From Carnegiea gigantea (taxonomy: Eukaryota; Streptophyta; Magnoliopsida; Caryophyllales; Cactaceae), in the NCBI GenBank assembly GCA_029747015.1, contig JAKOGI010001982.1:62001-126000 (forward strand): a DNA stretch of 64,000 bases, written 5' to 3'. The position numbers were made by a program, and so were the translations under genes. The notes below the pieces were generated by a model. That model ran no database searches. It had not been told where the DNA came from and saw only the letters and a program-made list of their open reading frames with translations. Of the stretch, positions 1-64,000 are shown piece by piece; within the stretch, counting starts at the first letter, position 1; every line of letters starts with the position of its first letter.

Positions 1-613
1 TGCTGCATATGTAAAACTCACACGGCCAAAAGCAAACACACTTCAATTTTTATGAATGAAAGTTTAGTAGAGAGCTTTGAAAGCTTCCTCTCAAATTCTT
101 ACTTGCTTATCTTAGTTTAGGCCAAACTAAGTGGTGTTCAAGTAAGTCTTAACCTTGATTAAGTGGTGATTTTGTATCTTAATCAAGCTTAAGGGCCTTA
201 AACTCAAAGGTTAGTGGTGTTTCTGTATCTAATCCTAAGTTTAGTTCTATCTCAATCCGCTTGATTAGCTTGAATCTTCACGTTAATCTCTTTCACTCAT
301 CGTGTTCTTCATCTTCAATCTCTTTGCTTGAGTGTTCCTTGTACCCCTCCATTAATCCACTCTCCTTACCTTCTCCCCCATCCATTCCCATGAGTTCAAG
401 CCCACCAAAAGGCTAGAAACACAACCAAAACTCAAGAACATCCAAACCGGCTAAAACTAGGCATTCCTAGTTTTCATGGGCAGAACATCGGCACGGGGTG
501 GCCGTGCATATCAGCACGACCGTGCCACTTCTGTTCGTAGCTTTCCTTCAAGTTTCAATCCCCTTTGGGGTGAAGTTGGCTTGGGTCTTCTTTCCCCTCT
601 CACCTTTACATCA
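1..613 (+). mobile_element. Ty3-type LTR, 3' part (5' end outside window)
   Basis: The segment matches, in order and phrasing, the downstream part of the LTRs of the Ty3 element at 17424-24546: the same run of alternating phrases about a light AT-rich tract, such as AAGTGGTGATT and TTAGTGGTGTTT, at 120-240 here and at 18500-18600 there. It ends in TTTACATCA just before a tRNA-Met primer site, as the complete LTR does (GATACATCA at 18725). The middle, about 380-540, is not shared with that element and contains GGCCGTGC-type inverted motifs. The 5' part lies outside the window, so LTR length and target duplication cannot be read. It is a relative, not a copy, of the element at 17 kb. Confidence 0.75.
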
Positions 614-617
614 TATT

Positions 618-629
618 TGGTATCAGAGC
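618..629 (+). other. primer binding site, initiator tRNA-Met
   Basis: TGGTATCAGAGC lies four bases after the LTR end. It is complementary to the 3' end of plant initiator tRNA-Met and is the standard minus-strand primer site of many plant LTR elements. Confidence 0.85.
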
Positions 630-734
630 TGTGTTTCATCTTGGCCTGGCATTGAATCCACACATCCAAACTTCCTTCTTCTCCATTTCTCAAACACTAG
701 TCAGTTTTGGTTTTTCTTTTGAACAAACACAAAC

Positions 735-1062
735 ATGAGTACTAGTATGAGCATAGAAGAGAAGCTTGATGCCATTTTGAAGAATAATCATGAGGTTACT
801 TCTTCTAATCAAGAACTCAAGGCACAGAACAAGTACCTACGCAAGCAATTGGGTACTTCTTTCTTGCACTGCTTTGTCTTCGTGCAATAGTTTCTATCTC
901 AAGGCTGAAAGGAATGAGATGTCGGCTCCTTTGACTATGCCTATGCATACAAAGCCAAAACCTGCAACAAACATAAGCGAGTCCAAGCAAAGGCAGAAGT
1001 AAGCAGGGTGACAAGTAAGAAAATAATAGGAAAATGCCTAATCTAGAGTGTTTCAGTTGCTT
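735..1062 (+). pseudogene. gag: Ty3 gag remnant, N-terminus plus start of zinc knuckle
   Basis: The ATG at 735 begins a peptide with MSIEEKLDAI, followed by a short coiled-coil-like stretch ending in LRKQLG. It parallels the gag start of the Ty3 element at 18839. Frame is then lost near 855-890, apparently by an internal deletion, because the next recognisable part (KAERNEMSAP, about 900-1000) belongs to the C-terminal gag tail. At 1030-1060 the start of a CCHC knuckle (CFSC) is readable. The sequence is then cut off by the minus-strand Tat-type LTR and primer site that start at 1084. Most of gag and all of pol are missing, so it cannot encode a working product. Confidence 0.6.
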
Positions 1063-1083
1063 CTGATTCTAAAACTGGCAAGT

Positions 1084-2437
1084 TCCTCGGCAACGGCACC
1101 AAAAACTAGTTATCTTAAATTACCGCAAGTGCATGGTGCCAATTGTAATTAGCAATGGCAAGTATGACTTGTATTCCACAGTGAACTTGTTTTTAGTCAC
1201 CAAACGGACTTCAACACTCAATTCAAGTAGAAAGTAATTCAAGTTTTTAAAAACTAAATACTATTGAAATTATTTGATTAAATAATAACAAAGACCCTAC
1301 ATTGGAATTCACCACACTATTATGCTTCACGAATCATAGACTACATCATACAAATCGACCCATGCTTACGATTGAAATGGAATGACTACAAATTGAAGAA
1401 CATATACACCTTCTCTCAAAGATCGTTGGACTGATAAATTAATCCCAATTATCTATTTTCATCAAACTAGAATTATCAAAGTCATAGGATGAATAGTTAA
1501 ATTTCCCAAATGAAACCCTAACTGTTTTCACGTTGAGAAATTCAATTGCTTATAAAACTGCTGTAGATAGAGGATTCAACATCCGTTTAATTCATAAACG
1601 CCAACTGAGAACAAGGAATAGGTCTCTTTCAAGCAATTCAATAAACATTTGGTGTGCTGGGTAAGAATTCAATTCAAAAATATGGGCACAATTTGCGAAA
1701 ACCTAGAGCATGATTCAACTACACATAATAACGGCTAATTCCAACGTATCTAAAGTCCTAATTTCAACAATCAATTCACCAGACATGGAATAATGTAGAA
1801 ACTCAAGAAAGAAATCACAAAAGATGAAGAAGGGAGAAGAACAAACTTTAATTATCTGCGAAAGTATCATTGAATAATCTTCAGTTCACAATCTTGATGT
1901 AAAACAAACTCTCGAATCTTATTCCCCACTCTCCCTCTAATCACCCTCTAATAATACTCTTCAGAAAAACTACTATGATAATGGAAAATAACCTAACTTT
2001 CCTTTGTGAAAAGTTAAGTAATGCTCAAATCTGGATCGCGTATGGTCGTGCCTCAGGACACAGCTAGCCATGCTCTGACTGGGAGTCAAAAAATGCACGA
2101 CTGTGCAGAAACACATGGCCGACTGTGCACTTTTGTAGGAAACTTTTTGCCTGGGGAGCATGGCTGTGTGCAGGATGCATGGCCAGCCGTGCTTGTCTTC
2201 AACTTTTTAGTAATTCCATAAGCACGGCTGGTCGTGTAGAACCTTTAAGCTTCAAATTCTAAGCTCCCTATCTTCTCATGGACTCCTCGAGCTTCTTCGC
2301 CTTTCAAAACGTCATTCCTTGCTTGTCTATAGGGCATTAAGCTCCAGTTTCTTCAAATAGGGGCTAAAACACCTGTAAAGAGTAAAATTAGGCAAAAAAA
2401 GCGATTATAAGTGAAAGATAGTATACAATATCTAATT
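1084..2437 (-). mobile_element. Tat/Athila-type LTR with tRNA-Asp primer site, fragment
   Basis: On the minus strand, TGGTGCCGTTGCCGAGGA (1101-1084) matches the tRNA-Asp primer site used by Tat and Athila Ty3 elements (TGGCGCCGTTGCCGGGGA) with two changes. The LTR lies upstream of it on that strand, from about 2437 to about 1107. The 5' LTR start resembles that of the complete LTR at 50172-51534, with related phrases TTTCACTTA and CTAATTT near the start. GGCCGTGC-type short inverted motifs occur at 2040-2240. Only the LTR, primer site and perhaps 20 bases of leader remain. The outer boundary near 2437 is estimated by similarity, and no target duplication was found. Confidence 0.7.
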
Positions 2438-2635
2438 TCTCCGTAAATCAAGGGAGGGAGGTAGAGGAGAGTGGGGAATTCAAGGGCCGAAAATGGAGAA
2501 AATAGAGGTTTATCAAGCCTACTATCAAGGTTAATTATGTAACGGTGGTTGAGCGACATCACTACATGAAAGTTTGCCTAAAAAAGAATTGTAGGGTTCA
2601 ATAGTTACAACACCATACAATCACATATTAGTGGT

Positions 2636-3154
2636 CTACACCACCCGACCCAGAACAATCACAGACATGGCCAATGCCATTACGAACATAGTCATCCATA
2701 ATAGCTGAGCACTGATGGCATGATGCAACTTTGCTTTTAGTTGCCTGTCATTGTCTCGGGATGTGCGCATTATTGTCATAGTTGTGAGCAATTGAGACCT
2801 TAGTTTCCGACATTCATTCTCCAACGACAACAGACAAAGCTTCTCTGCCTGAGTAAGGGGGTGATCAACCCACTTGAAGTGCTAACAGATTCATTGTGAT
2901 TGTGTAGTACAAAGGAAACGCAATTAGAGATAACAGTTAGATGGATGCAATTATAAATGCAAGCACGTCAAGGAAATTGTAAAATAAAACTCCTCAACTG
3001 TACGTACTTGGTGGCATACTGTGTGCCTACGGAACTGATCAACCACCACAGCGATTACGTCAATGGGTTGCCCATAATCACAAAAAATCCCAGTATCTTC
3101 TGTCCCATCACTTTAGATATCTATAAATTCGTCATCCTCTTTGAAGCTGCCCAT
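2636..3154 (-). pseudogene. GRF-type zinc finger protein, two exons (GRF-A)
   Basis: Exon 1 (3154-3008) carries the first half of a GRF finger, FCDYGQP followed by an R and CH pair. Exon 2 (2881-2636) carries the second half, HFKWVDHP, followed by a short coiled coil and a hydrophobic C-terminal helix, MFVMALAMSVIVLG. The 126-bp intron has a GTACGT donor at 3007 and a TTAG acceptor at 2882. GRF finger plus coiled coil plus tail anchor is a layout seen in many small plant proteins of unknown role that are often spread by transposons. An in-frame TAA at 3112-3110, shortly after the ATG at 3154, makes it a likely pseudogene unless a later start is used. A related locus, GRF-B, lies at 5507-6005 in the same orientation. 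Confidence 0.6.
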
Positions 3155-3786
3155 TTTAATGAAAAGCAGGTTGGTGATTGGAGGAATAATTATGGCTGGT
3201 TTCCGTAGGTCACCTAATTGAAGTGGAAGAAGTGGAGGTGGGTATATTAAATAGCATCTAAAGTTATTGCTGTAGTAGAGATTGATATAAGTTGGCGCTA
3301 ACTTACTCCCATTTCCCGCCAAATACATGATCTAATCATGTAGGGGCAGCACCTGGTTTAACAGTTGTGATTTAGGAGGCGTGTTCATCATGGCTTCAAT
3401 TGTATAATTTTAAACCCATTAATTCTTTACACCTAGTGGACCTTTTATTACTATTAAAGTAATGTAGTTTATTACACTTGAGAGCATATGATATGTTTCT
3501 ATTAATTGTCTCAGGTGGGTTATATGTGTTAACATAGTAGCTATATTTGTGAAGCCTTTCAATAAGAACGGAATACAACATTAAGTGACCATGTTGGTTG
3601 GCTCTTGCTTCACACATTGATGACATTGGCTCGTACAATAGCTGGTTGGAGGTTGGCCACATCATAACTTTAACCATCTCCCTCATCATAGAACTTCTTT
3701 ACTTATACAACACTTCATTTGCATTTACATGGTAAGCAACATGGACGCCATTCCAAAATCACTTATTCCATCAGCCACAAAATACA
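3155..3786. other. spacer without a recognisable gene
   Basis: AT-rich, no ORF with recognisable family features on either strand. It separates GRF-A from the plus-strand ORF pair. Confidence 0.5.
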
Positions 3787-4593
3787 TTGAACAACCGTCT
3801 CCTAATTCTGATGGCTGTCTTTGACCTACCAATGCTAGGGTGGGTTCAAGACACTACTTTCATCGCTCTTGATACTGTGGCATTGCAGATGTTCATGGAG
3901 TTCCCTCTATGTTCATGGAATGACTTTATCATGGAAGATGGATTGTGGTTGATGAATCTGAAGTGCATGTTATCATCTGGCTGTCTTATCCCTAGACAAG
4001 TATCCATAGTGAAGGAGCTTGACGCACACGGGCCCCCAGAGTGGTGGGAAAGCATGTGGGTGGACGAAAGGAGTTGCTTCTGTTTCGAACATATGATGGA
4101 AAGATATGGCATGCATGAGGAATAAGACATTGACCCAACTCCAGCTTATCGGTATGCTCTGGAGTCTACGTACTGAATCACAGGGGATGTGACCACCATC
4201 CGATTCTGTGGATGCATTAACGACACTTACTTACATGTCCTCCCATTGGCTACCGAATTCAACATGAACTTCACGATGCTCGAAGAGTTGGATGGAATCG
4301 TGTATGATATTCACAGTCGCATAACGAACTCCTTGCTCGGCATGCTGCCTAGAGTTCCACAACACATGACTCAAGATGTGTGCGTATACATTTGGAATTA
4401 TAGAGGCATTACCCCAAAGGCATTTCAGCCAAACTTAATCATCATGAAGTCCATGACCGATGCTGCAGTTGTGTTACTTACGAACACCCCTGCGGCTACA
4501 TGGAACACAAGGAAGTTGTTGTCTCGGGCAAACGGCTTGAGTTACTTCTACACTAAGCCTCTTGGATTCATTGGAGGTGTTGCATTACTCTAG
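3787..4593 (+). pseudogene. unidentified protein, two ORF segments
   Basis: Two consecutive plus-strand reading frames, 3787-4125 (112 residues) and 4189-4593 (134 residues), are in the same frame and separated only by stops near 4123 and 4174. Together they would give a protein of about 268 residues. The composition looks protein-like, with W, C, H and M well spread (for example PEWWESMWVDERSCF), unlike the spacer around it, which suggests former coding sequence. I do not recognise a family. It lies between two GRF finger pseudogenes and upstream of a MULE transposase on the opposite strand, so it may be a host gene fragment carried by a transposon or a third transposon-borne gene. No TATA box or splice signals were clear. 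Confidence 0.35.
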
Positions 4594-4599
4594 GACAGG

Positions 4600-5506
4600 T
4601 CAAAAGTGTATGTCACTCGTATCACTAAGAAGCCTATACATGTGTCCCAGGCACTGTGACTTGCTGAACCCTAGTGCCAGTAGGCGGACTTTACCTACGC
4701 TGGAGCAAATCTTCTACATATTATGTTGTACCAACTACGTTTGTATGCCGCTCATGCATGTTATCATTGTTAACTTCATTTAGGCCCTCATATGATCACC
4801 AGTGTAATCTCATTTATACCTCTGTTTGGAGGTAGAGCATCCTATCATATGCACCTTCACTATCCCTGTCCGTGTCAGTTTATTAATGTCCCGGGACAAT
4901 GTCAAAGGTATCTCAGGATGTTTTGAAGGGCACTAAACCAAGAACAACATATTTTTACCAAACATTGACTTATAGGAAAGCTGTGTCACGAAAATAGTGT
5001 ATTATAGATTAAAAGTACTTTAAAGTCATTTACCTGGTGCACATATCCTAGGATGTTGTAACCGACCGTACAGACTAGTCCTGTATAGTTATGAACATCC
5101 CAAGATGTTGTCTGAATTATATTGGATAGTGTTCATCAAGAGACACGTGCAATGAACTAAATTTTACAAAAGCGGATCCATTTGTAATTAGAAGGCCAAC
5201 TGACAGAAGTCGCGAAGAACGCTTTGTCATACATCCAAGGATGACAACCATAAACCATAGCACAAACTAAATTATCGACACGACAAAGGCCGATATAGTA
5301 CATTACATCCACATTGACCATATCATACAGTCACCCTTACATAGTGACGGGAAAAGGAAAAAACGGGCCAACATGCTACCCATTACGCGGAGATGGGGGC
5401 CACATGGGTAACTTACAAATTACGACCTCACCCAAATTTAACCGTCTTACATATATTCCACACTCAAAAGACCATGACCTAAACGTAGGTCTCACATAAT
5501 CGACTT
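4600..5506. other. spacer with CCTAGGATGT-type motifs
   Basis: No coding sequence recognised. The motif ATCCTAGGATGT at 5045 recurs as ATCCTAGGATGT at 9978 and in weaker form elsewhere (CTCAGGATGT near 4912, CATCCCAAGATGT near 5097). This may mark subterminal sequence of one transposon family around the MULE. Confidence 0.4.
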
Positions 5507-6005
5507 CTAGAAATGAATAACGAAAAGTACAACCACTGCCGCTGTTGCAAGACCGACCATCTACTTTAACTTCACATTCTTGGCCGTGATGTCATCCACA
5601 AAACGTGTGTGGTCCTCCTCTCAAAGGCGTTCATTGTTGTGTTTCTTTGTCAGCAGTTCCCTTCATTCAAACTGCTCATGTACAAGGTCATCTATCACCT
5701 GCCTTACTCTCTCTAGGTATGGTTCATCAATCATCTTGTAGAATGATCATGCAATGTCACCCTACCCAAACTGTACACATCTAACTACTATAATCATAAT
5801 CAATACGAAAGGAAGACATCTAACAAGAGCATATAAAACACAAAACTAACTCAGAAAAAGTTATTGTTAACACCATAGAACTTACTCTTTTCGAGCAACA
5901 AGTATAACGATGCCGGTAAAAATCATTCTTAATTTCTACAATTTTGGTGCTAACTCCACAGTTGCATCTGTTGCCTATTCTATTTGCGAACCCCCTTCTC
6001 ACCAA
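5507..6005 (-). pseudogene. GRF-type zinc finger protein, two exons (GRF-B)
   Basis: Exon 1 (6005-5886) starts MVRRGFANR and contains CNCG followed by RYTCC, the first half of a GRF finger. The donor is GTAAGT at 5885. The 115-bp intron ends in TACAG at 5771. Exon 2 (5770-5507) shows SFYKMIDEPYLERV, a charged coiled coil, then a hydrophobic tail ATAAVVVLFVIHF. Several in-frame stops in exon 2, including TAG and TGA near its start, show that it is broken. The order finger, coiled coil, tail anchor matches GRF-A, so the two are diverged copies of one gene type. The function of this plant family is not established. Confidence 0.6.
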
Positions 6006-7050
6006 AATATTGACTCAGATTTGGAGCTTGTGGCCACTTATGTGGGGTTCATAACTGAATGTGAGGTGCTTCCCTTGCCTTATATATCATCTCACATTAC
6101 TGAGTTGTTAAGTGTCATTAGTGTAATTTCTCATTTGGAAAGGCATGGCATTTACTCTCCACTCTTCATAACAACCCCCAACCCGTGCATTAGTACACAA
6201 ACCAACCTTCTTCATTAATATCATTAATGTCACCCACCAACATCATCTTGTTCACCATTTTGCAAAGGAACCATTTAATTCTACTTTAATGTAGACATGA
6301 ACCAAACGTTCTTTCATTTAACAAAGGTAAAACAAGCTAACCAACCCTTATCATGTTAAAGTTAGTGACTACCCCACCAACACCTACACCAAAGTTAACA
6401 TTTTCATGTGTATGGCAATCCCAAATTAAAGTCAAGTATGAAATCTTCCATTACTTAGATGACTAAGATTAAATAACTATTACATTATATGCTTGAAGAG
6501 AAATATTGTTAATTACAAACTTAAAATTCTTTGTTTTTGTATGACATGATGAATACAACTTTTATAACTAATGGCATGACATTTGGCACATTCTACTTAT
6601 AAATTTGCCAATACATTACACAAAACTTGACTAATTACATCAACTATGACAAAGTACTCGAACGTCATAACTATGAGGTTGAAATTAAAGGTTTTGACAA
6701 CTCAAATGAAACATGTACATGTTCGCAATCACTATATAGCCACCTACACACAAATAGAAAGTAATTCTTTCCTCTTATGCCTTGCTTTTCCTAGGACACT
6801 CCACAATCATTTCCAGGATACTGCTATGGCAGTAAAACACCATCCTCCCTACAACTCCCTATACCCTCAAATATGTGTGATCCAGCATGCATACATGTAT
6901 AGGCAAACACACAACACATTCATAGCATAACATACATGCTGTTAAATCACCTGCAATTCACTAACAAGTATGGTTCACAAAACCCAAGTCAGTTCCTAAT
7001 TATCTCATAAATTCAAGTTTCTAAAAATGAATCATGTCAAAGAACCTTAT
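6006..7050. other. AT-rich spacer
   Basis: No gene or repeat recognised. It separates GRF-B from the 3' end of the MULE transposase pseudogene. Confidence 0.5.
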
Positions 7051-7053
7051 CCA

Positions 7054-9720
7054 TTACTGTGCCACAAATAAGTTCTCAAAAGTCACCCCATCCCCTTCAT
7101 AATCTGCATCAAAGTCAGCACGTGGTTTCTGATACATATTCTTATAGTGCCCAACTTCACCATATTTGGAGCACCTCCTCACTTTCATATCTTGTGGCTG
7201 CGATGCATAACTCTTCACCCTTAGCCATCCACTGCAACGGGGATTAACGGGAGGCAATATGCATCGGTTGTATCTCTCGTCCATGTCCTTGTCACTAACA
7301 TTGGTCGTATCGCGGGTCTCCATATAGTGAATGACATTCATATACACTGCCATTTGCGCTTGCATCATGTAACATTAGTACACGTAGTCTTACACATATA
7401 GCTTTTGCTTGTATATGACAGCCATCACATGGGTGCACAATAGCCCCCACCTATGCCACTACTTGCACGTGCACATCATCGCTGATATATTCACAACTAA
7501 CCAATGACTGTTGCTTAGCTACACTCCAAACTCCCCTATTCTGCGGCTATATATCTGCACATCCCTAATTGACCCCATCTTGTGAAACATCCTCTTCAAG
7601 CTCTTCTAGATTCTACCTCCCACCCCATTCTTCAACTTTTGCACCTCGGCTTTCGGCATGTCCATATTCAGTCCTAGTTTCTCTTGGTGACCAATCATTA
7701 GCATTAGTATTGACATCTGTCTCAACTCAAGCATCCACTTGTTCCAACTCTTAACGAGGTTAGTGTTTATCTTACCCCATCATTCCTTTAGCTGCCGCCC
7801 AATGCTGTGGATCATTCTCCTGCACCCATGTTACCAGCGGCGCCTTTAATTGTGTTAACTCCTCCAAAGCAACAACAAGCTCCAACAGCATCGACGCATA
7901 CTTGACCCTATTGAACATCTGCTTCACAAGTTCATTTGATGCATCACTTCTAACCCTATGCTTCCCAGTCGCCTTCAAAAAATTCTCACGAAGCTGCCTC
8001 AAGTAGTAACAGTGGTTCTCGGTACCAAACACCCTCGGGAAGCCATATAGAAGGCCATCGTAATGGTCTGACATGATCATCAGCTTCAATCCAGTTAAAC
8101 ACTCTACGAGGACAATTAAAAATCAAAACCACTCCTCTTTGTTCTCCGTCGTCGCCACAGCGTACGCCACATCAAGCAAGGGATCATCTGCATTAAGTGC
8201 AATCACTGCCAGCAAGGTCCCCTTCCACGAACCGCTCAAATAAGCCCCATTTACAAACAATGCTTTTCAACAACCCATTATGAACCCATTCAGTGACACA
8301 CCATACGCCACAAACATGCGCTTGGACCTCACACCTTCTAACTCACAAAACGCCCTCGAGTCAGGATTTGCCCTAACAATGGAAGAACACAACCACAGCA
8401 TCAGCTTATAGTGATCAACTGGCCTTCCCAACTGTAACATACGAATGTACTCCGTAGCCCTCCATGTCTACTTGTACGCTAATTGAAAGCCCAACTCAAG
8501 CGCCAAGTCATTCATGATTTGAACAAATAAGTAGTTATCTGAATCTCTCACATGAGAGTTAATCAACGAGCATAACAATTTCGCTCTCATCCTGTGTTTC
8601 CCACACTACCCCATCTTACATTGATAGCTTACACCATGTGTGCGCTTCCCTCGAAAATCCTTCATAATCATCCCATCCTTATTCTTCGCTCCTCTAACAC
8701 ATATGTAAAACTCACAATCTTTCCCATCACATACAATAACAATGCGTTGCAAGCAATTTCTTTCAAACTGATACTCAAACCGATGTGCTACTGCATACTT
8801 CCACTTGCTACAACGAAAACTATCAGCAGAAGCAAATATTTAACCAACCTCCTTAATCTCATTTTTCCAGACCTTCATCTTTCAACGATACACCTCCACC
8901 TGTAACTCTGATCGTGGCCACACCACACATCATCATTATCCAGCTCTGAACTACTGCCCACACTGCCCACATTTGACCCATCGAATTCCTCATCACTACC
9001 AGCCCCAGCTGCACTACTCCTTGCTGAATTTGAAGGCGCTCTCCCACCTGTTGGCTAGCCCAATATCTCAACCACAGCCTTAACAATTAAACATAACAAC
9101 ATCAACGATTCATACCCAACCAACAAATTACAAAATTATAAGATTACAAAATTTACTAATGTAGGGTGCCCCAACTTACTTTTCCGCATACATAAACGAA
9201 TTTCGATGGTCGTCACCTTCACACAAGGTTACATCTCCATCACCTAAGCATCCATGTAACCTCACCCCCGGGGAGCATGACGCATATAACTCAACTGCTG
9301 CTATAGCAGTGCTACCCTCCACTGTTCTAGAACACAGACCCGGCTCCTATGCAACATACATATATGCACCATCATCATTCCCTTTCATCAAGTTTACCAT
9401 GTCCTGATCACCTATGAACTGCAGCAACACCCTTCAATTATACTTCAAAGTATGCCATAACTTTCATCCTTGTGACCTTTCACCCTTTGCCTCCCCAGCC
9501 AACTTCCTTACTCCGTCAGCATTGATATTCTTCACAATCCATACACAACGATTACTCCCTCCCTTGTAAGTCATGACTCCATTCAACCTTATCCTCCAAG
9601 GACCCACCCCATGCAACATATGCAAGTAATTCCCTACTTGCACATACTTCTCCCCCGATGACCGTCGCTTCTATGTTGTACACACATACTCGTACTGCTT
9701 TCTGAATAACCTCCCTAACA
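7054..9720 (-). pseudogene. Mutator-like (MULE) transposase, decayed
   Basis: Read on the minus strand: an N-terminal region with GGSNRCVWIVKNINADG near 9550-9500, a middle part with ALELGFQLAYK near 8500, then the transposase core with FVAYGVSLNG, the first catalytic region as FVNGAYLSG near 8250 (Asp replaced by Asn), and IMSDHYDGLLYG at 8085, which keeps the second catalytic Asp. HCYYLRQLRENF follows. A CCHC knuckle, CSKYGEVGHYKNMYQKP, lies near 7150 with two Cys replaced by Tyr and Met. Stops and frameshifts break the ORF throughout; the longest intact piece is 8089-7772. A run of 20 A at 9721-9740 bounds the upstream end. No convincing TIR or 9-bp target duplication was found. Inactive. 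Confidence 0.75.
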
Positions 9721-9977
9721 AAAAAAAAAAAAAAAAAAAACAAAGACACAAGCATAGAATCAATTCAGCCCATTATGTTCATATGCAATTAAGCAGAAAT
9801 ATTTCATTTATTGCACTACTAAACCAACCACTACCTTGCCTATCGCTACCCCTCACTATCAAAATAATGTGACAATATCATCCCCCACCCTCCTAACACA
9901 TAAGGTGCACATGACAAGCATAGAAGTTGCCTTACTACATTCTGAATATAACAATATCCCAACATGTAGAATTTCAT

Positions 9978-10120
9978 ATCCTAGGATGTGAAGCTCACTT
10001 TTACAGCTTCACATCTAGTGTTGTTAAGCTCACTTTTATAACTTCACATCCTGGAATTTCAACCTTTCTTTGACACCTTCTTAACTTGGGATGTAAAGCT
10101 CACTTTTACAGCTTCATACA
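9978..10120. repeat. three copies of a 26-bp self-complementary repeat
   Basis: Units at 9990-10015, 10025-10050 and 10095-10120 share AAGCTCACTTTTACAGCTTC with few changes. The outer bases AAGCT and AGCTT are complementary, so each unit can fold. The first unit is preceded by the palindrome ATCCTAGGAT. Irregular spacing (35 and 70 bases) argues against a simple microsatellite. Confidence 0.7.
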
Positions 10121-11776
10121 AAACACATTATCAGCACAACTATCATCACATATATCAACCCTTCACCACAATCACCACACAAGTCATTTGATGACCTCAC
10201 TTCCTCGTCAACCAAATCAACTACAAACTACACCCCTTCTACTCATGCAACACACAAACATTTCACCATTTTTCAACATCCATTACGAGAAAGGAAAATC
10301 AACATTTATCATTCAATGGGATTCAAATTTCCAACACCATTGGCACCTAATTCAATTACATTACCTTATTTTCATACAAATGAACATCATTACAATTTAG
10401 TCCATTTTCTCAAATTCTTTAAATTATCTTGAAAATTACTACAAGCAAGGCACATACCTCACACTTCCACGGCTGATCTAGCCAATGGTTCAACGGCCTC
10501 GTTTAATGCCGCCCAATCTTCACTGTCTTTTGTCACCTACACACCAATCACCACCATCAGCATCGCTAGCCTTTAATCCCACCACTTCACATCCTAGGGA
10601 TAGCTTAACTTCCACTCCTGCAGCAGTGACGCTTCTAACTCCAGCTACCAGAGATCGAAAGAGGGAGATGGGAACAATAGCACATCCTCACGGGAGCTCC
10701 TCCAACTCCTCCTCTATGTCAAGCTCCCCACTAAGTACACCCCACAAATGTCTCCCCTTTTCCCTCTCAAACACATTTCCCATTAAGGGTGAAATGGGCA
10801 GCACAATACCTCATCCTTTGCCACCTCATTATTTTTTCTAACCAGGGGACCCACATAAATTAACACTTAAGTGTCGCACAAAAACCTCATGGGGTGCTGA
10901 AAATTTCCCCAACACTTTCTGGGCAATATCCCACCTGCAAACATTCCCTAGTTTTGATTACCACTTAAGCATCGCTAATTTTTTTTTTTTCACTTTTCTT
11001 TTAATCCCAAAGTCACTAAAAGAACATCAGTTAGGCTAGCTTGGTTCTAAATGATTTTTGGTGCTAGCTAGTTTTCATTCTCGATCCTTATACTTTGGTG
11101 AGCACCTGGCAAATTCTTGAGGGCAGCAGGTTAACTTGACCTAGCTATTAGAGATATATGAACTATAAAATCATCAAATTATTAAGTCAAAGTATGTTTG
11201 ACTCGATCATGATGTACACAAAATAGACATCTTCAAATGCTACAATTACGATATTACCTTGCATCTAGGGAAGGATCATTCCTACAGCTTGTTCAGATGC
11301 CATTTCATAAATGTGAATTATTAGTGCTTCACACCTCCAAAAATATGGATTATCATTGTTCAAAATCCCAGTTTGAAATTCGATCTATTCTAAGTTCAAG
11401 TTCAACTAATCTTGTTTAAAACCTTAAATTAGCATGTGTGTTTGGATTGGCTAATCAGTCTAATGCTGCTCCACAAAACATAACCCCCTAGATTAAGAAA
11501 ACTCCTTAACAAAAAACATTGAAGATGGTACTATCTAGCTATTTAAACTATTGCGTTACATTCAATTATGATGGGGAATGGTTTCCCGAAAAACTATATT
11601 TTTAACAGAAACTGGTAAAGGCCCACGCTTTGCCCCGGGATCAATTACTTGAGTAGATATATGTGATTAATGAATAGCATTGAATAATTATCTATTATAA
11701 CAAAGACCTAAACATGAAAAGCGATAATCCAAAATGATAAATTAGATATGTTCTCAAATAGCGTCTTATAATTGTC
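10121..11776. other. spacer without a recognisable gene
   Basis: Two open frames exist (10086-10400 and 10485-10841) but neither has family features. The second is Ser/Pro/Thr/His rich, as expected from C-rich DNA. I see no transposon ends. Confidence 0.5.
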
Positions 11777-11790
11777 TGTTGTTGTTGTTG

Positions 11791-11855
<65 letters not shown>

Positions 11856-11864
11856 ATTATTATA

Positions 11865-11920
<56 letters not shown>
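11777..11920 (+). repeat. (TTG)n(TTA)n microsatellite
   Basis: About 6 TTG units pass into about 40 TTA units, interrupted twice by TAATTATAA near 11853-11868. Confidence 0.95.
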
Positions 11921-11941
11921 AGTTTAGCTACCTAATTACTG

Positions 11942-12130
11942 CTAGGAGTGTGCATGTTCCAGTTCGGAAATGAAAAAACCCAAGATCAGAGCAGGTCGGG
12001 TTGGACCGAACTGGACCGGTTATACTTCGGTCCAATCATTGGTCCTCGCTTTGAATGATTTCGGGTTTTTGGGTTGGTCCAATCTAAACTAGAAAAAACC
12101 CAGAATGGACTTGTTAACCTGGTTTGTTTG
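11942..12130 (+). repeat. GGTCC/GAACC-rich dispersed repeat, possible hAT-type end
   Basis: Starts TAGGAGTGTGCATG and is packed with GGACCGAACTGGACCGG-like short words and their complements. A second, inverted relative lies at 44690-44880 (reverse strand start TTAGGAG). Repeats starting TAGGGGTGTGCA followed by GGTCC/GAACC words are common in plants and often assigned to non-autonomous hAT elements. No second terminus was identified here, so the class stays open. Confidence 0.4.
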
Positions 12131-12223
12131 AAAGTTAAAACTTTTACATCGTGCGTTATATTCAGCGTATGAACGTTATTCCTATGCCTAGCCTAATAAT
12201 TACTTAATGGGTTATTGCCAAAG

Positions 12224-12294
12224 GGCTCTATTATTTATTATAATTAAATATATTAATTATAATAAATTATTTAATTATAATAAATAATAGAGCC
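12224..12294. repeat. perfect 26-bp inverted repeat with 19-bp loop
   Basis: Arms at 12224-12249 and 12269-12294 are exactly complementary, starting GGCTCTATT and ending AATAGAGCC. The loop is all A and T. The right arm end AATAGAGCCTGAT is repeated directly at 12304-12316. Confidence 0.9.
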
Positions 12295-12316
12295 TGATAA
12301 GAAATAGAGCCTGATG

Positions 12317-13232
12317 ATAATTTCTATAAAAAATAAATGAAACTTGATAGTAAATAAAGTGAAATAATAAAGCTTCTTCTAGATTGGACTGATTTTTGAG
12401 TGAATATTGTAAATTACCAAAATGATATTATGTTCTATATCTAGATATTATTAATCGTGTAGGAGGGCGACATCTTGACCAATTTAGGAGCTCCTTGACT
12501 CCTGAGTTAATTTTTATGTATGCTTTTTAATCTCTATAATGCACAAGTATACCATGTATATATATTCTAAGGTTAATGTTTCTTTTATCTTTAATTTTCA
12601 CGTTGAAAAACGATGGTGCAAGCGCTTATTGATGTGTAAGACTGACTTTAAGTGGCATCAGAAAGAGCGAACATAGAAAAAAACAATCAAGACGTGGAAG
12701 AACTTAAGAATGATACTAGTTTAAAATTTTCAAAATAACTTAAACAAAAAAAATTGCTTTAAATTTTTTGCTAATAATTTTCTATACTTTATCATTTTAT
12801 TAATTGTTGTTCTTTATAGAGAGGGAGAAGACTCCACGAGAAGATGAAATTGTTTTTGTCTCAAATGATTAATTAGGTAATTCAAGATACTCAATTAATT
12901 TTCTTTCTTAATTTTTATATAGTAATAAGTTTAATTTTGATTGTGGAATTTGTAGAATTGAAGACTTGTTGCTCTTGATCAAGATCACAAGCAGGGGGAG
13001 AGAAGTTACAGGCAAAAATCATGAAGATAGTGGGAATTGGTAGATTAATAACTATTAGTTTACACATAATGAATTATATAGCTTTATTTTGTTTATTTAG
13101 AGATTTTTACCACTATTAAGTTACCGATTCTTACATTTCAAAATCGTATTTAGTTATTTATTATTGTTCATCAGATCATTTTGATTCATTTTGATTAGGA
13201 GAATTAAGTTCATTATCATGCACTTTGGACAA
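12317..13232. other. AT-rich spacer
   Basis: No coding frame, tRNA or recognisable transposon. It ends at the 7-bp duplication flanking pararetrovirus copy P1. Confidence 0.5.
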
Positions 13233-13239
13233 TTCCAAA
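13233..13239. repeat. left target duplication of P1 (7 bp)
   Basis: TTCCAAA. Its partner TTTCAAA is at 44571-44577, six of seven identical. Confidence 0.6.
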
Positions 13240-13353
13240 TATGAATATCACTGCTAGATACCCTATTTTATAAAGAAATCATAATTAGGGGACCATGTTA
13301 TTAGAATATATTTAAAAGGGTTAATATTCTATGGAAACTATTTTAAGGGGACC
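13240..13353 (+). repeat. left terminal inverted repeat of P1
   Basis: Contains two related units, at 13257-13294 (GATACC to GGGGACC) and 13319-13353 (GGTTAAT to GGGGACC), about 62 bases apart. It pairs imperfectly with the reverse complement of 44460-44570, sharing TATTTTAT, GGGAC and TTAGAAT in the same order, with a few one- or two-base gaps. Confidence 0.7.
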
Positions 13354-13497
13354 ATTCACTATTTGCATTTTCATCTTAGCCCTTAAAGTTTTCATATTTG
13401 TATTTTAACCCCAATCCTTAAAAACTTACTTTTGAAAATTTTAATTTTGTACATATATAATTTTTCTTATAAGTACTACTTGAAGCCCTCTTTCAAT

Positions 13498-13515
13498 TGG
13501 TATCAGAGCCACATG
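13498..13515 (+). other. tRNA-Met primer binding site of P1
   Basis: TGGTATCAGAGCCACATG, 258 bases from the element end. In caulimovirids this site primes minus-strand DNA and marks the genome origin. The same site lies 263 bases (M1) and 257 bases (M2) from their ends, so the element ends fall at a fixed place in the viral genome. Confidence 0.85.
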
Positions 13516-13619
13516 ACCAAAAATAGTTAAGATAATTAAGCTAACTAATAACTAATTAAGCTAATTTTTTTGTGAGTAAGGTAATGCACATAACTAATTA
13601 AGCTAATTAACTATGATTA

Positions 13620-16095
13620 ATGCTTAAATCATGACCTACTTGCCCTGGTCCGAATTATTCATATATTGTTCACCCACCAGAAAGAATTTCTTCAGTAGCA
13701 CCTCAATTAAACTATATCACTAATATAGTTTTAAAATTAAAAGATGAATTAGCACAAATTAAGTTTGACGTCAACGAGCTTAAGAAGCAATTATTTGTAA
13801 TCCATCTTTCGTTAGTTAACGAAATTAGACATAGTGGAAAATCAACTTTAAATGTTAGTACTCCATTTCAACATAAATATCCTTTCCAAAACCCAAAAAC
13901 CAAAAATCCACTTCCTTTGCATGATATAAAAATCCAAAAGGAAGTAGGAGAAAAGCAAGAGAAAAATCAACTAAAAAGACAGAAAAAGAAAAAGTGGATA
14001 GAGTATAAGCAGTATAATCTTGAAGAGCTACATAGTATTTTTGAGAAAGAACAAAATACAAAAGAATTAAACAGAATCATGAATGCAATTATTGATAAAC
14101 AGGAAGTTTTATCTGATAATAATGAAGAGACAAATCATGTCCAGTGAGAAGAAGAAATATATCAGCAAATCAACTTAATCAAGCTGGAAGATCTTAATAT
14201 TGTACCTTTAGTAGAAATTAGAAGAAAATTGGTTTAAAAAAATACGGTAAAATGACTGTTGAAGATGAGATTAATAAAATTGGAGAAGAGCTCGACTTAG
14301 GTGAAATGGAGATCAATTTGGTTAATAATGTTGTTCCTAAACCTAAAGAATTTGCTGAACCTTCAAGAAGAAACACTGATTTCATGAGACGTGGATACAT
14401 TGCAGTGGGACATACAACTAATTTTTTTCTTTGGTTTTATCCCAAGAAAAACTACCAGTTATGAAAAAATTAGCCATACACCAATTTTCAAAACTAGATA
14501 TACCTTAAATATTGATAGAGCTCGTAATAGAGAAGAAATATTTGAGCATTGGAAAAGAAGCACCAATAGTGTCTTAAACTTAAATACTGCATGGACTGCT
14601 GCAAATTTCCTAAGCTACGTTGAACATAGCTTCGCTGGCACTGTAGCTGACTAGTATGATTCATTAAATGAAAACAGTAAAAATATATTAACAATGATGG
14701 AAACACCAGCTACAATGTTCAAAAATTTATGCAAGAAAATCAAAACTGAGTTTATCGGAGCCAAACTTGATTTTGAAGAAAAAGCAAAAGAGTGGCAAAG
14801 AAAGATTAATAACATAGAATTATGGGATATGAGATATCTGAAAAATTATATTATTGAATTTAGTCAATATTACTACAAAATTGGGCATAATTAAACCAAT
14901 TTTGGTATGTTCTATGACAAATTACTAAATCCGATAAATTTTGTAATTAATAAAAAATACATTGCATGGCTCGAAAGAGCAGATGTTATTAATACCATTG
15001 GTTCAAGAATTTCTCATTTAATAAAATCGGTCAATGATCAATGTTTTGATCTCAAAAGCAAAAGAAAATTAAGAAACAATTCCTAACTTGTTGGGATTTA
15101 CCTCACTAATGGAGAAATGAACCTGAAAGGAGAATAAAATGAAAATTTTATAAGAGCTTTAATAAGAAAAGGGGGAAGAAATGTAAAAGGAAATATTATA
15201 ATAAAGCAAGCATTAAAAAATGAAGATTTTTTTTGGACAGCAGCTTATTGTCCTCCAGCCAAAAACAAATACAAATGCTGGGCATGCAGGAAAGTAAGAA
15301 ATTATGCTAATGAACGCAAAAATAGGAAGAAGAACAAGCTTATTAAAACCTTAGGTAGCCTAGATTATGTTGAGCTTAGTGAGGATGAGACATTAGACCT
15401 AGCCCTAAATAACAACAAAGGGATAGTCCAAATCATAATGGACAATGAATATGGAGAACGTGATTATAAAGAAACTAGCTATAAGATAGAAAGTAGCTTA
15501 ATTAGTTTTGGTGATCTTCAAGGAGAAGAGTTTGTTGTAGATAGTGATAATGAAGAAGTCAAAGGAGATTAGGTCCTTCCCATAATCTAGAAAGATATGA
15601 TCTATAAAAAACCCATTTTTCAATTAAAGAGTTAGCATGTATGCGAGATGATGGAAGGAGATCTAGAAATCAGAGATTGCGAATATTATGTGGGAGAAGT
15701 TAATCTTATTAACTGGGAAAACATCCTGAAGTATAACAAAGACAGAAAGTATAGGTATATCCATGTTGGAAGTGTCCAAGTTCAATCATATTTACATCTA
15801 TATTCTGCTATGTGATATTAGGCATACCAAATTTAATAACCAAGTTATCATAGGGATTAAGACTAACTTATGTAATGGATCAGTAGGATTCAATTGTCGG
15901 TCTCGATATTATGTGAGCCTAAAAGATGAATTTGATAAAAACTTTCTATCCCTTAAGGTTGAAACAGTTAGAATGAACATGAAAAAATGAGGATCTCCAT
16001 TGAGGATATTTTGCAAAATTATCTACAAATTAGATAATATTATAGATCCAAAGATAATAGAGGCGGAAAAATTTGACAATAGTACCCTAATCTAA
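13620..16095 (+). pseudogene. P1 ORF1: coiled coil, capsid, zinc finger and movement protein
   Basis: A start equivalent to those of M1 and M2 is ATG at 13620, but TGA follows four codons later. Lys/Glu-rich coiled-coil sequence runs to about 14145. The capsid-like domain is 14250-15080, containing GTVAD near 14640 where the next codon, TGG in copy M1, is TAG. A CCHC finger at about 15268-15310 (CWAC) has lost its His and last Cys. An acidic stretch of Glu, Asp and Ser follows, then the movement protein at about 15640-16080 with RYIHVGSVQVQ and NLCNGSVGFN, typical caulimovirid movement-protein blocks. The region ends at TAA 16093-16095. Multiple stops and frame changes make it inactive. Names come from motif order, not from a search. 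Confidence 0.7.
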
Positions 16096-16423
16096 AAAAT
16101 CCAGAGGATTAAATCTAATCTACAGGAGATAAAGATTGATCGTTTATGGATATCTAGCTTTGCTAACCCTATAAAAATCAATAAGAAAAATGTGGTAAAA
16201 ACAAAAATTGATGAGAATTGTAAAATTATCATTAAACCCCAATTATTAAGGACTATAAGTGCAAGATCAGAACGGGAAGAAGGATCTTCTTCAGCTAAAG
16301 AAGAGCTTAAAGAAGATGATACAATTACTATGACTAGTAAAATGAGTAGAATGAGTTTTGAACCCACAAGACATAATGTAGATAGAAGTATGAGTCGAGA
16401 TAGGAAAGTCATTGGGTATACAA
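16096..16423 (+). pseudogene. P1 ORF2, 5' part up to the M1 insertion
   Basis: The reading frame continues after the TAA at 16093 in the same frame as the movement protein. It contains a Ser/Glu-rich linker (EEGSSSAKEELKE) that is also seen in M2 at 52380-52330. It is cut by M1 directly after TATACAA at 16417-16423 and resumes at 41459. Confidence 0.75.
16417..16423. repeat. left 7-bp target duplication of M1
   Basis: TATACAA, identical to 41452-41458 on the other side of M1. Both lie at the same codon position of P1 ORF2. Confidence 0.85.
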
Positions 16424-16537
16424 GCAATCAGTGACTTTTAGGTGCCTAACGTTTTTTGGTAAATATTTTTAGGCCCCTGTAATTTGAGATCTAATTCCGG
16501 GGCGCCTTATGTTTTTAGGTAACTAATTTTAGGTCCC
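16424..16537 (-). repeat. M1 terminal inverted repeat (3' end of viral strand) with two 37-bp iterons
   Basis: Units at 16441-16477 and 16501-16537 start GGTGCC and GGCGCC, end in GGCCCC and GGTCCC, and agree at 29 of 37 positions. The other M1 end (41350-41451, reverse complement) has the same plan: units starting GGTACC and GGTGCC, 60 bases apart. The whole repeat therefore pairs end to end at roughly two-thirds identity. Confidence 0.8.
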
Positions 16538-16539
16538 TT

Positions 16540-17371
16540 TTCCTATTATTTTAGTCCTTGAACTTTTAAAAAATTGCAGAAAGGTCCCTCGATTAGGTGA
16601 ACTATGCAAATAAGCATCTAAAAAGCAAATATGCTTCATTTTTATCGTTTTAACTTCTTATAAAGACTTTGCTGATACTAGTTATTACAATCTACTACTT
16701 ATATCATAAATATTATGTTTTCTGTGATTAACGATCCACCATGCTTAGCAAGATAATTAAAGCTTAATTAGAGCTTTTGACCATTGCCTCAACTTAGTCG
16801 GTGCTGGACTCCGGCATTCCTCTAGCTTTTTGTTTACAGAGAATGCTAATCTCAGCCCCACCATCCTTAGAATAGGCACATCACAGATCTGTTTCGTTTT
16901 CTACCTCAGACCGTAGTCACTAATCAAGTTTTAAGTATTTCAAAGGATAGTGAGACTTTAATGAAGAAATTATAATATTTAAGACATAAGGTTCGATTGA
17001 ATAACGTTCCCTACTAGGAAACTTCTTTTATTGAAAGCTTGAAAGTGGAAATATTAAAATGAAAAGCTTTAAAGAGGGACTTAAGTTAAGATTATTAGAG
17101 ATGCTTGCTCATAGAGAAATGGAGAATCCCGACTTCTCTTTTGCTCAAGAATGCTCAAATGATCGTGTCCCTTCTCAGCACTCGACTTCTCTATTTATAG
17201 AGTGGATGGAGGTACATATGATGCCCTAATGGCTATAGTACATAAAGATTTTTCACATTGCTATCATACATATTGACTCTACAATACACAGTTTATTTTA
17301 CAGACCAGACACTTGTCGAAATAGTACAATAATAGGGTAGCCACTTTTCAGAGCTATTAGTGATGACAAGG
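16540..17371 (-). promoter_or_regulatory. M1 long intergenic region: promoter and poly(A) signal
   Basis: On the minus strand a TATA box, TATAAAT (17199-17193), is followed by AATAAA (17032-17027) about 165 bases later, the short spacing caulimovirids use to make a terminally redundant RNA. The region is collinear with 45960-46800 of M2 and 43640-44470 of P1. M1 ORF3 ends at its stop, 17374-17372, just upstream on the viral strand. Confidence 0.7.
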
Positions 17372-17423
17372 TTAGTCATCATTATTGAGATTCTGCATTC
17401 CTTCATCTCTAATTATATCTTCC

Positions 17424-18725
17424 TAATGGAGTCCTCCATAGCTAAGATAATGAAGAGGATCCTAAGAGTCCTACAAGGTCTAATGCAAGTTCCAAAATCC
17501 AAGCAATGGTTCAAATATTGAAGGAGAACCAAACAGAAACATCAGGGTTAAACAACCAGAACGTACCTGGTTTTATTCATCTCATTTCTTAAGCTACATT
17601 GTGCCTTAAGATTGATATTTTTGCATTTTTGGATTCCTCATTATGTTAGCTTTCAGGTCCAAGCATTTAAAATCAATCATGAATAGTTGAAGTCAAAAGA
17701 TCAAGGCCTTTTATTCAACTTATCAGTTTTGGTTCAAAACTGCATGGTAAAATGTTTTAGTGGAAATCTTTTACTTAAATATGATTTAACCCTGATTTCT
17801 TTGCAGGGGGGTTTGTACAAACCCTAAAGAGTCCCCCCATGGCCTAAAATGAAAATCATGCTCACTTTTGATTGGTGGAAGCAAGGTCACAGAACCGTGC
17901 TAAAACTACCTTGTGAACCCAATTGAAGTACTATGTGTTTTTTCTTCTCCAAAGGGTTTCCTCAGCTCTATCCTTGCTTGGTTTCTTCAATCCCTAGTCA
18001 AGCAGTTAGGAAACACTATGATTTGCTGCTAAAGAAGCCTTGAATCATGTGAACCAATGAGAGCAAAAAGGAAGTAAAGGCACCTTGTAATCTGATTGGA
18101 TAGCCAAAAAGAGAACCACCTTTACAGCTATGTTTCTCCACATTTTGCTAGTAAAGATGTTGAATTAGCTTAATTACAATGTATTAAATTTAATCACATC
18201 ATTTGTTTTGCTTTTCTTAGAAATCTGGTTGTAATTAGTTTAGTTTACGCAAGCATGTAATCTAATTTTGTTCAAAGCGCATGTAATTAGCTAATAATCC
18301 ATTTCCTTCCTAGGTAGGAAACCTCCACCAACTTGCTTGGTTTAGGTGCTTGCTAGGTCATGTACTAATGTTTACTCACGGCGATTTTGTAAACACGCTT
18401 GAACTTTGAATGAAAACCAGAATAAAGAGCATTTAGCTTTCATCCTTTCAAATACTTCACTTGCTTATCCTTAATTTGGTCGATTAAGGTGGCGATCAAG
18501 TAAGTTCTAAACCTTGATTAAGTGGTGATTCTATATCTTAATATCAGTTTAGGGGCCCTAATCTTATGTTTAGTGGTGTTTTTGTATCTAAACAAGAGCT
18601 TAGATTATCCTTCTTTGATTCATTCATTCACAGCAACACTTAAACTTCAGCTTGAATTCAGTTTGCTTTCTTTTAGCTTTTGAATTCAATTTTACATTTT
18701 AGTGTTTTCCTATCAAGATACATCA
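17424..18725 (+). repeat. 5' LTR of the Ty3 element
   Basis: Begins TAATGGAGTCC (the 3' copy begins TGATGAAGTCC) and ends in ACATCA. Same length as the 3' LTR. Confidence 0.95.
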
Positions 18726-18729
18726 TATT

Positions 18730-18741
18730 TGGTATCTGAGC
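18730..18741 (+). other. Ty3 primer binding site
   Basis: TGGTATCTGAGC, one base different from the tRNA-Met complement TGGTATCAGAGC. Confidence 0.8.
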
Positions 18742-18838
18742 ATAGGTTTGTCCTTGGCCTGGTACGTCCCTCCACTTCTAGAATTCATTTTTACTCAAAA
18801 CCCCTAACACATTCCTAGCTTGAATCTAAACACAAACC

Positions 18839-20052
18839 ATGAGCATGATGAGTTCTAGCACAAGTTTGGAAGAGAAGTTTGAAGCATTAATAAGGCAGAA
18901 TGAAATGCTGGCAAAGAAGATTCATGAGGATACTGAGCGCAACTAAGAAACTTAAGGTGAGAGTGAGTATCTACGGAAGCAACTTGGTACGGTTTTGAAG
19001 CAAAAGTAGAAAATAAATGAAGAAACCCTACAATCTGAACCAAGAAGGCAAGAAGAAGTCTTCAGCCATGAAGTTGATTCATCTAGTGAAGATGAACTAG
19101 TCAGAATGGCAAGAGCAGAATCACGGATGCAAGCTAACGCCAATGATTTCAAAATTGAAATTCCAAAATTCGAAGGTAAGCTTGATCCAGATGAATTTCT
19201 AGATTGGTTGCATACTATTGAACGTGTCTTTGAGTATAAAGACGTTGAAGAGGATAAGAAAGTCAAGCTAGTGGCCTTAAGACATAGAAAGTATGCTTCA
19301 TTATGGTGGACCAACCTATGTGCTAAATAGGTTAGGGAAACAAAGTCTAAAATCAGAACTTGGGACAAGATGAAATCAAAGCTTAAGGCTCATTTTCTTC
19401 CCCCAACTTATGTTCAGGATTACTATTTTTAATTCCATAATCTTACTCAAGGCAACCTGAGTGTTGAAGAGTACACACAGAAGTTTAAGAAACTTGTAAT
19501 CAAGTGTGATTTACAAGAACCCGAAGAGCAAACCATTGTTAGGTACTTAAAAGGACTTGATCCTAGGTAAGCTAATGTGGTTGATTTGCAAGCATATACT
19601 ACCTCTGATGAAGTGTGTGTGCTGGCTCATAAGGTTGAGTAGCAAAAGCAAGCAAGGTAGCCTCTTAAACGCCAAAATCCAAAGCCTCATACCCAGAACC
19701 AACCCTTTAAGAAGGGGAGTTCTAATCCCATTTCCAAGCCACAAAATGCATCCCCTTCCTTTCCACAAAAAACCCCAGCTCCACAAAAGATCCAAACTCC
19801 TCAAAATAGGCCTAATCCCAATCCTATGAGCAATAGAAGATGTTTCAAATGCCAAGGACTTGGGCATATAGCCTCGGACTACCCAAACCATAAGGTTATT
19901 ACTTTGTCCGAATGGTCAGCCGTGAAGGAAGTCTTTGAGGAGGAAGAAAATGAAGATGAATGTGAGAATGAACTTAAGGAAACTCAAGAAGAAGTAGTGG
20001 AAGAAGCTGATGAAGGTGAATTACTAGTTTTGAGAAGAGTTCTAAGCAACTA
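18839..20052 (+). pseudogene. gag: Ty3 gag (capsid and zinc knuckle)
   Basis: The ATG at 18839 opens a coiled-coil-like N-terminus with a stop near 18944. The capsid retrotransposon-gag domain begins at 19106 with PKFEGKLDPDEFLDWLHTIERVFEY and ALRHRKYASLWW, which is diagnostic. The frame is lost at 19330 (TAG) and reappears in pieces to 19630. The zinc knuckle CFKCQGLGHIASDY at 19838 has Tyr for the last Cys. A Glu-rich tail with EEEENEDECENE follows to 20052. At least four inactivating changes. Confidence 0.85.
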
Positions 20053-20079
20053 GAAAGGTGTAAAAGAAGAGCAAAGGGA

Positions 20080-20660
20080 GAACATATTCCATTCTCGTTG
20101 TACAGTCCAAGGGAAGGTATGTTCTTTGATTATTGATGGAGGAAGCTGTGCAAATGTGGTTTCTCTAAGCATGATTGAGAAACTAGGAGTGCAAACTCTG
20201 ACTCATCCACCTCTATACAACATTCAATGGCTGAATCAATGCAAGGGAATCCAAGTGAACTCACGGTGCTTGATTTCTTTTTCCATTGGAAAGAACTATC
20301 AAGGTGAACTTTGGTGTGATGTTATCCCTATGGATGCTTGTCATATGCTTTTGGGGAGACCATGGCTGTATGACCATAAGGTTATGAATAATGGCTACTT
20401 GAATACCTACTCCTTTACTAAGGATGGTAAGAAGATCACCTTAGCCCCTTTACCCCCATCAAAACTCCATGAAATCAAGCCTCAAAACAAGCCCAAACAT
20501 GTTGATTTGCTACTGTCCATAAGTGAACCTTTATTAAAGGCTTCTCAACATGCGTTTAAGGTCTTTAAAGAATGGATTTTGTATGCAAGAAGAACCAGTA
20601 ACCCCTTTACCCACTTACCCCATAGCCTAAACACTCATATAAAACTTCTGTCGTTTGTTT
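20080..20660 (+). pseudogene. pro: Ty3 aspartic protease
   Basis: IIDGGSCANVVS at 20126 is the plant Ty3 protease active-site block, Asp-Gly-Gly in place of the more common Asp-Ser-Gly. LLGRPWLYDHKV follows at 20350, the second conserved block. The frame is open from 20126 to 20665 and then shifts into the RT frame at 20655. Confidence 0.8.
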
Positions 20661-21970
20661 CCTGAGGAGATACCCATGGGTTTACCCCTAAAAGAGATGT
20701 CCAACACCACATATCTTATTCCTGGTTCCATCCTACCCAACATGCCTGCCAACAGGATGAATCCAAAGGACACCATCGAAATACAAAGACAAGTTGAAGA
20801 GTTGAAGTCTAAGGGCTTAATCCATGAGTCCTTAAGTCCATGTGCTGCGCCTATTCTTTTGGTGCCAAAGAAGGAAGGTGGAATGCGTATGTGTGTGGAT
20901 AGTAGGGCCATTAACAAGATCACAATCAAGTATAGGTATCTCATACCTAGACATGAAGACATGCTAGATGAACCACATAGCTCTAAAGTGTTTTCAAAGT
21001 AAGACCTTCGAAGTAGATACTACCAAATTCGAACTAGAGAAGGTGATGAATGGAAGACATCTTTCAAGACTAAGGAAGGGCTTTATGAATGGTTGGTTAG
21101 GCCCTTGAGTCTTTCAAATGCACCTAGCACATTCATGAGATTGATGAATCAAGTATTCAGGCCATACGTAGGCAAGTTTATGGTGGTTTACTTCGATGAT
21201 ATCTTGATTTATTCCAAGGATGAACATGAACATCAAGACCATTAACTCAAGTGATGCTTCTTCTAGAACATGAAAGACTATTTGGTAACTTAAGAAATGT
21301 GCTTTCTTCACTCCATAAGTAACATTCTTAGGTCACATAGTCACCAATGATGGCATTAAGGCAGATGAAAGCAAGATTGAAGCTATTTGGTCAAGGCCTA
21401 CTCCTAAGTCCATTCATGATGTTTGAGCTTTTCATGGATTTGCTTCATTTTACAGGAGGTTTATTAGACATTTTAGCACCATTTGGCTCCTATAACTGAA
21501 GTTATCAAGGGTAAATCATTCCATTGGACACCAAAAGCTCAATCTGTCTTTGAAGAGATCAGAAGAAGACTTACTAAAGCACCTGTTCTTTCCTTGCCGT
21601 GCTTTAGTAAAGTATTTGAAGTTGAACGTGATGCCTCTGGAGTTGGCATAGGTGGTGTTCTTACTTAAGAAGGTAAGCCGTTAGCTTTCTTTAGTAAGAA
21701 ATAGTGTTATTCAAGAAGAAAATATTCCACCTATGATAAAGAGTTCTATGCAATTGTAAGATGTTTAGAGCATTGGAGTCATTATTTGATTGCAAGTGAG
21801 TTTATCCTCCATTCTGACCAGCTTTGAAGTATATTCAAGGCCAACACAAATTAAACTCACGTCAGGCTAAGTGGGTTGACTTTCTTCAATAATTTCATTT
21901 CACAATCAAGCACAAATCTGGAAAGCTTAACCAAGGTGCCGATGCTCTATCACGGAGGTATCTACTTTTG
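20655..21970 (+). pseudogene. pol: Ty3 reverse transcriptase and RNase H
   Basis: RT fingers and palm: GLIHESLSPCAAPILLVPKK, then RMCVDSRAINKIT at 20885 and the catalytic [10 protein letters not shown] at 21189, keeping both Asp. RNase H begins near 21500 with VERDASGVGIGGVL at 21622. Stops at 21001, 21243 and 21667 and several frame changes prevent synthesis of a full protein. Confidence 0.85.
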
Positions 21971-22039
21971 TTTCAATTAGATGCTTGTGTACTTGGTTTT
22001 GAGCATCTAAAAGCTTTGTATACTGAAGATGAAGATTTA

Positions 22040-23188
22040 GGGAGTTGTTTGCTGATTGCTTAAAGCACCCCAAAGGAGATTTTCTTATTCAAAAAGGATT
22101 CTTATTCAAGGGTACACAGCTGTGTGTGCCATGGTATAGCACAAGAGAGCTTCTAATCAAGGAAGTGCATGGAGGTTCTTTAGTTGATCACTATGGGGAA
22201 AACAAGACACTCATCATGCTAAGAGAGCATTACCACTGGCTAAGTATGGAAAGGACGTACAAAACGTTTTGAAGAGATGTGGGACTTGTCAAGTGGCCAA
22301 AAGTCACTCCCTACCCCACGGCCTATACACACCATTACCTATTCCTACTTCTCCTTGGGTTGATGTAAGTATGGATTTCATTCTTGGACTACCTAAGACC
22401 AAAGGAACAAAGATTCAATCTTTGTTGTAGTAGATAGGTTCTCTAAAATGTCTCATTTTATTCCATATAACAAGACTAATGATGCTACACACATTGCTGA
22501 GTTGTATTTCAGGGAGGTGCCTAGATTACATAGTATACCTAGATCAATTGTTTCTGATTAGGATACTAAGTTTCTAAGCCATTTTTGGATTACCTTGTAC
22601 AAGAAGTTAGGTACTAAACTGAAATGCAGTACCACTTGTCATCCACAAACTGATAGGCAAACTGAGGTTATAAACTAAACCCTAGGAGCAATTCTAAGGG
22701 CTTTGATTAAACCTCATGCCAAAGCTTGGGATTTGCTTTTACCCCATGTAGAGTTTTCTTACAACAGGGCTCCAAGTAAGGCTATTATTCTATCACCATT
22801 TAAGGTGGTCTATGGGATTGATTCTACTAGTCCACCTGATCTTACTCCAAGGCCATTAGATCAAAAGCCAAGTACGAATGCAGTAGTTAAGGTGGAAGAA
22901 ATCCAGAAGATACATGAGTTAGTAAAGAGAAGAATAGAGAAGACTAATGCATCATACCAAGCTCAAGCTAACAAACATAAGAAGAAGATGGTACTTCAAC
23001 CTGGAGACCTTGTGTGGATACACTTAAGGAAAGAGAGATTTCCATCAAAGAGGAAGAACAAGCTCATGCCAAGGGCTGATGGTCCATTTAAGGTACCTAA
23101 AAAAATTAATGACACTACTTATAAGGTTGATCTGCTAGGGGACTATGGAGTTTCAGCTACATTCAACGTGGCTAACTTGAGTGCTTAC
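22040..23188 (+). pseudogene. pol: Ty3 integrase
   Basis: The zinc-binding N-domain is split: GGSLVDHYGENKT and EHYHWLSM at 22165-22250, then RCGTCQVAKSH in another frame at 22275. The catalytic core follows with [11 protein letters not shown] near 22375. The C-terminal segment 22703-23191 is open, with SYNRAPSK and the GDLVWIHLRKERFP block. It ends TFNVANLSAY at 23188. No chromodomain is visible before the polypurine tract. Confidence 0.85.
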
Positions 23189-23244
23189 TAAGCCGATGAT
23201 TTCCTTCAAGATTTGAGGATCAAATCTCTTTAACAAGGGGAGGA

Positions 23245-24546
23245 TGATGAAGTCCTCTATAGCCAAGACAAGAAAGAGGGTCCTAAGAGTCCTACAAGGT
23301 CCAATGCAAGTTCCAATGTCCAAGCAATGGTTCAAATATTAAAGGAGAACCAAACAGCAACATCTGGGTTAAACAACCAGAATTTTCCCGGTGTTGTTCA
23401 TCTCATTTCTTAACCTACATTGTGGTTTAATATTAATATTTTTGCATTTTTAGATTCCTTATGTTGTTAGCTTTTAGGTCCAAGCATTTAAAATCAATCA
23501 TGCACAGTCGAAGTCAAGAGATCAAGGCCTTTTGTTCAACCTACCAGTTTTGGTTTAAAACTGCACCGTAAAATATTTTAGTGGAAATCTTCTACTTAAA
23601 TATGATTTAACCTTGATTTCTTTGCAGGGGGTTTGTACACATCCTAAGGAGTCCCCCTATGGCCTGAAATGAAAATCATGCTCGCTTTCGATTGGTGGAA
23701 GCAAGGCCATAAAACCGGGTTAAAACTACCTTGTGAAGCCAGTTGAAGTACTACGTGTTTTTCCTTCTCCAAAGCGTTTCCTCAGCTCTCTCCTTGCTTT
23801 CTTGCTTCAATCACTAGTCAAGCAGCTAAGAAACAATATGATTTGCTACTGAAGAAGCCTCGAATCGTGTGAACTAATGAAAGCAAAAAGGAAGCAAAGG
23901 AACCTTGCAATCTGATTGGATAGTCGAAAAGAGAACCAGCTTTACGGCTACTTTTCTCCACATTTTGCTAATAAAGCTTCTAAATTAGCTTAATTATAAT
24001 GTATTAAAGTTAATTACATCATTTGTTTTGCCTTCCTTAGAAATTCGGTTGTAATTAGTTTAGTTTAAGCAAGCATGTAATCTAATTTTGTTCTAAGCGC
24101 ATGTAATTAGCTTGTAATCCGTTTCCTTCCTAGGCAGTGACCTCCACCAGCTAGCTTGGTTGTTTAGGTGCTTGCTAGGTCATGTACTAATGTTTACTAA
24201 TGGCCATTTTGTAAACACACTTGGACTTTGAGTGAAAACCAGAATAGAGAGCATTTAGCTTTCGTCCTTCTAAACACTTCACTTGCTTACCCTTAATTTG
24301 GTCGATTAAGGTGGTGATCAAGTAAGTCCTAAACCTTGATTAAGTGGTGATTCTGTATCTTAATCTTAGTTTAGGGACCCTAAGCTTATGTTTAGTGGTA
24401 TTTTTGTATCTAAACAAGAGCTTAGATTATCCTTCTTTCATTCATTCATTCACAGCGACACTTAAACTTCAGCTTGAATTCAGCTCGCTTTCTTTTAGCG
24501 TTTGAATTCAGTTTTGAGTTTTAGTGTTTCCCTATCAGATACATCA
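23245..24546 (+). repeat. 3' LTR of the Ty3 element
   Basis: Follows the purine tract at 23233-23244 and ends ACATCA before the target duplication CTTCC. Confidence 0.95.
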
Positions 24547-24551
24547 CTTCC

Positions 24552-25588
24552 AAACCATCAGTACGTAGATAATCATCAAAATCTTCATCAGGTTGCTTAA
24601 GATGCTTTGGATCCCATTCTTTAAATAATTCAAGGAGATTTTTTTTTCCTTTTTCTGATCAAAATTTTTCAGCTCCAACATCAAAGAGATAATCAGAAAT
24701 ATCTTCTGATACTACTCCTTCCACCTTCATGTAGTCTTTGAATTCATTATCATAGGCAGAAGGAGTGTTTCACAATGCATTAATGTTTTTCCTCATACGA
24801 TTAATGCCCAACAATGATGATAAATGTTGAAAAATCCAATGGCTCTTGATAAAGCAGGATCAGTAACTAGATGTACCGGATTTTCATGAATCCAATTTTG
24901 TCATTGATTATTGAGATCGTTGCAATCAATGATTTGGTCAAGATAATGGGCTGGTTTGGCTTTTCCATTTTCATATTCAATTAGAGTGCTATAAACTTCT
25001 AATGTTAGCCATCTGCGAACAAGAATTTTTGTTGGGCTTTCTGGAGATGTAAGAATCCAATTGTTCTTTTTGAACATGCATTGCTAGAATTTATTTAAGA
25101 TTGAGAAAAATGGGAATTTTGGATCTCGGATTTCTGTGAAGTAAAGTACCATCTCGTATTTCCAGGCTTTAAAAATAGGATCATTTGGAGATAATGAATT
25201 TGCTGGGAAACAAATACCACTAACTCCAGATCTGTTGGGAAAATAGATCGTTGTATCCAAGACTCCTAAATATCATAGGAATAATGATGATAAAAGTCGA
25301 TACAGGCTGCATACCACTCATTGAACTATTTTTCTTAAACATGAGAACTTATTTTTTTTTAGATATCATAAGGACACTGAAGGTAACTAATTTGTAACTC
25401 TAGAAGGGAAAATATTAGGCTATTAGGTAGACAGTAAAAAGTAGACGGAAACGTGATCCACTTTTTGTATGAAATTTCAGGTTATCAATAAGGACTTTAC
25501 CAGAAGGCGTAACCCGTTCTAGTAGAAATGGCATTTCATTAAGGATTTCCTCCTTTTCTGGCAGGTGGTCGGCTTTGATGATCACCAT
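24552..25588 (-). pseudogene. M1 ORF3, transactivator-position protein of unknown function
   Basis: The ATG at 25588 starts MVIIKADHLPEKEEIL, in a different frame from and overlapping the end of RNase H. The ORF is broken by stops, then interrupted by the Ty3 element; its last 17 codons are at 17423-17374. Total length is about 360 residues, near the size of caulimovirid transactivator/inclusion proteins, which occupy this genome position in cavemo- and solendoviruses. I see no motif that proves that identity. M2 (47866-46802) and P1 (42880-43640) carry homologous sequence. Confidence 0.5.
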
Positions 25589-25589
25589 T

Positions 25590-26150
25590 GATGAGTTCTC
25601 AAGTAAACTGTCTGTCAAAGAGTACTTCGACTCCTGTATATGTTCAATAGAGAAGAAAAACTGATTAAGCCATAATTACCAATGCAGGAGTCGCCCTTGT
25701 GCTTGCATATTTGATAAATTCTTTTTTATAAAACCAAGTATTCCTTTACAATCATTTCGAATAAGAAAAGGCTTTGGGGCTAAAAAGATTAAGAAATTTT
25801 TAATTTCCCTTATGACTGCAAGGATTTTTTTTTTCATTGTAGGATAGTTGCATTCTGCCTTATTAAAACTTCCACTGTAATATTTGCAGAGTTTTTCTCC
25901 TTCTTTGATTTTGAGTACCACACTCCACTGCTCATTGCTTGCATTTGTTTCAAAAACTAAATCATCTCCTTTGTTAGGCAAATTAAGCACAGGAAGATTT
26001 TTACACATCTTTTTGAAGTTTTGAACAATCTTTGTGTCATTAGTGGTCCATATCCAACTTATTTCTTTCTTCAGTTTCTGCTATAATAGCTTTCTTAATT
26101 TGGCTAAATTTTTAATAAGTAAGGCATCCGAGAAATCTTTCTAGCGGCTT
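25590..26150 (-). pseudogene. M1 RNase H domain
   Basis: An open frame from 26008 to 25676, with continuation to about 25590 after a TAA. It contains LVFETNASN near 25945, where caulimovirid RNase H has Glu-Thr-Asp; the catalytic Asp reads Asn here and also in M2. YYSGSFNKAE and the KPFLIRNDCKGI block follow. Part of the ORF2 polyprotein. Confidence 0.75.
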
Positions 26151-26199
26151 CCTATCTTTAATATTTTAGGAAAATTTTCTATTTTTTCTAGAATGTACC

Positions 26200-27000
26200 T
26201 TTGTAGGATGATTTGCCCAGCTTTTATCTCTAGACCTAAAAACTCAATTTCTTACTCAGCATAAATGCATTTGTTCTTACCAAGTATAATGCCATGATCA
26301 ATATATCTTTAGGTGACAGCCAAGACATCATCTTTATGTTACTCCATGGTTTTGGAAAAGATAAGGATATCACCAATGTAAACTAGACAACAGTGATTAA
26401 GGTCTTTGAAGATGTTATCCATTCTTCTCTGGAATATTTGGAGTGCATTTTTAAGACCAAAGGGCGTTACTATCCATTCGCAATGACCTCCTGGGGCACT
26501 AAATGTAGTTAAAGGAATACTTTCCTCATCCATTTTTATCTGCCAATAACTGCTTTTGCAATCCATTTTCAAGAACCAAGAGGCTCCTTGAATTCTGTTA
26601 AAAAGGACTGTTTGTTAGAAATATAGTAACCATCAAAGACAGTGTTATCATTAAGTTTTTTTATAATTGATTACCATTCCAACTTTTCTTCTTTTTTCTT
26701 CAGCATTATTTCTTATCATGAAAGCGGGACTAGTGTAAGGACTCTTACTGTTTCTAATCAATCCTTTATCCAGAAGTTCCTTGATTTGCTTATTAAACTC
26801 TTGGATGTTCTCGTGTGTATACACCATTTGTTTAACCCGAATGATGGTATTGGGATTTAATAGAGTGATTTTAGCAAATGATCTATCTTTATCCCAAAAT
26901 TTTAGAGTATTGTTAGAGTAGAGTTCTTTACATAATTTTTCCTGTTGTTCCACAATTTGCTCTTTAACAAATAACTCAAGTAATGAGATTGTCAGTGCTA
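26200..27000 (-). pseudogene. M1 reverse transcriptase domain
   Basis: Open pieces 26953-26651 and 26572-26339. KGLIRNSKSPYTSPAFMI and GMVINYKK form the finger blocks, MDCKSSYWQIKMDE is the palm Asp block, and the catalytic loop reads YIGDILIFS at 26370, with Gly replacing the first catalytic Asp. Inactive on that ground alone, besides frame breaks. Confidence 0.8.
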
Positions 27001-27007
27001 TTTCTTG

Positions 27008-27866
27008 TTATGCAGGCATTACCTTCTCACCACGCTGGCTGTGTATAAACTCAATTTTTTGATGAGTGTAAGCCTTATTTAATTTTTCAATAGGGACTGA
27101 GTGACCATTAATTATAAATATTATTTGGTTTATAGTTTGGGTGCATGGAGAATATAATCTTTGGAAATTATTTTCAATAATCATATTATAAGAGGGTTGA
27201 TCAGTAGCCCATAGAATTGTCATAATGTATTGAACTCCTCCTAATTCTATGGATAACCCTTCTATGGCTTCATTGTGGCTCATAACACTATTATCAGCTA
27301 TCCTTACTTGTAAAGGATTTCTAGCTCTTTTGCACATAAAATCAGGAAATAATGATCTTTTTCCAGAGCATACGGAACAACACTATCTATGCAAGCACAC
27401 AGTCCATATTTATTATATCCCTCTAAACATACTTTATTGGGATATAGATGCTATTAGGGTTTGTACTAGTAGCTTCAGAGCATATTTCCATAGTCATGTT
27501 TTTGACTAATTCATCCTCATAGATGGGCTCACTAATAGTTCTAGTTTTGTACCAAATGACTTTTCTATCTAGACTCATAATTCGATCTGCACTGAATCTT
27601 ACAGCCTCAAAACTCATTCTACTCATTTCACTGGTCATGCTAATTGTATCATCTTCCTTAAACTCTTCTTTAGCAGATGAAGATCCTTCTCCCCATTCTG
27701 ATGTTATACTCGTACTTCATAATAATTGAGGTCTAATGGTGATTTTACCTTCCTCATCAATCTTTATTATATTTTTCTTATTGATCTTTGTATGATTGAC
27801 AAAGTTAGACATCCATGAACAGTCAATTTTTATTTCTTCAGGATGGGACTTAATCCTTTGGATCTT
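27008..27866 (-). pseudogene. M1 ORF2 N-terminus and aspartic protease
   Basis: The piece 27638-27423 holds the linker (MSRMSFEAVRF) and NSIYIPIKYV leading to the protease. The Asp-Ser-Gly region near 27400 is frameshifted. The piece 27337-27008 holds the protease C-terminal half (MSHNEAIEGLSIELGGVQYIM). The start follows the stop conserved at the end of ORF1. Confidence 0.7.
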
Positions 27867-27913
27867 TTACATGGGGCAGGACTTTCAAATTTCTCTACTT
27901 CTATCATTGTTAC

Positions 27914-29292
27914 TATTGACCCAATTAATGTATAAGGTTTCAATGATGACAATCCAAATGACCTCGTCAATATGCTTTGAGTTATCTGTTGTGCTTGAGT
28001 TGTATGCTAAGACAGGATCCGAAAAATACATGGGGCAGTTCGAATGAGCATAGAGCATCAAAGTTGATAACATGCGCAAGAATCTGAGAACACTCCCTCA
28101 AAATAGTTCTGGGAGTGGAAGCATGGACCTGTGCAAGAAGTCTAGCTAATAACAAGAGTCTTAGGCTTAGCATTTGTTTTATTTTTTTAAGATTCTTGTT
28201 AATATGCCAATTAGAAGGTTTCTGATTTAGCGTTCACTTTGAAAGGTTTTTGATGACTCAGAACATGGTCTCAGAACAGGTCCAAGAGGCCAGGTCTGCA
28301 ATGTTTTGAGGTAGATTTTTGATGACTCAGAATACTGTCTCAGAACAGGTCCAAGATGCTAGCTCTGTAGTGTTTTAAGGCTGAGAATAAAATTCAAATT
28401 TCAATGTTTTTCTTAAAAGGATTTTGGACTGACGTTTTTCAGAAAATAATTGGAATTAATTTATGTCAGTCAAAATCTAAAGCTATTTCTTCCCTTGGTT
28501 AAGAGATAAAATATTTTTCAAATATTTGGTGAGATTTAATTCTATCTTAAAGAAAAAATATCTTCCCTAAATATTTGATCTTATCTCCTAAGAAAAAATA
28601 TATCTTCCAAATATTTGATCATATCCTATAAAGAAGATTAGTAATTATTCCACTATTTAAAGCGGCCAATTCCCTCAACTTTTCTCAGCGTTTTTCATGA
28701 TTTTCAAGTGCTAAAATTACTTTTCTGAGTCTGAATTTTTCTGTGATAAAAACCTTCAAAAAGAGTGCTTAATCGAGTCTTCATTATTGGCATAATAGGA
28801 GTTGTATTGTACCTTGTACTCAGCTTATTTAGAAGCATTCAAGTAAGGTGTTCTTTATCTCTTTTCCATCATCGTGATAAGAGGTTGTCCAAGTCTTGGT
28901 AGACGGTGGATGTTGTGTCCGTAGGGGAGATGTGGACGTTGTGTCCGTGAGTATTTGTCCAAGTCTTGGGAGACTTTGGCTGTGTGTTTGTAACGAGAGT
29001 CTTAGGTAGACTAAGTCACGTATGTTACGGTTGTAATGTGTTCGGCCTGTTTAGTGAAAGTGTTGCTGAAATCCTACAGTGGTAGGTCGTGGTTTTTACA
29101 CCTCAGTTGGGCTAGAGGTGGTTTTTCACGTAAAAATATTGTGTCTTCTTTATTGTTTCCGCAATTATATTTGTTTCTGTTTTACTGCAAACATGCATTC
29201 CAAACAGTTCTGATGAGTGTTTTAAGTAAACCGAAAAAACTGGTAGACACAATTCGCCCCCTTCTTGTGTCCTTGTGTGTGTAAATCTAACA
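27914..29292 (+). repeat. 5' LTR of copia element 1
   Basis: Starts TATTGACCCA (the 3' LTR keeps TGTTGACCCA) and ends TCTAACA. Confidence 0.95.
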
Positions 29293-29294
29293 AG

Positions 29295-29306
29295 TGGTAT
29301 CAGAGC
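29295..29306 (+). other. copia element 1 primer binding site
   Basis: TGGTATCAGAGC, complementary to initiator tRNA-Met, two bases after the LTR. Confidence 0.9.
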
Positions 29307-29350
29307 AGAGTTGTCACACCTAGGCTAACACTCTGAGAGATCCTAAAAAG

Positions 29351-31230
29351 ATGAGTGCACCATAAGGAATCTTAGAGGGTCAATCCGTGACTCGACCACC
29401 GTGCTTTAATGGGCAACATTACAATTGGTGGAAAAACCGCATGGAAAATTACATTCAAGCTGATGATTATGAGCTGTCGATGATCATCGAGAATGGTCCT
29501 TACATTCCAATGAAAACCACAGAAGATGGCAAAACAGTTCCGAAGAAGTCAAATGAGTTTGACTCAGATGACTCCAAGAAACTAGAGAAAAATGCAAGGG
29601 CCAAGAAATTGCTATACTTTGGCCTTGGACCAGACGAGTACATTCATATCTCAGAGTGTGAATCGGCAAAGGAGATACGGAATGCTCTTCACGTGGCTCA
29701 TGATGGAACCAACCAAGTCAAACAGTCCAGGATTGAGCTGCTGATGAGAAAGTATGAACTGTTCGAAATGCGTGACAAAAAGACGGTGATGGATACGTAT
29801 GCACATTTTACCCACATCACTAATGAGTTGAAATCCTTGGGAAAATCCTCTACCATCAAGGAATTAGTAAGGAAGATCCTACGGTTTTTGCCTCATTCGC
29901 GGGAAACGAAAGTCATAGCCATCCAAGAAGCAAAGAAGATGGACGAAATCTCTTTGGATGAGCTCACTAGGAACCTTCAAACTTACGAGTTGAGGAAAAT
30001 CTCCCATATGAAAGAGGAAATAAAGAAAGATCGAGGCCTTGCCCTAAAGGCCATAAGAAGTGATGATTCGGACTTGAATAAGGAAGAAATGGCCTTGGTA
30101 ACTCATAAGTTCAAGAAAATCTTCAAGAAGGTTCGAAAGGGCATCAAGAAGGGGAGTACCAGCAAAGCGAGGAACAGTGACCAAGACCAAGCCTCTGGGT
30201 GTTTCAGATGTGGAAAGCACAACCACATTGTAAAATATTGCCTTATGCAGAAGGAAGAACAGGCGTCAGAACAGTTCCAAAACCGTGGAAAGAAGCCACA
30301 GCTTAGTAGTTCTGCCAAGCGGTTCACTAAACCTATGGTGGCAGCATGGGGTGATACTTCAGAAGAAGGGGATAGCTCCCAAGACGAAGCTGCTATACTG
30401 GCGCTCATGGCCAGAAGCGAATCCAAAGCTGACTCAGAATCAGACGAGAGCATGTCCCAATTCAAGGAAAAGGTACGTGGTTTTAACAAAGCAAAAATTT
30501 TGAAATTATTGTTTTCCTTAATGGATGAATGTGAGGCAATAAGTACTAAGAATTGTATACTTAAAGATACTTGTTCCAAGTTAAAAAGGGATGTCCGAAT
30601 GCTTGAAAAAACCATACAAGAACTTAAGCAAGCAAATGAGATTTCACGTCTAAACAAGATAAAAAATCTTTTTCCTTAAGCAGGGACGCTGACATGCTAA
30701 AACAACTAATGAACAAGAGAGAAGAAGTGTTTAACACTGATCTCTCAAAGCTAGAAGAAGAGTCCCGAGGATAGGAACCTAAGATAGAATTATTGGTGAG
30801 TGAAAACAATAAGTTGCTTGAAAAGGTTCATAAAGTTGAATCTGACCTTGTTCAGAATAGGCACAGAAATAGTTCCTCAGAAACACTCAGGATAGAAGCC
30901 CTGATAAATGAAAATAGTCAGTTGCTTGAAAAACTCCATAAGGCCAAATCTGGCCTTATTCAGAACACGCGCTGGAACAGTTCCTCAAAAGCACTTAATT
31001 GGTTAAACACTCACCATGGTCATAATAAAAAGGGGCTAGAATTTGTGAGTAGGCGTGTCACTAAACCAGCAAACAAAAAATATGTTGGACTTCCAGAAAA
31101 TATAATCTGTTTTCATTGTGGTAAGACTGGTCATTATTGATATGCTTGCTCCTTGAGAAAAAGGGCCGTAGAGAAAAACTCAGTGTATGTTAAGTAAATA
31201 TGGATTAGAAAAGATGAGTTAATCTCCATC
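29351..31230 (+). pseudogene. gag: copia 1 gag
   Basis: The ATG at 29351 is followed by TAA at 29363 where element 2 has CAA. The open part 29387-30679 begins TRPPCFNGQHYNWWKNRM, the copia gag N-terminal block, with capsid helices through NLQTYELR and a first CCHC knuckle CFRCGKHNHIVKYC at 30201. A long coiled-coil tail follows, with a frameshift near 30660 and a TAG near 30773. A second knuckle, CFHCGKTGHY, is at 31108 and ends in TGA at 31138. The long coiled-coil gag tail is usual in SIRE-type elements. Confidence 0.9.
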
Positions 31231-31259
31231 TCAATGAAAACAGGACCCAAGTGGATCTG

Positions 31260-32776
31260 GGTTCCCAAAACTAACACTTAGTTGTTTTGCAGGCTAAAGT
31301 GAGAGGAGGCAACCAACTATGGCTCTTGAATAGTGGTTGCTCGAGGCACATGGCAGGAGATAGATCAAACTTCCTCTCACTTACAGCTTTTGATGGAGGG
31401 AGAGTGGCATTTGGCATTGGTAAGTCTGGGAAAATTGTCAGTGTAGGTAAGATAGGTAAATCACTCTCTCACTCTATTGATAATGTGTACTTAGTTGATG
31501 GGTTACAACATAATTTGCTAAGTGTGTCTCAATTGTGTGATAGAGGTAACCACGTTGAGTTTTCTTCAGATCAGTGCTTGATTACCAATGTCAATTCTGT
31601 TAGTGTTGTGTTGAGGGGGAAGTGACACAACAATGTGTATAAAGTGTGTGTTCTTTTACTTCCCCAAAATCATTTGACTTGTTTAAGTGCTCTTATGGAG
31701 ATGTTATGCTTTGGCACAAGAGGCTAGGTCATACAAGCCTGTCTCTTTTGAATAAACATGTTTCTAAAGACCTAGTAGTCGGACTACCTTCCATCAAGTA
31801 CAATGATGACAAGGTGTGCAACGCTTATGCTAGAGGAAAACAGGTTAGGACTTCTTTCAAGTCAAAGAAATGTGTTAGCACTTCCCGACCTCTTAAACTA
31901 CTACATGTTGATTTATGTGGTCCTATAAGGATCACAAGTAGAGGTGGCAAGAGGTATGTGTTTGTTATAGTGGATGATTACTTTCATTTCACTTGGACCT
32001 TATTTTTGGCATTGAAAGATGAATCATTTGAGAAGTTTCTTGTGCTTCTCAAGAAAATTGAAAAGAGAGTAGGACACTCATTGGTAAGTCTTAGGTCTGA
32101 CCATGGCAAAGAATTTGAAAACTCGAGCTTCATTGATTATTATAATGAACACGGTGTAGATCACAATTTTTCTGCCCTTAGAACACCCCAACGGAATGGG
32201 GTGGTAGAACATAAAAATCGTACTCTAAAAGACATGACTAGGACTATGCTGGCCGCTAGTAGTCTTCCCAAAAACTTTTGGGCAGAAGCATTAAACACAT
32301 CGTGCTACATTATTAATAGATGCATGATCAGACCCATGCTTAATAAGACTCCTTATGAACTTTTTAAGAGACGAAAACCCAATATTATACACCTAAGGGT
32401 GTTTGGTTGCAAATGCTATGTGCACAATAATAGGAAAGAACCTTTGGGAGAGTTTGACACTAGAAGTGATGAAGCCATATTCTTAGGGTATTCCTCATAC
32501 AGTAAGGCATACAAAGTATTTAACAAAAGAACCTTGTGTGTTGAGGAGAGTGTGCATGTATTGTTTGATGAAACTAACTCCATGATTGAGCGTGATATGC
32601 AGGATGAAGAGTTCGAACTTGGTCTTATAAGAAAAGGCCTCACGCTCACTCAAAACTCCATGGTGGATAACAGTAAGTCTCCTGAAGGTGAAACTAGTCC
32701 TGGATCTGAAAATATGGATGATGGGCAGGGATCAAGCCAGTCAGGGGGAAGCTTTGCTGAACTTGATTTGGGATAG
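31260..32776 (+). pseudogene. pol: copia 1 protease and integrase
   Basis: The protease block reads LLNSGCSRHMAGD at 31325: the catalytic Asp of DSGC is Asn, so the protease is dead. A TGA follows at 31622-31624. Integrase: MLWHKRLGH at 31700 with CNAYARGKQ, where the second Cys of the zinc site is Tyr. The core runs HVDLCGP, LRSDHGKEFEN and NGVVEHKNRTL, all three acidic catalytic residues retained, from 31905 to 32230. The integrase frame is open to 32774. Confidence 0.9.
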
Positions 32777-34020
32777 AACCGACCAACTCAACCTATTCCT
32801 TTCCGAACAGTTATGGGAATAGGCTCCAGAACAGATCCAGAACCTATTTCATCAAGTGCTTAGGAAAGATTGAAAAACATGTTTGTAGATTCATTTGCTC
32901 CACAACCTTGGAAGCGCCAGAGCTCACACCCTCTCGACCAGATTATATCTGATATTAATACAGGGGTGTAAACTAGATCTAAAGTTAGAAACTTTTGTGC
33001 TTTCTATGCCTTCTTATCGAACATTGAGCCAAAGAATGTTCATGAAGCTCTTGCAGATTCTGACTGGGTTACTACCATATAAGAAGAGCTTCATCAGTTT
33101 AAAAGGAACAAAGTTTGGCACCTTGAACCACGACCTAAAGACAGATCGATAATTGGTACCAAGTGGGTGTTCAAGAACAAATTGGATAAGTTCGGAGCAA
33201 TCACTTGGAACAAGGCCAGGTTGGTGGTTCAGGGCTGTAACTAAGAGGAAGGGATTGATTATGAGGAAACATTTACACCTATTGCGAGGATCGAGGCTAT
33301 CCGGATCTTGGTGGCCTTTGCAGCCCACATGGAGTTCAAGTTATACCAAATGGATGTCAAAAGTGCATTCCTTAATGGATACCTTAAGGAAGAGGTTTTT
33401 GTAAGCCAACCCCCTGACTTTGAAAATCATGATTTCCCTAACCATGTGTTTAAACTTGATAAAGCTCTTTATGGTTTAAAACAAGCTCCTAGAGCTTGGT
33501 ATGAATGCTTGTCACAATTTTTAATTGATAATGGTTTTCAAAGGGGCAAGGTAGATAATACCTTGTTTCTCAAATCAAAGGGGGAACATTTGTTGATTGT
33601 CCAAGTACATGTCGATGACATTATATTTGGTGCAACCGACAATGGTTTATGTGATGAATTTTAAGATTTGATGAGGAGTGAGTTTGAGATGAGCATGATG
33701 GGCGAGCTTAATTTTTTCTTAGGCTTACAAATCAAGCAAACCTCAAACGGAACTGTGATACATCAACAAAAATATGTTAAAGAGTTACTTAAGCGATCTG
33801 GAATGGAATCAGCTAAGCCCATAGACACACCCATCTCTCCTTCAACCAGGTTGGTTGTGAATGATAGGAGCCCTTCAATTGAGGAGAAATCCTATAGGGG
33901 CATGATAGGGTCGCTTCTATACCTAGCAGCTAGTAGACCTGACATTGTTTTCAGTGCTGGTTTGTGTGTCCGTTTTCAGTCAAATCCTAAAGAAACACAT
34001 TTGAAAGCTATAAAATGAAT
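32777..34020 (+). pseudogene. pol: copia 1 reverse transcriptase
   Basis: The N-terminal part is in shifted frames at 32895-33310. The open frame 33308-33664 contains [22 protein letters not shown] and [13 protein letters not shown]. The catalytic loop reads [10 protein letters not shown] at 33610, with His replacing Tyr but both Asp retained. A TAA at 33662 separates it from MSMMGELNFFLGLQIKQ at 33690-34018. Confidence 0.9.
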
Positions 34021-34555
34021 TTTGAGATATTCGAAATACACCTCGGACTTAGCTTTATAGTATCCTCGAGGGTGCAATTTTAATCTCATTGGGTATGCGG
34101 TTGCTGATTATGATGCATTCTTGGTTGATAGAAAAAGCACCTCAGGTATGGCTCATTTTCTTGGACCCTATTTGGTCTCTTGGGCAACTAAGAAACAACA
34201 CTCCGTTGCCATGTCTGCAGCAGAAGCCGAGTATGTGGCAACTGCTTCTTGTTGTGCTCAACAGTTGTGGATACGACAGCAATTCAAGGACTTTTGTGTT
34301 GACACTAGATGCATTCCTTTTTTGTATGATAACACAAGTGCAATTGACATTGCCAAAAACCTTGTCAACATAAAAGAATTAAGCATATTGACATACGTCA
34401 TCATTTTTTGAGAAACAATATTGAAAAGGACTTAATTTCAATGAATTTTTGTGCCACTAATAGACAAATTGCTGATATATCTACCAAGGCACTAAGTGAA
34501 GAGCAGTTTGAGAGGAATAGACTTGAATTGGGTTTAATTAAGAAGACTTAAGCAT
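34021..34555 (+). pseudogene. pol: copia 1 RNase H
   Basis: DRKSTSGMAHFLG and AMSAAEAEYVATASC at 34121-34260 are the copia RNase H blocks. The C-terminus continues with shifted frame to about 34550 (HALSEEQFERNR-like sequence). Confidence 0.85.
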
Positions 34556-34973
34556 GCTTGTTTTTACCCCAATTATTGACTAGTGAAGGGTTTTTAGGCC
34601 AAATAAATTATTGGAATGGATGCATTTAATTTTTGTGCTTTTACTGGCATATGCGTGAAATGTAATATGTTGACACTCGTTGAGGTCTAATGATATTGCC
34701 CTTATTGTCCTGAGACACCGAACATTTAGCAGTTAGAACAAGGTGAAGGAACAGACCCAACCACTATTTGTAAATTCACCAGACAAGTGGCGCGGTAGCA
34801 AGGTAAGTAGAAATTAAAATTTTCATTTAAAGCCTATCCGCCTACTTCCTCCCCTGCATTCTCTCTCCAAACTGGACATCTTCCTCTTCTCTTCCCTTCG
34901 CATGATCGGCAATCGCTATCTCTCTTCCTTTTCCAAATCCTAAACCCTAAAATCTTTCTTCCCAAACTTTCCA

Positions 34974-36725
34974 ATGGCAAGAACTCATGGTGGCTCAGCC
35001 TCGACTAGAAGAAAGACCATGCGTCCACGCTCACTTCAAAGTCGAGTGTCAAGCAAAAGAAGTAAGAATTGGTTGAGCACTGTTGTAACGGCCCCATCGA
35101 GTGGAATCTCTTCGCGTATGGACCTTCCTCCCTCTCCCACTTATTCTATACCTTCTTCAATGTATGGGTTCTTGAGGAGTCTTGGTGTGAGGTCTGTTGG
35201 TCTAAACCCTAAAATAATTCCCACCATGAACCCAATTACCAGGTGGGAACTGGTTGCTTATGAACCGCCCAGAATTAAATTGGTGACAGGGGGAATTTCA
35301 ACTGAGTCAGTCGAAAGTTTAAGTAATTTGGGGGTTGGGATGGGTGCTGAAGAACTTGTTCCTACTAGTGTTTTCACTGAAGATAGTGATGATGATGAAC
35401 TGATTATACGGTTCAAAAGAACCGATTATACGGTTCAAAAGAACTGCGAAAACCACCCCTCAATCAACCCTTAAACTAGGTGTCAAAACCCAAAGAAAGA
35501 CCGCCACTACACCCAATGTCCCTCTGAATACTCTACTATATCAACGTTAAATAAGAAGTTTGGGTCCTGCCCCTATTTTGCCACTACCAAAAGACACAGT
35601 AGACAGCCCTGCTACAAAGAAGAAAATAGTCCAAAAAACACCTCTCCAAACACCCCTCAAAACACCAGCCAAGACACCTCCCAGACATGTTCCCTCCAAG
35701 GACCCTGCTCCAAAAAGGGCAGCCCTAGAACAGTCGTCCGAACAGGTGGAAGAGTGTCCTGAACCCAGATGAAAGAAAGCTAAAAAGAGTACAACACCCC
35801 TTGAGAGATACCAACACTTCCTTTAGAAATCTATAGTCCGAGGGAATGTAATCATGGTAGCTTATTTCCAGGAACAGGGGTTTGAGGTGTTCCTAGAGAA
35901 ATTAAAAGTTCAGGGGTGGTTGGATCTATTTACTAACACTTAGAGAGGGTGTTCTATTCCTGAGTTGGCTGAGTTTTACGCCAACTGTGTGGTCATCAAC
36001 GGGATGGTGACAAGCACAGTTGGTGCGCATAGGATTCAATTTGATGCTGCTGATCTCGGAGAGATGCTTGGTGTGACATCTGATGCTTTTGATGTATATG
36101 TTCGTGCGGACAAGAATGTGTTGGGTGAGGAGAGACTGCTAGAGCTGACCCGAAACCTAGCCCAAAACCCCCAACTAACGAAGTCCAGATCTGCACGAAA
36201 CGGGGAAATGATACCTTTACATCGCTTGTTATTTTGGTTTATAATCAAGAATGTCATTCCCTGGGGTCAGGGACGAAATTTGGCTGATCCTATGGACATG
36301 TGCCTTACTAATCTTTTGAATCAAGGTGAGAACATTAACTTACCTGCGATCATGATAAGTTACATTAGACATATTACTAACACGTCCAAGGATTATGACA
36401 TGGGGTATGGGCTCCTGCTGACGTCTGTGTTTGAGCGAGTAGGGATTCCCCTACAGAAGGGAATGAGCCTTCAGATCACTGATAAAATAGGAGGTAGTAT
36501 TCTAATTGGGTGTGGCTTTTATGTGAAGAAAGGTGGGAGTGCCAGCTCATAACAGGGGGTCCAAACACCTCTTCGCCCTATTTTCAGTGACGCCTCAACC
36601 TCCAGTACTCCCACCTTAAACACTCTCATGCAGGACCAGCTCTCCCTAAAGGGAGAAATTGCAGACATGAAGAGGGCACTCGCAGAAGAAAAGAGCTCAA
36701 CCCCAAAGGTCATGAGGATCTTCTG
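34974..36725 (+). pseudogene. copia 1 extra 3' ORF with plant transposon protein domain
   Basis: The ATG at 34974 gives a basic Ser/Arg-rich start (MARTHGGSASTRRKTMRPRS), then an acidic stretch (EDSDDDELI) and a Pro/Thr/Lys-rich linker at 35560-35770. A globular part at 35950-36540 has EFYANCVVINGMVTST and GEMLGVTSD, matching the general look of the plant transposon protein domain found in SIRE-type elements. A short coiled coil (SLKGEIADMKRALAEEKSS) ends it near 36700. TAA at 35472 and TAG at 35941 break the frame. It takes the place of the so-called envelope-like ORF of SIRE elements. I see no signal peptide or clear transmembrane segment, so envelope function is not supported. Confidence 0.65.
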
Positions 36726-37256
36726 AGTGCCATCTCTGCCCTCACGGCAAAATTCTCTTCTCCTTCTTCTTCTTCCATCTGATCTTGACTTTGTCTTCTT
36801 TTCTTTCACCTTTTACTACTTATTTTGTTGTCCGCTCTTCTTGCTAATGTATGAACAATGGTGGATTGTGACTGTTTCCTAGATGATTAATGCATTTTTG
36901 CCATAATCCTTGCTTGTTTATGTGCTACTTTTTTGTGCATGACTCGGATGGCCAATATCCTTACTGTATCGTATGCTTGAGTGTATCGCTATTATTTCCC
37001 ACATTACCACTTTGGTGGCGATTGCATCCACACTGGACTCAGACTTTCCGATCTATTTACCCTGTTTCGACGATGTCAAAAGGGGGAAGATGAGCATGAC
37101 CTAAGTCTTGACTAGTGTGCCCAGTTCAAGTTGACCTCTCACCCCTGTTTCTTTTTTCTACGTGACTTGCATAAACTTTGACTTTGTCCATTCTGGCACT
37201 AGCTTATCTTGCCCTGCTAACAACTTTGACTTACAGCAATTTGGATGGCCATCATC
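36726..37256 (+). other. copia 1 untranslated region before the 3' LTR
   Basis: No ORF with family features. It ends in the purine tract AAAAAGGGGGAAAT (37257-37270). Confidence 0.7.
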
Positions 37257-37270
37257 AAAAAGGGGGAAAT

Positions 37271-38656
37271 TGTTGACCCAATTAATGTATAAGGTTTTGA
37301 TGATTACAATCCAAATGACTTAGTCAATATGTTGTGAGTTATGTGTTGTGCTTGAGTTGTATGCTAAGACAGGATCTAAAAAATACATAGAGCAGTTCGA
37401 ATGAGCTTAGAGCATCAAAGTTGATAACATGCGTAAGAATCTGAGAACACTCCCTCATAACAGTTCTGGGAGTGGAAGCATGGACCTGTGCAAGAAGTCC
37501 TGCTGATACCAAGAGTCTTAGGCTTAGCATTTTTCTTTTTTTTTTTAAGATTCTTGTTAATATACCAATTAGAAGGTCTCTGATTTAGCATTCAATTTGA
37601 AAGGTTTTTGATGACTCAGAACACTGTCTTATAACAGGTCCAAGAGGCCAGGTCTGCAGTGTTTTGAGGTAGATTTTTGATGACTCAAAATACTGTCCCA
37701 GAACAGGTCCAAGATGCCAAGCCTACAGTGTTTTGAGGCTGGGAAGAAAAATTCGAATTTCAACGTTTTTTTTTTAAAGGATTTTGGACTGATGTTTCTC
37801 AGGAAACAATCGGAATTAATTTATGTCAGTCAAAATCTAAAACTATTTCTTCCCTTGGTTAAGAGATAAAATATTTTCCAAATATTTGGTGAGATTTAAT
37901 CCTATCTTAAAGAAAAAAATATCTTCCCTGAATATATGATCTTATCTCCTAAGAAAAAATATATCTTCTAAATATTTGATCCTATCCTATAAGGAAGATT
38001 AGTAATTATTCCACTATTTAAAGTAGCCAATTCCGTAAACTTTTCTTAGGGTTTTCCACGGTTTTCAAGTGCTAAAATTGCTTTTTTGAGTATGAATTTT
38101 TCTGTGAGAAAGACCTTCAAAAAGAGTGGTTAATCGAGTCTTCATTATTGGCATAATGGGAGTTGTATTGTACCTTACACTCGGCTTATTTTGAAGCATT
38201 CAAGTAAGGTGTTTTTTATCTCTTTTCCGTCATCGTGATAAGAGGTTGTCTAACTCTTGATAGACATTGGACGCTGTGTCCGTAGGGGACGTGTGGACGT
38301 TGTGTCCGTGAGTATTTGTCCAAGTCTTGGGAAACTTTGGATGTGTGTTTGTAACGAGAGTCTTGAGTAGACTAAGTTACGTGTGTTACGGTTATAACGT
38401 GTTCAGCCCGTTTAGTGAAAGTGTTGCTGAAATCCTACAATGGTAGGTCATGGTTTTTACACCTCAGTTGGGCCAGACGTGATTTTCCATATAAAAATAT
38501 TGTGTATTCTTTACTGTTTCTGCAATTATATTTGTTTCTGCTTTACTGCAAACACGCATTCCAAATAGTTCTGACGAGTGTTTTGAGTAAATTGAAAAAA
38601 AACTGGTAGACACAATTCATCCCCCCTCTTGTGTCCTTGTGTGTGTAAATCTAATA
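37271..38656 (+). repeat. 3' LTR of copia element 1
   Basis: Starts TGTTGACCCA, ends TCTAATA (TCTAACA in the 5' LTR), then the target duplication GTTAC. Confidence 0.95.
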
Positions 38657-38661
38657 GTTAC

Positions 38662-41098
38662 CTTAGTTTTAGGATCTATTGTATTATCTAATTTGTAGAT
38701 AATTTTCCAAAATATCCTCAAAGGAAATCCTCCTCTTTTCATATCCATCCCAACTGTTTTTATCGTAAGGGATAGAAAATTTTTAGGAAATTCATCTTTT
38801 AGACTCACATAATATCCTGGTCAGAAGTTGAATCCTACAAACCCATTACATAAATTGGTTTTTATCCCTGTCATGATCTGATTATTAAATTTGGTGTACC
38901 TAATATCACAGAATAAAGCGTAAAAATCAATATCTTTACCATAATATTGTAATGGAGTTATTTGAACATGGACGCTTCCGACATGGATATACCTATACTT
39001 TCTATCTCTGTTATATGTAAGGATATTCTCACAATTAATCAGATTAACTCCCCTAATGTCATACTCATAATCCTTTATCTCCAAATCTCCTTCCATCATT
39101 TCACACATGTATTTGCTTTTTAATTGAAAGATAGATTTTTTATAGATCATATCCTTTTGAATTATGGGAAGAACCCAATTTCCTTTGACTTTCTAATGAT
39201 CATTGTCTACAATAAATTCCTATCCTTGGAGATCACCAAGGCTGACAGAGCTACTCTCCATCAAATAACTTGTTTCTTCACAATCACTTTCTTCATATTC
39301 ATTATCCAATATAATTTCAACAATTCCTTTGTTATTACTTAATGCTAGGTCTAAAGCCTCATCTTCACTAAGTTCAATATAATCTAAACTTCCCAAGGTT
39401 TCAATCAGTTTGTTATTCTTCCTATTTTTGCATTCATTAGCATAATGTCCTACTTTTCCGCATACCCAGCATTTGCAATTGTTTTTCCCTATAGGGCAAT
39501 GAGCTGCTTTCCTAAAAAATCAATGTTTTTTAGGACTTGGCTTGTTATAATATTTTCTCCTATATTTCTCTCCCCTTCGCTTATTAAAGCTCTTTTTCTT
39601 ATAAAATTTTCTTTTCGTCTTCTCTCAGGTTCTTTTCCTCATTGATGCGGTGAATCCCAACAAGTTAGAAATTGCTTCTTAATTTTTTTTTACTTTTGGA
39701 GATCACGACATTGATCATTGGGCCATTTTCTTAGATAAGAGATTCTAAAGCCAAGGGCATCAATGACATCTACTCGTTCCAGATATGCAATGTATTTTTC
39801 ATTGATTATGAAATTTATAGCATATGGCAATTTATCATAAAACATACCAAGATTGGTTTCACTGTGCCCAATTTTGTAATAATATTGATTAAATTCAGTA
39901 ATATAATTTTTCAAATATCTCATATCCCATAATTCTATATTATTAATCTTTCTTTGCCATTCTCTTGCTTTTTCTTAGTAATCAAATTTAGCTCCGATGA
40001 ACTTGATTTCAACTTCTTTACATAAATTTTTAAACATTGCAGCTGGTGTCTCCATCATTCCTAAGATATTTTTACCTTCTTCAGTTAATGAATCATACCA
40101 GTCTGCTACAGTGCCAGAAAAGTTATGTTCGATATAATTTAAGAAATTGCCAGCAGTCCACGTAATATTTAAGTTTAAGATACTATTCATGCCTCTTTTC
40201 CAATACTCAAAATATTTCTTCTCTATTACGGGTTCTATCAATATTTAGGATATATCCTGTTTGATTAATTGGAGTAAGGCTAATTTCTTCGAAAGTTGTG
40301 GCTTTCCTTGGGACAAACACAAAGGAAAAATTGGTTGTGCGTCCGGCTGGAACGTATCTAGGCCTTAAGAAATGAGTATTTCTCCTAAAAGGTTCACCAA
40401 ATTCTTCAGGCTTAGCAACTACATTGTTAGCGAGATTGGTCTCAGTTTTATATAAGTCAATCTCTTCTCCAATTTCATTAATTATCTAATTTTCATTTAA
40501 TTTCTTTGATGCTAATGCATTAAGATCATCAAGTTTAATAAGGTTCATTTGTTGATATATTTGTTCTTCTAATTGGGCATTATTAGTCTCCTCATTATCA
40601 TCCGATAATATATCATGTTTATCACTAATTGCGCTCATGATTTTGTTTAGTTCTTCTAGGTTTTGCTCTTTGGCGAACATATTTTGTAGTTCATCAAGAG
40701 TGTATTGCTTATACTCCATCTTCTTTTTCTTTCTCTGCTTTTTCAGCTGATTTTTTGCCCGATTTTTCACCTAATTCTTGTTGAATTTTTATCTCATATA
40801 AAGGAAATGGAATCTTGTTTTTTAGGTTTTGGAAAGGATTTTTATGCTGAAAAGGAGTACTAACACTAGAAGTGGTTTTACTGCTATGTCTTACTTTGTT
40901 AACTAGTGAAAGGTGGACTACAGATATCTACTTCTTAAGCTCTTTTACTCCGGTCTTAATTTTAGCTAATTCTACTTTTAATTCTAAAAATATATCAGTG
41001 ATATAATTTAATTGTGGTGCTAATGGAGAAAGTCCCTTCGGTGATTGAACAATGTGAGAATCATTCGGTCCAGGGTAAGCCGATGATAATTCAAGCAT
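38662..41098 (-). pseudogene. M1 ORF1: coiled coil, capsid, zinc finger, movement protein
   Basis: Start ATG at 41098 (MLELSSAYPGPND). A Lys/Glu-rich coiled coil lies at 40770-40486, the capsid at 40241-39690 with NFLNYIEHNFSGTVADWYDS, and an intact CCHC finger CWVCGKVGHYANEC at about 39480-39435. An acidic Glu/Asp/Ser region follows, then the movement protein at 39150-38662 with RYIHVGSVHVQITPL and NLCNGFVGFN, broken by TGA at 38823-38821. The last part lies beyond the copia insertion, at 27913-27867. Capsid before movement protein in one ORF is the cavemovirus-type order. Confidence 0.75.
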
Positions 41099-41170
41099 TA
41101 ATCATAGTTAAAACATAGTTAATTACCTTAATTAATCATTAATAAGCTAATTGTCTCAATTATTTTTGCA

Positions 41171-41188
41171 CACGTGGCTTTGATACCA
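41171..41188 (-). other. tRNA-Met primer binding site of M1
   Basis: TGGTATCAAAGCCACGTG read from 41188 to 41171, one mismatch in the core (CAAAG for CAGAG). Confidence 0.8.
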
Positions 41189-41349
41189 TTTGGAAGAGGA
41201 CTTCGAGAAGTATTAGTGAGCAAAATATTACAAACACAAATTTAAATTTTTCGAAAGTAAGTTTTTAAGAATTGAAGGTACATTTGCAAATATGAAAAGT
41301 TTAGGGCGGTTGTGCAAAATAAGTGAACAGCGAAAAGGGCCCTTTTTTC

Positions 41350-41451
41350 TAGTTACCATAAAATACAGGGCACCTTATAATTAGTTATCAAATTAGAGGG
41401 CCCTTAAAATATTTTATGATAAATAGAGGGTACCTCTATGTAATTTATCCG
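41350..41451 (-). repeat. M1 terminal inverted repeat (5' end of viral strand)
   Basis: Read on the minus strand it starts near the TATACAA flank and shows units GGTACC to GGGCCC and GGTGCC to GGGCCC, 60 bases apart, the mirror of 16424-16537. Confidence 0.8.
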
Positions 41452-41458
41452 TATACAA
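41452..41458. repeat. right 7-bp target duplication of M1
   Basis: TATACAA, identical to 16417-16423. Confidence 0.85.
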
Positions 41459-42823
41459 CAAGAGCTGTTAGTGAGTCAATTTATGAGGATGGATTAGTCA
41501 AAAATATGACTATGGAGATATACTATGAAGTCACCAATACAAATCCTAATAGCATCTATATCCCAATAAACATATGCTTAGAGGGATATAGTAAATATGA
41601 GTTGCGTGCCTACATAGATAGTGGTTGTTCTGTGTGCTTTGAAAAAAGATCATTATTTCCAGTATTTGTATGGAAAAGAGCCAAAAATCCTTTCCAAGTG
41701 AGGATAGTTGATAATAGCATTATGAGTCATAATGAAGGCATAGAAGGATTATTCATAGAATTAGGAGGAGTCCACTGCATTATACCAGTGTTATGGGCTA
41801 CTGATCAACTCTCTTATAATATGATTATTGGAAATAATTTTCAGAGACTATATTCTCCACGCAAACAGACCATAAATTAAATAATATTCACAATCAATGG
41901 TTACTTAGTTCCTATTGAAAAATTGAGCAAAGTCTACACTCATCAGAAAATTAAATTTACACACAGCCAGCGTGGTGAGTAGGTAATGCCTGCACAACAT
42001 GAAATAGCATTGACAATCTCATTACTTGAGTTATCTATTAAAGAGCAGATTATTGAACAACAAAAGCAATTATGCAAAGAACTCTATTTTGATAATCCAC
42101 TAAAATTTTGGGATAAAGATAAGACATTTACAAAAATTACTTTGTTAAATCCCAATACTATTATTTGAGTCAAACAAATGGTATATACACACCAGGATAT
42201 CCATGAATTTAATAAACAAATCAAAGAACTTCTCAATAAAGGATTAATTAAGAATAGTAAGAGGCCTCACACCAACCCTGCTTTCATGGTAAGAAATCAT
42301 GCTGAAGAAAAAAGAGGAAAAGCAACAATGGCAATCAATTATAAAAGCTTAATGACAATACTGTCTTCGATGGTTATTATATTCCTAATAAAACAATCCC
42401 TTTCAATAGAATTCAAGAAGCCTCTTCATTTTCAAAAATGGATTGCAAGAGTGAATATTGGCAGATAAAAATGGAAAAGGAAAGCATTCCTTTAACTGCA
42501 TTTAGTGTCCCACAAGGATATTATGAATGGATAGTAATGTCATTTGGTCTTAAAAATGTACCTCAAATATTCCAAATAAGAATGATCAACATCTTTAAAA
42601 GTCTTAATCATTGTTGTTTAGTTTACATTGATAATATACTTGTCTTTTTCAAAACTATAAAGCAGTACAAAGATGATATCTTAGCTATCACCCAAAGATG
42701 CATTGATCATGGTATTATACTTGGTATGAACAAGTGCATTTATGCTAAACAAGAAATTAAGTCCTTTAACTTAGAGATAAAGGCTAGATAAATCATCCTA
42801 CAAAAGCATATTCAAGAAAAAAT
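41459..42823 (+). pseudogene. P1 ORF2, continued: protease and reverse transcriptase
   Basis: The protease has an intact Asp-Ser-Gly block in AYIDSGCSVCF at about 41612. RT pieces at 41986-42168 and 42178-42468 give the finger blocks, and 42438-42791 gives the palm. The catalytic loop reads YIDNILVFF at 42625, with Asn replacing the second Asp. The thumb end and all of RNase H are missing. The sequence jumps at 42808-42824 from the end of RT to ORF3, at a 17-bp word that occurs at both breakpoints in intact copies. Confidence 0.8.
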
Positions 42824-42879
42824 AAGTTCTTATGTTCAAGAAAAATGGTTCAATAAGTAGTGTGCAATCTACATCGACT

Positions 42880-43640
42880 ATTATCATAATTATTCCCATG
42901 ATATTTAGGAATCATAGAGTACTACAATCTACTTCACCGATAAGTCTGGAGTTGGTGGTGTTAGTTTCCCAGCAAACTTAATATATCCAAATGACCCCAT
43001 CATTAAAGGCTAGAAATACAAGATGGTAGTTTACTTTATGGACTACCCAGATTTAAAGTTCCCATTTTTCTCAACACTAACTAAATTTCAGCAATGCATG
43101 TTTCGAAAGATCTATTGGATTCTTACATCTCCTTATGGTCCAACAAAAATCCCAAATAATGGACAACAATATGTGCAGGTACATTGTGCTCTAATCGAAT
43201 ATGAAATGGAAAAGCCAAACCGACTCATTATCTTGTTCAAATAGTTGATTTCAATGACGTCAGTGATCAACGACAAGAATGGAATCCAGAACGATGAGAA
43301 TTAGTTACTGATCTTGTTTTAACAAGAGTCATTGGATTTTACAACATTTATCATCAAAGTTGGAGGTTGATTGAACGAGGAAAGAAATAATGCATTGTGG
43401 AAACACTACTTTCGCCTATCACAAGGAATTTAGCGAATATATGAAGCTGGAAGGAGCAGCTTTAGAAGATGTCCTTGATTATCACTTTGATGTTGGAGCT
43501 AGAAAATTCTTATCAGAAAAAGGAAAGAAATATCTTCTTGAATTATTTGAGATAATGATGAAAAGTTTGATGATGACTACTCTTGTCGTCATTAAAAGGC
43601 TCTTAAAAGTGGTTGCTTTATTATTGTACTTATTTTAACA
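42880..43640 (+). pseudogene. P1 ORF3, partial
   Basis: Collinear with M2 ORF3. Recognisable parts are the GVGGVSFPAN region near 42955, KFPFFSTLTKFQQCMFRKIYW at 43060, and MHCGNTTFAYHKEFSEYMKLE at 43390-43450. Frameshifts separate them and the N-terminus is lost with the RNase H deletion. Function unknown; see the M1 ORF3 entry. Confidence 0.5.
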
Positions 43641-44460
43641 AGTGTCAGGTCTATAAAATAAGGCAATCTACTGTAGCCATGTGAATGTAACTGTAGCCAT
43701 GTGTAAAATCAATGTGTACTATAGTCGTTAGGGCATCCTTTATACGCTATCTCCCCTATAAAAGGAGAGGCTAAGTGCTGAGAAGGGACACGACCATTTG
43801 AGCATTCTTGAGCAAAAGAGAAGTGGCATTCTTCATTTTTCCATGAGCAATAATCTCTAATCATCTGAGGTTAGGTCCTTCTTTGTGCTTACCATTGTAA
43901 TTTTTCAACTTTCAAGCTTTCAATAAAAGAAAGCTTCCCAGTAGGGAACGTTATTCAATTGAAACTTATGTCTTAAACATTATAATTTCTTGATTAAATC
44001 TCACTATCCTTTAAAATTCATATAACTTGATTAGTGGCTACGAGCCGAGGTAGGAAATGAAAAGGATCTATGCTGTTCCTAATCTAAGAAAGGTGTGGTT
44101 GAGAATAGCAATCTCTATAGACTGAAAGCTAGAGGAACACCGGAGTCCAGTGTCGACTAAGTTTATGTAATGGTCGAAATTCTCTAATTAAGTTTTAATG
44201 ATTTTGCTAAGCATGGTGGGCCGTTAATCATAGAAAATATAATATTTATGATATAAATAGTAAAATGTGATAACTTGTGCCAATAAAGTTATCATAAGAA
44301 ATCCAAACAAAAATATAAGTCTAGTTTTATTAAAGAGCCCCAAAAATTTAAGTATTTCCACTTTGAACCTCATTTGAGCCAAAAATAGAAAATTCAAAAA
44401 GTTCAGGGACTAATTTGCAACAAAAAACTTCAAAAAGTAACTGTTTTATAAAATATCGAC
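43640..44460 (+). promoter_or_regulatory. P1 long intergenic region: TATA box and poly(A) signal
   Basis: TATAAAA at 43757-43763 and AATAAA at 43922-43927, 165 bases apart. Upstream lies a direct repeat of CTGTAGCCATGTG (about 43673 and 43691). Because the promoter lies after the ORFs and points out of the element, full viral RNA could be made only from a circular or tandem template. Confidence 0.75.
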
Positions 44461-44570
44461 CTGTGCTAATAGTTTACCCAAAATAGTAGGTACGTGGGAA
44501 TACATTCTAAAAAAGTAGTCCCTTTAAAACTATTTCCATAAAATCCAGGATACCTCATAGTTGCAAATTG
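44460..44570 (+). repeat. right terminal inverted repeat of P1
   Basis: The reverse complement begins CAATTTGCAACTATGAGGTA and is close to the left end of M2 (45820, ACAATTTGCAACTTTTGGGT). It pairs imperfectly with 13240-13353. Confidence 0.7.
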
Positions 44571-44577
44571 TTTCAAA
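44571..44577. repeat. right target duplication of P1 (7 bp)
   Basis: TTTCAAA against TTCCAAA at 13233-13239. Confidence 0.6.
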
Positions 44578-45812
44578 TACAATTATAAGGTCTTTATGTT
44601 GTAGATATCATATTATCATTCATCTGCGCTTGTATGGGTTCAATTTTTTCCCTTTTGACGAAAGTTTCATAGATATCAATTATCATGTACAATGAGGGAA
44701 AAGTATTATGTCCAATCCGTCCAGTTCGGTCCGATCTAGATGATTTTCAATCCAGTCCAGTCCAGGTTCCTATAGATTACGGTCCGATCTCAATCCATAT
44801 TTTCAATAGTTTGCGGTCTTCAGTCGAGAACGGTTTGGTCTGGTCCGGTTCGGGTTTTACCGACGTTCTCTCCTAATTACTACACTAACTATATGAAGTG
44901 TATGGAGGACCCCATTTATTTACTTTTATTATAGATATATTCTTAAATAACATCCTATAATTATTTAATCTACATAATATTAATACGAAGGAAGCATAAT
45001 AAATCTAAGTTTTGATCCATAGCCTACATAATATGTTATGTTAAAAGTCTTTAATGAAGATAACAATATCTCAACCCCCCCCGAGTTATGAGAGGATTAA
45101 TATCTTAAACCATGATTTTTATAAAGATAACTATAATCCCCTCCCCCCAATGGGAGGGGACAAATGTCTCCAACCAGTTTTCTGATTAAGCTTGACTAAA
45201 AATAAAAATGTTCTCTATTCATGATATCCAAGTGTATTCCATACACATGGTTGAAAATGTTTTTTGTTACATAACAAAATCCGTCAATAAACTAATAAAA
45301 ACGTGGATTGAAATGAACTTAATACATGGTTATATTGTTTTTTACACTAGCCAATACATGACAAATAGACTTGAAAAAGAAAATTTATTACAATAATAAA
45401 AGCATCAACATTTATGACAAACATTCACAACACAATATTGGCTCCTTCCTTTCAAATGAAAAGAAGGGGAAAAAAAATAATAAATGCTTTGTATGTAGGC
45501 AACACCATGTTTTGCCCAGTAGACGCCACCTACGAAAGTTTCAAGGCACCCAAAGAAAAAGTTGCAAATGTTAAAATGTAACGCACTAATAATGATACTT
45601 AAATATTTAAAGAAATGATATTTCATCACCAAAACAAACGCTAAATCAGCTCTTAAGTGTCGATATGTGAGATGAAAGAATATGTAAATGAATTGCCCTT
45701 CCCAAACTTCAACATACATACGTGATTAATGATTAATGGCTCATAAAAAAAAGACAGGGAAAAAAGAGAGAAAACCCTACAATACAACTTCCCAAAAAAA
45801 AAAAAGGGAATT
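44578..45812. other. spacer between P1 and M2 with a GGTCC-rich repeat
   Basis: 44690-44880 is an inverted relative of the repeat at 11942-12130, and neighbouring TATTCTTAAATA and CCTATAATTAT words recall 11748-11775. A small perfect hairpin CCCCTCCC/GGGAGGGG lies near 45140-45162. No gene was recognised; the minus ORF at 45405-45719 has no family features. Confidence 0.5.
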
Positions 45813-45819
45813 AAAAGAA
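45813..45819. repeat. left 7-bp target duplication of M2
   Basis: AAAAGAA, identical to 55335-55341. The left one sits next to A-rich DNA, which lowers its weight slightly. Confidence 0.75.
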
Positions 45820-45895
45820 ACAATTTGCAACTTTTGGGTACCATGGACTCTATGAAAATAAATTTTAGGGGATAACTCTTTTAGAATGTATTCCG
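45820..45895 (-). repeat. M2 terminal inverted repeat (3' end of viral strand)
   Basis: Plus-strand start ACAATTTGCAACTTTTGGGT. Pairs with 55260-55334 reverse complement (start GGGAAATATCACTGCTGGAT) without gaps, at about two-thirds identity. Confidence 0.8.
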
Positions 45896-45959
45896 AAGTA
45901 CCTACTATTTTGTGTAAACTATTAACAGGGTCGATATTTTCTGAAACAGTTGCTTTTCA

Positions 45960-46798
45960 AAGTTTTTCTTTGCAACTTAGTCCCTAAACTTTCTGAATTT
46001 TCTATTTTTGGCCCACGTTCAAAGTGCAAATACTCAAGTTTTTGGGATGTTTTAATCAAACTAAGCTTATATTTTTGTTTGGACTTCTTATAATGACTTT
46101 ACTAGTGCTACTTATCACATCTACTACTTGTACCATAAATATTATATTTTCTGTGATTAATGGTCCACCATGCTTAGCAAAATAATTAAAACTTAATTAG
46201 AGAGCTTTAACCATTACCTAAACTTAGTCGGCGCTGGACTCCGTCATTCTTCCAGCTTCCAGTTTACAGAGATTGCTAATCTCAACCCCACCTTCCTTAG
46301 ATTAGGCATAGCACATATTTGTTTTGCTTCCTACCTCAAACTGTAGTCACTAATCAAGTTTTACATATTTTTAAAGGATAGTGAGACTTAATCAAGAAAT
46401 TATAGTATTTAAGATATAAGGTTCAATTGAATAACATTCTCCACTAGAAAATTTCTTTTACTGAAAGTTTTAAAGTGGAAATATTACAATGGAAAGCTTG
46501 AAGAGGAACTTAAGTTAAGATTATTAGAGATACTTGCTCATAAAGTAATGGAGAATCCTAACTTTCCTTTTGCTCAAGAATGCTCAACTGATCGTGTCCC
46601 TTCTTAGCACTCAACCTTCCCTTTTATAGAGGGATCGGGATACATAGGATGCCCTATTGGCTATAGTACACACTGATTTTATATAGCTACAGTTATGTTC
46701 ACATGGGTACAGCACACTGCTTTATTTTACAGGCCTAACACTTGTCAAAATAGTACAGTAATGGAGCAACCACTTTTCAGAGCCTTTTAATGATGACA
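45960..46798 (-). promoter_or_regulatory. M2 long intergenic region with TATA box
   Basis: Minus-strand CTCTATAAAAGGG with TATAAAA at 46628-46622, followed by the conserved leader words AGAAGGGACACGA and GAGCATTCTTGAGCAAAAG that are also present in P1 at 43780-43830. No AATAAA at the place where P1 and M1 have it. Confidence 0.7.
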
Positions 46799-46801
46799 AG
46801 A

Positions 46802-47880
46802 CTAGTCATCATTATTGAGATTCTGCATGCCTTCATCTCTAATTATATCTTTCAAATGAGCATTATCTAGATAATTATCAAAATCTTCGACAAACTGAAG
46901 ATACTTTGGGTCCCATTTCTCAAATAAATCAAGAAGATATTTCTTTCCTTTATCTAATAAGAATTTTCCAACTCTAGCATCAAAGAGATAATCAAATATA
47001 TCTTCTAAAACCCCTGCTTCCACCTTCATATATTCTTTAAACTCTTTGTCATACGCGAAAGTAGTGTTTCTGAAATGCATTAACGTTATTCCTCATTCAA
47101 TTAATGCCCAACTTTGATGATAAATATTGTAAAAACTGATGGCACTTGCTAAAGCAGGATCAGCAATTAATTTTAGTCAATCTGAAAACCATTCTTATCG
47201 TTGATCATAGGGATCATTGTAATCAACAATATGAACAAGATAATGGGCTGGCTTGGCTTTTCTATTTTCATACTCGATTAGTGCACACCTCCACATATAG
47301 GCATCAATTAGTTAGAATTTTTGTTGGACCATCAGGATATGTTAGAATCTAATGGATCCTTCTAAACATGCATTGTTGGAACTTGGTAATTTTGAGAAAA
47401 ATGGGTGCTTTGGATCTGGAAATTCCATTAAGTAAACTTCCATACCGTACTCCCAAGCTTTAATGATGGGGTCATTTAGAGAGATTGAATTTGCTGGGAA
47501 ACTAACACCACCAAGTCCAGACTTATCTGAAAGTAGATCGTTATACTCCAAGACTCCCAAATATCAAAGGAATAATTATGATAATAGTCAATGCAAGCTG
47601 CATACCATTTATTGAACCACTTTTCTTGAACATGAGAACTTATTTTTTCTTGAATATCATAGGGACGTTTTAGGTAATTAACTTGTAACTCTAGAAGGAA
47701 AAATATTTAGATTATTAGGTAGCAGACCAAAACAGGATCTATTTCTTGCATGGAATTCTAAATTGTCAATAAGGACTTTATTAGCAGGAGAAATCCGTTC
47801 TAGTAGTAAGGGCATTTCATTACAGAATTCCTCCTTTTCTAGCAGGAGTTCTGCTCTGATGATCACCCTTGGCGAGTTCT
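46802..47880 (-). pseudogene. M2 ORF3, transactivator-position protein of unknown function
   Basis: About 355 residues if joined by eye across breaks. The start overlaps the end of RNase H in another frame, and the ATG of M1 reads AGG here. Segments: 47866-47678 (LLLEKEEFCNEMPLLLERI), 47560-47342 (SGLGGVSFPANSISLNDP), 47080-46802 (NTTFAYDKEFKEYMKVE, ending NLNNDD then a stop). Conserved among the three copies, hence a real viral gene, but with no motif I can assign. Confidence 0.55.
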
Positions 47881-49238
47881 CGAGTTAAACTTCCTACCAA
47901 AGAGTTCTTTATGTTTAATAGAGAAGGAAAACTGGTTAAGCCATAAATGTCAACGCATAAGTCGCCCTTGCACTTGCATATTTGATAAATTCTTTTTCAT
48001 AAAACCAAGTACTCCTTTGCAATCGGCTGGAATAAGAAAAAGTTTTGGGGCTAAAGGAATAAAGAACTTCTCAATTCCCCTTATGACTACAAGGATTTCT
48101 TTTTCCATCATGGCATAGTTGCGTTCTGTCTTATTAAAAGTTCCACTATAATATTTGCAACGTTTTTCACCTTCTTTAATTCTGAGTACTACGCTTCAGT
48201 ACTCATTGCTGGCATTTGTCTCAAGAACTAAATCATCTCTTTCATTGGCAAATTAAGAACAGGAAGATTTTTGCACATCTTTTTCAAGTCTTGAACAATC
48301 TTCGAATCACTAGGGGCCCATGTCCAACTCATTTCTTTCTTGAGTTTCTGTAATATATTTCTTTGTTTAGCTAAATCCTTAATGAAATTTGAAGCATAGG
48401 TAAGACATCTAAGAAAACTTTCTAGTTACTTCCTATCTTCAATCTTTTTAGAGAAATTCTCTATTTTTTCTAGAATATGCTTTTGTAGGATGATTTATCC
48501 AGCTTTTATCTCCAGGCCTGAGAAATCAATTTTTTGTCCAATATAAATGGACTTGTTCTTATCAAGTATTATAGCATGATCAATACAGCTTTGGGTGACA
48601 GCTAAGACATCATTTTTATGCTGTTCTATGATTTTGGAAAAGACAAGAATATCATCAATGTAAACTAAACAATAGTGATTAAGATCTTTAAAGATGTTTT
48701 CCATTCTTTTTTGGAATATTTGAGGTGCATTTTTAAGATCAAATAGCATTACTATCGATACATAATGTCCTTGTGGGGCATTAAATGCAGTTAAAGGAAT
48801 ACTTTTCTCATCCATTTTTATCTGCCAATAACCGTTTTTCCAATCCACTTTTAAAAACCAAGAGGCACCTTGAATTTTGTTGAAAAGGATTGTTTTGTTA
48901 GGAATGTAATAACCATCAAAGACAATATTATCATTAAGCTTTTTGTAATTAATTACCATTCTTACTTTTCTTCTCTTTTCTTCAGCATGATTTCTTACCA
49001 TGAAAGCGGGGCTGTGTGAGGACTCTTGCTATTCCCAATTAATCCTTTATCCAGAAATTTTTTGATTTGTTTATCAAATTCCTAGATATTCTGGCATGTA
49101 TACACCATTTGTTTGACTTGAATAATTGTATTGGGATTTAACAGGGTAATTTTTGCAAATGCCTTATCTTTATTGCAAAATTTCAGTGGATTATCAGGTA
49201 GAGTTCTTTACATAAATTTTCTTGTTGTTTGACAATCT
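47881..49238 (-). pseudogene. M2 reverse transcriptase and RNase H
   Basis: The longest RT piece, 49001-48495, has INYKKLNDNIVFDGYYIPNK, DWKNGYWQIKMDE and the catalytic loop YIDDILVFS with both Asp intact. RNase H near 48215 reads LETNASN, the same Asn for Asp as in M1, and reaches about 47800 with SLTREL. A TGA and frame shifts lie in the RNase H part. The 5' end is cut by the Tat-type insertion at 49239. Confidence 0.8.
49128..49238. repeat. 111-bp duplication flanking the Tat insertion, left copy
   Basis: Aligns without gaps with 51538-51648, with about 11 differences. Both are the same part of viral ORF2 just before the RT domain. Confidence 0.85.
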
Positions 49239-49871
49239 TTGATGCCCGACCAATAAAATGAATCATCCTCAACACAACTATCATCACCCCTAAGAGACTC
49301 ACCCATCTCTAACCCCATGCACTGAGCTAAAGGGAGGGGAGAAGAAAGTAAGTACAAGACACCCTCAATAGTGTCTCTAGGTGTGTTAGACAAGGATGGA
49401 GCAACCAATGGTGAAGATGTCAAGGGAGGATCAATCACTTCCTCTAGGTCGGTCAAAGGCAAATCAATCATAAAAGTAAGCTCTAGAGGAAGAGAAGACT
49501 TATAATCATTATAGAGCCTAACCTTAAGTTTAGGAGAACATGGAACTAGGGTCGGTCTCACACAATAGGCCACACTCCCTTGTCTTACCAACAAAACATC
49601 CATGTCACTCATTCATTGTCTCTATTACGACATTAAGTCTAGCATAGCATGCATTAGAAATATCATAATAAGGACAAGAATTCGCATCATGGTCCAAAGA
49701 TTGACGATAAGAGCACACAAGAGGAGAATAGGTGTGCAAATCATAAAAAGTGGGGGAAGGGCACACAAAAGACTCAATAGAAATCTCATGGTGCCATTGG
49801 TACCAAGCCAAAGATTCAAACAAACCCCATATATCATCAACATCTAAAGAGTACAAACCACTATAACACAT
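49239..49871 (-). pseudogene. leader ORF fragment of the Tat-type element
   Basis: Two overlapping frames: 49871-49605 (ANSCPYYDISNACYARLN, ending IETMNE) and 49612-49208 (DVLLVRQGSVAYCVRP, then LPLTDLEEVIDPPLTSSP). Both look protein-like and sit just after the primer site, where Tat/Ogre-type elements often have an extra ORF before gag. The second frame reads past the junction into viral sequence at 49238. I do not know its function. Confidence 0.4.
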
Positions 49872-51012
49872 GGACTAAAAGAGTGGCTCGGGTCTAATGT
49901 GTTATCCCCTAAAGTACAACATTGCATATTTTCCATTTTTTATACGTGAAATGCACATATTGAGCACAGTAATCATTTAATCGAGACAAATATTGCCAAA
50001 AAGGTTCATGCTCAAATTGAAGTAAATGAAAAAATAGCCATTTTGATTTTTTATTTTTTAAATTTTTGATTTGTTAAATTTTTTTTGAATTTTCTAAAGG
50101 CCTAGCCTCGAAAATTCAAGGAAATCCCGATATTGAAAAGCGCCAACTGCCCGGCAACGGCGTCAAAAACTTGATGGAAGAATTTGAGTTTTAATATTTA
50201 TAACCCCAAGTGCAAGGTTGTACCATTGAGTACTTGGTGTGTCGTCCATTGAGAGTTAGGTTTCAAGTGCCAGGATTAGCTAAAGTGACTCAATCTAGGC
50301 CAAGAAGAAAGAAAATGAAAACAAAGCTAAACTAAACTAATAAAAGCAAAAGCGGTGGCTTGAGACTATGATTTGATCAATTGACGAACTAAATAGTCGA
50401 GATGAGTCCTAACCTACCCGACTCATACCCATAATTAGGGATGGTCAGTTGCGGCATCAAAGATCACCAAATCCCTCTCTCAAGGGTCATGAGCTAGCCT
50501 AATTGGTATAACCACCTATTTTCATAGGATTAGCCAAATTAGGCCACAAAAACCCTTAAACCTAGCTAGGATCGGGACTATTCTTCTATCCCAAACCTGG
50601 CTGTTCTCTCCCCCGTACTAGCTAATCAATCTCACCTCTCGGCATAGGTCAATCACCCAAAAATATAGATGAAAGATCTATTAAGCATTTTATTAAACAC
50701 TTGGTGAGCATGAGAAAAAACTCTAAGTTCTAAGCATAAATTAGGTCTGGTCAGGCCTAATACAAGTCTAAGTAGCCATCAAGAGGCTAATCCCAATCCA
50801 AGCCAACCAAACTAATCACTAATCAACCACAAAACATGAAAACCTAAACTTGCAAATATGAAAGCAAAACATGAACTAGAAAGGAAGAGAATGAAATAAA
50901 TCTAATCTAATTAATCTAATTAAACATGAATTAACAATGAAAACTAAACATTTAAACTAAATAAGTCAAATATAAGAATTAAACTAGCAAAACCTAAGCA
51001 AAAATAAGATAT

Positions 51013-51047
<35 letters not shown>

Positions 51048-51534
51048 AAAACTTATGCTTGATTGATGAAATCTACTTGAAATCCACAAGCTTGAATCCA
51101 AAATACAATCTAAAAATCCTAATCTAATCCTCCTATTGAGGTTTTTATTTGCCAAACTAACCTAAAACCTAGCTGAAAAATCGCTAGAAAAAACCACCAA
51201 AAAAAATCCCGAGCCAAGCCTTTTATAAGAGACAACCCGGGCCACGCATGACAGGCCCGGGCTGGCTAGCCGATGACCAGCCCCTGGCTGCTGCTGGCCT
51301 TGGTCAGCGGCTGGCTAGGGGCGATGGCCGTTCTGCAGTCAACCGGCCCCCGTTGCCCGTTGTCTTGTTTTCTTCCTTTTTGATCATCTTTTGCTCCTTT
51401 CACGAGATTTACTCCGTTGAACATATTACCTACAAAAGTAAATTAAACAAGTAAAAATCCTAGAGATTATATTATTGTGCGAGCTAAACTTAAGTGAAAG
51501 AAGCATGTAAAATACGATAAATTAGCACCTAACA
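49239..51534 (-). mobile_element. Tat/Athila-type LTR, primer site and leader inserted in M2
   Basis: Read on the minus strand: LTR 51534-50172 starting TGTTAGGTGC and ending CCATCA, primer site TGACGCCGTTGCCGGGCA at 50165-50148 (tRNA-Asp type, two mismatches), then a leader with short ORFs to 49239. Gag, pol and the 3' LTR are missing, so it is a 5' fragment of about 2.3 kb. The LTR contains a GA microsatellite at about 51018-51042. It lies inside M2 ORF2 and is flanked by a divergent 111-bp duplication instead of a 5-bp one. Confidence 0.8.
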
Positions 51535-52551
51535 ATAGTATTGGAATTTAATAAAGTAATTTTTGCAAATGTCTTATCTTTATAGCAAAATTTTAGTGGA
51601 TTATCAAGTAGAGTTCTTTGCATAATTTCTCTTGTTGTTTGACAATCTGCTCTTTAATAGATAACTCAAGTAATGAGATTGTCAGTGCAATCTCGCATTG
51701 TGCAGACATTACCTTCTCACCATGCTGGCTGCTTATAAATTCAATTTTTTGATGAGTGTAAGCTTTGCTTAATTTTTCAATAGGAACTGAGTGATCATTG
51801 ATTGTAAATATTATTTGATTTATGGTCTGTGTGCATGGAGAATATAGTTTCTGAAAATCATTTTCAATAATCATATCATGAGAGGGTTGATTAGTAGCAT
51901 ATGAAACTGATATAATGCATTGAACTCCTCCTAATTCTGTGGATAACCCTTCTATAGCTTCATTATGACTCATAATGCTATTAAAGGCTATCTTCACTTG
52001 TAAAAGATTTGTAGCTCTTTTCTCCATAAAGTCTGGAAATAATGATCTTTTTTTAAAGTATAGAGAACAACCACTATCTATGTAGGCACACAACTCATAT
52101 TTATTATATTCCTCTAAGCATATATTTATTGGGATATAGATGCTATTAAGATTTGTGTTGGTGACTTCATAGCTTATCTCCATAGTCATATTTTTGACTA
52201 ATTCATCCTCATAAATTGGCTCACTAATAGTTCTTGTTTTGTATCCAACGACTTTCCTATCTAGACTCATACTTCTGTCTACACTGTGTCTTGTGGGTTC
52301 AAAAGACATTCTACTCATTTCACTGGTCATGCTAATTGTATCTTTAAGCTCTTCTTTAGCTGAAGAAGATCCTTCTCCCCATTCTGATGTCGTACTCATA
52401 CTTCTTAATAATTGGGGTTTGATGGTAATTTTACCATTCTCATCCATTTTTATCACATTTTTCTTATTGATTTTTACAGGGTTGGCAAAGCTAGATATCC
52501 ATGACTGATCAAATTTATCTCCTGTGGATTGGATTTAATCCTGTGGATCTT
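51535..52551 (-). pseudogene. M2 ORF2 N-terminus with aspartic protease
   Basis: The open frame 52456-51593 (287 residues) starts with Lys/Ser-rich linker sequence (SEWGEGSSSAKEELKD), passes MSRMSFEPTRHSVDRSMS and NSIYIPINICLEEYNKYEL, and reaches the protease block AYIDSGCSLYF near 52080 with intact Asp-Ser-Gly. It shows without interruption the codon at which M1 inserted into P1. It ends at the Tat-type insertion. Confidence 0.8.
51538..51648. repeat. 111-bp duplication flanking the Tat insertion, right copy
   Basis: Partner of 49128-49238, about 10 percent different. Confidence 0.85.
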
Positions 52552-54997
52552 TTATATAGGGGTAGGACTTTCAAATTTTGCTACCGCCATCATTGTGACC
52601 TTAGTCTTTGGATCTATAGTATTATCTAGTTTGTAGATAATTTTCCAAAATATCCTTAATAGATATCCTCCTCTTTTAATATTTATCCCAACTGTTTTTA
52701 TCTTAAGGGATAAGAAGTTTTTGGCAAATTCGTCTTTTAAGCTCACTTAATATCCAGGTCAGCAATTGAATCCTACTGATCCATTACATAATTAGTCTTA
52801 ATCCCTGTGATAATTTAATTATTGAATTTGGTATGCCTAATATCATAGAGCAAAGCACAAAGATCAATATATTTGCCATAATATTATAATGGAGTGATTT
52901 GAACTTGGGCACTTCCAACATGGATATACCTATACTTTCTATGTTTGTTATGCTTAAGGATGTTTTTTCAATTAATGAGATTAACTTCTCCCATATCATA
53001 CTTACAGTCTTTTATCTCTAAATCTCCTTCCATCATCCTGTATACATACTTACTCTTTAATTGAAAGATGAATTTTTTATAGATCATATCTTTCTTAATG
53101 ATGGAAAGGACCCAATCTCCTTTGACTTCTTCGTGATCATCGTCTGTAACAAACTCTTCTCCGTGAAGATCACCATGACTAATCGAGCTACTTTCCATCA
53201 TATGGCTTTTCTTTTCATAATCACTTTCTTCATATTCATCGTCCAAGATAATTTCAACAATTCCTTTGTTGTTATTAGGGCTAGGTCTACTGCCTCATCT
53301 TCCCTAAGCTCAATATAATCTAGGCTATCCAAGGTTTCAATAAGCTTGTTATTCTTTCTATTTTTACATTCATTAGCATAATGTCCTACTTCTCCACATA
53401 CCCAGCATTTGCAGTTGTTTTTCCCTACAGGACAATAAACTACTTTCCTAAAAACTCTATGTTCTTTAGGACTTGGTTTGTTATAATATTCTCTTCTATG
53501 ATTTCTATTCCCTTTGCTTATTAAAACTCTTTTCTTATAAAATTTTCTTTTTCTTCTCCTTTTAGGTTCTTTTCTCCATTGGTGAGGTGAATCCCAATAA
53601 GTTAAAAATTGTTTCGTAATTTTCTTTTGCTTTTAGAGATCAAGACCTTGATCATGACCCATTTTCTTAAATAAGAGATTTTTGAACCAAGGGTGTCAAT
53701 GGCATCTGCTTGCTCAAGCCATGCAATGTATTTTTCATTAATTATGGAATTTATTGGGTATGGCAATTTGTCATAGAACATACCAAGATTGGTTTCATTA
53801 TGCTCAATTTTGTAATAATATTGACTAAATTCAGAAATATAATTTTTCAGATATCTCATATCTAATAATTCTATATTATTAATCTTTCTCTGTCATTCTG
53901 TTGCAAAATCAAGTTTAGCTTCGATAAACTTAGTTTTGATTTCTTTGCATAAATTTTTGAATATTGTAGCTGGTGTTTCCATCATTCTTTATATACTTTT
54001 ACCATCTTCATTTAATGAATCATACTAGTCAACTACAGTGCCAGAAAAATTATGTTCGATGTAATCCAGGAAATTTGCAGCAATCCATGTAGTGTTTGGG
54101 TTTAAGACACGATTCATGCCTCTTTTCTAATATTCAAATATTTCTTCTCTATTACAAGCTACATCTATGTTTAAGATGTATTCCATTTGACTAATTGGAG
54201 TAAGGCCAACTTCTTCAAAGGCTATAGTTTTCCTTGAGATGAATCGAAAGGAAAAATTGGTTGTACCTCCTACTGAAATGTACCTGAGTCTTATAAAATG
54301 AGTATTTCTTCTAGAAGGTTCACCAAATTCTTTAGGTTTAAGAACAACATTGTTAACCAAATTAGCCTCTATCTCATTGAAGTCGAGTTCTTCTCCAATT
54401 TTATTAATCTCATCTTTAACAGCCATTTTACCATATTTTTTGTCCAATTGTCTTTTAATTTCTTCTAAAGGTAACACAGGATCCTCTATTTTAATAAGGT
54501 TCATCTGCTGATATATTTCTTCTTCTAATTAGACATTATTAGTCTCTTCATTATCAACAAATAATACGTCATATTTAGCACTAATTGTGCCTATGATTTT
54601 GTTTAACTCTTCTAGATTTTGTTCTTACTCGAACATATTCTGTAGTTCTTTAAAGTATACTGCTTATACTCCATCATCTTCTTCTTTTTCTGCTTTTTCA
54701 ACCGATTTTTCAGCTGATTTTTTCCTACTCCTTTTTGGATTTTTATATCATGCAAAGGGAAAAAAAAATTTAGGGTTTTGGAAATGATATTTATGCTGAA
54801 ATGGCGTACTAATATTAGAAGTAGATTTTCCACTATGCCTAACTTCGTTAACTAGAGAAAGGTGAATTACAGATAATTACTTCTTAAGGTCCTTGATTTC
54901 AATCTTAATGTTAGTATATTTTTATATCATAGCCTTATGGTCAGTGAACAATGTGAGAATAATTCGGTCCCGGGCAAGCAAGTGCTGATTCAAGCAT
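52552..54997 (-). pseudogene. M2 ORF1: coiled coil, capsid, zinc finger, movement protein
   Basis: ATG at 54997. Coiled coil near 54830-54610 (KKQKKKKMMEYKQYTLK), a linker at 54504-54127 (MNLIKIEDPVLPLEEIKRQL), and the capsid at 54120-53602 with frame breaks. A CCHC finger (CWVC) lies near 53400, an acidic stretch at 53350-53150, and the movement protein at 53140-52552, including LKSKYVYRMMEGDLEIKD. TGA at 52761-52759 is at the same codon as in M1, and TAA nearby adds a second break. The terminal TAA at 52554-52552 is shared with P1. Confidence 0.75.
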
Positions 54998-55059
54998 TAA
55001 TCACTATTAATTAGCTTAGTTAATTATTAATTGGCTTAATTATCTTAATTATTTTTGAT

Positions 55060-55077
55060 CACGTGGCTCTGATACCA
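55060..55077 (-). other. tRNA-Met primer binding site of M2
   Basis: TGGTATCAGAGCCACGTG read from 55077 to 55060, 257 bases from the element end. Confidence 0.85.
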
Positions 55078-55259
55078 GTTGAAAGAGGGTCTTGAATAGT
55101 ACTTATAAGAAAATTTACACATGCATAAATTTTAGATTTCAAAGGTAAAATTTTAAGGATTTGGGCTAAAATGCAAATATGAAAATTTTAAGGGCTAAAA
55201 TGAAAATAAAAACAGTGAACGGTTCCCTTAAAATGGTTTCCACATAATATTGACCATTT

Positions 55260-55334
55260 TAAATATATTCTAATAACATGGTCCCCTAATTATAATTTTC
55301 ACACAAAATAAGGTATCCAGCAGTGATATTTCCC
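55260..55334 (-). repeat. M2 terminal inverted repeat (5' end of viral strand)
   Basis: Minus-strand start GGGAAATATCACTGCTGGAT, nearly identical to P1 left end TATCACTGCTAGATACC (13246-13262). Confidence 0.8.
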
Positions 55335-55341
55335 AAAAGAA
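55335..55341. repeat. right 7-bp target duplication of M2
   Basis: AAAAGAA, identical to 45813-45819. Confidence 0.75.
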
Positions 55342-56170
55342 CGGAAATAGAACCCTAATTTTTCTACAATAATTATCTAAAAAATGATTAATGGCCCCTA
55401 TATTAGGTTTGATAACATCCATCATTTCATCATTCCAAACTCGCCTCGCCCAGCCCATCCACCCCACCCACCCCCCAAAAAATCAATCACAAAGCTTTCC
55501 CAGAATATGGTGGACCAATTATTTATTTTGTGATTATTGCTCTAATCGAGGATGCTTGGTATCAATTAGAAATTCATATAGTTAGAAACTTAAAAAACCA
55601 CCATGTCATTTCTCAGCGACTCTTTTCAGAGTTGTCTCATTAAAACAGAACCTCCAATATCTTGAGCTTTTGATTAGTGATTAATAAGAAAGCACTTAAA
55701 CTCCCAAACAACGCACCCCTCCAACCAAACGAACACACATTACTCTCTAATATCTTGGAACATTCGAATCAACACAAAAAACATCCTCTTATTTGAACCC
55801 AACATTCCTATGTCTTCTATAAGTCCCTATTTTTTAGTCCTCCTTATCAACATTCTCAGCTCCTCCATCTTGTCTCCCTTATTTTGCCCTGTTAACACCA
55901 TTTCTTTAGCCTGCATGTGTTACAATCCCTCCCTTTTCTTTTATATATAGTGTTAGATTAGATTACATGTTTCTAAGTATATTTCTATCTATGATGATAT
56001 ACAATTTGTAAGGAAGGAAGGTCCAGTAGCTAGAGCTCTACTTCAACTTCTCCTCAAGGGCCTAAAACCTGGCTCCTCACATTTCGTATTCCAGTCCCTT
56101 ATTCGGAAGAATAATTATGTATTGTCAACAGGAAGCTCATTACTTGGATTAGTTTTTGATCAACTTCTTT
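55342..56170. other. spacer without a recognisable gene
   Basis: No ORF with family features and no transposon ends seen. Confidence 0.5.
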
Positions 56171-56171
56171 T

Positions 56172-56774
56172 CTAATTAAATTCCAAGTTTATACGATACA
56201 AGAAGAGGTGAAAAAAATGTATAAAGATTGTCTGTGAAGAACTTATGGTTGCATCAGCCATAGGTCCAATGATGATCCATGAATAAGGCATGATATCTAG
56301 CAGAACGTGTTGATGAGGGCCCGAATAGCTCTCATCATCACCAATATGAATAGAAGATACGCACTCAACTTCAAGTTGGACATCAGATTTGCAAAGGTCT
56401 AGAGGAGAGTTAGTCAAACAAGGAATTAAAATCTAATAGGACAAATGGAAGTGACAATGGAGGGGTTAAGATGTCTGTGAAAAAGATAAAGAAGTCACAT
56501 GAAGTAGCCAAGATGTAGGTCTAATTATGACCCATGGGTATGGTGCAACATGCAATGAAGAAGGATGAAGAAGGCTCAAATAGTCCTCACCATCACCTAT
56601 TTGAACAACAAACTTGCACCCAATGCCGATTTCAACCTTAGACACCCAAAGTGAAAGGCACTTAACACAAGGAATTGAAACCAAACGGGCCAATTGGATG
56701 TGACATGAGAAGGCTGAAGATGTATCATGAATGGGTCTAGATGTAGATTTAATGATTAGCACCGAAGATAGCAA
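56172..56774 (-). pseudogene. tandemly duplicated unidentified coding fragment
   Basis: Two minus-strand frames, 56774-56466 and 56417-56172, share KVEIGIGCKFVVQIGDGEDY / QLEVECVSSIHIGDDESY and PYPWVIIRP / PYSWIIIGP in order. The DNA repeats with a unit of roughly 235-270 bp. The repeated protein pattern, with conserved Gly, Asp, Trp and Pro, suggests decayed coding sequence or two internal repeats of one protein. I do not recognise the family. No introns, start or promoter could be fixed. Confidence 0.4.
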
Positions 56775-56799
56775 GAGGAGTAATGCGTCATACGACTAA

Positions 56800-58680
56800 T
56801 TCATGGAGAAAATTACGATTAACAGAGAAACTCAGTGTGATGGCAGGAGACTCTCTCTCTCTCTTGCATTTCTCTCTCGAGAGGGGTGAAAGGAAGTAGC
56901 TAGACCCAAAAATGTATATGGTCCCAATGTTTCCTGGTTTCGCAGGAGGAATAGACTGGATGTGTTTACATGGTGAAAGGGGACTAAGAGTATTTTTGGT
57001 CCAAACATCATTTTCTTCTTCTTTTTACCTTTTTTGCCTAAAGTGAGGGAGGTTTTTTAAAACAGAAAAATTAAAAAGGGTATTCATTGACCAACTGTGA
57101 AGAGAGGAGACATCTAACGTTGGCAACCTATATTATACTCATGAGAGTATATACTTCTATGAGCCACATTAGCAAATACATATTAAAAAATTAGTATATG
57201 ATAAATACATGTGTGAAAAATGTATGCATGTGGGTAATGAGATTATAAGAGCATGTGCTATCAGGAGTACATCAACAATTGTCTACCTCTGGCAAGGATC
57301 ATACCTCTGGCATGGTTGATCCAATTCTTATAACCAAAATTATAAATACTGCATCAGCCATTGTACCGTTTTTCAGGAACGAGACATAATAGATTTGTGA
57401 ACCGTGGTACCAAACTCGTGCCGTTTTACATTTCTAAAAAAAACATGAAGTATAAAAATTTTGTTTTTTGTGGACCGGATGGTATTTGCTCGAAAATACT
57501 AATACTGTTAGGTATTTAGAGATATAGAGCAGTAGTGACTGATACAAACCTGGCAGTAACTTGTACTGTTTCTTGACGGTATGGTACAATATTTATAACA
57601 CTACCTGGAATCCAAATCAAACAATATGTAATTATACCCAATTTGAGCATCAAAAAATGCTTATTAGAAAGTAGGCACGAAATTTGGATTGTCATATCTG
57701 AACCAAACCTAACCCGATTTTTGGTTTTACAAAGTTATTTCTTTTTGTGAGACAAGTCCATTATGTCAATATCATTCAACCAAAAAATGGCCCCATTTGG
57801 ATTTAACCTCATTCGTAACCAAGCAATCTATTTGTCAAGTTTAATAGTACCTCCACATCTTGTGCCCCAAAGCCATAAACTTCACTTTTATACGCTATCT
57901 TTGACAAAGCAACCGCCCTCCGCTTTTGGCCTTCCGCTTTTGGCTGGTGACCTTAATTGTTCCTTATACTGAAAGGTCGGAGAATCTTTTAATTTTAGTG
58001 TGTCAATTGTCTTTTTCTTGAAGTCTAGTAACTTGAGTGTATTCTCTCCCTAATTGTGAGACCTAGTCATGATATTATTCAAATTTGTCTCTACAATTGT
58101 GTGGGAGTTTATGTCTGTTTTGTGTTGGTTTGTTTTATCGTTGACCGTTTTGTCTTGGTCTGATGTTTACGTGATGAATCATCTCAAGATCCCAACCTAG
58201 ATCTCCAATGATTTTCGATATCTTGAGTGCAATCCTACATGTCAGCTATTAATCTACTCCTAAAAGTCTACAACAGATGAGCAACTCTCCCTTTGAAAGA
58301 AGAACATGATGGATCTGTGAGTCTCTTCCTCATTCTATACTAATGGAAAACATCATAACGAGGAAAGAGTAGCACTCAACATGTTTCAAATTAGATATCT
58401 TGGAGTGAAATTTTATTATAATGTTCAGGGCTATATTTACTTGTGTTGAATTTGTTTTGTAGATGTAAAATGGCTAATTATTGTTTAATAAAATTTATCC
58501 CATTTGTTGGAAAAAAAAGGGCTAAAATATAAGCCTTGACTAGCCAGTTCGGCTCAAGTACATCCCCACAATTTATACCTCTAAAAAGATCATGTATCAC
58601 ACATTTAGGAGTGTATACTCTCACTTGTCACGTATATATATTTTTCCAGTGTGTATTTATTGTATAGTAATATATATTAC
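56800..58680. other. spacer with a CT microsatellite and GGTACC-like words
   Basis: Short CT runs at 56850-56878. GGTACC-, GGTACA- and GGTATGGTAC-type words at 57360-57600 look like a decayed dispersed repeat. No gene recognised. Confidence 0.45.
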
Positions 58681-58697
58681 ACCTAGAAATCTATGTT

Positions 58698-59450
58698 TAA
58701 AAAAGTGCACCCCGGGAGTGCCTGGGCTCACAAAAGCCTAAAGCCCAACGTATTGCATCTTGCAAGGGGTCAAGCACAGCCCATTCTTTAAGCCCATAGA
58801 AGCTCGCACTTTTTTGCACTTCATACCGAGGCTCAAAACGACCCGAACTCGCATTTTATGGAAAAAGATAATGGGAGAGAATGAAAAGGGAACACACACT
58901 ATGGAAAAACACAAATATCTTAGATTGACACTTACCTTTGTTATATTATTCAAGGGTAGAAACCCTTTTCTAATTGCATGCAATTGCTTCAAGTACAGAC
59001 AAAACTAAAGCCGAAAGAACATTAACTTAGAAACCCTAACTTTTGGATGAAGGGTTGGGTTGTAGTTGAAGGTTTGTATGGTATTCTAATAAAGACAGAG
59101 TTGACCAATCTTTTTCCATACTTTTTTGGCAACTGATCTATGCCGGCCTCTATAAATGGGAAATATGATATCACCTATAATACGGAAATAAGGACTAAAG
59201 AATACACTTTTTTTTTCCTGTCATTCTTAAAATGTCGTTAGAATTGATGAACCCAATATAAGATACTTTACTATGGTGCGCTATGATGTCTAATTACTTG
59301 TTTAATGCTATTATCGAATTTATTTGTCAAAATATCGTTTGGAAATGACTTTCAAGCATTTTCAAGTAAAAATGCCCCTCATGTCCAAAAAGCCCGCGTC
59401 TTAAGCCCCAGGTCCTTTTGTGCTTTTGTGTGCCTTGAGCTTTTTTAATC
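58698..59450. repeat. putative non-autonomous element with inverted ends
   Basis: The left end (TTAAAAAAGTGCACC, then CTCACAAAAGCC, AAAGCCC) and the right end reverse complement (TTAAAAAAGCTCAAGGCAC, ACAAAAGC, GGGGCTTAAG) share word order, so the ends form an imperfect inverted repeat about 750 bp apart. Such AAGCCC/GCAC-rich palindromic repeats are common in plants. No coding sequence and no clear target duplication. Confidence 0.4.
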
Positions 59451-59477
59451 TAAGTGAGAAATGTGTACTTCCACTTA

Positions 59478-59598
<121 letters not shown>

Positions 59599-59965
59599 AT
59601 GTATATATATACACACACCCATACATACACACACGTGTGTTACGGTTGTGACGTGTTCGGCCCGTTTAATGAAAGAGTTGCTGAAATCCTACTGTCGTAG
59701 GTCGTGGTTTTTACACCTCAGTTGGGCCAGAAGTAGTTTTTCACGTAAAAATATTATGTCTCCTTTACTGTTTCTGCAATTATACTTGTTTCAGCTTTAC
59801 TGCAAACATGCATTCCAAGCAGTTCTGAAGAATGTTTTGAGAAAACCGAAAAAACTGGTAGCCACAATTCACCCCCGTTCTGTGTCCTTGTGTGAGTGAA
59901 TCTAACAAGTGATATCAAAACAGAGTTCTCACATCTAGGCTAACACCTTGAGAGATCCTGAAAAG

Positions 59966-61800
59966 ATGAGTGCACCACAAGGAATCTTAGAGGGTCAATC
60001 TGCGACTCGACCACCATACTTTAATGGGTAACATTACAATTGATGGAAAAACCGCATGGAAAATTACATTGAAGCTGATGATTATGAGCTGTGGATGATC
60101 ATTGAGAATGGTCCTCATATTCTAATGAAAACCACAGAAGATGGCAAAGCAGTTCCTAAGAAGTCAAATGAGTTTAAAGGGCCAAGAAATTGCTATACTT
60201 TGGCCTTGGACCGGACGAGTACCCTCGTATCTTAGAGTGTGAATCGGTAAAGTAGACATGGAATGCTCTTCGCGTGGCTCATAAAGGACCCAACCAAGTC
60301 AAACAGTCCAGGATCGAGCTGCTGATGAGAAAGTATGGACTGTTCGAAATGAGTGACGAAGAGACAGTGATGGATATGTATACACATTTTACCCACATCA
60401 CTAATGAGTTGAAATCCTTGGGAAAATCCTTTACCACCGAGGAATTAGCAAGGAAGATGCTACAATTTTTACCTCATTCGTGGGAAACGAAAGTTACAGC
60501 CATCCAGGAAGCAAAGAAGATGTACGAAATCTCTTTGGATGAGCTCATCGGGAACCTTCAAACTTATGAGTTGAGGAAAAACTCTCAGATGAAAGAGGAA
60601 ATAAAGAAAGATCGAGGCCTTGCCTTAAAGGCCATGGGAAGTGATGATTCGGACTTGAATGAGGAAGAAATGGCCTTGGTAACTCGTAAGTTCAAGAAAA
60701 TCTTCAAGAAGGTTGGAAATAGCATCAAGAAGGGGAGTACCAGCAAAGCGAGGAACAGCGACAAAGACCAAGCCTCTGGGTGTTTCAGATGTTGAAAGCA
60801 CGGCCACATTGTAAAATATTGCCCCATACAGAAGGAAGAACAGGCATAAGAACAGTTCCAAAACTGCAGAAAGAAGCCACAGCTTAGTAGTTCTGCCAAG
60901 TGGTTCACTAAAGCTATGGTGGCAGCATAGGGTGATACTTCAGAAGAAGAGGACAGCTCCCAAGACGAAGTTGCTGCGCTGGCGCTCATGGTCAGAAGCG
61001 AATCCAAAGCTGACTCAGAATCGGACGAGAGCATGTCCCAATTCAAGGAAAAGGTACGTGGTTTTAGCAAAGCAAAAATTCTCAAATTATTGTTTTCCTT
61101 AATGGATGAATGTGAGGTAATAAGTACTAAGAATTGTATGCTTAAAGATACTCATTCCAAGTTAAAAAAGAATGTCCTAATGCTTGAAAAAACCATACAA
61201 GAACTTGAGCAAGCAAATGAGATTCTCACGTCTGAACAAGATAAAAAAAACTTTTTCCTTAAGCAGGGACGTTGACATCTTAAAAGAACTAATGAACAAG
61301 AGAGAAGAAGTGTTTAACACCGATCTCTCAAAGCTAGAAGAAGAGTCCCGAGAACTGGAACTTAAGATAGAATTATTGGTGAGTGAAAACAATCAGTTGC
61401 TTGAAAAGGTTCATAAAGTTGAATCTGACCTCGTTCAGAACAGGCGCAGGAACAGTTCCTCAGAAACACTCAGGATAGAAGCCCTGATAAATAAAAACAG
61501 TCAATTACTTGAAAAGCTCCATAAGGCCGAATCTGACCTTGTTCAGAACAGGCACTGGAACAGTTCCTCAAAAGCACTTAATTGGTTAAACAGTCATCAT
61601 AGTCGTAATAAAAAGGGACTAGAATTTGTGAGTAGGCGTGTCACTAAACCAGCAAACACAAAAACATGTTTTCATTGTGGTAAGACTAGTCATCATCGAT
61701 ATGCTTACTCCTTGAGAAAAAGCACCGCAGAGAGAAACTCAGTGTATGTTAAGCAAATATGGATTTAAAAAGATGAGTTAATCTCCATGTCAAAGAAAAT
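59966..61800 (+). pseudogene. gag: copia 2 gag
   Basis: ATG at 59966 with the intact start MSAPQGILEGQS. Frame is lost by 60240, where a short deletion compared with element 1 removes part of the NEFDSDDSKKLEKNARAKK region. The capsid part is open at 60274-60795 up to CFRC, followed by TGA. TAG near 60929 and a frameshift near 61255 break the coiled-coil tail (60988-61768). The second knuckle CFHCGKTSHHRYAY has Tyr for the last Cys. Confidence 0.85.
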
Positions 61801-61845
61801 GGGACCCAAATGGATATGGGTTCCCAAAACTAATACTTAGTTGTT

Positions 61846-63246
61846 TTGCAAGCTAAAGTGAGAGGAGGCAACCAACTATGGTTCTTAGATAGTGGTTGCT
61901 TAAGGCACATGACAGGAGATAGATCAAACTTCCTTTCACTTACAGCCTTTGATGGAGGGAGAGTGTCATTTGGCAACAGCAAGTCTGGAAAAATTGTCAG
62001 TGCAGGTAAGATAGGTAAATCACTCTCTCACTCTATTGATAATGTGTACTTGGTTGATGGGTTACAACATAATTTGCTAAGTGTGTCTCAATTGTGTGAT
62101 AGAAGTAATCACGTTGAGTTTTCTTCAGATCAATGCTTGATTACCAATGTCAATTCTAGTAGTGTTGTGTTGAGGGGGAAGCGACACAACAATGTGTATA
62201 AAATATATGTTCTTTCACTTCTCCGAAATCATTTGACTTGTTTAAGTGCTCTTGAAGAAGATGTTATGCTTTGGCACAAAAGGTTAGGTCATGCAAGCCT
62301 TTCTTTTTTGAATAAACTTGTTTCTAAGGACCTAGTCGTCGGACTACCTTCCATCAAGTACAATGATGACAAGGTGTGCGACGCTTGTGCTAGAGGTAAA
62401 TAGGTTAGGACTTCTTTCAAGTCAAAGAAATGTGTTAGCACTTCCCGACCTCTTGAGCTACTACATGTTGATTTATGCGGGCCTATGAGGATCACAAGTA
62501 GAGGTGGGAAGAGGAATGTGTTTGTTATAGTGGATTATTACTCTCGTTTCACTTGGACCTTATTTTTGGCTTCGAAAGATGAATCATTTGAGAAGTTTCT
62601 TGTGCTTCTCAAGAAAATTGAAAAGAGAGTAGGACACTCATTGGTAAGCCTAAGGTCTGACCATGGCAAAGAATTTGAAAACTCGAGCTTCATTGATTAT
62701 TGTAATGAACACGGTGTAGATCACAATTTTTCTGCCCCCAGAACACCCCAACAGTATGGAGTGGTAGAGCATAAAAATCGTACTCTAGCAGACATGACTA
62801 GGACTATGGTGGTCGCTAGTGGTCTTCCTAAAAACTTTTGGGTAGAAGCATTAAACACATCGTGCTTCATTATTAACAGATGCATGATCAGACCCATACT
62901 TAACAAGACTCCTTATGAACTTTTCAAGGAACGAAAACCCAATATTATGCACCTAAGGGTGTTTGGTTACAAATGCTATGTGCATAATAATGGGAAGGAA
63001 CCCTTGGGAAAGTTCGACCCTAGAAGTGATGAAGTCATATTCTTAAGGTATTCCTCACACAGTAAGGCATATAAAGTGTTTAAAAAAAGAACCTTGTGTG
63101 TTGAGGAGAGTGTGCATGTATTGTTTGATGAAACTAACTCCACGATTGAGCATGATATGCAGGATCAAGAGTTCGAACTTGGTCTTATAAGAAAAGCCCT
63201 CACACTCAATCAAAACTCCATGGTGGATAACAGTAAGTCTCCTTAA
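61846..63246 (+). pseudogene. pol: copia 2 protease and integrase
   Basis: The protease has the intact catalytic DSGC in LWFLDSGCLRHMTGD at about 61885. The frame is open through the integrase zinc domain (HKRLGHASL, CDACARGK, all ligands present) to TAG at 62401-62403. The integrase core reopens at 62485-63246 with LRSDHGKEFEN and GVVEHKNRTL. One or two point changes separate this region from an open frame. Confidence 0.9.
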
Positions 63247-63273
63247 GGTGAAACAAGTCCTGGATCTGGAAAT

Positions 63274-64000
63274 ATGGAAGGTGGGCAAGGAGCAAGCCAG
63301 TCAGGGGGAAGTTTTGCTGAACCTAATTTGGGACAGAACCGACCTCCTCAACCTGATCCTTCCCGAACAGTTCTGGGAACAGGCTCCAGAACAGATCCAA
63401 AACCTATTTCATCAAGTGTTCAGGAAAGATTAGAAAACATATCTATAGATTTATTTGCTCCACAACCCTGGAAGCACCAGAGCTCGTGCCCCCTTGACCA
63501 GATTATATCTGATATTAACACAGGAGTGCAAACTAGGTCTAAAGTCAGAAACTTTTGTGCTTTCTATGCCTTCTCATCTAACACTGAGCCAAAGAATGTT
63601 TATGAAACTCTTACAGATTCTAACTGGGTTACTGCCATGCAAGAAGAGCTTCATCAGTTTGAAAGGAACAAGGTTTGGCACCTTAAACCACAGCCTAAAG
63701 ACAGATCGATAATTAGTACCAAGTGGGTGTTCAAGAACAAATCGGATGAGTTCAGAACAAGGCCATGTTGGTGGTTCAGGGCTATAACCAAGAGGAAGGG
63801 ATCGACTATGAGGAAACATTTGTACCTGTTGCAAGGATCGAAGCTATCCGGAGGCCTTTGCAGCCCACATGGAGTTCAAGTTATACCAAATGGATGTCAA
63901 AAGTGCGTTCCTTAACGGATACCTTAAGGAGAAGGTGTTTGTAAGCCAACCCCCTGATTTTGAAAATCATGATTTCCCTAATCATGATTTCCCTCAGGTA
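63274..64000 (+). pseudogene. pol: copia 2 reverse transcriptase, N-terminal part
   Basis: Open 63274-63915: linker, then WVTAMQEELHQFERNKVWHL and STKWVFKNK. The frame is lost near 63755-63840; the RT sequence goes on in other frames as MDVKSAF and [15 protein letters not shown] sequence. The window ends before the catalytic loop. Confidence 0.85.

What the first reader, a model, noticed from the sequence alone, without database searches (positions are those of the whole stretch)
13240..55334. Three pararetrovirus copies carry terminal inverted repeats and 7-bp target duplications
Copies P1 (13240-44570), M1 (16424-41451) and M2 (45820-55334) each span one viral genome unit, end in imperfect inverted repeats that reach the exact ends, and are flanked by 7-bp repeats: TTCCAAA/TTTCAAA, TATACAA/TATACAA and AAAAGAA/AAAAGAA. 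Caulimovirids encode no integrase, and endogenous copies are usually explained by end joining, with variable breakpoints and no duplication. A fixed breakpoint plus a fixed duplication length suggests an enzyme: either a DNA transposase acting in trans on the viral inverted repeat, or an unknown integration route. 7 bp fits neither typical hAT (8) nor typical MULE (9).
Basis: partly seen in the sequence, partly recalled or inferred. Interest (0 to 1): 0.92.

Follow-up and report, generated by a model that had tools for sequence, protein, structure and literature searches.

The report
Plant virus inserted like jumping gene
An ancient plant virus with no recognised integration enzyme lies in this genome in many copies, and those examined mostly begin and end at the same two viral points between matching 9-letter host repeats, as if a host jumping-gene enzyme had pasted them in.

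Summary
The finding holds, with a correction that changes its meaning. P1, M1 and M2 are real caulimovirid copies whose ends lie in a long imperfect inverted repeat. The target duplication is 9 bp, not 7. I examined 47 further genome copies from two subfamilies; 32 gave both ends. With the 3 window copies, 28 of 35 show a duplication matching at 7 or more of 9 bases; mismatched end pairs of the first set do so in 2.8% of 756 cases. In that set (28 copies) matching is 64-86% at positions 1-9 and 11-25% next to them. Five M1-type copies, tested with boundaries fixed beforehand, score 8-9 of 9. Fixed ends plus a 9-bp duplication resemble Mutator-like (MULE) transposition, and MULE transposase domains are abundant here. 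The inverted repeat sits where caulimovirids carry their RNA leader hairpin; the breakpoint is its centre. M1 differs from M2 and P1 in both end segments, which are neighbours only in a circle. Old shared transversions fall mainly at third codon positions, suggesting a replicating source under selection. Best reading: circular viral DNA was integrated by a transposase supplied in trans, most likely a host MULE. The enzyme and the circle are inferred.

The parts
13242..44570 (+). P1, caulimovirid unit, interrupted by M1 (16425-41450)
   Evidence: homology to M2, protease and RT domains
13233..13241 (+). P1 left 9-bp duplication TTCCAAATA
44571..44579 (+). P1 right 9-bp duplication TTTCAAATA
16425..41450 (-). 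M1, caulimovirid unit inserted in P1, itself interrupted by two LTR retrotransposons
16416..16424 (+). M1 9-bp duplication GTATACAAG (viral 3' side)
   Evidence: single, slightly different copy in the homologous M2 sequence
41451..41459 (+). M1 9-bp duplication GTATACAAC (viral 5' side)
45821..55333 (-). M2, caulimovirid unit with a 2.3-kb extra segment
45812..45820 (+). M2 9-bp duplication TAAAAGAAA
55334..55342 (+). M2 9-bp duplication CAAAAGAAC
55193..55333 (-). M2 inverted-repeat arm, viral 5' end
45821..45961 (-). M2 inverted-repeat arm, viral 3' end
41310..41450 (-). M1 inverted-repeat arm, viral 5' end (different sequence type)
16425..16565 (-). M1 inverted-repeat arm, viral 3' end (different sequence type)
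13242..13382 (+). P1 inverted-repeat arm, viral 5' end
44430..44570 (+). P1 inverted-repeat arm, viral 3' end
13498..13509 (+). tRNA-Met primer-binding-site match in P1 (motif recalled), 256 nt inside the 5' end
55066..55077 (-). primer-binding-site match in M2, 256 nt inside the 5' end
41177..41188 (-). primer-binding-site match in M1, one mismatch, 262 nt inside the 5' end
51596..52534 (-). M2 frame with caulimovirid protease (Peptidase_A3, E 1.5e-16)
48498..49028 (-). M2 reverse transcriptase piece (RVT_1, E 4.2e-25)
25679..26080 (-). M1 RNase H piece
38824..39192 (-). M1 viral movement protein piece (MP, E 1.6e-05)
53201..53632 (-). M2 zinc-knuckle piece (zf-CCHC; taken as coat-protein region)

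Best explanation
These are copies of an ancient caulimovirid that entered the chromosome by transposition-type integration. Shown: nearly fixed breakpoints at both viral ends, a 9-bp target duplication in most copies with both ends, ends lying in an inverted repeat, and the same pattern in two subfamilies. Supported by small counts: the source was under protein selection before integration. Inferred: in circular viral DNA the two ends are adjacent, so the inverted repeat (taken to be the pregenomic-RNA leader hairpin) looks like two abutted transposon ends. A transposase supplied in trans, most likely one of the host's MULE transposases, cuts at the centre of the repeat and joins the linear unit to a target cut with a 9-bp stagger; gap filling makes the duplication.
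For: 28 of 35 copies with both ends match at 7 or more of 9: first set 23 of 28, two later copies 0 of 2, M1-type set 5 of 5 at 8-9 of 9 with no shift allowed. Nulls: 2.8% of 756 mismatched pairs; 0 of 20 for the M1-type set; 0 of 200000 permutations reach the first-set count. In the first set positions 1-9 match at 0.64-0.86, positions 0 and 10 at 0.11 and 0.25. Flanks differ between copies. MULE transposase domain: the 150 listed genome matches are all over the family cut-off, 2496 first-look candidates. The repeat lies between a promoter-like motif (P1 only) and the primer-binding site, as the leader hairpin does in PMC5902531 (passages). Both end segments of M1 differ from M2 and P1 together, and 5 of 5 further M1-type copies with both ends have M1-type 5' ends. 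Transversions shared by at least 4 copies fall at codon positions 1/2/3 as 5/0/16 in two coding pieces (RT 1/0/8, 5' piece 4/0/8), against 6/4/0 in a non-coding control.
Against: The outermost 10 nt of the two ends agree at 3 of 10 by commonest base, unlike classical MULE ends. No MULE with the same ends was found, though only 8 loci reaching 1.5 kb beyond the transposase domain were compared. No transposase domain reaches its cut-off in the pieces searched. 7 of 35 copies show no acceptable duplication, and 15 of 47 copies gave no usable 5' end. No head-to-tail viral junction was found: the 3 pattern matches are not viral joints. The selection signal is weaker in shared transitions (RT 49/33/57, 5' piece 31/22/34) and absent in RT transversions shared by 2-3 copies (14/14/16).
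Confidence: 0.62

Rival explanations
1. Domesticated transposon: a viral genome was captured once between MULE-type ends (Pack-MULE-like) and the chromosomal element then spread by cut-and-paste transposition, without further viral replication.
For: Same ends and 9-bp duplication; many first-look candidates (3410 and 1953); MULE transposases present; roughly even divergence of copies (6-15% from the commonest base) suggests a burst.
Against: Old shared transversions are mainly at third codon positions. The M1 end segments changed as one block, which needs two events in a linear element but one in a circle. The primer-binding site lies about 256 nt inside the end; it is intact in 12 of 28 copies (about 9.5 expected under neutral decay, so this says little) and in 5 of 5 M1-type copies. 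Elements with these ends and non-viral interiors were not sought.
Confidence: 0.2
2. Unknown viral or virus-associated integrase: a viral protein not recognised by Pfam performs the joining.
For: Two subfamilies integrate alike; a frame of about 92-96 aa downstream of RNase H has 80 relatives, none with a Pfam domain. PMC10741241 (passages) names petunia vein clearing virus as an exception with an integrase domain.
Against: No integrase domain in the pieces searched (one sub-threshold match of the zinc-knuckle piece to an IS91 transposase zinc-binding model, 16.6 bits against a cut-off of 26.3). Most LTR retrotransposons make 4-6 bp duplications (PMC12440569 abstract), not 9.
Confidence: 0.1
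3. Integrase of an LTR retrotransposon acting in trans on viral DNA.
For: Two LTR retrotransposons are nested in M1 and a related copia-type element lies at 59632-63986.
Against: The two nested LTR elements are flanked by 5-bp repeats (my reading of the sequence printed), the viral units by 9 bp; the viral ends are inverted, not direct, repeats.
Confidence: 0.03
4. Passive capture of viral DNA as filler during repair of chromosome breaks, with chance duplications.
For: It is the usual explanation for endogenous caulimovirids (PMC10377300 passages; PMC13308828 passages); 7 of 35 copies lack a duplication.
Against: Nearly fixed ends and 9-bp duplication in 28 of 35 copies. 0 of 28 copies have a (TA)4 run within 30 bp of the joints, but the published (TA)n association is measured within 1 kb, so this is a weak test.
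Confidence: 0.03

Closest known systems
Endogenous caulimovirids (endogenous pararetroviruses)
   Same: Protease, reverse transcriptase, RNase H, movement protein and zinc-knuckle domains; tRNA-Met primer-binding-site match; unit of about 7.1-7.2 kb; no LTRs
   Different: Explained in the papers seen by break repair, with rearranged or truncated copies; here the ends are nearly fixed and a 9-bp duplication is made
Mutator-like elements (MULEs)
   Same: 9-bp target duplication and long imperfect inverted repeats near the ends
   Different: The interior is a pararetrovirus, no transposase gene was found in it, and the outermost bases of the two ends differ
Teratorn (piggyBac-herpesvirus fusion; seen only as search listings with the start of the abstract)
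   Same: A virus joined to DNA-transposon-type mobility
   Different: Described as a composite with a piggyBac-like transposon; here the ends appear to be the virus's own leader repeat and no transposase gene was found inside
Rice RTBV-like endogenous sequences (PMC526188, passages)
   Same: More than half of the junctions lie in the intergenic region
   Different: A preferred zone, not a fixed nucleotide, with AT-repeat flanks; no duplication mentioned in the passages seen

Membership tests
Caulimoviridae (endogenous) | Caulimovirid protease, RT, RNase H and movement protein domains | tested here: met
   Peptidase_A3, RVT_1, MP, RNase H
Caulimoviridae (endogenous) | tRNA-Met primer-binding site | tested here: met
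   exact in P1 and M2, one mismatch in M1; exact in 12 of 28 and 5 of 5 M1-type copies
Caulimoviridae (endogenous) | Lacks LTRs and integrase | tested here: met
   no direct terminal repeat of the units in the self-comparison; no integrase domain in the viral pieces searched
Mutator superfamily | Target duplication of about 9 bp | tested here: met
   28 of 35 copies; 7-12 bp given in PMC10741241 (passages)
Mutator superfamily | Long terminal inverted repeats with matching outermost bases | tested here: inconclusive
   A repeat of 88-104 nt is significant but the first 10 nt agree at only 3 of 10
Mutator superfamily | Encodes a MULE transposase, or shares ends with an element that does | tested here: inconclusive
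   None recognised in the pieces searched; transposases abundant in the genome; ends not matched in the 8 loci compared
hAT superfamily | 8-bp target duplication | tested here: not met
   position 9 matches about as often as 1-8 in the first set (0.68) and in 5 of 5 M1-type copies; the length scan, with 1 nt of freedom, does not separate 8 from 9
LTR retroelements / retroviruses | LTRs and 4-6 bp duplication made by an integrase | tested here: not met

The most novel reading that the evidence does not exclude
A plant pararetrovirus lineage uses its own RNA leader hairpin as a pair of abutted transposon ends, so that a host MULE transposase integrates its circular DNA precisely; the virus thus gained a proviral stage without coding for an integrase, and did so with at least two different hairpin sequences.
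Probability: 0.45. Interest if true: 0.95.

Novelty: new variant of a known kind. Interest (0 to 1): 0.86.

Why it matters
How caulimovirids, which are held to lack an integrase, fill plant genomes is an open question usually answered by passive DNA repair. Nearly fixed ends and a 9-bp duplication in two subfamilies point to an enzymatic route and name a candidate enzyme class that can be tested with a simple reporter flanked by the two repeat arms. It would also link an RNA-structural element of a virus to DNA transposition.

Tried and rejected
Rejected: (1) 7-bp duplication: genome copies show 9. (2) hAT, 8 bp: position 9 matches about as often as positions 1-8. (3) Ends at the DNA gap expected at the primer-binding site: the ends lie about 256 nt away. 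(4) Spread as a decayed element with inherited stop codons: the RT piece has 14 stop positions shared by 2 or more copies; I looked at 11 of them, and the commonest codon is CAA, CAG or TGG, as recurrent C-to-T or G-to-A decay would give. The one widely shared frameshift (25 and 6 copies at neighbouring positions) is most simply a single-base loss in M2; another is shared by 2 copies. (5) Head-to-tail copies that would show the circle junction: 3 pattern matches in the genome, none a viral junction. (6) Viral-contig scans with RT and protease pieces and an RT alignment gave no relatives. (7) Fine covariation of the arms: in 28 copies own arms pair hardly better than arms of other copies (means -54.7 and -53.3); M1 and L031 rank first with their own arm. 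Five further M1-type copies have own-arm energies of -56.6 to -65.5 over 140 nt, weaker than M1's -82.8 over 150 nt. (8) Linkage of end subtypes was too weak to use. (9) A first duplication count (17 of 28) had wrong boundaries for M2 and M1 and was replaced.

Not settled: which enzyme, host species, virus genus, and whether elements with the same ends and non-viral interiors exist.

Full report
What is in the window. Self-comparison of the window shows three units of one family. P1 (plus strand) is split by M1 (minus strand); M1 is split by two LTR retrotransposons; M2 (minus strand) lies beside P1. Pfam finds caulimovirid protease, reverse transcriptase, movement protein and zinc knuckle and RNase H in their pieces. 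From the coordinates M1 and M2 without inserts are about 7.1-7.2 kb; P1 is about 0.8 kb shorter. The two named RT relatives are from plants (Fragaria, Shorea); most of the 120 listed carry no name.

The ends. The two ends of each copy are inverted repeats: the best local alignment of the arms beats 500 of 500 dinucleotide-preserving shuffles in each copy, but begins 10 nt (M2), 16 nt (P1) or 36 nt (M1) inside the end. Arms paired as separate strands: of 200 shuffles, those at least as stable number 1, 6 and 0 (M2, P1, M1) for nt 0-60, 1, 11 and 0 for nt 60-130, and 21, 12 and 13 for nt 130-258. The primer-binding-site match lies 256 nt (P1, M2) or 262 nt (M1) inside the 5' end. A TATA-like motif lies about 319 nt inside the 3' end of P1; the motifs tried were not found in M2 or M1. 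This places the repeat where many caulimovirids carry the pregenomic-RNA leader stem-loop, with the primer site downstream (PMC5902531, passages; badnaviruses differ). The assignment is inference from position and pairing.

Genome-wide test. The genome search answered for the own genome (G000, 1.13 Gb, 5575 contigs). For the M2 3' end 40 of 3410 candidates were scored, giving 40 long matches and 7 short reverse ones; 35 of the 40 reach query base 1-3 (own copy included). The query starts at the element end, so this shows that homology reaches the end; that it stops there is shown by the unrelated flanks. I fetched separate pieces for 37 of the 39 other copies (C4393 and C4998 were left out because I feared short contigs; their lengths were not checked): the 3' end and a stretch about 5.6-8.7 kb inward. 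25 of 37 had the 5' end there; 11 had none and one was truncated. Of seven pursued further two gave a 5' end; in two others, looked at nearer the 3' end, the viral match breaks off. For the M1 3' end 40 of 1953 candidates were scored and 39 of 40 reach query base 1-3, own copy included; of 10 copies fetched, 5 had the 5' end within range.

Target duplication. In a common orientation the element runs from CAATTTG to GATATTTCC or a close variant. With these boundaries and 1 nt of freedom, 23 of the first 28 copies (25 genome, 3 window) match at 7 or more of 9 positions; 19 of 28 with no freedom. Mismatched left/right pairs with the same freedom reach 7 in 2.8% of 756. Position-wise agreement is 0.64-0.86 for positions 1-9, 0.11 at position 0 and 0.25 at position 10. 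No permutation of 200000 reached the count; the largest was 9. The 9-bp register and boundaries were chosen after looking at this set. The M1-type set was fetched afterwards and tested with boundaries fixed beforehand: 5 of 5 score 8 or 9 of 9, and 0 of 20 mismatched pairs reach 7. The two later copies of the first type scored 6 and 3 of 9. In total 28 of 35, and 7 of 35 without.

Control in the same nest. The two LTR retrotransposons inside M1 show 5-bp flanking repeats, CTTCC and GTTAC, by my reading of the sequence printed, so old duplications remain readable here and differ in length from those of the viral units.

Where the copies came from. The RT piece was compared in 36 of 40 copies (four genome copies had no RT in the stretch). 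34 of 36 carry an in-frame stop in M2's frame; M2's piece is open because it was chosen as an open frame. Copies lie 6-15% from the per-column commonest base. RT transversions seen in one copy fall evenly over codon positions (71/68/79), those shared by 2-3 copies too (14/14/16), and those shared by 4 or more fall 1/0/8. In a 5' coding piece (29 copies) the values are 59/52/45, 9/7/20 and 4/0/8; in a non-coding control (29 copies) 32/38/35, 11/14/13 and 6/4/0. Shared transitions lean the same way only weakly (RT 49/33/57, 5' piece 31/22/34 for 4 or more). An RNase H piece was found in only 6 copies and is uninformative. The numbers are small but favour a source under protein selection with copies decaying neutrally.

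A circular form. M1 and M2 are 51-65% identical in the first 280 nt from the 3' end and 70-89% further in; at the 5' end they are 51-56% identical over the first 140 nt and 69-86% further in. M2 and P1 show no such drop. The two low stretches are at opposite ends of the integrated unit but adjacent in a circle. 5 of 5 M1-type copies with both ends carry the M1 type at the 5' end too. One exchange of the leader in a circular or RNA stage explains this simply. M1's own arms pair at -82.8 kcal/mol, against -47.8 and -41.7 for its 3' arm with the 5' arms of M2 and P1.

Mechanism. A fixed 9-bp duplication with long inverted repeats is typical of MULEs (9 bp for maize MuDR, Jittery and TED in PMC9569675, passages; TIRs that can exceed 300 bp and 7-12 bp duplications in PMC10741241, passages). 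The genome holds many MULE transposase domains: 150 matches listed, all over the cut-off, four in open frames of over 700 codons. I infer that a transposase in trans cuts at the centre of the viral inverted repeat in circular DNA. Against: the outermost 10 nt of the two ends agree at 3 of 10, and I found no MULE with these ends, having compared only 8 loci with 1.5 kb on each side of the domain.

Prior work. I looked for reports of target duplications, terminal inverted repeats or MULEs in endogenous caulimovirids with the paper searches (open-licence PMC only). I saw the listings, and passages (one abstract) of nine papers; most listed papers were not opened. I saw no such report. The 2023 review PMC10377300 (passages) favours break repair with (TA)n association and mentions in one sentence a suggested hijack of a transposon-derived integrase. 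PMC526188 (passages) reports junctions concentrated in the intergenic region. Subscription literature was not searchable.

Limits. Counts from the genome search are of scored candidates, so copy number is unknown. Copies were chosen by similarity to the M2 or M1 3' end, which favours an intact 3' end; the 5' end and the duplication were not selected for. The host species and virus genus were not determined.

Noticed in passing
49239-51530: 2.3-kb segment in M2, absent from P1 and M1, flanked by a 118-bp direct repeat (89% identical) of viral sequence; no Pfam domain in the five open frames tested of eight listed.
   Followed up: partly
17424-24546 and 27914-38656: Two LTR retrotransposons nested in M1, with LTRs of about 1.3-1.4 kb and 5-bp flanking repeats CTTCC and GTTAC; the second carries a copia-type gag and an integrase core, and a Transposase_32-like piece at 35944-36549 that stays below its cut-off.
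   Followed up: partly
46805-47092 (minus): Frame of about 92-96 aa downstream of RNase H, with 80 relatives and no Pfam domain in any of them; also found in P1.
   Followed up: partly
59632-63986: A second copia-type element, about 90% identical to part of the one nested in M1.
   Followed up: no
16441-16538: The M1 3' arm holds an internal direct repeat 60 bp apart (38 bp, 82% identical), so the inverted repeat may be built of tandem units.
   Followed up: no
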